Made by a program: the position numbers and the translations under genes. From contig JAIOJX010000024.1 in assembly GCA_022376925.1 (NCBI GenBank), forward strand, positions 166,873,608 to 166,937,607: 64,000 nt of DNA, in the 5' to 3' direction. Under the pieces are notes generated by a model. That model ran no database searches. It saw only the letters and a program-made list of their open reading frames with translations, and had not been told where the DNA came from. This document shows positions 1 through 64,000 of the stretch, one piece after another. Each line of letters opens with the position of its first letter. Within the stretch, counting starts at the first letter, position 1. Source of the DNA: Tragulus kanchil. Its lineage: Eukaryota; Chordata; Mammalia; Artiodactyla; Tragulidae.

Positions 1-425
1 GGAGAATGTGCGCTCGGCCGAGAGACAGGCGCAGCTAGCGGGCCGGCCAGGGGTGCCTGGCGGCATCCAGAACTTCCCGGGGCATCCACTGCCCCGCCCC
101 ACCGTGGAGCCCCCCACCGCGCCTCGACGGGGGGACAGGCCCCTATCTGTGGACGGCCTCCGCTCCGCCTGCCGCTGGGGACTGAGCAGGAGGGAGCGTC
201 CAGGACAGCGGCAGGAGGGACCCGGGAGACGTTTTAAACAAGTACTCAGGCACCTTGCACACGGCCTCAGAGGCTGGCCTCATTCTCTAGGGCTTCTAGA
301 GTTTTCCGCACTTCACCTTGCATGCTCAGGCACGACTTGAAACGAAAGGTACGGGGGCAAACACATGGGATGGGCTCAGCGTGCGAGGGAAGGCGACCCC
401 CGGGGGTCCAGGCGCAGCCACTCAC
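1..425. other. HDC intron 9 (partial)
   Basis: GC-rich intron following the exon 9 donor. No exon 10 text, repeat family or RNA gene is recognisable. Confidence 0.6.
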
Positions 426-516
426 CATGAAGTCGGTGGCCACCCCGGAGTCGGCGTGCCTGAGGTAGACGGGGTTCACGGTGAAGGTCTGCTGCAGCTT
501 GTACCTGTCCTTGACC
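426..516 (-). CDS. HDC: HDC exon 9, catalytic loop
   Basis: A 91-nt exon encodes [20 protein letters not shown] and then [10 protein letters not shown], ending at ATG|gtgagt. The tyrosine of VYLRH is the flexible-loop catalytic tyrosine. The next exon is not in the 425 bases left of this point, which hold GC-rich intron. Confidence 0.95.
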
Positions 517-3500
517 CTGGGGGTTCCAAGCGGGCGTCAGCGGCCGAGCGCTCTCCGGAGGGAGCCAGGCCCTCCCGCCCGCGGGCGCCCGGCGGCCGCT
601 CTCACCAGAAGCCGGTGCAGTCGAAGTGCACCATCATCCACTTGGAAGGATTGAACGTGAACGAGTCGGCATGCTCGACGCCCTGCAGGAAGCCCCGGAA
701 CTCGGGGCACAGGAAGGCGGTGCCCGCGTAGGCGGCGTCGATGTGCAGCCACAGCCCCTCGCGGGCACCTAGGAGGCGGACGGCACCGGCTGGGCTGGCA
801 GAGCCGGGCCAGGGAGCTGTCCCTCGCCCGCTGCACAGCCGCAAGGGCAGGGCTCGGAGAGGGTGCCGGGGGCCGAGGCAGGTGGGCGAGGCGCGGGGCT
901 CAGGGAGGCGCGACCACCCGATGGGGAAGGCTCACAGCCTCCCCCTGGCCTCTCTCTCACTGGCCAGAGGGGCGACACCCTCCCGCCTCCACTCAGAGCC
1001 TTCTGGAACAGACACCAGCGTCCCGCCAGCCCAGGGCACCAGGCTAATGCATCCAATACAAATGGTAAGCGAGGGAGGGTCTCTCTTTCCTAGGGGGCTT
1101 CTCACTTGAGAATCTTGAACGATCCCGTTCAGGTGTCTTTTCTGCCTTTACTTCCTCACCCCAACCCCGAGCTGTCCCTTACCCTTTCCATTTTCTTAGC
1201 ATAGACTAGAAGCCATGACACTACATCTCATTCATCCTGTGTCTGGATACACCTTGCTTTAAGCAGATTTCAACACCCAAGGGAGAGGCTGGGAGACCTG
1301 ACATCCTCTTGCCGCAGCCTCTGATGCGAGGGAGGGCAGGGGGTCCCACTGCCGGGAGCCGCGGGGACCTGGCTGCCTGGGGCAAGGCCCTCGTGACCTC
1401 TGGTGGCTCCCCGACACCCACTGCATAAGCCAAGGAGGACAGGAGAAATCCACTGAGCCGGCTGCAGGCTCTTGCTGTAGGAAATACGTTAAAACTCATC
1501 GCTGGTCTTCCTAGCCGGGGCGGACACTTACAGATGGGGCCTAGCTCCGACAGGCAGTCAAAGGCACAGACCCCCGTGGTGCCCAGGGTCGCACAGACCT
1601 GGAGGGAAACAGAGGCAGTCAACGTGAGAAGGGGGGCTCGTGGGACACAGTCAGCCTGAAAAAAGATGTCATCACAGACATTATCTACCCCATCCATCCC
1701 ACCAGCCTGGGACATTTCACACTGGTTTTTAACATGACCCACGGTGAGAAATAGAGGGCTTCCCTGGTAGCTCAGTTGGTAAAGAATCTGCTTGCGATGC
1801 AGGAGACCTGGGTTTGATCCCTGGGTTGGGAAAATCCCCTAGAGAAGCAAATGGCAACCCATGCCAGGATTCCTGCCGGGAGAATCCTAAGGACAGAGGA
1901 GCCGAGTGGGCTTCAGCCCGTGGGGTCGCAAGAGCTGGACTTAACTCAGAAACTAACCACCAGCACCACAGCAAGAAATACGATTTATAGAACCACCTGG
2001 GACCTCCACACAGTTGTACCTGAAGTAACAGCTTCACTGAACAGTGCACATTCTCAACATAGGAAAGTACTCTCATACTTCCCAGTCTATTTCTTTTTTT
2101 CTTTGGGCCTCTTTTATTGGTTATTTATTTATTTATTTTCATCCATCTTTATTCTCTGGCCTGCGTTGGCTTCCCCTTGCAGTGGCCTCTCTCACTGCAG
2201 AGCGCCGGCTCTGGGCGCATGTGCTCCAGAGCTCTGGCTCGGTCATTGGACCCATGGGTCCAGCTGCTCCGCGGCTCGTGGGATCTTCCCAGGCCAGGGA
2301 TCGAACCGGCGCCCCTTGCACTGCAAGGCGGTGTCCTTACCCACAGGACCACCAGGGAAATTAAAATTTTTAAAAATTTTAATGTTGACTAAAACCCACA
2401 ACATTTATTTCCTAACACACCAACTCATACTTTGTAAAACAATGTATTTGAGGACCTTTCAGCTCTTGTTTGCAGCCTGTTACTTCCCTGAATTCTGCCA
2501 AAATTCCTTCCTCGCCTCCCAGCTGTACTGTTCGAGGCACGAGATCTGACTTACAAAGACAGGCACCAGGCCCTGCTCCCTGTCCTCCTCGATGGCCTTC
2601 TGAAGAGCTTCCCCTCGGAGCGAGAAGTTGTCATCCACGGGCAGAAATTTCATCTTGACCAGAGAAATCAGACCAGCCTTTTCCACCGAGGAGTGGGCCT
2701 AAAAGGACCACAGGAAATGGTCACCTGGGAATAAGCACTCCCAGATACGGCGGAAACCAAAGGGAAGCAATTGCAATATTTGCCGTGGCTTCCCCCAGCA
2801 AGCTCAGGTCTATAGGAAACTCATTCAAGGATTAAGACTCCAGAAGCCAAGCCCTGCCTGGAGGTTTGGCCAGTGCTGGGCAACTCACCTGGTCAGACGC
2901 ATAGGCGATGAGGCGGGCATTCAGGGAGGACTCATCCGCCGTGGGCTCAGCAGCTTTCATTTCCAGAATTTTGTTCTTCCTTGCCGCCAGCAGCGCTATC
3001 AAGGTGGCCTCACTGACTGTGCTCTGCAGTGGAAGAAGGACTCTGAGTGGTCGCCTCTCCGTGTAGTCGCCCATCCAAGTACTAACCAGGCCCGACCCTG
3101 CTTAGCTTCCGGCGGCAATGCAGGAGACTCAAGTTCGCTCGGGGGCTGGGAAGATCCCCTGAAGAAGGAGACAGCAACGCACTCCAGTGTGTTTCTTGCC
3201 CACAGAGGAGCCTGGGGGCCTGCGGTTCATAGGGTTGTAAAGAGTTGGAGACGATGCAGCAACTAAACAACAACAGAGTGGGCCTATCATTATCTAAAAA
3301 AGGATTAGGTAGGATTTGTTCTGGCCGTGATTGGGGGGTCCTGGGGGCCACCTCAGCAACTCCACAAGAAGCTTCATGGTTTCCTGTCATTCATTTGCTC
3401 AGTCTTTGGTGTCCTTGCTTCTTGAAATCTTCAGGTGACCAACTGCTGATCAGTCCCTGCTGTGAGCCTGGCAGGCCGAGACACAGAGAGTGGGGCAGAC

Positions 3501-6500
3501 CAGAGCCCACAAGCTATTTAGTGGCTGAAAGTTACTCCACAGTAAGGAAGCCAGCAAAATAGCAATACTACAATCATATCACCTTCTATGCATACAGAGA
3601 ATTTACAGATCTTAGTCTACAAAGCACTTTCTGCCTGCCTATCTGCTCCTCATCAAACCCCTAACAGTAATTCAGGTCTCTTCCCAGCCACTCGTGCTGA
3701 AGAAGCTGAAGTTGAACGGTTCTATGAAGACCTACGAGATCTTCTAGAACTAACACCGGAAAAAGATATCCTTTTCATCTTTGGGGACTGGAATACAAAA
3801 GTAGGAAGTCATCAAATACCTGGAGTAACAGGCCAGTTTGGCCTTGGAGCACAAAATGAAGCAGGGCTAAGGGTAGCAGAGTTTTTCCAAGAGAATACAC
3901 TGGTCATAGCCAACACACTCTCCCAACACAAGAGATGACTATCACCAGCTATCAATACTGAAATCAGATCAGTTAGACTGACTAGAGACTAGAGATCTCT
4001 ACAAGAAAATCAGAAACACCAAGGGAAAATTTCATGCAAAGATAGGCACAATAAAGGACAGAAACAGTATGAACTTGACAGAAGCAGAAGAGATTGAGAA
4101 GAGGTGGTCAAAGTGATGATGCTGTTAAAGTGCTGCACTCAAAAGGCCAGCAAATTTGGGAAACTCAGCAGTGGTCTCAGGAGTGGAAAAGGTCAGTTTT
4201 CATTCCAATCGCAAAGAATGTTCAGACTAATGCACCATTGCACTCATTTCACACTCTAGCAAAGTAATGATTAAAATCCTCCAAATGAAGCTTTAACAGC
4301 ATGTGAAGAGAAAATCCTGTACAAACTGGATTTAGAAAAGGCAGAGGAACCAGAGATCAAATTGCCACTGTCTACTGGATCATAGGAAGAGCAAGGGAAT
4401 TCCAGAAAAACATCTACTTCTTCTTCATGGACTATGTTAAAGCCTTTGACTGTATAGATCACAACAAACTGTGGAAAATTCTTAAAGAGATGGGAATATC
4501 AAACCACCTTACCTGCCTCCTGTGAAACCTGTATACAGGTCAGGAAGCAACAGCAAGAACCAGACGTGGAACAACGGACTGCTTCCAAACTGGGAAAGGA
4601 GTACATCAAGGCTATATATTGTCACCCTGATTATTTAATTTATATGCAGAGGACATCATGCAAAATGGCAATCTGGATGAAGCAGAAACTGGAATCAAGA
4701 TTGCCAGGAGAAATATCAATAACCTCAGATATGCAGATGACACCACCCTTATGGCAGAAAGTGAAGAGGAACTGAACAGCCTCCTGATGAAGGTGAAAGA
4801 GGAAAGTGAAAAAACTGGCCTCAAACTCCACATTCAAAAAACTAAGATAATGGCATCTGGTCCCATTATTTCATGGCAAACAGATGGGCACAGAGTAGAA
4901 ACAGTGACAGATTTTATTTTCATAGGCTCCAAAATCATTATAGTTCCAAAAATGGCAAACAGATGGGCACAGAGTAGAAATCAGATCAGTCACTGGTCAT
5001 AGCCAACACACTCTCCCAACACAAGAGATGACTATCACCAGCTATCAATACTGAAATCAGATCAGTTAGACTGACTAGAGACTAGAGATCTCTACAAGAA
5101 AATCAGAAACACCAAGGGAAAATTTCATGCAAAGATAGGCACAATAAAGGACAGAAACAGTATGAACTTGACAGAAGCAGAAGAGATTGAGAAGAGGTGG
5201 TCAAAGTGATGATGCTGTTAAAGTGCTGCACTCAAAAGGCCAGCAAATTTGGGAAACTCAGCAGTGGTCTCAGGAGTGGAAAAGGTCAGTTTTCATTCCA
5301 ATCGCAAAGAATGTTCAGACTAATGCACCATTGCACTCATTTCACACTCTAGCAAAGTAATGATTAAAATCCTCCAAATGAAGCTTTAACAGCATGTGAA
5401 GAGAAAATCCTGTACAAACTGGATTTAGAAAAGGCAGAGGAACCAGAGATCAAATTGCCACTGTCTACTGGATCATAGGAAGAGCAAGGGAATTCCAGAA
5501 AAACATCTACTTCTTCTTCATGGACTATGTTAAAGCCTTTGACTGTATGGATCACAACAAACTGTGGAAAATTCTTAAAGAGATGGGAATATCAAACCAC
5601 CTTACCTGCCTCCTGTGAAACCTGTATACAGGTCAGGAAGCAACAGCAAGAACCAGACGTGGAACAACGGACTGCTTCCAAACTGGGAAAGGAGTACATC
5701 AAGGCTATATATTGTCACCCTGATTATTTAATTTATATGCAGAGGACATCATGTAAAATGGCAATCTGGATGAAGCAGAAACTGGAATCAAGATTGCCAG
5801 GAGAAATATCAATAACCTCAGATATGCAGATGACACCACCCTTATGGCAGAAAGTGAAGAGGAACTGAACAGCCTCCTGATGAAGGTGAAAGAGGAAAGT
5901 GAAAAAACTGGCCTCAAACTCCACATTCAAAAAACTAAGATAATGGCATCTGGTCCCATTATTTCATGGCAAACAGATGGGCACAGAGTAGAAACAGTGA
6001 CAGATTTTATTTTCATAGGCTCCAAAATCACTGTGGATAGTGACTGCAGCCATGAAATTAAAAGATGCTTGCTCCTTAGAAGAAAAGCTATGACAAACCT
6101 TGACAGTGTATTAAAAAGCAGAGACATCACTTTGCCAACAAAAGTTCATATAGTCAAAGCTGTGGTTTTCCCAGTAGTCATGTATGGATGTGAGTGTTGG
6201 ACCATAAAGGTTGAGTGCTGAAGAAGTGATGCCTTTGAACTGTGGTGTTTGAGAAGACTCTTGAGAGTCCCTTGGACAGCAAGGAGCTCAAAGCAGTCAG
6301 TCCTAAAGGAAATCAGCCCCGAATATTCATTGAAAGAACTGAGGCTGAATCTGAAGCTCCAATACTTTGACCATCTGATGCAAAGAGATGACTCTTTAGA
6401 AAAGACCCTGATGGGCTTCCCCTGGTGGTCCAGTGGGTGAGGACACCGCCTTGCAGTGCAAGGGGCGCTGGTTCGAGCCCTGGCCTGGGAAGATCCCACG

Positions 6501-9500
6501 TGCCGCGGAGCAGCTGGACCCATGTGTCCAATGACCGAGCCGGAGCTCTGGCGCGCATGCGCCCAGAGCCGGCGCTCAGCGACGACAGAGGCCACCGCGA
6601 TGGGAGGCCCACACGGGCCAAAGAAAAAAGACGGATGAAAATAGAGAAATGAAAGACCAATCGAAGTGGCCCTCCTGCTCCCCTCCCTCCCCAACCCGAC
6701 CCCCACCCAAAACAAATAAATAAATAAATCTTTAGAAAAGACCCTGATACTGAGGGAAAACAGAAGGCAGAAGGAGGGAACAACAGAGGACGAGATGGCT
6801 GGGTGGCATCACTGAGTCAGTGAGACAGGAGTTTGAGCAGGCTCCAGGAGACGTGGAGGACAGGGGAGCCTGGCGGCTGGAGGCCACGGAATCGCAGAGT
6901 CGGACACGACTGAGCGACTGAACTGACCTGAGCCCTGCGGCACTTGCAGCTCCCGTCCACAGAGGAGAACAGTGGCGCTCAGGGTGATGACAGGACTAAG
7001 CCCAGGTCATGGATACAGGAAAAAGCACCATCTGGATTGAGACAGGCCTGGGGTTTGAATCCCCATTCTTCCACTTACCAGCTGCATGACCGGAGCAAGT
7101 TTTTAACCTCTCTGAGCTGCAGCGCTCTTGCTTCAAACACCAGGGATGCTACTATTCACCTACGGGGGTTCTGAGATCATTTGATGAAAAGCAAGGTCAT
7201 GCCCAGCAGACATTATGTTTTTCCAGATATAATGTCTGAAGCTGTAAATATCTAACAACCCGGAAGATCCATAACACGCAGTAATTTGTCTTCCTCGTGA
7301 GGCCCAGATTTTAATCCTAGAGCAAGACTGGAAGGAGAAGGGACTCCCTGGTGGTCCAGTGACTAACAATCCACCTACCAATGCAGGGGAAACAGGTCTA
7401 ATTTCTGGTCCAGGAAGATTCCAGCTAAGCCCACGCAGCAAAACGACTGAAGTCCACATACCCAGACCCCTTGCTGCAGAGCAAGGGGAGCCACCGCAGC
7501 GAGAATTCCAAGCAGTGCAGCTAGAATGTCGCCCCTGCTCACCACAACTTCACTGCGCAGCAATGAAGACCCAGCACAGCCAAGCATTTATAAATACATA
7601 AACAATGAAAAAAAACTGGACTGAGAGAGGGAGGTACCTCGCTACCAAATGGGCCCAGAAAACATGCCAGTTCTCATCTGAGGACAGCACGACTATTTTT
7701 ACCTAATAGAAGAATTCACTGAATCCTCACATCCACTCTTTGAGGGAATTATAATTAGCATCATTAATACGTCTCTATCTTCTAACATAAAATCAAGAAA
7801 AGTACACATTACAGAAGAATTGAAGATTATGGGGGGTCCTCAATGCTCTCACAGTCAAACCCTCCTGAGTGTCCAGGGTTTATAGATGCAAAAGTACCTA
7901 GCAACGTGCGCGGTCTATGGGAGGCACTCGGCAAGCTCCACTCTACTGCCCTGCTCTTAACCAAAAAATCAACAAGAAAAATTTTTTTTGAAGAACCATC
8001 ATTTGACAGATATTCAAAAGACAGGACTATAGGGTAAGATCAATTGATCTGATTGGTAATTTCTCTCACTGCCAAGGATCTCCGGGACTTATGAGGGTGG
8101 GAAGGACGTCTCCACTTGCCTTCTCTTTCCGGCTCACCATAAAGTGCAACGCGGCACAAGAGAGAGGCGCTGTCAGATTACAAACCAAGAAACTTGAACA
8201 GAGTGATCCCAGAAATGGGATCCTGTGCTGACATTCGGTGAGTGTGTCCTAAATCGTTTCAGCTGTGCTCGACTCTTTGCCAGCCTATGGACTGTAGCCA
8301 CCAGGCTCCTCTGTCCATGGGAGTCTCCAGGCAAGAAGACTGGAGTGGGTTGCCATGCCCGCCGCCAGGGGATCTTTCCCACCCAGGAATTGAACCTGCG
8401 TCTCCTGCATTGTCAGGCAGGTTCTTTACCACTAGCGCCACCTGGGAAGTCCCACCGACATTTTAATTGTTTCCAAAAAAAAGCTAAAAGAAGAGCGGAG
8501 ACCGAAGTGGCTGCATTTAAAGGACCGCGGTGGGTGGGTGGGCTGCTCAGGACGTGACGGGGGTGGCAGTGAGGGTGGCGATGCGTGTGACGAGGCGGAA
8601 ACTCCATGGAGGATAGGAGAACCGCCCCAGCAAGCCTGGATTATCTGTGCTCCTCGGCCCCCTGCTCGCGGGGCGTGGCCGGCGGAGCACCTGCAGGACG
8701 CCCCCGCCGCGGCTGCCGGGGTGGTGGTGCAGGAAGTGCTCCGGGAGCCCGAGCATCTTGGCCAGCCAGTCCATGATGTTCATCTCCAGCTCCGTGCACG
8801 CCGGGCTGGAAGCCTGCAAGAGGGGAAGCAGCGTCATCTGGAGCGCCCCCAGGGCCCCAAGACGCCCCCACCAGTCCCCAGACACATCCGTCTCTGCCTT
8901 GAGCCGCCCCCGCCTACTCTGTCTTGCCCCCGGAAAAGAGAGAAGGGGGCGCTTTCAGGCCCTGCTCCCCATCCCCACCCCATCCTCTGCCAGACTAAAA
9001 AGGGGAAGGAAAATGGGGCTTTGGGTCAGGTCGTCCTCAGTGAGGTGAATTCTTCTGTGACTCCAAAGCCTTACAGACACACAGCCCCAGAAATGGTTGC
9101 TTCCATTTGGCTCCCCAGTCTCTAAAACACTCAGCTGAAAAGCATTCTAAAGGCCAGGGGGGCGTTTTAGGACTAAGAAACAAACCACCTCCTCCTGGAA
9201 AAGAGAGCAGCGCTCCCACGCCCACGCACGCACCGCCTAACAGTGCAGGCTTCACATGCAGAGCTGTGCTAGGTGGCTTCCGCCACGACTGAACGCTGAT
9301 GGATGTGTAAGGGCTTATTAAGGGAAGTCTGGGGGCATATCCCTAACCCTTCCATGACAAGAGCACAGGGGAAGTTATGCCCAGAGGCACCAAAATGCTT
9401 AGAGAATGTCACCAACTCCGGTCATAAGCAGATGCCAACCCAGATCTCATCTCTGTCTCAATGAGCTGTGAGGGCTCCAGGAGATACGTTTCTTAAGCCT

Positions 9501-12500
9501 TAATTTCATCATCGGCGCCGACAAAACAGGGCCAATACCCACAGTTCCACAGGATTAAAGAGTAAGAGTGAGGTGATTTATATAAAGCTCAAAGAATGTA
9601 GCCACTGTTCATATTTAACTTGAAACCCCGTTCAGAGGCCAGGACAGAATCCATCTCTCCCGGGACGGCCCTCCCCTGCCACGCCCCCTTTGCCACGGGT
9701 ACTCACCCAGGTGAACCCCAAGCAGTTGATGGCGTCCGCCAGCATGTCCCCCAGCAGGGACGGCCAGGAGGTGAGGGCCGGGTAGTAGGCGTGCATGTGC
9801 GGGCTCTGCCAGTGCACCACCTGGAGGCGGAGCCGGTGAACAGGCGGCGCCCGGAGGCAGGGCGCGGAGGATTTGCTCCCCCGGAGACCCTCCCTGGCCG
9901 GGGAAGCTCCCCTCTAGAGACCGGCCGACACTTCTAAGACACACAAGCAAGTGCCACAAATCCATACGAATAAGACACGGTCACAGTGTGCTTGCCGCCA
10001 CGTCGCTCACATTCTAAGCCCGTGCATCCGGAGCGTCTGCGCACACGCCCAGGCCGGAGGGGAAGGCGCCACGCGGAAACGCCACGGGCATCGGGGCTGC
10101 GGAGTCGTGCTCTCAGCAGTAGTCGCCTGTGCTCAGCCCGCCCCACCGCCACCCAGTAACCGCAGGGAGCGGAGGCTGCGCTCCGGAGCAGGCGGCGGCG
10201 TGTCCCACCCAGTCACCTGCCAAAGCCTCCCACGCTCCCCGGGCCCGCGGCTCCGCAGAGGTCCGTGCGCACGGGTTCCGGCTGCGCTGGGCTTCCCAGT
10301 GGAGCCGACAGAGGCGGCCGGGAACGGACGTGCCGGCCCAACAGCACGGGACCCTGCCTCCAGGCGAACCGTCGAGCGGACAATTAGACTCACCGGACGA
10401 AAGGCGGAGCCGGTGGACAGGAACGTCCACCTGCAACAACTCTTGGGAAACATTTTCAGCGGCTCATTGGGCCTCGCTGGCTCGATCCACTGTTCTACCA
10501 ACATGCCCCGTTCGTAGCTAGGAGCGAGGCTGTGTTCCCCAAAGGGAGCAGCTTCTCCTACGGACAGGACCTTCCCCCTTCCCGAGCCTGTTCATTCTCA
10601 GAAAGCTTCTGAAAGTGCATTTCTGCCATGATCCCTTCCCGAGTCCCCAGCCCACTTTGATCCCTTCCCCAAGCCCATGAAATGGTCTCATTCTAGGTAC
10701 TTCACCCTCTGAGAACCCATGAAATAACATGTTAGTATCGTACCAAGTTATTTCATGTGCACAAATCCCTTTCTTCAAGAGCAAGGTCAGAGTATAGTAG
10801 AAGGAGCCCACGACTTAGACCCAGGACACAGGTTCCGGTCCTGCCCCGGCCGGCGCAGCAAGCCGTGTCACCTTGTGGATTTACTGTGATCATTTACTAA
10901 TGATCTGAAGCATCCAGGTCCCGTGTCTGTATGGGTCTCTTTCAAGATTCATTCTTCATTTTTCGTTCTTAAAGGGATCCCAAACTTTCCATCCAATTAC
11001 ACCCTCATAAAACCAGAATCCCCTTGAGTACCTCTCTCTCAACCTCGGTTTCTCACCATAAAATACATTCTGTTCCCTGGGATTGCTATGTGAATCAGGC
11101 TGGAAGGAAACCTGTAAAATGTCGAGCACTCGTGTTACTGTTAAAGCTAGCCATGTGGGGATAAACACATCACATCCTGACTCAGCTCTCAGGGAACCAG
11201 ACCTCTTCCTCTGAATTTCATCAGACAGAAAGCATCACAGGTAATAACAGTACCTTCCACTTTCTATGCTTTATCTTACTCAATTCTCAGAACACTTTTA
11301 TTGGGGAGGTTCTACTGTTATCCCCTGTTCTACAGGTGACAACTGGGGCTGGCAGAGAGAGGCAGCACCCCCGCAATTACATACACCTGGTCGGGACAGG
11401 TGGCGGAAGCCAGGGCTGCCCGGCTCCCCAGCCCAGCACCTACGCAGGGCTGCACGCTGCATTCTCCCCCTGCTCGCCCCGCCCTCCCTCACAAAGAGTA
11501 GGTGGGGTTTCTCTAGCCATGGCTGGAATTAAAGCAAAAAGACCATTTTTCTTCTCGTGTCTAGGAGGTGGCGTGGAGGGGACAATTCATCCAGTTCTCA
11601 ATGAAGTGCTGACCGAACGAGAAAGCAAGGGGCCAACTGCTTTCAGGCCAGAATCCGGTGCAGCCTGAGAGATGAGATGAAAGATTGCGTCCTCATTATC
11701 AGGGTGCTTAGTGACAGTATTTTGGAAACCCCAGAGAGGGGCTTCCACCTCTTGGCCTTATCAAGAGGCCATTTTCTGTTCTAATAAGATACAAGAGATC
11801 AGATAAGCGGGAAGAATGCTTATCAAAACAGACAGGCCTCTCTGTCCAGCAATGAGCCTCTTTAACCACACTTCCAGCAACTGCTGGAATTTCTTTCGGT
11901 CAAATGAATCAGCTCATTTCCACCTCTTCTGACAGTTGCTTTCAGTCTCGCTAGCAAATTACGGTTGGGCCCTCCACAGATGACATTTTATAGAATGAAT
12001 CCAGGAGATAATCTTATCAGGAAGCTAGCTAGTCTCTCGGGTGAAGCTTTACTGATACAGACATTTTCAAAAGATGCTTGTGAAATAGGCTGACCGGTCA
12101 GAGAGGCGCATTCAGCTTTGTACAAATGTGCCATCGCTTTCTGTGTTCGAGAAACCTCTGACCCCTGCCTCCAGGCGGACTTCTGTCACATCGAAGTCCA
12201 GAGCTTTCTGGGGATGACGGAAGCAAGGGCCAAGTCGTGCTGGGGAAGGGGGGCTGGACACGCGGCGTGCGGGACGCCCGCGCCCCAGGCTGGGAAGACG
12301 GCGAACCTCTCTGAGAGCCCGTCTCCTCCTCAGTGAAACAGGGACCCCAGGGCCACGCGGGCATAAAGCAGCCGGTCTAGAGTGCGGCGGGCCGGTGTCC
12401 GGCACGGGGCCTGGAGCCAACCCAGGGCAGCCCCGGGGGGAGGCGCGTGCAAGTGCAGCGGGGGGCGGGGGCACGGCGCCTCCCCGGGGCTCGGGGACCC

Positions 12501-15259
12501 CGTCACAGCCACTGTGGCGCTGGCGCACGCCAGCCGCGGTCAGGCCCCAGCCCCGTGACCAGGCTGTGCCCCTGGTCACCAAGAGCGTGGACGACTCCGG
12601 CCAAGGTCCTTCCTCCCCCTGAAGGCCTGCCTTGGTCAGGGAGGACACAGTTCCCACTTCACGAGGCGACAGAAGGGGGCTGGCTGGGACTCACGCGGCT
12701 TCCCAGCCCCCAGACGGCCCGTCAGGCTGCCCTCGGGGAGGGGCGTTCTTGACTCCCGTGCTTCCCTGCAGCCAGTCTCGGGGCTCCATAGGAGCGTCCC
12801 TGGCTCTCCCGCGGGGCCGCCAGGGCCGCCGCCAGCTCCCCGCCCCCCTGCACCCCACAGCCGTCCTTTCCCCGGGGCCCAATGTCCACCACTCACTCAG
12901 CCATCAGAGCTCCCCTCGGTCAGACACGCCCTGGGGTACAGTGCTTCCTCCCTTCTGCTCCCCCTGGCTTCAGAAACCCATTTCAGTCCAAGCCCAGGCC
13001 CTCCGCGAGCCCAGAAGAGAGGCTGGGAGGCGGGTGGCGCAGGGGCTGAGGGCGCGCCCCAGGTCTCCCCAAGGCAGGCTTCCCAGGCCCGCCTCACCCC
13101 CCATCCAGAATCCCCCTGCTGCGGCGCCTCACCCCAGGCATGATGATGCGTTCAATGTCGGCAAAGATGCTGTCCCAGCTGTCGGGCTCCTGGGGCGCGC
13201 TCTCCGGCAGCTGGGCCCGCAGGTAGCCGGGCCGCACGTCCGGGGTCACCCGCCGCTCCCGCACGGTGGTCAGGTACTGGCAGATGTAATCCACCATCTG
13301 CTTTCCTGCAAGGGGGGCAGAGGACCCGGCCTCGTGGGCCCTGAGGGGGCCTGGCCTAAGCGGGCCTGGCGCCCTCGGGTCGGGGCCGGGAGACATGGTG
13401 AGGAAGGAGAGGGCTTCCTGAGCAGAGGGGGCGAGGTCTGACGCCCAGGGCACGGCTGGCCCTCCATTAAAAAATGTAAAAGTGTGCTAAAGAGTGAATG
13501 ACTGTATACATAGACAACAGGGAAAATTTCCAAGGCATCAACTCTAAAACCAAGGTTAAAGACAGTGAGAGTTCCTCACCCAGTTGTGTCCAATTCTGAG
13601 ACCCTACGGACTGCAGCCCGCCAGGCGCCTCCGTTCCTGCAACTCTCTAGGCCAGAATATGGGAGAGGGCTCCTGTTTCACCAACATGTTTCTGTCTCCT
13701 CCCTTCCCTTCTCTGTGGGCTTCCCCGGTGGCTCAAACAGTAAAGAATCCCAGGGAGGCCTGGGTTCCATCCCTGGCTTGGGAAGATAACCTGGAGAAGG
13801 GAGCAGCGACCCACGTCCGCAGTCCTCCCTGGAGAATTCCTGCACTCGCCCACGGGGTCGCAAAGAGTCGGACCCAGCTGAGCGACTTTCCCTTTCCCTT
13901 CTCCATACCGATCGTGAACAGCTCTGCCACCTTTCTTTTTCTTCTTAAAAACAAAGCATCTATTTATTAATCACCTTACAGGTTCAGTGAAACATTGTAG
14001 CTCTTTCTAACCAGAAATCACACACACACACACACACACACATCCTATACTCTTTGTTGGCACAGAGGGCAAGCTCTCGCACCAGGTTCTGATGAAAGAT
14101 TTAAAAATTCTATTCACCATTTTCATCGGACCAGCAATTCCTCACATTTTTGGACCTGTGAACACTTTTGAGAATCTGATTAAAATTGTCAACTTATACA
14201 CACAATTTTGCATATTATTTCTGAGGTTCATGGTCTCCCCAGAATGCAACCACAGGACCTGACTAAGAACACCCCACTAGCCTGAAATTTTGGGGAAATG
14301 CAGGACCATGAATCAATTCATTTATCTCCCTCAATTCTAGCACCTCGGTGCCTAGAGAAGTTTGTGGTTTGCTCAGAAAATTCGGTCAAATGAATGGATG
14401 AAATGAGGAAGAAAAACAGCCAAGTCAATTACTTGAAGTCACTGCGAATTCGTTTCCCCAGGAAAAAGTCCCTGTCTTCAGAGCCTGTCTCTTCCCCTCT
14501 CTCCTTTCCTCTTTGGACTCCCTCTCTGTTTCTGGCTGTTCACCTCTCCCTCTCTGTCTCTCTCAATAACTGTCGTTCCTTCTTAGGACGTCCGAGGCTC
14601 CTTTCCTCCCTGCAAAAGAGAGAGGCAAGGAAAGGGACTCTGATGTCCTCTGACTGCATCAGCGCATGGAAAATTCTTATGAACAGAACTAGTCCCAGAC
14701 AAAACTGGAAACTTCCAGCAGCCTTCTCTCCAGTTACTGCTCCTCTCTAACCCTCCCGCGGCCGGATGCCTCTCGTGACTAAATTTAGCAGCATCCTCCA
14801 GGCTCTGGGAGCCCTGGACCTAGCCCTCCACCTGTCCAGCGACTGGATGGAACGTTTCTGTGTCCACTCACAGGATAAAGGTCCACGGGAAACGCCTCTC
14901 GGCTGAATGCCTTTGAAAGCAATGGGATAAGCTAACGTCTACTGAAATGCAAAGACTGACATCTACTTAGTGAGTTATGTATGGGTCGAAGAAAGAGAGG
15001 AAAAGTTGGATTTTAACATGGGACCATGCCTTACCACAAAAAAAAATGCAGGCAAAATAACCTATTAGAGGAGATGAGGATATAAACATTTACAGAGAGA
15101 GAAATTATAAGCAATACCTACTTTCCCTCTTAGGACAGCTGTGCCTGAAAAGCAGGATAACCATGTGGATCTGCTCACCACACAAGGTTTGAGACACGGC
15201 TGGTGCTCTTTAAATGCTGAATGACGCTCACCTCTCTGCCTGTACTGCTCGGGCTCCAT
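426..15259 (-). CDS. HDC: Histidine decarboxylase, exons 1-9 (3' part outside window)
   Basis: HDC is a pyridoxal-phosphate (PLP) enzyme of group II that converts L-histidine to histamine in the cytosol of mast cells, basophils, gastric ECL cells and some neurons. Nine exons join in phase to give residues 1-346 of a protein that is about 662 residues in human. Visible active-site features are H193 (ring-stacking histidine, human H194), D272 in LHIDAAYAG (pairs with the PLP ring nitrogen), K304 in FNPSKW (Schiff-base lysine, human K305) and Y333 in the VYLRH catalytic loop. The text matches human HDC nearly residue for residue and departs from DOPA decarboxylase at the same places (for example [13 protein letters not shown]). 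No frameshift or stop is seen. The C-terminal third, including the substrate-specificity serine near human 354, lies left of position 1. Confidence 0.97.
606..768 (-). CDS. HDC: HDC exon 8, with PLP lysine
   Basis: A 163-nt exon encodes [16 protein letters not shown], then [17 protein letters not shown], then [16 protein letters not shown]. It holds the aspartate (D272) and lysine (K304) that hold the cofactor. The acceptor is ctcctag, and the donor splits the tryptophan codon (TG|gtgaga). Confidence 0.97.
769..1531. other. HDC intron 7
   Basis: Intron sequence, GC-rich near exon 8 and more balanced toward exon 7, with a C-rich tract before the exon 8 acceptor. I see no repeat or gene. Confidence 0.6.
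1532..1598 (-). CDS. HDC: HDC exon 7
   Basis: A 67-nt exon encodes [22 protein letters not shown] and one base of the next cysteine codon, with acceptor ctccag and donor ATCT|gtaagt. The split codon is completed by exon 8 (T|GT). Confidence 0.95.
1755..1970 (+). repeat. Bov-A2-type SINE
   Basis: It starts gggcttccctggtagctcag, carries a pol III B-box-like ggtttgatccctgg, then aatggcaacccatgccagg and the ggggtcgcaagagctggac tail seen in Bov-A2. It lies in HDC intron 6, antisense to the gene. Confidence 0.88.
2110..2361 (-). repeat. CHR-like SINE, abundant local family
   Basis: This antisense copy ends ggaccaccaggga on the plus strand and carries ggatcgaaccggcgcccct and the hairpin-forming ggctctgggcgcatgtgctc segment. 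It is the first of about fifteen independent insertions of this family in the window. Confidence 0.85.
2555..2698 (-). CDS. HDC: HDC exon 6
   Basis: A 144-nt, 48-codon exon begins [10 protein letters not shown] and ends VPVF at TTT|gtaagt. The histidine of AHSS (H193) is the residue that stacks on the PLP ring. Confidence 0.96.
2889..3023 (-). CDS. HDC: HDC exon 5
   Basis: A 135-nt, 45-codon exon encodes [18 protein letters not shown] through IAYASDQ, with acceptor ctgcag and donor CAG|gtgagt. A 5S rRNA-derived sequence begins only 47 nt upstream of the acceptor boundary (3070-3111). Confidence 0.96.
3070..3111 (-). repeat. 5S rRNA fragment fused to Bov-A2
   Basis: About 42 bases match vertebrate 5S rRNA exactly on the minus strand, including GGGTCGGGCCTGGTTAGTAC (roughly nucleotides 48-90 of the 120-nt gene). 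No 5S promoter-plus-terminator unit remains, so this is a retro-fragment, not a working gene. On the plus strand it runs straight into a sense Bov-A2. Confidence 0.85.
3112..3262 (+). repeat. Bov-A2 3' part, diverged
   Basis: It reads caatgcaggagactcaagtt, gggaagatcccctgaagaag, agacagcaacgcactccagt and ggttgtaaagagttggagac, the ordered body and tail of a Bov-A2. Its head is replaced by the 5S fragment. An unrelated interval of HDC intron 4 follows to about 3590. Confidence 0.8.
3898..6029. repeat. Tandem duplication A, offset 1093
   Basis: 3898-4936 recurs at 4991-6029, inside BovB. A 54-bp filler (4937-4990) separates the copies. Confidence 0.97.
6413..6728 (+). repeat. CHR-like SINE, local family, with 20-bp TSD
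   Basis: A near-complete member begins ggcttcccctggtggtccag and ends in (AAAT)n. It interrupts BovB and is flanked by an exact 20-bp target-site duplication, tctttagaaaagaccctgat, at 6393-6412 and 6729-6748. This defines the boundaries of the family. Confidence 0.95.
7023..7200 (+). repeat. MIR SINE
   Basis: The order ggtttgaatccccattcttc, cacttaccagctgcatgacc, then aacctctctgagctgcag is the MIR core in sense orientation, diverged as expected for an ancient mammalian SINE. Confidence 0.75.
7341..7610 (+). repeat. CHR/Bov-tA-type SINE
   Basis: It starts gggactccctggtggtccag and ends gaagacccagcacagccaag before an A-rich tail, the usual layout of the tRNA-Glu-derived cetartiodactyl SINEs. Confidence 0.8.
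7611..8237. other. HDC intron 4, unique part
   Basis: AT-leaning intron sequence with no recognised repeat, RNA gene or exon. Confidence 0.5.
8238..8455 (-). repeat. Bov-A2-type SINE
   Basis: Antisense copy: ctcctctgtccatgggagtc, caggcaagaagactggagtg, ggaattgaacctgcgtctcc, then ccacctgggaagtccc at its 5' end. It lies 236 bp downstream of HDC exon 4. Confidence 0.9.
8691..8813 (-). CDS. HDC: HDC exon 4
   Basis: A 123-nt, 41-codon exon encodes [16 protein letters not shown] through RGGGVLQ, with acceptor ttgcag and donor CAG|gtgctc. The SPACTELE and GGG segments form part of the PLP-phosphate pocket. PGSR replaces human PSSQ. Confidence 0.96.
8814..9440. other. HDC intron 3, unique part
   Basis: Moderately GC-rich intron with short C runs. 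No repeat or exon is recognised. Confidence 0.5.
9440..9620 (+). repeat. MIR-like SINE
   Basis: The text ttaatttcatcatcggcgcc, then gccaataccc and attaaagagtaagagtgagg, and tataaagctcaaagaatg, follows the MIR 3' half in order. It is highly diverged, so the call is moderate. Confidence 0.5.
9707..9820 (-). CDS. HDC: HDC exon 3
   Basis: A 114-nt, 38-codon exon encodes [19 protein letters not shown] through CLGFTW, with acceptor ctccag and donor TGG|gtgagt. It holds the HAYYPA block that contributes to the substrate pocket in this family. Confidence 0.96.
9821..10795. other. HDC intron 2, GC-rich unique part
   Basis: GC-rich and CpG-containing to about 10400, then balanced. No repeat, exon or RNA gene recognised; open frames here are chance products of GC content. 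Confidence 0.5.
10800..11160 (+). repeat. MIR-like SINE
   Basis: cacgacttagacccaggaca, caggttccggtcctgccc, then cctctctctcaacctcggtt, tctcaccataaaatacattc and gtcgagcact follow the order of a MIR element, with an intervening insertion around 10870-11010. Confidence 0.5.
11240..11440 (-). repeat. MIR-like SINE, antisense
   Basis: ttatcttactcaattctcag, ttatcccctgttctacaggt and gacaactggggctggcagag match the reverse of the MIR 3' region at low identity. Confidence 0.5.
11441..13132. other. HDC intron 2, remaining part
   Basis: Unique intron. The stretch 12200-13100 is strongly GC-rich with many C runs but has no exon supported by homology. Nothing else recognised. Confidence 0.5.
13133..13305 (-). 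CDS. HDC: HDC exon 2
   Basis: The 173-nt exon follows a C-rich tract and ttgcag acceptor, completes the split glycine codon from exon 1, and encodes [11 protein letters not shown] through DIERIIMPG. It ends at GGG|gtgagg. Exons 1 plus 2 total 201 nt, or 67 codons. This is the N-terminal segment that wraps the partner subunit in the PLP-decarboxylase dimer. Confidence 0.96.
13567..13660 (-). repeat. Bov-A2 fragment, diverged
   Basis: cagttgtgtccaattctgag, gaccctacggactgcagccc and gccaggcgcctccgttcctg match the antisense 3' end of Bov-A2. Its remainder is lost. Confidence 0.7.
13713..13897 (+). repeat. Bov-A2-type SINE
   Basis: Sense copy with tgggcttccccggtggctca, cctgggttccatccctggct, tggagaagggagcagcgacc and ggtcgcaaagagtcggaccc. 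Pyrimidine-rich flanks (ccttcccttctctg and cctttcccttctcc) look like a target-site duplication. Confidence 0.85.
14020..14043. repeat. (CA)12 microsatellite
   Basis: Uninterrupted dinucleotide run in HDC intron 1. Confidence 0.95.
14044..15231. other. HDC intron 1, unique part
   Basis: Balanced composition with a pyrimidine-rich patch at 14480-14580. No repeat family or exon recognised. Confidence 0.5.
15232..15259 (-). CDS. HDC: HDC exon 1, coding part
   Basis: The ATG at 15259-15257 starts MEPEQYRQR and the exon ends one base into codon 10 at a good donor (AGAG|gtgagc). Human HDC begins with two methionines; here the codon before the ATG is GGG, so only one is present. G at -3 and G at +4 give a favourable initiation context. 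The frame stays open upstream as far as GTG codons, but no upstream ATG exists in it. Confidence 0.93.
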
Positions 15260-15341
15260 CCCCTCGCGCGGGCTCCGGACTGGCGCCACCGCACTGGTGC
15301 AGGAAGACGCAGAGGATGTGCTCCTGGGCAGACCCCGCTTG

Positions 15342-15390
15342 CGCTTTATGTAAAGCGTTCTCCTCGCCTTCCCCCTTAGCTCCGCCCCTC
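15342..15390 (-). promoter_or_regulatory. HDC: Candidate HDC core promoter
   Basis: Reading toward HDC, a GC box (GAGGGGCGGA, 15390-15381) is followed by an interrupted palindrome with a TATA-like centre (CGCTTTACATAAAGCG, 15357-15342), about 85 nt before the ATG. A start near 15310-15320 would leave a 5' UTR of about 55 nt. Human HDC also has a TATA-like element and GC box close to its start. The assignment rests on position and motif only. Confidence 0.45.
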
Positions 15391-16189
15391 CGTGGCCCTT
15401 CCTCTGGCCTTAATGCATTCCACCCCCAGCCCCGGCTGGGAACGGAGGTCACCGCTTTAGGCGGTCCAGAGATCTAGGATAAAAGGCACGTCTAATTTAC
15501 CCGTTCACTTAGCAGCCAGCCTGCCGGTGGATTGGTAAAGAGCCCCCATTTCGTTCTGTCCCTGGATGCACACAGGGGAGCTGGAGCCTCACACAAAGCT
15601 CCCGGCTCTGTAGCCCAGAAAAAAGCCAAGGGTGTGCCCCGTAAGTAGCAACAGCTGTTGGTCTCTGCCGGAGGCTGGAGGGAGACACAGCTCTTCCAGG
15701 GATGCTGGGCGTTCAGAACAGGCCGATGTCATCACCTCCCCAGCGGATGTTTTCTAGCGTTGCTGTATCATACGGCAGTGGTGAGCAGAAGAAACAGATA
15801 AGCCAAACGAAAGTGGAAACCTCAGCCAGATTTAACACTTTCAGCACTCAAAAGGCCATCTGCACCTGTGCTTGGCACAGGTGAAACGCACAACGGACCG
15901 TGGGGGAGGGAAAGCACCAGGCCTGGAGCCTGATTGCTGAGTGGAAAGGTTTCCCTTCGTCCTCCTTGCCCGGGGGAGTTGGACGGTCGCCCTCCCACGG
16001 CGTGGCCCCTCCTGATCCTCCTTCTGCCTCTTGGCGGTGCTCCTCCTCTGGCCCGCCCTTAAACATGGGTGCGCAGCAGGGCATGGCCCTCCCTCAGCCT
16101 TCTTCCTAGGTGGGCCATCCGTTTCTATGAACACCCCCATTCCTATGACCCCCTATTTCTCTAAATGCCACAGCTGAGGCTTACATACC
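15391..16189. other. Region upstream of HDC
   Basis: Unique sequence 5' of HDC. It may hold promoter-proximal regulatory sites, but I recognise no specific element beyond the core promoter candidate. Confidence 0.45.
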
Positions 16190-16365
16190 CCGGTGGGATG
16201 GTGGCTAAGGCTCCATACTTCCAGTGCACGGGGACCACGGCTCGATCCCTGGTCAGGGAACTAGCTCCCACACGAACAACCAGGAGTTCGCATGTCTTAA
16301 CAAAGATGGAAGATCCCACATGCACAACGAGGACCCAGTAAAGCCAAATTAAAAATAAATAAACA
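16190..16365 (+). repeat. CHR-type SINE
   Basis: cggtgggatggtggctaagg, ccacggctcgatccctggtc, agggaactagctcccaca and a late acgaggacccagtaaagcca followed by (AAAT)n give an old, sense-oriented CHR SINE. Confidence 0.75.
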
Positions 16366-16376
16366 GGGGCTTCCCT

Positions 16377-16695
16377 GGTAATCCAGTGGGTAAGGACACC
16401 GCCTTGCAGTGCAAGGGGCGCCGGTTCGATCCCTGGCCTGGGAGGATCCCGCGTACCGCGGAGCGGCTGGACTGATGTGTCCAGTTGCCAAGCCAGAGCT
16501 CTGGAGCGCATGTGCCCAGAGCCGGCGCTCTGCAACAACAGACGCCACCGCGATGGGAGGCCCACAGGAGCCAAAGAACAAAGACGGATGGACATAGAGA
16601 AACAAAAAGACCAATAGAAGTGGCCCGCCTGCTCCCCTCCCTCCCCAACCCGACCCCCGCCCCAAAAATAAATAATAAATAAATAAATCTTAAAA
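16377..16695 (+). repeat. CHR-like SINE, local family
   Basis: Full-length copy starting ggggcttccctggtaatcca and containing ggttcgatccctggcctggg. It is inserted directly behind the CHR SINE, ending in (AAAT)n. Confidence 0.92.
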
Positions 16696-16854
16696 AAAAG
16701 CAACAACAACAAAAAGCAAGCAACAAAATGTCAAAGAAACATTTTGCAGCTTGGAGTCAGAACTGGTTTCCTCCTTCCTCCCTGCAACATTTGGGGGGAG
16801 GTGGGAGAGCCGGGGACAGCGGGACAGCTACATGTAAAAGACGAAATGAGAATA

Positions 16855-18114
16855 TTCTCTTCTACCGTATACAGAAATAAATTCAGAATGGATTAAACAC
16901 CTCTATGGAAGACCAGAAACCATAAAACTCACAGAAGAAAACACAAGTAGACCACTTTCTGACATAAATTTCAGCCATGTTTTTGGATGTCTCTTAAAAG
17001 CAAAGGATATAAAAGAAAAAAATAAACAAATGGAAACTAATTAAACGTAATAGCCTTTGCACAGCAAAGGAAACCATCAACAAAATGAAAACCTACTGAA
17101 TGGGAGAAAATATTTCCAAATATTTGATTGATAATGTGTTAATCCAAAATACGTAGCTCAACATCCAAAAAAGAAAGAAAGAAAAAAAAAACCACAAACA
17201 ACCTGATTTAAAAATGGCCAGAAGACCTGAATAGACATTTTTCCAGAAAAAAACATTCAGATGGCCAAGAGGCATAGGCAAACAAGAACCATTATGTAAA
17301 TCAAAAGCACAATGCCGGGCTTCCCTGGTGGTCCAGTGGGTAAGGACACCGCCTTGCAGTGCAAGGGGCGCCGGTTCAATCCCTGGCCTGGGAAGATCCC
17401 ACGTGCCACGGATCAGCGGGACCGATGTGTTCAATGACCGAGCTGGAGCTCTGGAGCGCATGCGCCCAGAGCCGGTGCTCTGCGACAGCAGAGGCCACTG
17501 CGATGGAAGGCCCACACTGGCCAAAGAACAAAGATGCAAATAAATGAAAAAACAATAGAAGTGACCAAAACAAAACAAACCCACAATGTGGTTATCACGT
17601 CACCAATCAGCCAATCAGAATGGCTATCATCAAAAAGTCTACAAATAGAAAATGCTGGAGAGGGTGTGGAGAAAAGGGATCCCTCTTAAACTATTGGTGG
17701 GAATGTAAATTGGTGCAGCCACTGTGATGAACAGTATAGAATTTCTTTAAAAAAAAAAATTAAAGCTACCATATGATCCAGCAATCCCACTCCTACACCT
17801 GTATCTGGAAAAAAGGAAAACTCTAATTTGAAAAGATGTATGTATCTCAATATTCCCAGAAGCACTATTTACAATAGGCATGACAAGGGGACAGTCCAAG
17901 CGCCCATCAACAGATAACTGCTTTAAGATGGAATATTACTCAGTCGTAAAAAGAACGAAAATTTGCCATTTGAAGCAACATAGATGGACCTAGCGAGTAC
18001 TATGTTTAGTGAAATAAATTAGGGAAAGGCAAATACTATATATCACTTCCATGTTGAATCTAAAAAATAAACTAGTAAATATAACAGAAAAAGGAAAAAT
18101 AAATAGGAGGATTT
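16855..18114 (+). mobile_element. Older L1, 3' part of ORF2 plus 3' UTR
   Basis: aatggattaaacacctctat, gcctttgcacagcaaaggaa, ggaatgtaaattggtgcagc and tgatccagcaatcccactcc are landmarks of the end of L1 ORF2. Multiple stops make it non-coding. A SINE splits it at 17327-17579. Part of it (17541 onward) recurs at 18646 onward through a 1.1-kb duplication. Confidence 0.88.
17327..17579 (+). repeat. CHR-like SINE, local family
   Basis: Copy inserted in the older L1, with gggcttccctggtggtccag at its head and a short cacaatg duplication at both ends. It lacks the C-rich part near the tail seen in other members. Confidence 0.9.
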
Positions 18115-19745
18115 AAAGTGTGACAGTGGAGGGGGTGGAGCTAAGATGGCGGCGTAGAAGGACGTGCACTCATCTCTCCTGCAAAATCGCCTGAATTGCA
18201 ACGAGTTCCTGAAAAACCATCGACAGGAGGAGGTTGGATCTCATCACAAAAAAGATACCCCACATCGAAGAACAAAGGAGAAGCCGCATCAAGACGGGAG
18301 GAAGGGTGCAATCGCACTTTTAAGTCAAACCTCATACCCGCCAGAGAGGCCGGGTGGGCCAAAGGTGCAAAGCCTGTTGCAGATCAAGACCCGGGAAAGG
18401 AGCGGTGACGCCCACAGGGGACAGAGCTAGACCTGCTTTGGAGGGTCCAGGTGCCCCCTTGAGCTAGAAGTGCCCTTGAGCAGGCCTCGGAAGGGCGGCA
18501 CTCAGTTCCCTTTGGAGGAGGTTACCATTAACCCGATCACAGAGCGCCGAGTAGGGCTGGAAACTCTGGGCGCACCTTGATCCCACAGAGCCAGACTCAC
18601 CTCTGAGTAACAGTGGACCAAAGAACAAAGATGCCACAAAAAAGGTAAATGAAAAAACAATAGAAGTGACCAAAACAAAACAAACCCACAATGTGGTTAT
18701 CACGTCACCAATCAGCCAATCAGAATGGCTATCATCAAAAAGTCTACAAATAGAAAATGCTGGAGAGGGTGTGGAGAAAAGGGATCCCTCTTAAACTATT
18801 GGTGGGAATGTAAATTGGTGCAGCCACTGTGATGAACAGTATAGAATTTCTTTAAAAAAAAAAATTAAAGCTACCATATGATCCAGCAATCCCACTCCTA
18901 CACCTGTATCTGGAAAAAAGGAAAACTCTAATTTGAAAAGATGTATGTATCTCAATATTCCCAGAAGCACTATTTACAATAGGCATGACAAGGGGACAGT
19001 CCAAGCGCCCATCAACAGATAACTGCTTTAAGATGGAATATTACTCAGTCGTAAAAAGAACGAAAATTTGCCATTTGAAGCAACATAGATGGACCTAGCG
19101 AGTACTATGTTTAGTGAAATAAATTAGGGAAAGGCAAATACTATATATCACTTCCATGTTGAATCTAAAAAATAAACTAGTAAATATAACAGAAAAAGGA
19201 AAAATAAATAGGAGGATTTAAAGTGTGACAGTGGAGGGGGTGGAGCTAAGATGGCGGCGTAGAAGGACGTGCACTCATCTCTCCTGCAAAATCGCCTGAA
19301 TTGCAACGAGTTCCTGAAAAACCATCGACAGGAGGAGGTTGGATCTCATCACAAAAAAGATACCCCACATCGAAGAACAAAGGAGAAGCCGCATCAAGAC
19401 GGGAGGAAGGGTGCAATCGCACTTTTAAGTCAAACCTCATACCCGCCAGAGAGGCCGGGTGGGCCAAAGGTGCAAAGCCTGTTGCAGATCAAGACCCGGG
19501 AAAGGAGCGGTGACGCCCACAGGGGACAGAGCTAGACCTGCTTTGGAGGGTCCAGGTGCCCCCTTGAGCTAGAAGTGCCCTTGAGCAGGCCTCGGAAGGG
19601 CGGCACTCAGTTCCCTTTGGAGGAGGTTACCATTAACCCGATCACAGAGCCGCCGAGTAGGGCTGGAAACTCTGGGCGCACCTTGATCCGGGAGAGGGGA
19701 CTAGTGATCCTGCATGAGACTGAGCCAGACTCACCTCTGAGTAAC
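17541..19745. repeat. Tandem duplication B, offset 1105
   Basis: 17541-18610 recurs at 18646-19745, crossing the SINE tail, old L1 and the young L1 5' end. Copy 1 lacks about 35 bp near 18583. Confidence 0.97.
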
Positions 19746-21631
19746 CTGATGTCTCCCGCGGTGGCGGGGGTCGACGGTGGCCTGCAGCAGGGTCGGGGGC
19801 ACTGTGGAAGTGCTTCCCATAGAGCGTGTGGGAATAAATCCTTTGTGAGACAGACGCCATTTTCCCTACTGTAGTTTGACTGCTGGTCAAGCTACAGGGA
19901 GGGAATTTAGCTCCACTTCAGATCTAGAGCCACTCATAGACTGAAAGTGAGAGAATGGAAAAAGCTATTCCATGCAAATGGAAATCAAAAGAAAGCTGGA
20001 GTAGCAATCCTCATATCAGACAAAATAGACCTCAAAATAAAGAAGATTAGAAGAGACAAGGCAGGACACTACATAATGGTCAAGGGATCAATCCAAGAAG
20101 AAGATATAACAATCATAAATATCTATGCACCCAACACAGCAGCACCCCAATATATAAGACAGATACTTTCAGACTTAAAAGAAGAAATCAATAATAACAC
20201 AGTAATAGTAGGAGACTTGAACACTCCTCTCACACCAATGGATAGATCATCTAAACAGAAAATTAATAAAGAAACACAAACCTTAAAAGCCACACTAGAA
20301 GAGATGGACCTCATTGATATCTTTAGGACCTTCCATCCAAAAGCAGAAGAATACATTTTCTTCTCAATTGTTCATGGAACATTCTCCAGGATAGATCACA
20401 TCTTGGGCCACAAATCAAACCTCAGTCAATTCAAGAAGGTTGAAATTCTATCAACCATCTTCTCAGACCACAATGCAATAAGACTACAGATCAACTACAG
20501 GAAAAAAAAACTGCTAAAAACACAAATACATGGAGATACGACGCCGCCGGGGTGGGCCAAAGGTGCAAAGCCTGTTGCAGATCAAGACCCGGGAAAGGAG
20601 CGGTGACGCCCACAGGGGACAGAGCTAGACCTGCTTTGGAGGGTCCAGGTGCCCCCTTGAGCTAGAAGTGCCCTTGAGCAGGCCTCGGAAGGGCGGCACT
20701 CAGTTCCCTTTGGAGGAGGTTACCATTAACCCGATCACAGAGCCGCCGAGTAGGGCTGGAAACTCTGGGCGCACCTTGATCCGGGAGAGGGGACTAGTGA
20801 TCCTGCATGAGACTGAGCCAGACTCACCTCTGAGTAACCTGATGTCTCCCGCGGTGGCGGGGGTCGACGGTGGCCTGCAGCAGGGTCGGGGGCACTGTGG
20901 AAGTGCTTCCCATAGAGCGTGTGGGAATAAATCCTTTGTGAGACAGACGCCATTTTCCCTACTGTAGTTTGACTGCTGGTCAAGCTACAGGGAGGGAATT
21001 TAGCTCCACTTCAGATCTAGAGCCACTCATAGACTGAAAGTGAGAGAATGGAAAAAGCTATTCCATGCAAATGGAAATCAAAAGAAAGCTGGAGTAGCAA
21101 TCCTCATATCAGACAAAATAGACCTCAAAATAAAGAAGATTAGAAGAGACAAGGCAGGACACTACATAATGGTCAAGGGATCAATCCAAGAAGAAGATAT
21201 AACAATCATAAATATCTATGCACCCAACACAGCAGCACCCCAATATATAAGACAGATACTTTCAGACTTAAAAGAAGAAATCAATAATAACACAGTAATA
21301 GTAGGAGACTTGAACACTCCTCTCACACCAATGGATAGATCATCTAAACAGAAAATTAATAAAGAAACACAAACCTTAAAAGCCACACTAGAAGAGATGG
21401 ACCTCATTGATATCTTTAGGACCTTCCATCCAAAAGCAGAAGAATACATTTTCTTCTCAATTGTTCATGGAACATTCTCCAGGATAGATCACATCTTGGG
21501 CCACAAATCAAACCTCAGTCAATTCAAGAAGGTTGAAATTCTATCAACCATCTTCTCAGACCACAATGCAATAAGACTACAGATCAACTACAGGAAAAAA
21601 AAACTGCTAAAAACACAAATACATGGAGATT
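19457..21631. repeat. Tandem duplication C, offset 1093
   Basis: 19457-20538 recurs at 20550-21631, covering L1 5' UTR and endonuclease. It overlaps duplication B, so about 290 bp exist three times. Confidence 0.97.
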
Positions 21632-22772
21632 AAACAACACATACCTAAAAAACCAACTGATTACTGAGGAAATCAAAGGAGAAATGAAAAAATTCCAAGA
21701 AGAAAATGACAATGAATATACGACCGTGCAAAACTTACGGGATACCGCAAAAGCAGTTCTAAGGGGGAAATTTATAGCAATACAATCCCACCTCAAGAAA
21801 CTAGGAAAATATGAAGCAGATGACTTAACCCTCTGCTTAAAACAATTGGGAAAAGAAGAACAGAAACATCTCAAAGCCAGCAGAAGATGAGAAATTATAA
21901 AGACTAGAGCAGAAATAAATCAGAAAGAAATAAAAGAAACTATAGTTTGGATAAATAAAACAAAAAGCTGGTTCTTTGAAAAGGTAAACAAAATTGACAA
22001 ACCACTGGCCAGACTCATCAAGAGAAAGAGAGAGAAGAACCAGATCAACAAAATCAAAAACGAAAAAGGAGAGATTACAACAGATCATGCAGAAATCCAA
22101 AGGATTCTAAGAGACTATTATGAGCAACTCTATGGCAACAAACTGGACAACCTGGAAGAAATGGACAGTTTCTTGGGGAAGATTAATCTCCCAAGACTGG
22201 ACCAGGAAGAAACAGAAACTTTGAACAACCCAATCACAAGCTCAGAAATCAAATTTGTGATTAAAAAACTACCCAAAAATAAAAGCCCAGGGCATGCCTG
22301 TCCTTCTAAAACTCTTCCAAAAAATTGCACAGGAAGGAACACTTCTAAACACATTCTACGAGGCCACCATCACCCTGATACACAAACCAGGCAAAGATAA
22401 CACAAAAAAGGAAAATTACAGACCAATTTCTCTGATGAACTTAGATGCCAAGATACTCAACAAAATCCTAGCAAACAGAATTCAACGACACATCAAAAAA
22501 CTCATACATCATGATCAAGTCGGGTTCATCCCAGGCATGCAAGGATTCTTCAATATCCGCAAATCAATGTGATACACCTTATCGACAGATTGAGAGACAA
22601 AAATCACATGATCATCTCAATAGATGCAGAAAAAGCCTTCGACAAAGTACAACATCCATTCATGATAAAAACTCTTCAGAAAATGGGTATAGAAGAAACC
22701 TATCTCAACATAATAAAAGCCATATATGAGAAGCCCACAGCAAACATTATCCTCAACAGTGAAAAACTGAAA

Positions 22773-25008
22773 GCATTCCCTCTAAGATCAGGAACAAGAC
22801 AAGAGTGTCCACTTTCACCACTACTATTAAACATAGTCCTGGAAGTTCTAGCAACAGCAATAAGAGAAGAGAAAGAAATCAAAGGAATCCAGATTGGAAA
22901 GGAAGAAGTCAAGCTCTCTCTCTTTGCAGATGACATGATATTATACATAGACAATCCCAAAGACACTGTTACAAAGCTACTAGAGCTAATCAACGAATTC
23001 AGCAAAGTCGCAGGATACAAAGTCAACACACAGAAATCACTGGCATTCCTATACACAAACAATGAAAAATCAGAAAATGAAATCAAAGAGGCAGTCCCCT
23101 TCACCACTGCAACCAAAAGAAGCATATATCTAGGAATAAACATACCCAAAGAAACAAAAGAACTGTACACAGAAAATTACAAGACACTCACAAAAGAAAT
23201 CAAAGATGACATAAACAGATGGAGAGATATTCCATGTTCCTGGGTCAGAAGAATCAATATTGTGAAAATGACCATACTACCAAATATCATCTACAGATTC
23301 AATGTGATCCCTATCAAACTACCAATGACATTCTTCACTGAACTAGACCAAAGAATCACACAGTTCATATGGAAACACAAAAGACCTCGAATAGCCAAAG
23401 CCATCCTGAGGAAGAAGAATGGAGCTGGACGGATCAGCCTCCCCAACTTCAGACTCTACTACAAAGCAACAGTCCTCAAGACAGTATGGCACTGGCACAA
23501 AAACAGACATATAGACCAATAAAACAAAATAGAGAACCCAGAGATAAACCCATGCACCTATGGGTACCTTATTTTTGACAAAGGAGGCGAATATATAAAA
23601 TGGGACAAAGGCAGCCTCTTCAACAAATGGTGCTGGGAAAATTGGACAGCTACATGCAAAAAAAAATGAAGTTGGAACATTCCCTGACACCATACACAAA
23701 GGTCAACTCAAAATGGATTAAAGACCTAAATGTAAGACCAGAAACCATCAAACTCTTAGAAGAGAATATAGGCAAAACACTCAAGGACATTAATCAAAGC
23801 AAAATCTTCCAAGACCCACTTACTAGATTAGTGAAACGAAAAAGAGAAATGAATATGTGGGCCCTAATGAAACTTAAAACCTTTTGGACAGCATTCCCTC
23901 TAAGATCAGGAACAAGACAAGAGTGTCCACTTTCACCACTACTATTAAACATAGTCCTGGAAGTTCTAGCAACAGCAATAAGAGAAGAGAAAGAAATCAA
24001 AGGAATCCAGATTGGAAAGGAAGAAGTCAAGCTCTCTCTCTTTGCAGATGACATGATATTATACATAGACAATCCCAAAGACACTGTTACAAAGCTACTA
24101 GAGCTAATCAACGAATTCAGCAAAGTCGCAGGATACAAAGTCAACACACAGAAATCACTGGCATTCCTATACACAAACAATGAAAAATCAGAAAATGAAA
24201 TCAAAGAGGCAGTCCCCTTCACCACTGCAACTAAAAGAAGCATATATCTAGGAATAAACCTACCCAAAGAAACAAAAGAACTGTACACAGAAAATTACAA
24301 GACACTCACAAAAGAAATCAAAGATGACATAAACAGATGGAGAGATATTCCATGTTCCTGGGTCAGAAGAATCAATATTGTGAAAATGACCATACTACCA
24401 AATATCATCTACAGATTCAATGTGATCCCTATCAAACTACCAATGACATTCTTCACTGAACTAGACCAAAGAATCACACAGTTCATATGGAAACACAAAA
24501 GACCTCGAATAGCCAAAGCCATCCTGAGGAAGAAGAATGGAGCTGGACGGATCAGCCTCCCCAACTTCAGACTCTACTACAAAGCAACAGTCCTCAAGAC
24601 AGTATGGCACTGGCACAAAAACAGACATATAGACCAATAAAACAAAATAGAGAACCCAGAGATAAACCCATGCACCTATGGGTACCTTATTTTTGACAAA
24701 GGAGGCGAATATATAAAATGGGACAAAGGCAGCCTCTTCAACAAATGGTGCTGGGAAAATTGGACAGCTACATGCAAAAAAAAATGAAGTTGGAACATTC
24801 CCTGACACCATACACAAAGGTCAACTCAAAATGGATTAAAGACCTAAATGTAAGACCAGAAACCATCAAACTCTTAGAAGAGAATATAGGCAAAACACTC
24901 AAGGACATTAATCAAAGCAAAATCTTCCAAGACCCACTTACTAGATTAGTGAAACGAAAAAGAGAAATGAACATATGGGACCTAATGAAACTTAAAACCT
25001 TTTGTACA
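22773..25008. repeat. Tandem duplication D, offset 1118
   Basis: 22773-23890 recurs at 23891-25008, covering the L1 reverse transcriptase. The junction shows the 4-base overlap agca. Confidence 0.97.
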
Positions 25009-26315
25009 GCAAAAGAAACTACAAAAAAGCTGAACAGATAACCCACAGAATGGTAGAAATAATAGCAAATGAAACAACAGACAAAGAATTAATCTCAAAA
25101 GTCTACCAGCAACTCAGACAACTTATCATTGGAAAAATGAACAACCCAATCAAAAAATGGGAAAAGGATCTTAACAGTCGCCTCTCCAAAGAGGACATAC
25201 AGATGGCCCAAAAACACATGAAACAATACTCAACCTCGCTTACCGTTAGAGAAATGCAAATCAAAACTACAATGAGATATCACCTCACTCCTGTCAGAAT
25301 GGCCATCATCCACAAATCGACAGACAATACATGCTGGAGAGGGTGCAGAGAAAAGGGAACACTCTTGCATTGCTGGTGGGAATGTAAATTGATACAGGCT
25401 CTATGGAAGACAGTACGGAGATTTCTTAAAAAACTAAAAACAGAAGCACCATACAACTCAGCAATCCCACTCTTAGGTTTATACCCTGATGAAATTAAAA
25501 TCTGAAAGAAGCACCTGTACCTCAATGTTCATTGCAGCTCTCTGTACAATAGCTAGAACATGGAAGCAACCTAGATGCCCATCAACGAATGAATGGATCC
25601 AAAAGCTCTGGTACATATATACAATGGAATACTACACAGCTCTAAGAAGAAATGCAGAAGACTCAGTCCTAATGCGGTGGCTGGATCTAGAACCTATCAT
25701 AAAAAGTGAAGTCAGTCAGAAAGAGGACAAATACAGTATATTAACACATATATATGGAGTCTAGTAGGATGGTGATGATGGCACACGCAGTGAAGTGATG
25801 GAAAGACAGACATGGACAGTGGACATATGGACATTGTGGGGAAGGAACAGTGGGTGGGAGGCGTAAAGGAAGTAGCATGAAGGCCTGTACTGTCATAGGT
25901 GAAGAAAATAGCTCTAGTCATTGCTCTGTGAGAAAAGGAGATCCTGCAGGGGTGCTGTGTGACGGTCAGGAGGGGTGGGATGAGGGGGATATACATATGA
26001 CTAATCTGGGAACATACATATCTGTAAACAACAAAACTCTGTAAAAGTTAAAAGTAAAATAAAGGTTTAAAAGTAATAATAATAATAAAGTGCGACAGTC
26101 CTCCTCCCTGGCCCCGTGCCCACCTGGACACAAATTCGCCCATCTGAGTCTATCTCATTTCACCCTGTTGGCCACTGTGGTCTCAGGCGGTTTTCGAAAA
26201 CAGTGTCTGTGTAAAATAGGAGCATGTTCCTAAGCCAGACATCGGTGCTCTGATACAGCTTTGCTAATAGGTAAACTTTCGGGCTTTAGAAAAGCAGTGA
26301 TGCTTAAAATAAAAG

Positions 26316-26531
26316 CAAGGGGCGTTGGTTCAATCCCTGGCCTGGGAAGATCCCACGTGCCACGGAGCGGCTGGACCGATGTGTCCAATTACCAAGCTGG
26401 AGCTCTGGAGCGCATGCGCCCAGAGCCGGTGCTCTGCAGCGACAGAGGCCACCGCGATGGGAGGACTACACGGGTTGAAGAATAAAGATAAATAAATAAA
26501 TGAAAGACCAATAGAAGTTGCCAAAAAAAAA
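26316..26531 (+). repeat. CHR-like SINE, local family, 5'-truncated
   Basis: It starts inside the head at caaggggcgttggttcaatc and continues through the family body to an A-rich tail. Confidence 0.88.
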
Positions 26532-26757
26532 ATCCACCTTCCACTGCAGGGGACGCAGGTGCAATCCCTGGTCAAGGAACTAGGGTTCCACATGCTACAA
26601 AACAGGAAGGCTCCACAACTACTGAGCCCCTGTGCCCTGGAGCCCCGCCTCCTTTGCCATACTCACTCACAGCATGTACCTCCTTCTAGCTCCGTGTATA
26701 GACTCATCTCTCACACACACCCCTCACACTCAGACAGGTGACATACATTTTTAAAAA
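26532..26757 (+). repeat. CHR-type SINE, diverged
   Basis: ccaccttccactgcagggga, gcaatccctggtcaaggaac and tagggttccacatgctacaa are a CHR head. The rest is poorly preserved. Confidence 0.6.
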
Positions 26758-27874
26758 TTTTAATCATATTGCACTCTAGGCAAGAATCTGTTTAACCCTT
26801 TAATGCCTGCATTATACTCTACCATACGCAGAGACTTCAATCTTTCACCAGTCCTGTATTTGGACAATTAAGTTTGGGGGTTTCTATCTGTTGCTATTAA
26901 TAAGAATGAAGTAGAACAATTTTGCACTCTTAGATATGCTTTTCAATAAATTCCTAGAAGTAGAATTGCTGAGTTAAAGAGTGCTGGTGGGTTCTATGAG
27001 ATCCCCTCCAGAAGAAGCCTGGAAGTGTATCCGTGTCTCCCTATCTCTCCATGCACGGGTAGAGTGAGGTCTGTTCCTTCTCTTAGAGGTGGACAGATTT
27101 TATAAAAGAAATCTAAAACTAATAACTTGTCACTTTTATACAATTTGCTATTTGGAATGCTTTATTAAGTTCTGATTAAGAGAACTGAGATGTGATGTCT
27201 TCCACATTTGGCCTATCCTTCCCACTTCTAACTGGATTTAGGGAAATAAGTTTAGTGGTGTGTGTCTTAAAGCCAGCCACCAACATAAATAAGAGCCCAG
27301 AACTCCAACTGCACTGAGAAGCTCCACAGAGAAATACTATGATCATCTGATGAGCAGGGGGCACGTGAACTGCAAATGAAGAGGTGAGAAAGTCACCAAG
27401 GAAACACGAATGTACTGGAAACAGGGGAAGTACCCGGACTTGGGAGCTATGCCCTCCAAAGAATTGTTTAGAACTGAGAAACTCATTTCACTTCCAACCA
27501 TGTAATGAAAGAGGATTTTTGTGCCCACGATCATGCTATGTTGCCCCAAGAAGGCACTGGGCACAGATGTGATGCAGATGTGGACTAGAGTCAGTCTGCA
27601 GGAGGCCACGTGATAGGAGGGAAGAGGAAGCCCGCTGCCTCCAGGGAGCAGCCAGCTGTGCAAACAGCAACCGCCTTAGGTGCTCTCCTGGGAAAACAGC
27701 CTAGGATGGAGCTGACAGACAAATACTGCCTTACAGAAAGTCACACCTTTGTAGATGACTGACAGCCTTTATGTACCTTCTATAGGCTCTGTCTCTTCTA
27801 CATGTTTCTTCAAAACACATTTAGCAAATATTGACCATGTACCGACCACCATGTCTTTTTTAAGAGAAGCTTTT
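26758..27874. other. Intergenic DNA
   Basis: Mostly unique; the stretch around 26760-26990 resembles a worn L1 3' UTR (text such as ttgctattaataagaatgaa). From 27027 the DNA recurs at 28131 onward. No gene is supported. Confidence 0.45.
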
Positions 27875-29250
27875 CAACATTTTTAATTTAATTTAATTAA
27901 TTTATTTATTTTTGGCTATGCTGGGTTTCACTGCTGCCACAGGCTCTTCTCTAGTTGTAGGGAGTGGGGGCTACTCTCTAGTTGAGGGGAGCAGGCTTCT
28001 TGTTGTGTTGACTTCTCTTGTGTGGAACTCAGGCTCTAGGGCTCGCGGGCTCAGTAGTCTAGGGCTCAGTGGCTCCGAGTTATGGCTCACGGGCTTAGTT
28101 GCTCGCAGCAGGGCTTGTCATGAACTCATGGTATCCGTGTCTCCCTATCTCTCCATGCACGGGTAGAGTGAGGTCTGTTCCTTCTCTTAGAGGTGGACAG
28201 ATTTTATAAAAGAAATCTAAAACTAATAACTTGTCACTTTTATACAATTTGCTATTTGGAATGCTTTATTAAGTTCTGATTAAGAGAACTGAGATGTGAT
28301 GTCTTCCACATTTGGCCTATCCTTCCCACTTCTAACTGGATTTAGGGAAATAAGTTTAGTGGTGTGTGTCTTAAAGCCAGCCACCAACATAAATAAGAGC
28401 CCAGAACTCCAACTGCACTGAGAAGCTCCACAGAGAAATACTATGATCATCTGATGAGCAGGGGGCACGTGAACTGCAAATGAAGAGGTGAGAAAGTCAC
28501 CAAGGAAACACGAATGTACTGGAAACAGGGGAAGTACCCGGACTTGGGAGCTATGCCCTCCAAAGAATTGTTTAGAACTGAGAAACTCATTTCACTTCCA
28601 ACCATGTAATGAAAGAGGATTTTTGTGCCCACGATCATGCTATGTTGCCCCAAGAAGGCACTGGGCACAGATGTGATGCAGATGTGGACTAGAGTCAGTC
28701 TGCAGGAGGCCACGTGATAGGAGGGAAGAGGAAGCCCGCTGCCTCCAGGGAGCAGCCAGCTGTGCAAACAGCAACCGCCTTAGGTGCTCTCCTGGGAAAA
28801 CAGCCTAGGATGGAGCTGACAGACAAATACTGCCTTACAGAAAGTCACACCTTTGTAGATGACTGACAGCCTTTATGTACCTTCTATAGGCTCTGTCTCT
28901 TCTACATGTTTCTTCAAAACACATTTAGCAAATATTGACCATGTACCGACCACCATGTCTTTTTTAAGAGAAGCTTTTCAACATTTTTAATTTAATTTAA
29001 TTAATTTATTTATTTTTGGCTATGCTGGGTTTCACTGCTGCCACAGGCTCTTCTCTAGTTGTAGGGAGTGGGGGCTACTCTCTAGTTGAGGGGAGCAGGC
29101 TTCTTGTTGTGTTGACTTCTCTTGTGTGGAACTCAGGCTCTAGGGCTCGCGGGCTCAGTAGTTGCTGCATGTGGGCTCAGTGGCTCCGAGTTATGGCTCA
29201 CGGGCTTAGTTGCTCCGCAGCATGTGGGATCTTCCCAGATCACGGATTGA
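27027..29250. repeat. Tandem duplication E, offset 1104
   Basis: 27027 to about 28130 recurs from 28131, in unique DNA plus a CHR SINE. Copy 1 has a scrambled end. Confidence 0.95.
27875..28113 (-). repeat. CHR-type SINE, antisense (first copy, broken)
   Basis: atttatttttggctatgctg, ggtttcactgctgccacagg and ttctctagttgtagggagtg give an antisense CHR SINE. Copy 1 lacks the segment gttgctgcatgtg and its 3' end is scrambled; the fuller version is at 28979-29305. Confidence 0.8.
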
Positions 29251-29305
29251 ACTCATGTCTCCTGCACGGGCAGGCAAATTCCTCACCACTGAACTACCAG
29301 GGACT
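28979..29305 (-). repeat. CHR-type SINE, antisense (second copy, complete)
   Basis: Same insertion as at 27875 but reaching its 5' end: gtgggatcttcccagatcac, ggattgaactcatgtctcct and gaactaccagggac. Confidence 0.85.
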
Positions 29306-29309
29306 TTGA

Positions 29310-29490
29310 ATATACATGATTTGATTCAATCTTCACAACCTAGTGAAAGCCATCTCTGTCTCATCCTTGAAAAAATTAGTCTCAAGAAAAGTAAAACACT
29401 TGGCTAAAACTACACAAGATAATAACCGAAGGGACCAGGTCTGAACCCAAGATTATCTGATCCAATATCCATACTCTTTCCATCACAGCA
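29310..29490 (-). repeat. MIR-like SINE, antisense
   Basis: tcaatcttcacaacctagtg, aaaacacttggctaaaacta and caggtctgaacccaagatta follow reversed MIR order. Confidence 0.5.
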
Positions 29491-29687
29491 GACTGCTTCT
29501 CCCAACTTTGGTATCTACAACTTTTAAGACACCAGAGCTCTAGAATCAGGACTGGTGAAATTTAAATTTTTGGAGGTTCTACTAAATACTTCTGAATATA
29601 TTAATACACATCACATGCAATAATCCACTCATTGTCCTTTCAAATATAATTCAAGACATACAATCATAAAATATCAAAATAAGCATA

Positions 29688-29750
29688 CATATCTGTAAGC
29701 AACAAAACTCTGTAAAAGTTAAAAGTAAAATAAAAGTTTAAAAAAAAAAG
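29688..29750 (+). repeat. L1 3' tail fragment
   Basis: Short tail with acatatctgtaagcaacaaa and aaagttaaaagtaaaataaa, nearly identical to the end of the L1 at 26010-26070. The upstream L1 body is absent. Confidence 0.8.
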
Positions 29751-30039
29751 AATGGGGCAAAATTAATTACATTACATAATGCATCTAAAAATGGTTAAGT
29801 ATGGAAATTAAGTCTTTTCCTCACTAATTATCTGAGAAAGCATAAATTATTAAAAGGAGATAGTATTCAGCTAAAAGAGAAAAAGATTCAAATTGTAAAT
29901 TAAAATTTCATTCCACCTTTAATTATAGGCTCCTTGAGTGTTAGACTGATATAACACTTTAACTCGGCCTGGTATTGAGGTTGCACATAATACTCAGTAA
30001 ACATGTACTCACTGAGACAACTTTTAAAAAGTTTTTTTA
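29751..30039. other. Intergenic AT-rich DNA
   Basis: No recognised feature. Confidence 0.5.
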
Positions 30040-30545
30040 AAGTCAGACATTGGGGAAAGATATTCACAGCTCATGGAACCAGTAAAAGATTAGTTTCCAC
30101 AAAAATTATTAAACTTCAATAAATCAATAAGAAAAACTGCCCAGTAGAAAACAGGCCATGAACTAGCAATTCATAGAAGAATAAATGCTAATAGATAAGA
30201 AACAATGGGGGGAAAAAGTTCAGCTTCACTAATAAGAGGGAATTACAAATCATGAGAGCAATTTCATTATCAATTTACATTGGCAAAAATAGTATCATAA
30301 TACCATGTGTTGGTGAGACGTGAGGAAGTGAGAATTCTCATCACTCTTCAGAGTCACTCCAGAAAGCAATCGGGACAATGTCTGGCAAAACTGCTGACCC
30401 GTGATCAAACAGCTCCATTTTCAAGGAAAACCTAGTACGCACATGCACACAGGAAGATACAAACCTATGAGGATATTCATTACAGTATTATTTATAACAG
30501 CCAAAAATAGGAAGTGACATATCTGTACATAAAACAAAGGATAAA
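30040..30545 (+). repeat. Ancient L1 3' region
   Basis: aagaaaaactgcccagtaga, gagggaattacaaatcatga, ccatgtgttggtgagacgtg and cagtattatttataacagcc are worn ORF2/3' UTR landmarks of an old L1. Confidence 0.7.
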
Positions 30546-30699
30546 CACATATAGTATACAGAAAGTCTCCTACATACAAATGAGTTCCATTCTGAGAGCA
30601 ACTTTGTCAGCCCAATCTGTCTGTAAGTCCAGCAACGTTAGCTGAGGTACCCAACTAACACAATAGGCTAAAGAGTAACGTACTGTGATAGGTTTATAA

Positions 30700-31095
30700 G
30701 ACTCTTCACACAGAAGTAAGTCAAAAAGAGAAAGACAAGTACAGTATACTAACACATAAATATGGAATCTAGTAAGAGGGTAATGGTAACACACGCAGTG
30801 AAGCAATGGAAAAACAGACATAGAGAACAGACATATGGACATTGTGAGGAATGAACAGTGGGTGGGAGGCACAGAGGGAGTAACATGGAAACCTGTACTA
30901 TCATATGTGAAAAAGACTGCTATGGTCATTGCCCTGCGGGAATAGGAGACCCTGCAGGGGTGGGGTGTGATGGCCTGGAGGGGTGGAATGGGGGGGACTG
31001 GAAGCGGGGAGAGGCCAGGGAACATACTGGGAACATACATGTCTGTGAACAACAAAACTCTGTAAAGCGTTTTAAAAAATAAAATTAAATAATTA
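30700..31095 (+). repeat. Bovine-type L1 3' UTR, 5'-truncated
   Basis: gcagtgaagcaatggaaaaa, cagtgggtgggaggcacaga, gaccctgcaggggtggggtg and ctgtgaacaacaaaactctg parallel the 3' UTR at 25780-26060. It ends in (AAAT)n and poly(A). Confidence 0.88.
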
Positions 31096-31287
31096 AAAAA
31101 AAGACTCTTCACAGAAATAATATGTATATAGGAAACAAACACGAACATAAAACAATCTTACCATATAGCCTCTTGAAACGTAGAGTGGTCCAGTACAATA
31201 AGGGCGGGCATGTATGTTTGCATATTGAGTTCACACCTCAGAGGTTTGTGTGTAGGAGACTTACTATATCCTTATTTAATTTTTTTA

Positions 31288-31602
31288 ATTTTTATTTTTA
31301 TTTATTTATCTTTTTTGGGGGGGGGGGAGGGAGGGGAGTGGGTGGGCCACTTCCGTTGATCTTTCATTTCTCTATTTTCATCCATCTTTGTTCCTTGGCT
31401 CCTGTGGGCTTCCCATCGTGGTGGCCTCTGTCGTTGCAGAGCTCTGGCTCTGGGCACATGCGCCCCAGAGCTCCGGCTTGGTCATTGGACACATCGGTTC
31501 AGCTGCTCCGAGGCACGTGGGATCTTCCCAGGCCAGGGATCGAACCAGCGCTCCTTTCACTGCAAGGTGGTGTCCTTACTCACTGGACTACCAGGGAAGC
31601 CC
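31288..31602 (-). repeat. CHR-like SINE, local family (first copy)
   Basis: Antisense full copy between repeats of ccttatttaattttt, its apparent target-site duplication. Its C/G-rich tail region (gggggggggagggaggggag) matches other members. Confidence 0.92.
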
Positions 31603-32379
31603 CTTATTTAATTTTAACAGGCAAAATGAATGACTAGATATTCAGATATTAATTCATGTCTAAAATATTAATGAACTGAAAAGTCAATATGCAGAAGACG
31701 TATATAAGATGATCACTTTAACAAAGTTTAAGAACCACAGAAAACTTGACGCTGTATTTATGAAATCTGGTATGTAGAAAAGGCATGAAAATGTAGATAG
31801 AACAAAACTTTTCAACCTCAGGATACTGACTGTCTTTTAGGAGAGGAATGAACTGAAAAGGAGAAAAAAAGGGACTTCAACTACATCCATTCTGTTTCTT
31901 AACAGAAAAGATTTGAAGCAAAGAAGGTAATTTTAAGATTAAATTTGGGTGTACGTATACAGATGTTTGTTAAATTATTCTCTATGTCCTTCTATATATT
32001 TTGAAGTTTTTATTAAGACAACCACTGAGTGCTAGACTGTATCTAACAAAAGCAGGAAGTGTTCTGACGTCAGTGCTTTCCTTTAAAATGTCCTTGCTAT
32101 TTATATTTTGAAGTTTAAGCGGGAACATACATGTCTGTGAACAACAAAACTCTGTAAAGCGTTTTAAAAAATAAAATTAAATAATTAAAAAAAAGACTCT
32201 TCACAGAAATAATATGTATATAGGAAACAAACACGAACATAAAACAATCTTACCATATAGCCTCTTGAAACGTAGAGTGGTCCAGTACAATAAGGGCGGG
32301 CATGTATGTTTGCATATTGAGTTCACACCTCAGAGGTTTGTGTGTAGGAGACTTACTATATCCTTATTTAATTTTTTTA

Positions 32380-32694
32380 ATTTTTATTTTTATTTATTTA
32401 TCTTTTTTGGGGGGTGGGGAGGGAGGGGAGTGGGTGGGCCACTTCCGTTGATCTTTCATTTCTCTATTTTCATCCATCTTTGTTCCTTGGCTCCTGTGGG
32501 CTTCCCATCGTGGTGGCCTCTGTCGTTGCAGAGCTCTGGCTCTGGGCACATGCGCCCCAGAGCTCCGGCTTGGTCATTGGACACATCGGTTCAGCTGCTC
32601 CGAGGCACGTGGGATCTTCCCAGGCCAGGGATCGAACCAGCGCTCCTTTCACTGCAAGGTGGTGTCCTTACTCACTGGACTACCAGGGAAGCCC
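32380..32694 (-). repeat. CHR-like SINE, local family (tandem-duplication copy)
   Basis: Same insertion as 31288-31602, repeated with its flanks at offset 1092 and a one-base change in the G run. Confidence 0.92.
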
Positions 32695-32822
32695 CTTATT
32701 TAATTTTAACAGGCAAAATGAATGACTAGATATTCAGATATTAATTCATGTCTAAAATATTAATGAACTGAAAAGTCAATATGCAGAAGACGTATATAAG
32801 ATGATCACTTTAACAAAGTTTA

Positions 32823-35136
32823 AGAACCACAGAAAACTTGACGCTGTATTTATGAAATCTGGTATGTAGAAAAGGCATGAAAATGTAGATAGAACAAAAC
32901 TTTTCAACCTCAGGATACTGACTGTCTTTTAGGAGAGGAATGAACTGAAAAGGAGAAAAAAAGGGACTTCAACTACATCCATTCTGTTTCTTAACAGAAA
33001 AGATTTGAAGCAAAGAAGGTAATTTTAAGATTAAATTTGGGTGTACGTATACAGATGTTTGTTAAATTATTCTCTATGTCCTTCTATATATTTTGAAGTT
33101 TTTATTAAGACAACCACTGAGTGCTAGACTGTATCTAACAAAAGCAGGAAGTGTTCTGAGCATGCGTCAGTGCTTGATGTCAACAGACTATTATAGGCAG
33201 CAGAAATTTTGAGAAGTACAGTCAGTTCGCTACTTCTCTTACGAAAATATCTTATGGAAAGAAAATACAGGTTCATTTAAGTTTAAGCTTTCTTAATGTA
33301 TGTTATTTTTCTATAGCAAAATATGCAGAAGCAATTTAAACTTAATTATTGAGAGTTGAAAGCAACTGGCAAGTATAAGATAGCTATGAAAAAATAGTAA
33401 CAGAAAAGTGAATGCTTTACTGACTTTAATCTGGCATACAAGAAAAATATGTTCTTACAGAGAAACCTAGAAGACATTAAAATTCATAATATTCAAAATT
33501 ATAATTCATGTAATTATAATTCAATAAGAAGACTGGAATTGTATACATTTGTACATATATAAAACATATTACCTATCAGTCAGGCTCATGAGATCAAAAC
33601 TACTCAAATGAAAAAGTGAGTAACAATGAACAAAATTAATAGTGGACAGAATCATGGAGATCAGGTCAAAGTTTTTCCAGGAAGAAATAGTACTTTGGGG
33701 GAGAATATTAAAATTACAACTTACTTTAAAATGAAGAGTCCCCAGAACCATATCTAACTTATATTCATTATTTGAATGATTAAAGTGAAATCTTTTAAAA
33801 GGAGCTCAGGGTAGCATATCAAAATGATGTAAAAAACCACGAGACTATATATTTGGAAAAATAGTTTTAATAAGTCACAAAAATATTGAAGTATACTTTC
33901 CATTATAAATTAGACAGAGTAATCTGAGAAAGCATTCACAGATACAGTCCACGTGCACTGAGATGTGCTCCCTAGAACCACAGAAAACTTGACGCTGTAT
34001 TTATGAAATCTGGTATGTAGAAAAGGCATGAAAATGTAGATAGAACAAAACTTTTCAACCTCAGGATACTGACTGTCTTTTAGGAGAGGAATGAACTGAA
34101 AAGGAGAAAAAAAGGGACTTCAACTACATCCATTCTGTTTCTTAACAGAAAAGATTTGAAGCAAAGAAGGTAATTTTAAGATTAAATTTGGGTGTACGAT
34201 ACAGATGTTTGTTAAATTATTCTCTATGTCCTTCTATATATTTTGAAGTTTTTATTAAGACAACCACTGAGTGCTAGACTGTATCTAACAAAAGCAGGAA
34301 GTGTTCTGAGCATGCGTCAGTGCTTGATGTCAACAGACTATTATAGGCAGCAGAAATTTTGAGAAGTACAGTCAGTTCGCTACTTCTCTTACGAAAATAT
34401 CTTATGGAAAGAAAATACAGGTTCATTTAAGTTTAAGCTTTCTTAATGTATGTTATTTTTCTATAGCAAAATATGCAGAAGCAATTTAAACTTAATTATT
34501 GAGAGTTGAAAGCAACTGGCAAGTATAAGATAGCTATAAAAAAATAGTAACAGAAAAGTGAATGCTTTACTGACTTTAATCTGGCATACAAGAAAAATAT
34601 GTTCTTACAGAGAAACCTAGAAGACATTAAAATTCATAATATTCAAAATTATAATTCATGTAATTATAATTCAATAAGAAGACTGGAATTGTATACATTT
34701 GTACATATATAAAACATATTACCTATCAGTCAGGCTCATGAGATCAAAACTACTCAAATGAAAAAGTGAGTAACAATGAACAAAATTAATAGTGGACAGA
34801 ATCATGGAGATCAGGTCAAAGTTTTTCCAGGAAGAAATAGTACTTTGGGGGAGAATATTAAAATTACAACTTACTTTAAAATGAAGAGTCCCCAGAACCA
34901 TATCTAACTTATATTCATTATTTGAATGATTAAAGTGAAATCTTTTAAAAGGAGCTCAGGGTAGCATATCAAAATGATGTAAAAAACCACGAGACTATAT
35001 ATTTGGAAAAATAGTTTTAATAAGTCACAAAAATATTGAAGTATACTTTCCATTATAAATTAGACAGAGTAATCTGAGAAAGCATTCACAGAGCTTACGT
35101 CAATCTGAGTCCACGTGCACTGAGATGTGCTCCCCT
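32823..35136. repeat. Tandem duplication G, offset about 1150
   Basis: 32823-33973 recurs at 33974-35136. It overlaps duplication F, so about 330 bp exist three times (31731, 32823, 33974). Confidence 0.97.
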
Positions 35137-35480
35137 AGCATACAGAAAGCCAACAGCAAACATCATTCAAAGCTACAAGAGACTAGTTATCTATAATGAA
35201 ATCCAACTATAGTAAACACAGCTTAATGAAATAATAAATATATTAGTTAGTTCATTCCTAAGTTGATCTGACATGATGGAAGGAAGTGTTTACTCAATAG
35301 AAGCTAGATGAATAGAAAAAAATTCTTTTCTATTTGCTATATAAGCCTGAGCGCCGATGCCTTGGGAACACAGCCATATGGATATGAAGGCTCCTACAAT
35401 TGTTTCGTGATTTTATCTGAAAAAGGTTCTCTTTTGATAAATTTAGGTCTTTGGTGTATTAAGGTACAAAGAAATTTTAT
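33160..35480. other. Intergenic AT-rich DNA with duplicated block
   Basis: AT-rich sequence without recognised gene or repeat family. The block from 32823 recurs from 33974 to 35136. Confidence 0.5.
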
Positions 35481-35484
35481 AGAT

Positions 35485-35632
35485 TTTTTTTTAAATATTT
35501 TATTTATATTTATTTGGCTGCATTGGGTCTCAGTTGTAGCATGTGGTCTCCAGTTCCCTGACCAGGGATCGAACCCAGGCTCCCTGCTTTGGGAGCACAG
35601 AGTCTTAGCCACTGGACCACCAGAGAATTCCC
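35485..35632 (-). repeat. CHR-type SINE, antisense
   Basis: ttggctgcattgggtctcag, ccctgaccagggatcgaacc, caggctccctgctttgggag and actggaccaccagagaattc form a short antisense CHR SINE. Confidence 0.8.
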
Positions 35633-35999
35633 ATTTATAGATTTTTATCTGGAAGAAACTCTGTATGGAGTAATAAAAAAAAATTAGTCATATCAGCATA
35701 AAGCATCCATGAATATCTCTATCAACTAATCTGTTCCTGTTACAGCAAGGGTTTATTCTAATTTTCAATAAATAATGTCATAAATGACCATGTTGAAGAA
35801 ACATACTAGCACAGATTTTCATTAGCAGTATATTTTGGATAAATATATTTTATATACAGATCTTTTAAAAGATCTGTTTTAAAAACAAGTACAATCCAAA
35901 ATTATGTGGGACTTCACATTTACTTCTTTCTGTCTTTAGCTATTATTTTGAAGAAGGAACTCTCCAACTTCCAACCTTCCACCATCATAAAGAGAAATC

Positions 36000-36222
36000 C
36001 AGTGGTGGTGGTAGCTTAGTTGTTTAGTAGTGTCTAACTTTTGCAACACCACGGGCTGTATGTAGCTGCCTGCCAGGTTCCCCTGTTCATGGAATTATCC
36101 AGGCAAGAATACTGGAGTGGGGAACCATTTCCTTCTCCAGGGAACCTTCCCCATCCAGGAATTGAACCCAGGTCTCCTGAATGGCAGGCAGATTCTTCAC
36201 CAACTAAGCTACACAGGAAGCC
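36000..36222 (-). repeat. Bov-A2-type SINE (first copy)
   Basis: Antisense: ttcccctgttcatggaatta, caggcaagaatactggagtg, ggaattgaacccaggtctcc and ctacacaggaagccca. Confidence 0.9.
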
Positions 36223-37109
36223 CAATGGTAGAAGAAGAGAAAAACTACCTGCTATTGCTATTAGGAAAGACTGACATTAGAAAATAACTTCTAAAACCCA
36301 ATAAAAATAACTTGCCCTTTAGGCAAGTAATGGAAAAATAAATAACAATAAATGAAAATTAGTTGAAAAGCACAATCTCTGTAGATACCAGTGGTCAGAT
36401 GAGGCTTCCTGAAATCACCACAGACCAAGCTAGAATTTGTAGTCTGAGTTCCAGCAACTATACACCGTGAAGTTTTAAGTCTTAATAAAGTTCTTAGGCC
36501 ATCAAGACATCTAATGAACTTAGTGTCTAGTTAGTACCTAACCAGTACTATTTCAGATGCATGAGAGAAAATAATGCATTAAGAAGGAATGAATTCATTA
36601 GGTCCTAACATTTAGGACATTAGGGCTCTATTCTTTCACAGAACCCTGGGTGAGACAGGCTCCTCAGGAAGGTCCGTGTTCATTTAAAATCAGTATCTCA
36701 TACCTCTTTTGAAAATACAAACGGAAACATCCTTAACCCAATAAAAAGTAACTATCCCCATGCATCTTTACTTTTCACACAAATATTAAAATAAAGCGTG
36801 GATTGTTTTCTAATAAAAATAAATAAGCGGCTTCCTGGTGGTCCAGTGGGTAAAGAGTCTGCCTTTGCACACAAAGTATTAAAATAAAGCGTGGATTGTT
36901 TTCTTAATAAAAATACTAGCACAGATTTTCATTAGCAGTATATTTTGGATAAATATATTTTATATACAGATCTTTTAAAAGATCTGTTTTAAAACAAGTA
37001 CAATCCAAAATTATGTGGGACTTCACATTTACTTCTTTCTGTCTTTAGCTATTATTTTGAAGAAGGAACTCTCCAACTTCCAACCTTCCACCATCATAAA
37101 GAGAAATCC

Positions 37110-37332
37110 AGTGGTGGTGGTAGCTTAGTTGTTTAGTAGTGTCTAACTTTTGCAACACCACGGGCTGTATGTAGCTGCCTGCCAGGTTCCCCTGTTCATG
37201 GAATTATCCAGGCAAGAATACTGGAGTGGGGAACCATTTCCTTCTCCAGGGAACCTTCCCCATCCAGGAATTGAACCCAGGTCTCCTGAATGGCAGGCAG
37301 ATTCTTCACCAACTAAGCTACACAGGAAGCCC
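37110..37332 (-). repeat. Bov-A2-type SINE (tandem-duplication copy)
   Basis: Same insertion as 36000-36222, repeated at an offset near 1110 with no visible difference. Confidence 0.9.
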
Positions 37333-37941
37333 AATGGTAGAAGAAGAGAAAAACTACCTGCTATTGCTATTAGGAAAGACTGACATTAGAAAATAACTTC
37401 TAAAACCCAATAAAAATAACTTGCCCTTTAGGCAAGTAATGGAAAAATAAATAACAATAAATGAAAATTAGTTGAAAAGCACAATCTCTGTAGATACCAG
37501 TGGTCAGATGAGGCTTCCTGAAATCACCACAGACCAAGCTAGAATTTGTAGTCTGAGTTCCAGCAACTATACACCGTGAAGTTTTAAGTCTTAATAAAGT
37601 TCTTAGGCCATCAAGACATCTAATGAACTTAGTGTCTAGTTAGTACCTAACCAGTACTATTTCAGATGCATGAGAGAGAAAATAATGCATTAAGAAGGAA
37701 TGAATTCATTAGGTCCTAACATTTAGGACATTAGGGCTCTATTCTTTCACAGAACCCTGGGTGAGACAGGCTCCTCAGGAAGGTCCGTGTTCATTTAAAA
37801 TCAGTATCTCATACCTCTTTTGAAAATACAAACGGAAACATCCTTAACCCAATAAAAAGTAACTATCCCCATGCATCTTTACTTTTCACACAAATATTAA
37901 AATAAAGCGTGGATTGTTTTCTAATAAAAATAAAAATAAGC

Positions 37942-38212
37942 GGCTTCCCTGGTGGTCCAGTGGGTAAAGAGTCTGCCTTGCAGTGCAAGGGGCACCAGTT
38001 CAATCCCTGGCCTGGGAGGATCCGGTGTGCCACAGAGTGGCTGGACCAGTGCATCCAACCGCGAGCCAGAGCTCTGGAGAGCGTGCGCCCAGAGCTGGTG
38101 CTCGGTGACGAGACAGGTCACTGTAATGGGAGGCCCATAGAGGCCAAAGAATAAAGATGGATGAAGATAAATAGATAAAAAATGAATAAAAGAGGCTAAA
38201 ATTTTAAAAAAG
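37942..38212 (+). repeat. CHR-like SINE, local family
   Basis: Copy starting ggcttccctggtggtccagt. Its first 35 bases also occur at 36830-36864, where the duplication copy stops. Confidence 0.9.
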
Positions 38213-38429
38213 GTGTTTACACATAAGTGGAAATAATTAACCCTCAATGTGGCAAACTGATGACCTTTAATTACAAATGCATCCTTATGTGCTAGAAAAA
38301 CATCAAGTGTGGATTTCTGAAACACTTCACTAATATCTTATTGTCAGTTCTTTTAATTCTCTGCCTGTAACGCCATTAAGAATAAATAGAAGGCAAAGCT
38401 TTTTCAGCCCCTCAAAACAGATGCTATAT

Positions 38430-38482
38430 GAATGATCTGGGAACATATATGTACAAAAATAAATAAATAAAAAAAAAAAAAC
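38430..38482 (+). repeat. L1 3' tail remnant
   Basis: gaatgatctgggaacatata followed by (AAAT)n and poly(A) resembles the last bases of the L1 3' UTR. Confidence 0.5.
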
Positions 38483-39252
38483 AGATGCTAAAGAGAGAAA
38501 ATAAAAAGCAGACCATTTTTAGTTATAAATTCTTGCTTAAGGTTTTATTTTATAGTACAGTGAATCAAGTATAGATGGTTGAGGACTTAAGTAAGTCCAA
38601 CACAACAGATTCTGAAAAGAGTGGACTTCCTCCAAAGTCACTGCTTCCTGTACAATGTTGTGAACCTCCATCCATCGTTCTTCAGGCACCCCGTCTACCA
38701 GCTCTAATCCCTTCAATCTATTCATCGTCTCCACTGTATAATCATAAGGGATTTGACCTTAGGTCATACCTGAAAGGCCTTTCAAATCTGAATCTTGCAA
38801 TGAGGAGGTGATGATCTGAGTCAGTCAGCTCCAGGTCATTTTTGTGGACTGTGTAGAGCTTCCTCATCTCAGACTGCAAAGAACATAATCAATCTGACTT
38901 CAGTATTGACCATCTCATGCTGTCCATGTGTAGAGGCGTCTCTTGTGCTGCTGGGAATGGGTGTCTCTATGACCAGTCACTCTCTTGGCAGAGCTCTATG
39001 AGCCTTTGTCCTGTGTCACTCTCGTCTGTCACTCCAGGTATCTCTTGAGTTCCTACTTTGGCATTCCAGTCGTCTGTGTTAGTTCCAGAAGATGTTGTAG
39101 GTCTTCACAGGTCAACTTCAGCTTCTTCCGCATCAGTGACTGAAAGCATAGAGTTGGATTAACTGTGCTGATGAATGGTTTGCCTTGGAAATAAACTGAG
39201 ATCATTCTGTCATTTTTGAGGTTGCACCCAAATCCTGCATGCTAGACTCCTT

Positions 39253-39765
39253 TTGATAGATAACGGTAGATAGTTTACCATGAATGGTGTCAGATTCTTG
39301 ATCTCCAAAGAAGAATTCACATTGGTATCAAAAAGACTTGGCTATGGTCACTCAGAGCTTCGTGCAGTAAAAAGTTTATTAAAGGAAGGGATAGAGAAAG
39401 CTTCCAGCAAAGGTACTGGAAAGGGGGATAGAAGAGTATCCCCAGAAGCTAGTTTAGACAAGTCATTTTGTACTTTCCAGTTGGTTATTAACAACAGATC
39501 AAAAGAGTATCTTAAAGCTGTAAAGGCCTTGCTAGGCCCACTCCCACAACATTAACATAAGATGAGCCAGAGGATGGTCTCCAGCCATGTAGACTAGATG
39601 AGACATGCTAGTGCAAAACCGTTTGCCTCCATAAGATAATAAAGTTAGTTTCAGAGTAGATCTGTATCAGGGTAAACATTTTAGGCTATAAAATGTTCAT
39701 TGTTCCTCCTTGGGACCCGCTGGCCTCCTTATCAAGTCTTCCTATTCACCCCTTTAACTCTGTTG
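39253..39765. repeat. Unidentified insertion, LTR-like
   Basis: About 510 bp interrupts the inverted BovB between gcatgctagactccttttga and gttgactatgagggctactc. It contains gtgtcagattcttgatctcc at one end, ggctataaaatgttcattg, and attcacccct near the other. Length, TATA-like and AATAAA-like strings suggest a solo LTR, but I cannot match it to a family. Confidence 0.4.
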
Positions 39766-40779
39766 ACTATGAGGGCTACTCCACTTCTTCTAAGGAATCT
39801 TTGCCCACAGTAGTAGATACAATGGTCATCGGAATTAGATTCATCCATTTCCACCCATTTTAGCTCACTTATTCCTAAGATGTCAATGTTCAATCTTGTC
39901 ATCTGCTGCTTGACCATCATTTCTTGTCCAGATATGGTAACCACCTAACAGAAACAGAAGAGATTAAAAAGAGATGGCAAACATACACAGAAGAACTATA
40001 TATATATATGGTCTCAATGACCCAGATAACGACAGTGGTGTGGTCACTCACCTAGAACTGGACATCCTGGAACATGAAGACAAGTGAACCTTCGGAAGCA
40101 TTACCACTAGCAAAGCTAGTGGAGGTGACCAAATTTCCAGCTAAGCTAATTAAAATCCTAAAAGATGATAGTCTTAAAAGTGCTACATTCGATACATCAG
40201 CAAACTTGGAAAACTCAGCAGTGGTCACAGGCCTGGAAAAGGTCAGTTTTCATTTGAACTGCAAAGAAGGGGAATGTCAAAGAATGTTCAAACCACAGTA
40301 CAATTGCACTCATTTCATGTTTTAGCAAGGTTATACTCAACATCCCTCAAGCTAGGTTTCAATAGTACATGAACTGAGATTTTCCAGATGTACAATCCAG
40401 GTTCCGAAGAGGCAGAGGAACCAGAGATCAAATTGCCAGCATTAGTTGGATATAGAGAAAGCAAGGAAGTTCCAGAATAACATCTACTTCTGCTTCATTG
40501 ACTACGCTAAAGCCTTTAACCGTGTGGATCACAACTGTGAGAAATTCTTAAAGAGACGGGAATACCAGAGCACCTCCCCTGCCTACTGAGAAACCTGTAT
40601 GCAGATCAAGAAACAACAATTACAACCAGACATGGAACAATAAACTGGTTCTAAATTAGGAAAGGAATACCATAAGGCTACATACTGTCACCCTGCTTAT
40701 TTAAGTTGTACATAGAGTCCATTATCCAAAATGCTAGGCTGGATGATTCAGAAGCTGGAATCAAGATTGCCAAGAGAGA

Positions 40780-41020
40780 GGCTTCCCTGGTGGTCCAGTG
40801 GGTGTAGAGTCCTGGTCTGGGAAGATCCCACATACTGTGGAGTGGCTGGACCAGTGTGTCCGATTACAAGCCAGCACTCTGGAGCACGTGCACCCAGAGC
40901 CAGTGCTCTGCAATGAAAGAGGCCACTGCAATGGGAGGCCCACATAGGCCAAAGACTAAAGATGGATGAAAATAAGTAAGTAAATAAACAATAAAGGAGA
41001 CCAAAATTTAAAAAAAAAAA
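40780..41020 (+). repeat. CHR-like SINE, local family, with TSD
   Basis: Inserted in BovB between two copies of agattgccaagaga (40765-40778 and about 41021-41034). Part of the head (from gtgggtgtagag to gtcctggtctggg) is deleted. Confidence 0.92.
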
Positions 41021-41552
41021 GATTGCCAAGAGAATAATCAACAACCTCAGATATGCTGCTGATATCACTCTAATGGCAGAAAGTGAAGAAAAAACGAAAG
41101 AGCTCTTTTGGAAGGTCAAAGAGGAAAGTGAAAAAAGCTGGCTTGAAATTCAATGTGAAAAAAACTAAGATCAAGGCATTGGTCCCATCACTTTATGGCA
41201 AATAGAGGGGGGAAAGGTGGAAGCAGTGACAGATTTTATTTTCTTGGGCTCCAACATCACTGCAGAGGGTGACCACAGCCATGAAATTAAAAGATAGCTA
41301 CTCCTTAGAAGGAAAGCTATGGCAAAACTAGACATTGTATTAAAAAGCAGAGACATCACTCTGCCAACAAAGGTCCACACAGTAGAAAGTATGGTTTTTC
41401 CAAGAGTCATGTACAGGTGGGAGAGCCGGACCACAAAGGACGCCGAGCACCAAAGCACTGATGCTTTCGGACTGCGGGGCTGGAGAGGCCTCTCGAGAGT
41501 CCCCTGGGCTGCAAGGAGCTCAAAGCAGCCAGTCCTGAAGGAAGCCAGCCCT

Positions 41553-41612
41553 GAACATCCACGGGAAGGAATGAACATCCACGGGAAGGAATGAACATCC
41601 ACGGGAAGGAAT
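41553..41612. repeat. 20-bp minisatellite, three exact copies
   Basis: The unit gaacatccacgggaaggaat is repeated three times in BovB sequence that normally has it once. Confidence 0.97.
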
Positions 41613-41929
41613 GATGCTGAAGCTGAAGCTCCAGTCGTTTGGCCTTTTGATGAGAATAACCAACTCACTGGCTACGATCCTGGTGCTGGGAGACAGTCAA
41701 AGCCAAAGGAGAAGAGCGCAGCAGAGAGTGAGATGGTTAGACAGTGTCGCCGACTCAAAGGACACAAAGTTAAGCCAACTCTGGGCAACAGTGGAGGAGC
41801 CTGACGTGCTGGGGTCACGGTGTCCCCGAGTTGGACACGACTTAGCAGCTGAACGACGAGGGCAGACGACGGCCATAATACCCAGAACACACTTGAATGT
41901 GTGAATCCGATGTGGTCAAAACATAAGTC

Positions 41930-44410
41930 TACACTGAACATATGTGGAAAAGATATTTAATTGTAAAATAGAAAAGTAGGCCAGAGTACAGTTTTAAGGG
42001 TATTTCCTTCTTTATACAGTACAGGTAATCTAGAAGGGTCTTAGGGTTAAACAGTTTCACAAAGCAATAAAATATTAAAAATAAACCAAGAGAAAAGGGC
42101 TTGAAGTTACATTTTACAAAAAAAGGAACAGTACGTCCGAGTTTAATGTCCATACTTTGTGGAACTCAACAATATTGTCGTGAGTGCCAGTCACGGCACA
42201 GACAGCTTCCACAGGGCAAAGTAAAAGGTACGTTAGGCCTATCTAGAGCATCACTGTAGTACAAAAAGTTCTCATTCTACGTACAAAAGCAATTGTTTTC
42301 GGTAAGAATAATTTCCTGGCGGGGGGGCAGGGGGTAGAATAAGTTCATGAAATATTCCAGAAACCCATATGCTTTGAGTTTTACAAAAACATTACCTTAA
42401 AATCCAGTGCCTTAAAGTGCTTTCATGTGGAAATCATGATGGAAGGCACAGAATACAGTTTCATGTCCCCACCATGAAATTTTCAAAAAAGCATAGACTT
42501 CGCAGTTTGTAAAGTCAAGGTCTCGTAAGCTGCTCCCTCCAAGAACATTGTCATTCCAATAAAACCAGCGGCTAACTTTCTTAGCTGCAGCAACCTGGAG
42601 AGTAAGTTTTCTTTCTTTCCAAGTAACTTTCGTCATCTTTGTGGGAAAAGTAATACCTATGCAAGTGATGCATTCTGAAATTATAAAACATGCAGAATAT
42701 GTACAAACAGAAAATTTTAAAAAATATTTGCTTCATATACATGGAAATCTACTTGGGTATAGCTGAAATTGAACAAATATAAAAATCTGCTTTCTAAAAA
42801 ATGTTTTCAGAGAATCTGAGACAACTTAAAGCTGTACAAAGATTTCCTGGGAGAAATCTCCTCATATAGAGGATTGTTCCTACAGGAGTAATTCCAGCAT
42901 GAGTCCACCACATAATTATTACACAACATTTGGTCTAACCAACAACGATCACCCTTAAAACTGTTCCATCTCTGAGAAATTAAGGTTTGTACTACAATCA
43001 AAAAGAATGCACAAAAACAGTGGCTTATTGTGTTTTTGGATCTCTTCAACAATCTTTATCAACTCATTTGGAACTGTAAAAAAAAAATATTTACAGAATT
43101 CAGTTTTAAATACATTTCACAACTTCTAAAGTTTTATTTTACAAGAACTCAGAGCTCATGGCTTAAGTCCAATCATCAATCTGCAGTCTTTTCTATTATC
43201 CTGTCTTCCCATGACTGCACCTTACTGTGTCATCAGATCTGGTCGGAACAGTACGTCCGAGTTTAATGTCCATACTTTGTGGAACTCAACAATATTGTCG
43301 TGAGTGCCAGTCACGGCACAGACAGCTTCCACAGGGCAAAGTAAAAGGTCGTTAGGCCTATCTAGAGCATCACTGTAGTACAAAAAGTTCTCATTCTACG
43401 TACAAAAGCAATTGTTTTCGGTAAGAATAATTTCCTGGCGGGGGGGCAGGGGGTAGAATAAGTTCATGAAATATTCCAGAAACCCATATGCTTTGAGTTT
43501 TACAAAAACATTACCTTAAAATCCAGTGCCTTAAAGTGCTTTCATGTGGAAATCATGATGGAAGGCACAGAATACAGTTTCATGTCCCCACCATGAAATT
43601 TTCAAAAAAGCATAGACTTCGCAGTTTGTAAAGTCAAGGTCTCGTAAGCTGCTCCCTCCAAGAACATTGTCATTCCAATAAAACCAGCGGCTAACTTTCT
43701 TAGCTGCAGCAACCTGGAGAGTAAGTTTTCTTTCTTTCCAAGTAACTTTCGTCATCTTTGTGGGAAAAGTAATACCTATGCAAGTGATGCATTCTGAAAT
43801 TATAAAACATGCAGAATATGTACAAACAGAAAATTTTAAAAAATATTTGCTTCATATACATGGAAATCTACTTGGGTATAGCTGAAATTGAACAAATATA
43901 AAAATCTGCTTTCTAAAAAATGTTTTCAGAGAATCTGAGACAACTTAAAGCTGTACAAAGATTTCCTGGGAGAAATCTCCTCATATAGAGGATTGTTCCT
44001 ACAGGAGTAATTCCAGCATGAGTCCACCACATAATTATTACACAACATTTGGTCTAACCAACAACGATCACCCTTAAAACTGTTCCATCTCTGAGAAATT
44101 AAGGTTTGTACTACAATCAAAAAGAATGCACAAAAACAGTGGCTTATTGTGTTTTTGGATCTCTTCAACAATCTTTATCAACTCATTTGGAACTGTAAAA
44201 AAAAAATATTTACAGAATTCAGTTTTAAATACATTTCACAACTTCTAAAGTTTTATTTTACAAGAACTCAGAGCTCATGGCTTAAGTCCAATCATCAATC
44301 TGCAGTCTTTTCTATTATCCTGTCTTCCCATGACTGCACCTTACTGTGTACAGTTCAAGATTGTATTCTTTCTTGACCAAAAGTAAATTCAAAATGCACG
44401 TCCATGTCAA
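41930..44410 (-). other. GABPB1: GABPB1 3' UTR region (internally duplicated)
   Basis: AT-rich sequence downstream of the stop holds no coding exon or recognised repeat. Most of it is one 1.1-kb block present twice (42125-43230 and 43245-44349). Possible poly(A) signals on the minus strand are AATAAA in both copies (near 43134 and 44253) and ATTAAA near 41955. The true end of the transcript cannot be fixed. A BovB 3' end abuts the far side at about 41890. Confidence 0.55.
42125..44349. repeat. Tandem duplication I, offset 1119-1120
   Basis: 42125-43230 recurs at 43245-44349 in the GABPB1 3' UTR, with a 14-bp filler. Confidence 0.97.
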
Positions 44411-44563
44411 TTAAACAGCTTCTTTATTAGTCTGAAGACGAGTCATAGCTTCTAATTTCTGCCTGTAGGCCTCTGCTTCCTGTTCTTTCTTTAGAAGTTG
44501 CTGTCGGTATTTCTGTGCTTCTCGATTAGCTTCATCCAGCTGTTTCTGAAGAGCTTCTCTCTC
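44411..44563 (-). CDS. GABPB1: GABPB1 terminal coding exon (coiled coil)
   Basis: A 51-codon terminal coding exon runs from [17 protein letters not shown] to RLQTNKEAV and a TAA stop, after acceptor attag. The charged heptad-like helix is the dimerisation element specific to the long isoform; short isoforms lack it. The 3' UTR begins directly left of 44411. Confidence 0.97.
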
Positions 44564-47500
44564 CTAATTAAAGAAAAGGGGGGGTTATCAATTGTTGCAC
44601 AAATACATTAGCACACACAAGCACACGTCCTTCAGATAAAGAAATATATAGATGCTAAAAGTAGCCACCTATTGGTACTTCTGAGATATTTTGCCTTTTC
44701 CACCAATTCCCTTATAATTAAAGTCCTCATTTTGAGCTCCATATGGTGAGATACAGATTTGTTTCTGACCTCAAGGAAATTATTTCCTAACTGGAAGCAA
44801 CACTACCATGAAGAACCCAAATTGGGTACCTGTATTTTTATATGAACTACAAAAACTACCACAGAGTGTTAATACGGAAATATATAGCCATACCTCTTCA
44901 CATCTTTGTCTGTGATGTCAAAAATCTATTACTGGGGGCTTCCCCTGGTGGTTCAGTGGGTGAGGACACCGCCTTGCAGGGCAAGGGGCGCCAGTTCGAT
45001 CCCTGGCCTGGGAAGATCTCACGTGCCGCGTAGCGGCTGGACTGATGTGTCCAATTACCGGAACTCTGGAGCGCATGCGCCCAGAGCCGGCGCTCTGCGA
45101 CGACAGACGCCACTGCAATGGGAGGCCCACAGGAGCCAAAGAACAAAGACGGATGAAAATAGAGAAAGACCAATAGAAGTGGCCCGCCCACTCCCCTCCC
45201 TCCCCAACCTGACCCCCGCCCAAAAATAAATAAATAAATCTTTAAAAAAAGAAAAAAAAATCTATTACTGAGCTTCCCTAGTGGTCCAGTGGGTAAGGAC
45301 ACCGCCTTGCAGTGCAAGGGGTGCCGGTTTGAGCCCTGGCCTGGGAAGATCCCATGTGCCGCGGAGCGGCTGGACCGATGTGTCCAATGACCGAGCCAGA
45401 GCTCTGGAGCGCATGCGCCCAGAGCCGGTGCTCTGCGACGACAGACGCCACCGCGATGGGAGGCCCACAGGAGCCAAAGAACAAAGACGGATGAAAATAG
45501 AGAAAGACCAATAGAAGTGGCCCGCCCACTCCCCTCCCTCCCCAACCTGACCCCCGCCCAAAAATAAATAAATAAATCTTTAAAAAAAGAAAAAAAAATC
45601 TATTACTGAGCTTCCCTAGTGGTCCAGTGGGTAAGGACACCGCCTTGCAGTGCAAGGGGTGCCGGTTTGAGCCCTGGCCTGGGAAGATCCCATGTGCCGC
45701 GGAGCGGCTGGACCGATGTGTCCAATGACCGAGCCAGAGCTCTGGAGCGCATGCGCCCAGAGCCGGTGCTCTGCGACGACAGAGGCCACCGCGATGGGAG
45801 GCCCACAGGAGCGAAATAACAAAGACGGATGAAAAAAGACAAATGAAAAACCAATAGAAGTGGCCCGCCCGTACCCCTCCCTCCCCACCCCACCCCCCGA
45901 AAGATAAATAAAATAAATGTTTAAAAAAGAAAATCTATAACTTATAAAAGAATTAGTATTTATCAAGTACCCGTTATGTATGTTGATTAACAAGGTGATT
46001 TCCAATAATAAATCTCTGAGATAGATATTATGTCCATTTTACAGATGAGGAAAATAATGCTCAGAGAAAATGTAGCTTTCCCATAGTAACCCAATAAGGA
46101 GTCAGGTTTAAGAAGTTCCACTATTGCTGCGTTTAAAACGATCATTCCCTTGGGCTCCCCTGGTGGTCCAGTGGGTAAGGACACCACCTTGCAGTGCAAG
46201 GGGCGCCAGTTCGATCCCTGGCCTGGGAAGATCCCACGTGCCGCGGAGCGGCTGGACCGATGTGTCCAATTACCGAGCCGGAACTCAGGAGCTCATGCGC
46301 CCAGAGCCGGTACTCTGAGACAACAGAGGCCACCGTGATGGGAGGCCCACACCGGCCAAAGAACAAAGATAAATAGATGAAAGACCAACAGAAGTAGCAA
46401 AAAAAAAAAAAAAAAAAAAGCCCTATCATTCCCTAGGATAGCAAGTAAGATTTCTCATCTTTAAAAGGAAGAGTGCTGGTTATGATTAGTGTTTCCTAAA
46501 TTATACCATTTTACAAACCATTAAAATACTAATTTATCTCTTGTAATTCATTATATGATATAAAACACACGGATCAATTTCCTGAACAAACGGAAAGGCA
46601 AAACACAAATGAAATGGAATGATCCAACGAAAAGGACATTCTTTCTCCTCCTCCTCCTCGCTCTGCCCTTACACAGCTGTCTAAGGGAAAACACATCACA
46701 GACTCCTTCCCCGCCTCTCCAGCAAGCATATGGACAAAACCTCAGCTTTCACAGGCTCAAGCTCAACCTCGCTTCAGAAGCAGGCCCTCTGCGTGGGGCG
46801 GCGGTGAGGGCAGGACTACTAATCACAAGCCAAGGCCACGCTCACAGTGGACAAGACACTTGGCCAGAAAGAACCGAGAGGGGTCACTAGCGTGCACTAG
46901 TGGACCACGGGGGTCTCTTCCTGCCCCCTTGCCCCTCGTCCACTGTGAATACCAGAAGGTCCTCTTCCTCTCACTATTCACAGCGTGCATAACGAGGAAC
47001 ACATGTAACAATCCTGCCTGCCTGGGACCCACTGACTTCCCCACACTGGGAGTAAAGCTAGATTCAACATTAACTTTTCCCATGAGACCACCAAGTGTGG
47101 GAATGATTGATTATACAGTCTCCAAATCTCCCAATTACACAAAATGTACAGTAGAAGAAAGGTGTGCCCTCATCTCCAAGTTAAGAGGTGCCTAAGCCCT
47201 ACCCTGCTACGCTTTTCTCTTCACTAGAGGCAAGATGCCAGCCTTGGGTGTCCCTGGTGGTCCAGGGACTCTTTACTGCAAGGTAAGGAGTCCGCCTTGC
47301 CATACCAGGGGCACCAGTTTGATCTCTGGCCCGGGAAGACCCTATATGCTGAGAAACGGCTGGGCCAGTGTGTCCGGTTAGGAACCAGTGATCTGGAGCA
47401 CCTGCGCCCAGAGCCGGTGCTCTGCAGCGAAAGAAGCCACTGTGATGGGAGGCCGAAGAATAAAGACGGATGAAATATAAACGATGACTTAGAGGCAAAA

Positions 47501-50500
47501 AAAAAAAAAAGGACGCCAGCCTCGAGTAACCAACGGACACCAGGACTTTAGACAGGGTTCAAGCCAGACCCCTCTCCCCCAGCTCTGGCAGGGCATGCAC
47601 AGCCACACATTCAAGTCTTTTCACAAAAAACCAAATTATACCATTTTACAAACCATTAAAATACTAATTTATCTCTTGTAATTCATTATATGATATAAAA
47701 CACACGGATCAATTTCCTGAACAAACGGAAAGGCAAAACACAAATGAAATGGAATGATCCAACGAAAAGGACATTCTTTCTCCTCCTCCTCCTCGCTCTG
47801 CCCTTACACAGCTGTCTAAGGGAAAACACATCACAGACTCCTTCCCCGCCTCTCCAGCAAGCATATGGACAAAACCTCAGCTTTCACAGGCTCAAGCTCA
47901 ACCTCGCTTCAGAAGCAGGCCCTCTGCGTGGGGCGGCGGTGAGGGCAGGACTACTAATCACAAGCCAAGGCCACGCTCACAGTGGACAAGACACTTGGCC
48001 AGAAAGAACCGAGAGGGGTCACTAGCGTGCACTAGTGGACCACGGGGGTCTCTTCCTGCCCCCTTGCCCCTCGTCCACTGTGAATACCAGAAGGTCCTCT
48101 TCCTCTCACTATTCACAGCGTGCATAACGAGGAACACATGTAACAATCCTGCCTGCCTGGGACCCACTGATTTCCCCCACACTGGGAGTAAAGCTAGATT
48201 CAACATTAACTTTTCCCATGAGACCACCAAGTGTGGGAATGATTGATTATACAGTCTCCAAATCTCCCAATTACACAAAATGTACAGTAGAAGAAAGGTG
48301 TGCCCTCATCTCCAAGTTAAGAGGTGCCTAAGCCCTACCCTGCTACGCTTTTCTCTTCACTAGAGGCAAGATGCCAGCCTTGGGTGTCCCTGGTGGTCCA
48401 GGGACTCTTTACTGCAAGGTAAGGAGTCCGCCTTGCCATACCAGGGGCACCAGTTTGATCTCTGGCCCGGGAAGACCCTATATGCTGAGAAACGGCTGGG
48501 CCAGTGTGTCCGGTTAGGAACCAGTGATCTGGAGCACCTGCGCCCAGAGCCGGTGCTCTGCAGCGAAAGAAGCCACTGTGATGGGAGGCCGAAGAATAAA
48601 GACGGATGAAATATAAACGATGACTTAGAGGCAAAAAAAAAAAAAGGACGCCAGCCTCGAGTAACCAACGGACACCAGGACTTTAGACAGGGTTCAAGCC
48701 AGACCCCTCTCCCCCAGCTCTGGCAGGGCATGCACAGCCACACATTCAAGTCTTTTAGGACTTTACGTGTCCTAAGAAATCAGATCCGTAGGCAGTCAAA
48801 GGTTTTTTTTTTTCCAAAGTTTTGAATATGGATACAAACTTGCCCCAATTTGATAGGCGATATTAGAAAAGATTGAGGTAGCGTCTAGTATTTGACTCCT
48901 TGTTCACATTTACTCCAGATGATGAAACCAATAGGGAAGATCTGATCTTACACCACGAGTTCACGCCCAAGCAATGTACGATTATCACACGGGTGGCTGG
49001 GCCTGTACTTCGTGCCCACCTCCTGCAACCCCCAGGGACGGCAGCCCGCCAGGCTCCTCGGGCCGTGGGCTTCTCCAGGCAGCAGTGCTGGAGTGGGTGG
49101 CCACGTCCTCCGCCAGGCGGTCTCCCCGCCCCCTCGAGCTCTCCTGCAGAGCAGGCAGACTCTTGAGCCACAGAGAAGCGCAGTCTCCGAGGGGAAGCGA
49201 AGACTTGCAGTTTGCCTTTTTATTTCCAAACAAGACTCTTGAATTCTGCTTCAGCTCTTCTCAGTTATCCTTTAACTGTTTCACATGTAACTTTCTCATA
49301 TTCAAATTAATTTGACTTTGGCTATTACGATACAAAAAGTCCTAATAGTGATTTACATTCTACCACACCTCATAAATGTTACAGCGACAGCCACGGTCAC
49401 TGAGCATCTTCTATATGCTCTCCACTGTACCAGTGCTCCCCGTGCATTCTCACTCAGACCTCACAGCCACGTGAAAACGTAGGTGCCGTCATTTTCCCAT
49501 TTGCCGAGGAGGAAGCCAAACCTCGAAAGGCAAATAACTTGACCAATAACACTCAGAAGATTATCATTCAAATCTACATCTGATTTCAGACTCATATTCT
49601 TAACTATTAATTTTTTTTTTTTTAAAGAGAGAAACTGGGCAGGCAGTGTGTGGCGTCTGTGTGCAAACACCCATCTCTAACCGCCAGGGACCACGCGTGA
49701 CCCTAGGTTTATGCATCAAGTTTTACAGAAACACAGCCACGCCCACTCATGACCCCACTGTCCAGTTACCTACGGCTGCTTTTCCACTGCTAGGGCAGAA
49801 CGGAATCGCAAAACACACACACTCCAGGGTGTTCAGCAGCATCCCCGGCCCTGCCCACTCAGTGTCAAGGCCATGTCTCTCACAGGGACAACCTCCCAGG
49901 TGTCCAGACGGGGCCAAATGTCTCCTGGGATCAAACTGCTCCCGTCGAGAACCACAGCTTTGGAGCAACTGTTGGTGCTAATGGCCTAGCAATCATTTAG
50001 AAAGGAATGTAAAAGTATACCCCCAAGACCACATCACTGGTCATCTAAGAAAAAAAATCAAAACCACTTCTTGATGTACTCTGAGGTAATGACCACCTGG
50101 TTTACTAACAACATTGGAGGTCTCTCTTCATTCTACCATCTCTGCTCACTGTAGCTTCGAGGTCTCTCTGCAGCTCTAAGACTATGCGGTTTTCGCCTAG
50201 ACATTTTCGGTGATGGAGAATAAGACTTCCATTACCAGAAAGCTCGAGTTACTAAAACTGAGCTAGAACTCTAACTCCCTGAAGTTATATCAAGCTAAAA
50301 TTCCATTTCCCTGAAGTTCTGTCTCCTTGGTTCTAATGTATACACCTCAATTTATACCTGCTTGTTATTTGCAATTATTCTGCTTGGTCTCTGAAAGACT
50401 GTAAAGGGATCTAGGCTGACCTTTGAAGAAAACAGCAACTTGCACTTGTTGTTAGTAAATAACGTACAGGCTGCATATTAACTGTTTTAAATGTTACAGC

Positions 50501-53500
50501 GACAGCCACGGTCACTGAGCATCTTCTATATGCTCTCCACTGTACCAGTGCTCCCGTGCATTCTCACTCAGACCTCACAGCCACGTGAAAACGAGGTGCC
50601 GTCATTTTCCCATTTGCCGAGGAGGAAGCCAAACCTCGAAAGGCAAATAACTTGACCAATAACACTCAGAAGATTATCATTCAAATCTACATCTGATTTC
50701 AGACTCATATTCTTAACTATTAATTTTTTTTTTTTTAAAGAGAGAAACTGGGCAGGCAGTGTGTGGCGTCTGTGTGCAAACACCCATCTCTAACCGCCAG
50801 GGACCACGCGTGACCCTAGGTTTATGCATCAAGTTTTACAGAAACACAGCCACGCCCACTCATGACCCCACTGTCCAGTTACCTACGGCTGCTTTTCCAC
50901 TGCTAGGGCAGAACGGAATCGCAAAACACACACACTCCAGGGTGTTCAGCAGCATCCCCGGCCCTGCCCACTCAGTGTCAAGGCCATGTCTCTCACAGGG
51001 ACAACCTCCCAGGTGTCCAGACGGGGCCAAATGTCTCCTGGGATCAAACTGCTCCCGTCGAGAACCACAGCTTTGGAGCAACTGTTGGTGCTAATGGCCT
51101 AGCAATCATTTAGAAAGGAATGTAAAGTATCCCCCCAAGACCACATCACTGGTCATCTAAGAAAAAAAATCAAAACCACTTCTTGATGTACTCTGAGGTA
51201 ATGACCACCTGGTTTACTAACAACATTGGAGGTCTCTCTTCATTCTACCATCTCTGCTCACTGTAGCTTCGAGGTCTCTCTGCAGCTCTAAGACTATGCG
51301 GTTTTCGCCTAGACATTTTCGGTGATGGAGAATAAGACTTCCATTACCAGAAAGCTCGAGTTACTAAAACTGAGCTAGAACTCTAACTCCCTGAAGTTAT
51401 ATCAAGCTAAAATTCCATTTCCCTGAAGTTCTGTCTCCTTGGTTCTAATGTATACACCTCAATTTATACCTGCTTGTTATTTGCAATTATTCTGCTTGGT
51501 CTCTGAAAGACTGTAAAGGGATCTAGGCTGACCTTTGAAGAAAACAGCAACTTGCACTTGTTGTTAGTAAATAAACGTACAGGCTGCATATTAACTGTTT
51601 TAAAAATGGTGAATGATTTTAATAAATCAACTATATTTCAGTTAAAAGAAAGGGTGAATTGAGTCAGTTTATGTACAATAAAAATTCAAGTAATTTAAAA
51701 ATGTTTTATTAAATAGTTGAAGTAAAGTGCATGACAGAATCTTCTTCACTTTATACGCCAGAAAAAAAGACCAACTGATTTACCTGTAACAGATATTAAA
51801 GATTAAATAATAAGCATACTGGTACCTTTCAATGAAATAAATGGTTAGTTTAGAAGAACTTCAGTGCATTAAATATTACTTTAAATTTTGAAGAAATAGA
51901 ACTACATGCCCTCAATAATTAAGCATTCTTAAACATCTGGTTAAACCATGAATCAACTTCTTCTTAACTCAGTAATGTATCTTTTGAGATGGTGACCAAA
52001 GACACACCAGTCTTGTATGTAAAAGAATTTGAGGAAGAGTATTTTCTAACTGTCCTCAGAATTACGTTGCCTTTAGGCAACATTTTCTTAAGTCCTCCTT
52101 TTTCTATGATAATATGAACCTTAACAAAGAATTCCTAAATATTCGCCAATGTTTATTACTCACATATATTAGGCATTAGGAATGTGTATATAATGATAAG
52201 TTGACTTTTTCAACTCTCATAAAATCCTAAACATGCAGATATTGTTATCCTAATTTCCAGTCTGGGAGAAAATAAAACAGAAGTGCGAAAACATAAGCTA
52301 AATGTATTAGCTTTCCCTCAAAGGTAATAGATGGGGCAAGAAGAGGGACTGAAATCCAGCTTATTTATATATTTCAAATTCAAGTTCTTGTCTTTACATC
52401 GTAATTGCTCTTTCAAAGTTACTCAAGAATGACATTTTCATTTTGATGTTAGCTAATTATCAAACTTGGGGAACATAATTCTATATACAGTGATGCATAT
52501 AAATCATGTTTTGGTTATACTTATAAACTAGTTGAGAATTATAAACTAGTTCGGATACTAGAGGGGAAAAAAGGTGACTCCTATCAACAGCTAGCCTACA
52601 TTTAATTTCCTTAACAGATTCAACAGTGAAATAAGTGGTTATCTATGGCTTTTTCAAAAAAATAACTCAGTTGACAAATTCCAACTTTCTCTAAGAGGAT
52701 CTTTGGGCCCAAATAACCATTTGTATTTCATTTTTGAAAGAAAAAAAATTTTCTTAGTCAATAAATAATGACATTCCCATTAGTGACTTGTGAGAATGAT
52801 GTATGTAAATTTAACAGAAAATAAAGGATGGAGTGCAAGAACCAAAGACATTCGATGTTACCATGATGACAGACTTTGTTACAAACAGATTCTTCACTCA
52901 CTCATTCATTCAACGTTTATTTATTGAAGGCTTACTATATGAATAAGGCAAAAAAAATAGACAAAAAAGCACTCTATCAAAACAACACTGTACAGTAATA
53001 AATATAAAAGATAAAAAAAGCAAACGGAATTTATTCTGGATGACTGCAGCAAAACACACCGGGCAAAAGACTCCTTACTTCTATTTCTGCAGACTCCACC
53101 CGGTTTTCAATTATTTCGATACATTGTCTTTTGGCCGGAGGTTCTTCACTGATAACAGTTTCTTCAGCAATGTCCGTTGCTGGTACTGTTAATACTAAAG
53201 TGAAAAAATGTGCACATTACTTCATCTTCATATGGGTTTAGAAGAATTAAAACTAGTCTTGAGATTACTGATGCAACTCGTCTAAAATAAATACATTCCC
53301 CAAACAGTAATTTCAAAACACAAGATTTACTTTCTATGAGAAATGTCTGTATTTTTGTCTTCAATTTCTTGCCTTTTTATTGAAAACTACTTACTGCTTA
53401 AAGTGTCTATTTTTTATCTTATAGATAATATAGTCATTCATATGGCTCAAAATCAAAATATAATATGAATACTTTGCTAACGCAGATAACTGCTTTTATG

Positions 53501-56500
53501 TATTTCTTGTGCACTGTTCTTGTGCTCACTTATGTAGAACTGAACATGAATTTGCATTCTCTTTTCTTACACTGAAGTTTCTGTTCTTTTCACTCCATAC
53601 ATCTAGGTATCTTCCGACACTTAGTGAGCTGTTTAACTGAGCTTCATTATATCCCACTATGTGGATCACCCTATGGACACCGCCTATTTAAAAGCTGTCG
53701 GACAGCTGGAATCTTCCCCATTGATTTATCCAGACTGTTTGCCTGGTTTTAGCTTACACAGTCATTGTTATGTTCTTGCACTATTGTGCAAAGCAAGGAC
53801 AGCCTCTCCCTCTCTATATATTTACATTTATGGAAAGAGATACTAAAAATTGAGACAAAGCCCAACAGCCCAATGGAGGAGCAAAGCTTATACACAGGCA
53901 GTGTCCAGATGGTGTAAAACTATTATGAATTAAAAACCTTAGAAATATTGAGGACAAAAGTATTTCTTTTAACTCATATTACCCTTATAGATTTACTCAA
54001 GAATTGAGAAATGTGTTTCATTGGACTCTCTACAAAGCCATATATTCATACGCCATTTATAATTTCTAAATGATAAAGGTTCTGAATGTTTAATATTCAG
54101 CAGGTTCCTCTCATTGCTCTCTCCCCCTCCTTCCCCATCAGTATAAATTTCAGAATCGGTTCCATCTGGTGAGTTCCAGAAAAAGACCTACTGGTTTTTA
54201 CTAAGGCCTGAATTGTGACCCCATCAAAATTCAAATGTTTAAGTCCTCATCTGCAGTGCCTCTGAATATATTTGCAGATAGGACCCTTAAAAAGGTTTGA
54301 CAGGTAAAATGAGGTCATTTGAGTGGGCCCAATCCAGCATGACTGCCGTCCTTGAAGAGGACAGGTCGCAGACGAGATATCCAGACTGGGGAACGTCCAC
54401 GGGAGGACACAGCAAGAAGAGAACCACTCGCAGGCCGAGGAGAAGGGCCTCCGAAGACGCCTGCCAGCACCGTGACCTCGGACTTCAGCCTCCAGTACTT
54501 GCCGTCCCCTTTTGAAGAAAAAAAAAAAAAAGGGGGGGATCATATCTGAAACTTTTCTAAACAGATTTTACTGTTCATTCATATGCACTCGCTATACATT
54601 TCTTGTGCACTGTTCTTGTGCTCACTTATGTAGAACTGAACATGAATTTGCATTCTCTTTTCTTACACTGAAGTTTCTGTTCTTTTCACTCCATACATCT
54701 AGGTATCTTCCGACACTTAGTGAGCTGTTTAACTGAGCTTCATTATATCCCACTATGTGGATCACCCTATGGACACCGCCTATTTAAAAGCTGTCGGACA
54801 GCTGGAATCTTCCCCATTGATTTATCCAGACTGTTTGCCTGGTTTTAGCTTACACAGTCATTGTTATGTTCTTGCACTATTGTGCAAAGCAAGGACAGCC
54901 TCTCCCTCTCTATATATTTACATTTATGGAAAGAGATACTAAAAATTGAGACAAAGCCCAACAGCCCAATGGAGGAGCAAAGCTTATACACAGGCAGTGT
55001 CCAGATGGTGTAAAACTATTATGAATTAAAAACCTTAGAAATATTGAGGACAAAAGTATTTCTTTTAACTCATATTACCCTTATAGATTTACTCAAGAAT
55101 TGAGAAATGTGTTTCATTGGACTCTCTACAAAGCCATATATTCATACGCCATTTATAATTTCTAAATGATAAAGGTTCTGAATGTTTAATATTCAGCAGG
55201 TTCCTCTCATTGCTCTCTCCCCCTCCTTCCCCATCAGTATAAATTTCAGAATCGGTTCCATCTGGTGAGTTCCAGAAAAAGACCTACTGGTTTTTACTAA
55301 GGCCTGAATTGTGACCCCATCAAAATTCAAATGTTTAAGTCCTCATCTGCAGTGCCTCTGAATATATTTGCAGATAGGACCCTTAAAAAGGTTTGACAGG
55401 TAAAATGAGGTCATTTGAGTGGGCCCAATCCAGCATGACTGCCGTCCTTGAAGAGGACAGGTCGCAGACGAGATATCCAGACTGGGGAACGTCCACGGGA
55501 GGACACAGCAAGAAGAGAACCACTCGCAGGCCGAGGAGAAGGGCCTCCGAAGACGCCTGCCAGCACCGTGACCTCGGACTTCAGCCTCCAGTACTGTGAG
55601 AAGGTAAGCTTCTGTTAAGTCACCCAGCCTGCGGTAGTTTGTTACGGCAGCCCTAGCAAACTAATACAGTCTTTCCCCCCCAATACATTTATCAATTAGG
55701 TCAGGAAGAACTGAGAGCTTTATGATAGTGAGTCACAGTGAGCTATCATATCAAAAACATGAGTTTCTTTCCAGTTGCTCATCAGTGAGATTTGCCTATA
55801 ATGTCAGGTATTGGGAGCAATGTTATAGCTGCTTCAAACAAATACTTTGAAAGCTTCTTCTTTTCTATACAGTTGGAATTAACTCTTTAAAGCCCTGTTA
55901 AGTGCCTGGCCTTGATCCAAACCTTGGATAACCACCAGGAGAGAAGCACCTGCCAGGCCTGCCCGGCCACGCGGCAGCCGCCTCCAGCGCCGCGGCAGCG
56001 AAGCCCTGCCTCGGGACCTGGCCGCCCCCGGGGCCGCGCCGCCCCTGCCGCTCTCCGCCTCATCTGGGTTAGGAGGCCGTCTCCCTGCAGCCCTTCCCTT
56101 GCCCAGCGCCTTCACAGGCCGTGGAGAGCCGAGTGTCCGCAGTCCTAGTCATTTTCCAGGCTGTGTGTGCGCATCCCTTCCTGTCTGGCCAGGGTGGGGG
56201 CCGGGGGGCGCGGGGTGCAGGGCGGGGCTTGCTCGGACAGGAACCTTCGCCACTTTCTCTTGCGCTTCCTCCAACCGTCATGCCTCACCTTTTTTTTTTT
56301 TTTTAATCTTTTGGAGGGTGGGGGTGGGGAGGGAGGGGGGTGGGCGGGCCACTTCTTTTGGTCTTTCATTTCTCTATTTTCATCCATCTTTGTTCTTTGG
56401 CTCCTGATGGGCCTCCCGTCGCGGTGGCCTCTGTCTTCGCAGAGCACCGGCTCTGGGCTCACACACGCCAGAGCTCCGGTAATTGGTCTGAATATATTTG

Positions 56501-58914
56501 CAGATAGGACCCTTAAAAAGGTTTGACAGGTAAAATGAGGTCATTTGAGTGGGCCCAATCCAGCATGACTGCCGTCCTTGAAGAGGACAGGTCGCAGACG
56601 AGATATCCAGACTGGGGAACGTCCACGGGAGGACACAGCAAGAAGAGAACCACTCGCAGGCCGAGGAGAAGGGCCTCCGAAGCGCCTGCCAGCACCGTGA
56701 CCTCGGACTTCAGCCTCCAGTACTGTGAGAAGGTAAGCTTCTGTTAAGTCACCCAGCCTGCGGTAGTTTGTTACGGCAGCCCTAGCAAACTAATACAGTC
56801 TTTCCCCCCCAATACATTTATCAATTAGGTCAGGAAGAACTGAGAGCTTTATGATAGTGAGTCACAGTGAGCTATCATATCAAAAACATGAGTTTCTTTC
56901 CAGTTGCTCATCAGTGAGATTTGCCTATAATGTCAGGTATTGGGAGCAATGTTATAGCTGCTTCAAACAAATACTTTGAAAGCTTCTTCTTTTCTATACA
57001 GTTGGAATTAACTCTTTAAAGCCCTGTTAAGTGCCTGGCCTTGATCCAAACCTTGGATAACCACCAGGAGAGAAGCACCTGCCAGGCCTGCCCGGCCACG
57101 CGGCAGCCGCCTCCAGCGCCGCGGCAGCGAAGCCCTGCCTCGGGACCTGGCCGCCCCCGGGGCCGCGCCGCCCCTGCCGCTCTCCGCCTCATCTGGGTTA
57201 GGAGGCCGTCTCCCTGCAGCCCTTCCCTTGCCCAGCGCCTTCACAGGCCGTGGAGAGCCGAGTGTCCGCAGTCCTAGTCATTTTCCAGGCTGTGTGTGCG
57301 CATCCCTTCCTGTCTGGCCAGGGTGGGGGCCGGGGGGCGCGGGGTGCAGGGCGGGGCTTGCTCGGACAGGAACCTTCGCCACTTTCTCTTGCGCTTCCTC
57401 CAACCGTCATGCCTCACCTTTTTTTTTTTTTTTAATCTTTTGGAGGGTGGGGGTGGGGAGGGAGGGGGATGGGCGGGCCACTTCTTTTGGTCTTTCATTT
57501 CTCTATTTTCATCCATCTTTGTTCTTTGGCTCCTGATGGGCCTCCCGTCGCGGTGGCCTCTGTCGTCGCAGAGCACCGGCTCTGGGCTCACACACGCCAG
57601 AGCTCCGGCTCGGTAATTGGACACATCGGTCCAGCCGCTCCACCGCACGTGGGATCTTCCCAGGCCAGGGCTCGAACCGGCGCCCTTTGCACTGCAAGGC
57701 GGTGTCTTTACCCACTGGGCCACCAGGGGAAGCCCCATGCCTCATCTATCTTAACCCTACTTGCAGCACTTCCTACTCAGGCTGGGCCCTGTCTTGCTGG
57801 AAGTGTATATTTATTGCTAATTTCAGAGCTCAGCTCCTTTTCATGATGCACAATTACTGATTGCCCTGAAAGTTCTCCTGCCCTGGCTTAGATTTTTTTT
57901 TTTTAAATTTCGGCCTCTTCTATTTTTTTTTTATTTTATTTATTCTCATTCATCTTTATTCTTTGGCTTGTGTGGGCCTCCCATGGCAGTGGCCTCCCTC
58001 GCTGCCTAGCAATGGCTCTGGGCGCATGCGCTCTAGAGCACTGGCTCCTAATTGGACACACCGGTCCAGCCGCTCTGCCACACATGGGATCTTCCCAGGC
58101 CAGGGATCAAACCGGTGCCCCTTGCACTGCAAGGCAGACTCTTTACCCACTAGACCACCAGGGAAGCCCTGGCTTAGACCTTAAGATGTTTCCAGCAAGC
58201 ACTTAAAATATGGACTTTTGTGCTTTTCTTCTACTTTTTACTTTGACTAAAAATGTACGTGGGGTTTATGTTTCATCTGTTTTATTACTACTCTCTTATT
58301 ACTCAAAACGAATAAAAGTGGGACAATTGTCAACAAAGCTGCTGAAAGTTGCATCCATGTCCAACTTCTTTCTAAGCAACCTTTTCTCGCATGGTGCTTT
58401 TAAAGGCCCATACGATATCTGAATTGTATTAAATGGCCTAGGAGAGTACTGTCCAATACTGATATTGAAATATGTATTTTAGTTCATTTTCCAATTAGAA
58501 TATTTTGGGGCCATTTCCTCTTTCTACTTAATATACACTCAGAGAAATTAAACTAACTCTAACAGTAGCCTAAGTCAGACATGACTTAGTGACTGAACAA
58601 CAAAGAAAATAAAATTAAGTAATTAAGTCTATTGTAAAACCTTACAAAAATGTACAGTAAGGTACAAATGCTTTGAAAAATATAACACAATTTCCTGAGA
58701 ATTATATATGTTAATGCCTTCTACCAACCTTGTTGTCCATCTGGCATGGTCACGATGATGGGCTGGCCTATTCCACTTGTTGGAATGGAGTGCAAATTCC
58801 CAAGCTGAATTCCATCAGTGACTATTGTGATGACTTGCTGACCCCCTGAACTAACTACTTGCTGAATTGCACCATCCACAGATTCTGCAGTAACAACTTC
58901 CTCCGTAGCCACTA
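44411..58914 (-). CDS. GABPB1: GA-binding protein beta-1, last three coding exons
   Basis: GABPB1 (NRF-2 beta) is the non-DNA-binding subunit of GABP. Its N-terminal ankyrin repeats bind the ETS protein GABPA, and a C-terminal leucine-zipper-like helix dimerises beta chains into a heterotetramer that activates nuclear genes for mitochondria and translation. The window holds the transactivation segment (58729-58914), the PPAKRQC basic segment (53079-53194) and the C-terminal coiled coil (44411-44563), all in phase and nearly identical to the human long isoform, ending NKEAV. The ankyrin exons lie beyond the right edge. The introns contain 1.1-kb duplications, one of which copies the edge of the first exon. 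GABPB2 is excluded by the C-terminal text. Confidence 0.96.
44564..44935. other. GABPB1 last intron, unique part
   Basis: Unique intron beside the terminal exon. No feature recognised. Confidence 0.5.
44937..45255 (+). repeat. CHR-like SINE, tandem copy 1
   Basis: First of three head-to-tail copies. Its first half differs from the other two (cagttcgatccc, ccaattaccggaactctgg); its second half is almost identical to copy 2. Flanks carry aaaatctattact. Confidence 0.92.
45271..45600 (+). repeat. CHR-like SINE, tandem copy 2 (chimeric)
   Basis: Its first half is identical to copy 3 (ggtgccggtttgagccctgg) and its second half to copy 1 (cagacgccac, then the cccaacctgacccccgccca tail). It therefore looks like a recombinant of its neighbours. 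Confidence 0.92.
45608..45925 (+). repeat. CHR-like SINE, tandem copy 3
   Basis: Third copy, with its own tail (ccaccccaccccccgaaaga). It is followed by aaaatctataact, a changed version of the flank seen before copies 1 and 2. Confidence 0.92.
45955..46115 (-). repeat. MIR-like SINE, antisense
   Basis: gtccattttacagatgagga, aaataatgctcagagaaaat, then ccaataaggagtcaggttta is the reversed MIR 3' half. Confidence 0.65.
46151..46424 (+). repeat. CHR-like SINE, local family
   Basis: Copy with atcattccct on both sides as target-site duplication and a long poly(A). Confidence 0.92.
46425..47244. other. GABPB1 intron, unique part
   Basis: Intron sequence with an open frame at 46609-46890 that starts with a leucine run but has no homologue I recognise. 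It recurs from 47633 onward by tandem duplication. Confidence 0.5.
47245..47511 (+). repeat. CHR-like SINE, diverged (first copy)
   Basis: Older member of the local family: gggtgtccctggtggtccag, gtttgatctctggcccggga, agaataaagacggatgaa. It is flanked by gatgccagcct and gacgccagcct. Confidence 0.85.
48379..48646 (+). repeat. CHR-like SINE, diverged (duplication copy)
   Basis: Same insertion as 47245-47511 at offset 1135, differing in poly(A) length. Confidence 0.85.
49005..49180 (-). repeat. Bov-A2-type SINE, diverged
   Basis: ggctcctcgggccgtgggct, tctccaggcagcagtgctgg and agtgggtggccacgtcctcc parallel antisense Bov-A2, with a GC-rich, CpG-preserving character. Confidence 0.75.
49374..51603. 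repeat. Tandem duplication K, offset 1113-1115
   Basis: 49374-50488 recurs at 50489-51603. The junction overlaps by aaatg. Confidence 0.97.
49395..49610 (-). repeat. MIR SINE, antisense (first copy)
   Basis: cattttcccatttgccgagg, aggaagccaaacctcgaaag, gcaaataacttgaccaataa follow reversed MIR. The same element recurs at about 50510-50725. Confidence 0.65.
51604..53078. other. GABPB1 intron, AT-rich
   Basis: Mostly unique, AT-rich intron. A MIR-like stretch lies at about 52140-52400 (atattgttatcctaatttcc). attcattcaacgtttattta near 52905 is an old interspersed-repeat motif. Nothing else recognised. Confidence 0.5.
53079..53194 (-). CDS. GABPB1: GABPB1 exon with PPAKRQC segment
   Basis: A 116-nt exon begins by completing valine, then [38 protein letters not shown], and ends GAA|gtaagg. 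Acceptor is ctttag. The basic AKRQC patch lies in the region assigned to nuclear localisation. Acidic residues flank it. Confidence 0.97.
53195..54207. other. GABPB1 intron, unique part
   Basis: AT-rich intron upstream of the PPAKRQC exon. No repeat family recognised. From 53502 it recurs at 54598 onward. Confidence 0.5.
53502..55595. repeat. Tandem duplication L, offset 1096
   Basis: 53502-54499 recurs at 54598-55595, with a 98-bp filler of unknown source. Confidence 0.97.
54208..54499 (+). repeat. MLT1-type LTR (ERVL-MaLR), first copy
   Basis: gcctgaattgtgaccccatc, aaatgaggtcatttgagtgg, gaggacacagcaagaagaga and gacttcagcctccagtact follow the order of an MLT1/MaLR LTR, a non-coding remnant of an ancient retrovirus-like element. 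This copy is cut at the duplication junction. Confidence 0.8.
55304..55672 (+). repeat. MLT1-type LTR, second (complete) copy
   Basis: Same LTR at offset 1096, continuing to its 3' end (gttaagtcacccagcctgcg, cagccctagcaaactaatac). Confidence 0.85.
55930..56275. other. CpG-rich block in GABPB1 intron (with copy at 57059-57404)
   Basis: About 340 bp dense in CpG (ccggccacgcggcagccgcc, cgcccccggggccgcgccgc) inside AT-rich intron. No coding text or promoter motif that I recognise. Its copy lies at offset 1129. It could be a small CpG island or a GC-rich retro-insert. Confidence 0.6.
56293..56480 (-). repeat. CHR-like SINE, local family (cut by junction)
   Basis: Antisense copy beginning with poly(T); it stops at gagctccggtaattgg where the duplication restarts. 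Confidence 0.88.
56487..56805 (+). repeat. MLT1-type LTR, third (5'-truncated) copy
   Basis: Third appearance of the same LTR, created by the next duplication, starting at tctgaatatatttgcagata. Confidence 0.85.
57421..57736 (-). repeat. CHR-like SINE, local family (complete copy)
   Basis: Complete version of the insertion cut at 56480, reaching ccactgggccaccaggggaa. atgcctca is repeated on both sides. Confidence 0.92.
57893..58168 (-). repeat. CHR-like SINE, local family, with TSD
   Basis: Antisense copy flanked by cctggcttaga on both sides (57882-57892 and about 58168-58178). Confidence 0.92.
58169..58728. other. GABPB1 intron, unique part
   Basis: Intron beside the activation-domain exon. 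gtcagacatgacttagtgac near 58576 resembles the 3' end of a BovB or Bov-A element. Nothing else recognised. Confidence 0.5.
58729..58914 (-). CDS. GABPB1: GABPB1 transactivation exon
   Basis: A 186-nt exon encodes [20 protein letters not shown] through VTMPDGQQ, after a completed split valine codon (exon starts TA at acceptor ccag). It ends one base into the next valine at CAAG|gttggt. The alternating hydrophobic and glutamine-rich text is the activation domain, reported to contact the coactivator HCF-1. Confidence 0.97.
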
Positions 58915-59096
58915 CTGGAAAAAAAAAATGTAAATGTAAAAATCAGTAAACAAGTACAGAAGCATGAAGAGAGTTTACTTTTGTTGTCTTTGCTTCTTTC
59001 TTATACAGAAAAGCTTTTATATGGTTTTTAAATTCAGTGTCCAGCGGTGCTGTAAATGCCTATGTACACAGTCAGTTCCAGCTACCTAGGCATACG

Positions 59097-59583
59097 TGCA
59101 CACTCAGTCACAGTCACGTCTGATTCTTTGCCATCCATGGACTAGAGCCCACCAGGCTCCTCTTGTCCATGGGATTCTCCAGGCAAGAATACTGGAGTAG
59201 GAGGCTTCCCTGCTGGTCCAGTTCACCTTGCAGTGCAAGGGGCACCAGTTCTATCCCTGGCCTGGGAAGATCCCATGTGCCGCGAAGCGGCTGGACCGAT
59301 GTGTCCAATTACGAGCCAGTGCTCTGCAGCACATGCGCCCACAGCCAGAGCTCTGCAACGAGAGAGGCCACTGCCATGGGAGCCCACACAGGCCAAAGAA
59401 TAAAGATGGATGAAAATAAATGGATACAAAAATCTATCAAAGAGGCCAAAAATTAAAAAAAAAAAAAAAAAGAATATTGGAAAAGATAGCCGTTTCCTTC
59501 TCCAGGGGATCTTCCCAACTCAAGGACTGAACCTGGGTCTCCTGCATTGCAGGCAGATTCTTTACCATCTGAGCTATTTGTTT
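59097..59583 (-). repeat. Bov-A2 split by a CHR-like SINE (first copy)
   Basis: Antisense Bov-A2 at 59097-59202 (ccatgggattctccaggcaa) resumes at 59475-59583 (ctgaacctgggtctcctgca). The sense SINE between them is flanked by agaatactggagtag and agaatattggaaaag. This gives relative ages: Bov-A2 first, local SINE later. Confidence 0.9.
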
Positions 59584-59953
59584 AAATAAACTGTCTTTCT
59601 TTAGCTCTATGAGGCATAAAATTTCTAAGATCTCCTAAGGTCACAGATACAACAAAGGCTATACCACCTTAATAAAATTCCACAATCCTAAAAAGAAAAT
59701 ACTGTACATGGTTACACTCCATTCAAATTCACGTATGAGTTGGTGTACATTTCCTATCCAACACAATATGGAGATGTGTCTTTCTCAAGCAGACAGAAAA
59801 AAGTGCACTCCCTTTCTGGATTGTGTGAGCAAGAGGTGCCTTTGTGATCAGTCGCACATAGATCCACTGCTACAGGACAGCAGATAACACAGCAAATTAA
59901 CATTAACATGAACAAACAAATGTCCACGTTTATGAGTTGGTGTACCCTTTCCT

Positions 59954-59981
59954 GCAGTAACAACCTCCTCCGTAGCCACTA
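59954..59981 (-). pseudogene. GABPB1: Duplicated GABPB1 exon edge with splice acceptor
   Basis: The first 28 bases of the exon at 58887-58914, with its ccag acceptor and poly-pyrimidine tract, recur here in the upstream intron with one substitution (t to c at 59968). The fragment encodes VATEEVVTA and then runs into unrelated sequence without the rest of the exon or its donor. It belongs to the 1.07-kb tandem duplication 58887-60980. Confidence 0.85.
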
Positions 59982-60163
59982 CTGGAAAAAAAAAATGTAA
60001 ATGTAAAAATCAGTAAACAAGTACAGAAGCATGAAGAGAGTTTACTTTTGTTGTCTTTGCTTCTTTCTTATACAGAAAAGCTTTTATATGGTTTTTAAAT
60101 TCAGTGTCCAGCGGTGCTGTAAATGCCTATGTACACAGTCAGTTCCAGCTACCTAGGCATACG

Positions 60164-60650
60164 TGCACACTCAGTCACAGTCACGTCTGATTCTTTGCCA
60201 TCCATGGACTAGAGCCCACCAGGCTCCTCTTGTCCATGGGATTCTCCAGGCAAGAATACTGGAGTAGGAGGCTTCCCTGCTGGTCCAGTTCACCTTGCAG
60301 TGCAAGGGGCACCAGTTCTATCCCTGGCCTGGGAAGATCCCATGTGCCGCGAAGCGGCTGGACCGATGTGTCCAATTACGAGCCAGTGCTCTGCAGCACA
60401 TGCGCCCACAGCCAGAGCTCTGCAACGAGAGAGGCCACTGCCATGGGAGCCCACACAGGCCAAAGAATAAAGATGGATGAAAATAAATGGATACAAAAAT
60501 CTATCAAAGAGGCCAAAAATTAAAAAAAAAAAAAAAAGAATATTGGAAAAGATAGCCGTTTCCTTCTCCAGGGGATCTTCCCAACTCAAGGACTGAACCT
60601 GGGTCTCCTGCATTGCAGGCAGATTCTTTACCATCTGAGCTATTTGTTTA
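60164..60650 (-). repeat. Bov-A2 split by a CHR-like SINE (duplication copy)
   Basis: The whole nested pair of 59097-59583 recurs at offset about 1067, with a one-base shorter poly(A). Confidence 0.9.
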
Positions 60651-61079
60651 AATAAACTGTCTTTCTTTAGCTCTATGAGGCATAAAATTTCTAAGATCTC
60701 CTAAGGTCACAGATACAACAAAGGCTATACCACCTTAATAAAATTCCACAATCCTAAAAAGAAAATACTGTACATGGTTACACTCCATTCAAATTCACGT
60801 ATGAGTTGGTGTACATTTCCTATCCAACACAATATGGAGATGTGTCTTTCTCAAGCAGACAGAAAAAAGTGCACTCCCTTTCTGGATTGTGTGAGCAAGA
60901 GGTGCCTTTGTGATCAGTCGCACATAGATCCACTGCTACAGGACAGCAGATAACACAGCAAATTAACATTAACATGAACACAATGCAGAACTATGCTCCC
61001 AACGTCTTCTGAAAAGCTCAGAGAGGATTTTGGCAGCTGAAGAGAGTAGCACTCCAGGTCCCGCCTGCCTCGGTAAAGA

Positions 61080-61500
61080 AACTGACAAAATCCTTTCCCA
61101 CAGGCACTTTTACACCCAACTAACTACTGATCCCAAAGGAGAGACGCAGCGGCATTCACAGCAGCTCTCTGCACGGCAGTCACACACGTGAAACACATCA
61201 GACATCCGTCAAAAGCAGAGTGAATAAACAGTGGTCAGTTCACACACACAGCAATGAAAGTGACCACATACAAAACATGGATACATCTGGCAAAACCACA
61301 CTGAGTGATTAAATCTGACACAATATACATTTGAGTAGTTCCCATGTATTAACTGAGAAATGAGACTGGACGGAAGTGTTCACCTTGTGATAATTCACTG
61401 ATCTATGCATCAATGGACTTTTCCATATGGATGCTACATATCCACAAGAAAGCATCAAAAGGAAGGACAGCAAATGGATTCTAACACATTGAATTTTTAA
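61080..61500 (+). repeat. Ancient L1 3' UTR-like sequence
   Basis: ggagagacgcagcggcattc, cagcaatgaaagtgaccaca, acatggatacatctggcaaa and cttgtgataattcactgatc follow the order of an old L1M 3' end at low identity. Confidence 0.5.
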
Positions 61501-61654
61501 AAATCCATTCGTCCATGACAATACCTCAGGAAAAAACAGAGAAAGGGGGAAATAACAAAGTTCTTCTTGATAGGAGTATTACATTAATTAACAAAATAAG
61601 AAAAATTATCACTGTAAGCCCCAGTGCAATAACTGATTTAAGAAAGCATCACCA

Positions 61655-61725
61655 ATCGGGGGATATACATGACTAATCTGGGATCATACATGGATGCGGG
61701 AAAAAAACAAAACAAAACCCTGGTA
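61655..61725 (+). repeat. Bovine-type L1 3' tail fragment
   Basis: gggggatatacatgactaat followed by ctgggatcatacatg matches the L1 end at 25985-26025. Confidence 0.7.
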
Positions 61726-62016
61726 AAATGTTCTTGGGAAACAAGACATTCAAATGTTTTCAAGAATCACATCAAAGATTAGTATTAGTTCCAAAGGGGA
61801 AAATGTGCTTATAAAGACCTGGCAGGAGTTACCACTGTCAGGTCAAGTGCCTCCTGATGTGATGCAATAGGAAATTACAAAATATCACTTGTGTTCTTCC
61901 TGGAAATCTTTGACCTGAATCTAATTATTAAGAAACAAATGAATCTAGAATGATCCTGAAGAAAAATGGCTTAAAAACTCTACAAAGATTTCAAGGTCAT
62001 TAAGAACAAGTGAGGA

Positions 62017-62257
62017 GGGGCTTCCCTGGTGGTCCTGTGGATAAAGACTCTGCCTTGCAGTGCAAGGGGCGCCGGTTCAATCCCTGGCTCAGGAAGATTC
62101 CACGTGCCACGGAGCGGCTGGACCGATGTGTCCAATTACTAGCCAGCGCTCTGGAGCATGAGGCCCAGAGCCGGTGCTCTGTAGTAAGAGAGGTCACTAC
62201 AATGGGAGGCCCACACAGGTCAAAGTATAAAGACGGATGAAAATAAATAAATCAATA
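62017..62257 (+). repeat. CHR-like SINE, local family, with TSD
   Basis: Full copy flanked by aagaacaagtgaggag at 62002-62017 and about 62259-62274. Confidence 0.93.
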
Positions 62258-62274
62258 AAAGAACAAGTGAGGAG

Positions 62275-62426
62275 GACCTCCCTGGTGGTCCAGTGGCTAA
62301 GACTTCATGCTCCAAGGCAGGGGAGCTAGATCTGGTCAAGGAGCTATATCCTACATGTGCACCTAAGACCCTGCATAGCCAAACAAATAAATACATATAT
62401 TTTTTTAAGTTTAAAAAAAGAAAAAA
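62275..62426 (+). repeat. CHR/Bov-tA-type SINE sharing the same target
   Basis: acctccctggtggtccagtg, gactagatctggtca-like head and gcatagccaaacaaataaat tail. It is followed by a third aacaagtgagg (62427-62437), so two SINEs sit in one target. Confidence 0.8.
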
Positions 62427-62437
62427 ACAAGTGAGGG

Positions 62438-64000
62438 AATAGAACTGTCCTCGATTAGGGTGGACTAAAGAGACAAGACAATCGAATACAATCTGTGAAC
62501 TCTGGATCCTAGATGAAAAGAAACCATTATAAAAGATATTTTGTAGTTGAGGAAACTTGATTATGAACCATTATCTCAGATATTACAATTAAATTAATGT
62601 TTATGCTTTTAGAAAATCTAATAGAACAATGAATAGGTATAATCTGGCAAAATAAGCATCTGTCTGTGTCTGTGTGTGAACACACACACAGCTGTGAACA
62701 CAACTACAAAATATAAAGCTCATCTTCCGATTTTTCTGTGGAAAAAAGTTTAATATAACTAATTCTGAAAAAAGAAAGAAAAAAAACCCTTGATACGGTT
62801 TTTTGAAATGTGTTACACGAGGCTACACCAGAAGTGTAATGAAATAAAATCATTCTCTCCTAAAGTCATGCTACCCTTCAGATACACATTTGCTGTGAAA
62901 CATGCCCACTTGCTAACAACTTCCAGCAGAACATCACAGATATCAGCAACCACAGAACTTGCTAAACACAGAGAGGCCCTAATTACACAAGCTCCTTTAA
63001 AAACAACAAAAAAAGGCAAGGTAAGTCCTAGGACCCTAGTTTTCAAGGATGAACTCACGGCAACAGGTCTGGCTGAAAGTCTCGCTACTCTGCTATTGAC
63101 GTCACCAGCCATCATGATACTGGCCACAGACGATCTTCAAAATGCAAACAATCTTTATGTTTTGAGTTCTCTTACTTTTGTTTCTCTTAAACTATAACCA
63201 GGCTTTATCACCAAGCACTTAAGAAAATATCAGGAAGATAATTATAAAACGAAATGTAGGGCATAAAACAGTCACATATTCAACAGAACAACTACTGACG
63301 TTTTCAAAGACATTAACTATTCCTTTGATTAAAAAAAAAATATCCATATGAAAAAGAAATGTTCACTCTAGTTGAATGGTATCTATAAGTAGCAAATATT
63401 TTTAAAATATTATTTTAAAATAAATCATATGTAACAAATTTCTGAGATCACAGATAATCAAGGCGCAACTCAAGAACTTTCATCTTTGTACTCTTTGCAA
63501 TGACTTTCATTAAGATAATAGCATTCTGGCCTTTTCATCTAAAAAGCTTTCTTTTTAAGTTGTACTTTGGTGAGGAATTAAAAAAAAAATTATAAGAAAA
63601 CCAATTACGTAAAAAAACAAATATCCCCTCAGTAATACTAAGAACAATCCAACAGTGAAATGTTGAAACATGTAAGAATAAAACAGAAATCCTTAAAATG
63701 TTAAAAAAAACTCATTAAAAAATTATACATAAACAGATATACCCAAATATGAAGTCCCTAGATAAAACAAAATAACTGTAATAAATATTCACTCCTAATT
63801 TAAAAGTCAAGTTGTTATATACAAAGAGAGCATGGATAATCTCCGGCAACTTTGAAAATGTTTGAGACCTCTTGATCAACATGACTTCTGAATTTTTTAA
63901 TGCAAAAAAACCCCCCATCTTTGACATGTTATTAAAAAGACTGAAAATTCTGTATGTATATAAATGTTTCAACAATAAAACAACCCATGCCTACTGAAGG
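62438..64000. other. GABPB1 intron, AT-rich
   Basis: No GABPB1 exon, repeat family or RNA gene is recognised. An unrecognised 135-codon open frame spans 62790-63197 on the plus strand, and the minus strand is open over 62813-63127. Confidence 0.5.
62790..63197 (+). other. Unrecognised open frame, 135 codons
   Basis: It starts at an ATG giving MIRFFEMCYTRLHQKC and ends VSLKL. I recognise no domain. The opposite strand is open for about 104 codons over the same interval, which is more than expected in AT-rich intron. It could be a decayed retrocopy, a conserved non-coding block or chance. A full CRE palindrome, tgacgtca, lies at 63097-63104. Confidence 0.25.

Follow-up and report, generated by a model that had tools for sequence, protein, structure and literature searches.

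The fourteen head-to-tail pairs of about 1.1 kb found in the window, the whole stretch of 64,000 nucleotides of Tragulus kanchil DNA that was analysed, are very probably an assembly artefact, in which the overlaps between adjacent consensus pieces were left uncollapsed. This reading rests on the fixed offset of the pairs, the near identity of the copies, the degraded sequence at several of the junctions, indels of the type seen in noisy long reads and the intruding overlaps of short pieces. The preliminary description had favoured a systematic assembly error, and evidence internal to the sequence supported that view. Overall, the pairs are almost certainly a bookkeeping error and not biology.

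Exact 24-mer diagonals followed by pairwise alignment recovered all 14 direct tandem pairs of the preliminary description with their offsets, together with the near-constant unit of about 1.1 kb. The matched cores of the left and right copies, the sequence between them (junk) and the offsets between core starts were as follows.

J1: left copy 3898-4937, junk 4938-4990, right copy 4991-6030; offset 1093; within a reverse-transcriptase remnant, presumably BovB
J2: left copy 17541-18545, junk 18546-18645, right copy 18646-19650; offset 1105
J3: left copy 19457-20537 (overlapping the J2 right copy), junk 20538-20549, right copy 20550-21630; offset 1093; within a LINE-1 ORF2 endonuclease region
J4: left copy 22772-23886, 3 bp between copies, right copy 23890-25004; offset 1118; LINE-1 ORF2
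J5: left copy 27027-28058, junk 28059-28130 (left copy continued with many deletions), right copy 28131-29162; offset 1104
J6: left copy 31029-32067, junk 32068-32120, right copy 32121-33159; offset 1092
J7: left copy 32823-33942, junk 33943-33973 (left copy continued with many deletions), right copy 33974-35092; offset 1151
J8: left copy 35803-36821, junk 36822-36912, right copy 36913-37934; offset 1110
J9: left copy 42125-43230, junk 43231-43244, right copy 43245-44349; offset 1120
J10: left copy 46498-47621, junk 47622-47632, right copy 47633-48756; offset 1135
J11: left copy 49373-50487, no junk, right copy 50488-51600; offset 1115
J12: left copy 53502-54499, junk 54500-54597, right copy 54598-55595; offset 1096
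J13: left copy 55357-56479, 7 bp between copies, right copy 56487-57608; offset 1130
J14: left copy 58899-59914, junk 59915-59965, right copy 59966-60980; offset 1067; cuts into a coding exon, which we take to be that of GABPB1

The offset had a mean of 1109 with SD 21 and CV 1.9% (n = 14/14), and summed to approximately 15.5 kb. The cores spanned 998-1124 bp and were shorter than the offset because of the 0-100 bp of junk at the junctions. Identity between copies was 99-100% in all 14 pairs, with 13 mismatches and 15 indel columns in 14,939, and the cores of J2, J3, J5 and J12 (4/14) did not differ at all. Chance is ruled out as the source of near identity over a kilobase. The sameness of the pair length is not due to chance either: under a log-uniform null of 0.2-10 kb, which was our own choice and is illustrative, the probability that 13 further lengths share the band of 1067-1151 was approximately 5e-23. 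A 14-mer scan at offsets of 500-2000 showed no further pair of about 1.1 kb in the window; the other diagonals in that scan were short and were located at 16.4 kb and around a 338-bp array at 45 kb. There was no N anywhere in the window, and the copies therefore stand without a gap between them.

RVT_1 was found in reading frames on both copies of J1. At J4, the LINE-1 ORF2 frame reached ORF2p residue ~1020 and was then thrown back to 649. Searches with Rfam and ARAGORN produced only four tRNA-like matches each in the window, which are probably SINE-derived.

Seven of the 11 single-base indels between the copies were in homopolymers (runs of at least 3) and the remaining four all touched CpG, against a background of 3.5% (P 1.4e-6, for a pattern that was noticed post hoc). 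Indels at homopolymers and CpG are typical of nanopore base-calling error, and judged by its sequence context the indel pattern looks like nanopore-type error. Deletions in the right copy were concentrated near its start, with 6/9 in the first 230 bp (P 0.005; P 0.027 and 0.018 for cuts at 150 and 300), and the left copy showed no clear clustering of missing bases at its end, 2/4 being within the final 230 bp (P 0.2). In addition, a few differences, among them both of those in J1, were transitions and may mark heterozygous sites.

Junk was present at most junctions, J4 and J11 being nearly clean. Degraded sequence of the end of the left piece was identified at J2, J5, J7 and J8, and of the start of the right piece at J2 and J14. 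The score for an origin from the left tail or right head exceeded all 60 shuffles at five of the 13 gapped junctions (J2, J5, J7, J8 and J14), and in a block test 7/11 gaps of at least 9 nt scored above all 200 shuffles. The left tails at J2, J5, J7 and J8 had dropped whole blocks of bases, 214 nt covering 278 nt of template. At J2 the junk combined a degraded extension of the left copy with a degraded right-copy start, at J8 it consisted of a left-copy continuation followed by a re-copied 28-nt block, and at J14 its last part was right-copy start matching sequence upstream of the left copy. Blocks of 10-28 nt that recur nearby, inside the left copy, were also contained in the junk of J1, J6, J8 and J14. 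Block comparison traced no origin for the junk of J3, J9, J10 and J12. When junk was assigned to the left tail and right head, the overlap was 1054-1162 genome bases with CV 2.5%, which was no steadier than the plain offset. At several junctions, the junk and the degraded piece ends suggest that the copies meet at the boundaries of assembled pieces.

The separate pieces deduced from the junctions were 1.85-13.7 kb long, each overlapping the next by about 1.1 kb. The shortest of the 13 pieces was 1853 bp and three were within 1853-1904 bp (1853, 1889 and 1904). In these three the two overlaps of the piece intrude on each other. The neighbouring pairs J2/J3, J6/J7 and J12/J13 overlap, with offsets of 2198, 2243 and 2226, and 0.19-0.34 kb is therefore present three times. 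A search for 256-base steps in the piece lengths found none, as the best fit did not outdo 1000 random sets; such steps would arise only where edges retain raw lengths, and they are not a defining trait of wtdbg2. Polishing in chunks that overlap by a fixed amount was dropped as a candidate because the pieces range over 1.85-13.7 kb, and an alternation of contigs with fillers was also weighed from the sequence in which the pieces follow each other.

Defects of a related kind have been described. One described origin of false duplications is sequence overlap where contigs meet (PMC8081667), and for false duplications on the same scaffold a gap between the copies is given as a usual but not necessary sign in PMC9516828. 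The homotype false duplication of the Vertebrate Genomes Project, as outlined in these two sources, is alike in that a locus is doubled side by side in near-identical form with poor boundary sequence, but the present pairs are fixed at about 1.1 kb and have no gap. Kelley and Salzberg (2010, PMC2864568) described neighbouring contig ends that overlap with both copies kept, cow being among their cases. The present pairs resemble these in the overlapping neighbour ends and the retention of both copies; the cause given in that account is haplotype divergence, whereas the present copies barely differ and their length is fixed.

Under the unmerged-overlap reading, consecutive consensus pieces sharing about 1.1 kb would have been laid end to end with the shared part kept twice. 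The preliminary description had named either gap filling or an uncollapsed overlap; unmerged overlap of adjacent pieces held up, and gap filling was less well supported because of the degraded left-piece ends and right-piece starts and the intruding overlaps of the short pieces. We consider it fairly probable that an assembler of the wtdbg/wtdbg2 type, with its 1024-base node, was the source of the 1.1 kb, the program itself being deduced from the pattern. In wtdbg2, nodes are common to adjacent edges and the default node overlap is 256 bases. The points of its graph are read stretches of 1024 bp (PMC7506008). Each piece may thus be the consensus of an edge, or of a run of edges, in a fuzzy Bruijn graph, and adjacent edges would have in common a single node of 1024 raw read bases. 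In deletion-biased, probably nanopore, reads this node would correspond to approximately 1.11 kb of true sequence. The consensus step would have failed to align the shared node at the 14 joins and concatenated the pieces, and polishing may then have brought the two copies to near identity while being unable to mend the piece ends.

In simulation, two of six settings made 1024 raw bases cover 1105 and 1114 genome bases (with SDs of 17.5 and 19.7), and the other four missed the observed span of about 1.1 kb. The offset of 1109 relative to the 1024-base node gives a scale of 1.083, i.e. a net deletion of 7.7%, which is on the high side and counts against the wtdbg node. The shortest pieces, if they stand for 1792 raw bases (two nodes less 256), gave a scale of 1.03-1.06 vs 1.083 for the offsets. 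With a wtdbg2 graph, adjacent pieces would share a unit fixed at about 1 kb and piece length would have a floor near two nodes, to which the present pattern may correspond. The offsets are 8% higher than 1024 bp, and the piece lengths show no 256-base steps. A partial literature search found no published description of wtdbg duplicating nodes of about 1 kb, and in one paper (PMC13251582) artificial duplications in wtdbg2 assemblies are reported to have been sought only above 100 kb.

Other origins of the overlap were also considered. It is possible, though doubtful, that no fixed node was involved and that contigs of another assembler or two haplotypes with overlapping ends were joined, or gaps filled with a repeat of the flank. 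Contig-boundary overlaps and haplotype duplicates are already described in the literature (PMC2864568, PMC9516828, PMC8081667), and the possible heterozygous transitions would agree with joined haplotypes. However, neither joining nor gap filling fixes the overlap to 2% across pieces of 1.85-13.7 kb, and haplotype separation is ill-suited to the four cores without any difference. A single sequencing read of about 1.1 kb common to two contigs, for example an untrimmed Sanger read, is very unlikely. Homotype duplications were often about as long as a read according to PMC8081667, and read ends might account for the junk at the ends of pieces. Reads of almost uniform length would be required, however, and the block loss in the left tails and the homopolymer and CpG indels fit noisy long reads better. 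An exact k-1 overlap of unitigs in a de Bruijn graph with large k, perhaps one built after homopolymer compression, would keep the overlap fixed while piece lengths vary, but we regard its chance as negligible. The offsets are not one number; they varied more when homopolymer-compressed (CV 2.9% left and 2.6% right vs 1.9% plain) and most junctions hold junk, and the k-mer overlap is disfavoured for these reasons.

A real and recent burst in which 14 tandem duplications of about 1.1 kb arose at once, through an undescribed local re-replication or templated end-joining with fixed tract length, is extremely improbable. The recurring blocks in the junk of J1, J6, J8 and J14 speak for it, as short recurring junction blocks resemble templated insertions. 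Such a burst, however, would require 14 events within 57 kb, all of the same age and equal in size to within 2%. The spread of length and age expected of biological tandem duplication was absent, as shown by the CV of the offset and the near identity of every pair. The junk at J2, J5, J7 and J8 was a degraded continuation of the same template, with deletions, instead of a clean single breakpoint, and the indel types resemble sequencing error.

If the unmerged-overlap reading is correct, a quarter of the window, approximately 15.5 kb, would consist of false sequence. The duplicated copies inflate repeat counts, break a LINE-1 reading frame and repeat part of a coding exon. A duplication screen above 100 kb, such as that outlined in PMC13251582, would miss a defect of about 1.1 kb. 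The pairs have no importance as biology and their value is as a warning; scanning other long-read assemblies for head-to-tail pairs of about 1.1 kb separated by 0-100 bp of junk would be an inexpensive check for this defect.

The 14 head-to-tail pairs claimed in the preliminary description were all present in exact 24-mer diagonals and local alignments, and a 14-mer scan of the window at offsets of 500-2000 showed no further pairs of the same kind. The pairs and their junctions were numbered J1 to J14 from left to right, and the left copies started, by the same diagonals and alignments, at the following positions:

Left copies of J1 to J7: 3898, 17541, 19457, 22772, 27027, 31029, 32823
Left copies of J8 to J14: 35803, 42125, 46498, 49373, 53502, 55357, 58899

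The offset between the two copies of a pair ranged from 1067 to 1151 (mean 1109.2, SD 21.3, n = 14) and the cores, the cleanly aligned parts, were 998-1124 bp long. Core ends were placed from the 24-mer diagonals and alignments and, with the degraded ends excluded from the count, the 14 cores showed 13 mismatches and 15 indel columns per 14,939 columns, with zero differences in J2, J3, J5 and J12.

The gap sequence between left-core end and right-core start was 0-100 bp long at the 14 junctions, J4 (3 bp) and J11 (0 bp) being nearly free of it. At J2, J5, J7 and J8 it continued the left copy, corresponding to sequence 3' of the right copy, with a combined 214 nt versus 278 nt of template; the shortfall came from J2, J5 and J7, J8 having lost no bases. 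The remaining gap sequence of J2 was a degraded version of the sequence preceding the left copy, and the terminal 13 nt at J14 also derived from the sequence preceding its left copy. A score for left-tail and right-head origin exceeded all 60 shuffles at five of the 13 gapped junctions (J2, J5, J7, J8 and J14). The block test exceeded all 200 shuffles in seven of the 11 gaps of at least 9 nt (J1, J2, J5, J6, J7, J8 and J14) and gave no signal above all 200 shuffles for J3, J9, J10 and J12. Blocks of 10-28 nt recurring in the left copy were found by this test in the following gaps:

4938-4990, gap sequence of J1
32068-32120, gap sequence of J6
36822-36912, gap sequence of J8
59915-59965, gap sequence of J14

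These recurring blocks resembled mosaic or templated insertions, and one guess is that they came from local reassembly during polishing. At J4, three of the five core mismatches were within the final 33 bp of the left copy. Overall, quality drops toward the junction at many joints, at J2 from either side. This is easier to reconcile with pieces whose consensus was built separately and which end there than with the breakpoint of a duplication.

The copies differed by 11 single-base indels, seven of which were inside runs of at least three equal bases. All four others directly adjoined a CpG compared to a background of 3.5% (396 of 11,459 comparable positions), with a P of 1.4e-6 that is indicative only since the pattern was spotted first and tested afterwards. 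These four were situated in the first 230 bp of the right copies of J7, J9, J11 and J13, where the base was missing. Nanopore base-calling errors are typical in homopolymers and beside methylated CpG; the CpG-adjoining indels look like methylation-linked nanopore error and could be a platform fingerprint. Deletions in the right copy fell within its first 230 bp in six of nine cases (P 0.005), while other cuts gave 4/9 at 150 bp (P 0.027) and 6/9 at 300 bp (P 0.018); the corresponding test at the end of the left copy gave no clear concentration of its deletions (2/4, P 0.2). Because of these indel kinds and deletion positions, the copies appear to be a single locus given in two consensus versions, of which the right one is poorer close to where it begins.

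The 14 pairs are almost certainly an assembly artefact, and overlapping pieces placed end to end by the assembly would directly yield the whole pattern. The assembly error favoured in the preliminary description was supported by the uniform length, the similarly high identity of all pairs and the degraded template continuation at several joints. Fourteen real tandem duplications of about 1.1 kb are very improbable, as they would need one length to 2%, 14 events inside 57 kb, a near-equal young age for all and that same degraded continuation at the joints. Overlapping sequence at contig boundaries is described as a source of homotype false duplications (PMC8081667; PMC9516828) and duplicated overlapping contigs are described for cow and other assemblies (PMC2864568). 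A gap between copies, one usual sign of homotype false duplication, was absent in the window.

Defining piece starts as right-copy starts produced 13 whole pieces of 1853-13655 bp. In the three shortest (1853, 1889 and 1904 bp), the overlaps with the previous and next piece intruded mutually by 0.19-0.34 kb, visible as triple sequence with 24-mer diagonals at offsets of 2198, 2243 and 2226. Tested against exponential spacing of equal mean, the floor set by the shortest piece had a P of 0.003 (0.002 if the longest piece is dropped), and the presence of three pieces this near the floor a P of 0.03 (0.05 if the longest is dropped), both tests having been devised after the data were seen.

The responsible program was rather likely an assembler of the wtdbg/wtdbg2 type. 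In wtdbg2, adjacent edges share one 1024-bp node, two nodes can overlap by at most 256 bases, and it falls to the consensus program to align the shared node and merge its two versions. The graph points of wtdbg2 are 1024-bp read stretches (PMC7506008). A shared node of 1024 raw bases from reads with net deletions could span about 1.1 kb of genome. Among six simulated error settings of the author's choice, two gave 1105 and 1114 genome bases (SD 17.5 and 19.7) for 1024 raw bases, the observed values being 1109 and 21, and the other four gave 1072, 1132, 1024 and 948. The shortest pieces were also near the shortest possible wtdbg2 edge of 1792 raw bases, a floor that assumes the 256-base node overlap. 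Against a wtdbg2 origin, the scale was 1.03-1.06 for the shortest pieces versus 1.083 for the offsets, the required net deletion of 7.7% is rather high, 256-base steps looked for in the lengths of the 13 pieces were not found, and the literature search found no printed description of such a wtdbg2 failure. For cattle, one report describes wtdbg2 run on nanopore reads, with Racon and Pilon applied afterwards (PMC10250393); this demonstrates no more than the existence of a pipeline of this type for a ruminant.

Histidine decarboxylase exons were identified on the minus strand at 1221-13486, where three open frames matched Pfam Pyridoxal_deC in the order of the profile; the best solved match was histidine decarboxylase 4e1o for the two of three frames compared. 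This part contains only one of the 14 junctions. Reverse-transcriptase remnants (Pfam) were also present, one of which we take to be BovB, a ruminant marker, together with LINE-1 ORF2. ORF2 served as an external reference: the open frame at 23579-24640 matched residues 945-1023 and then 649-898 of LINE-1 ORF2p (8uw3); this order, broken at J4, shows that the second copy is surplus compared to a normal element, and alone does not discriminate between artefact and real duplication. Two further repeats were found:

44920-45933, 338-bp unit in three copies (92% match) with SINE-like sequence within, which may be a genuine array and does not belong to the 1.1 kb pairs
41552-41614, perfect 20-bp tandem repeat, 3.2 copies

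Finally, a coding exon at about 58.6-58.95 kb is presumably GABPB1 from its translation, and at 58601-60100 on the minus strand its 5' part occurs again upstream, via J14. This duplicated part of the putative GABPB1 exon could appear as a false partial exon in gene prediction on the assembly.
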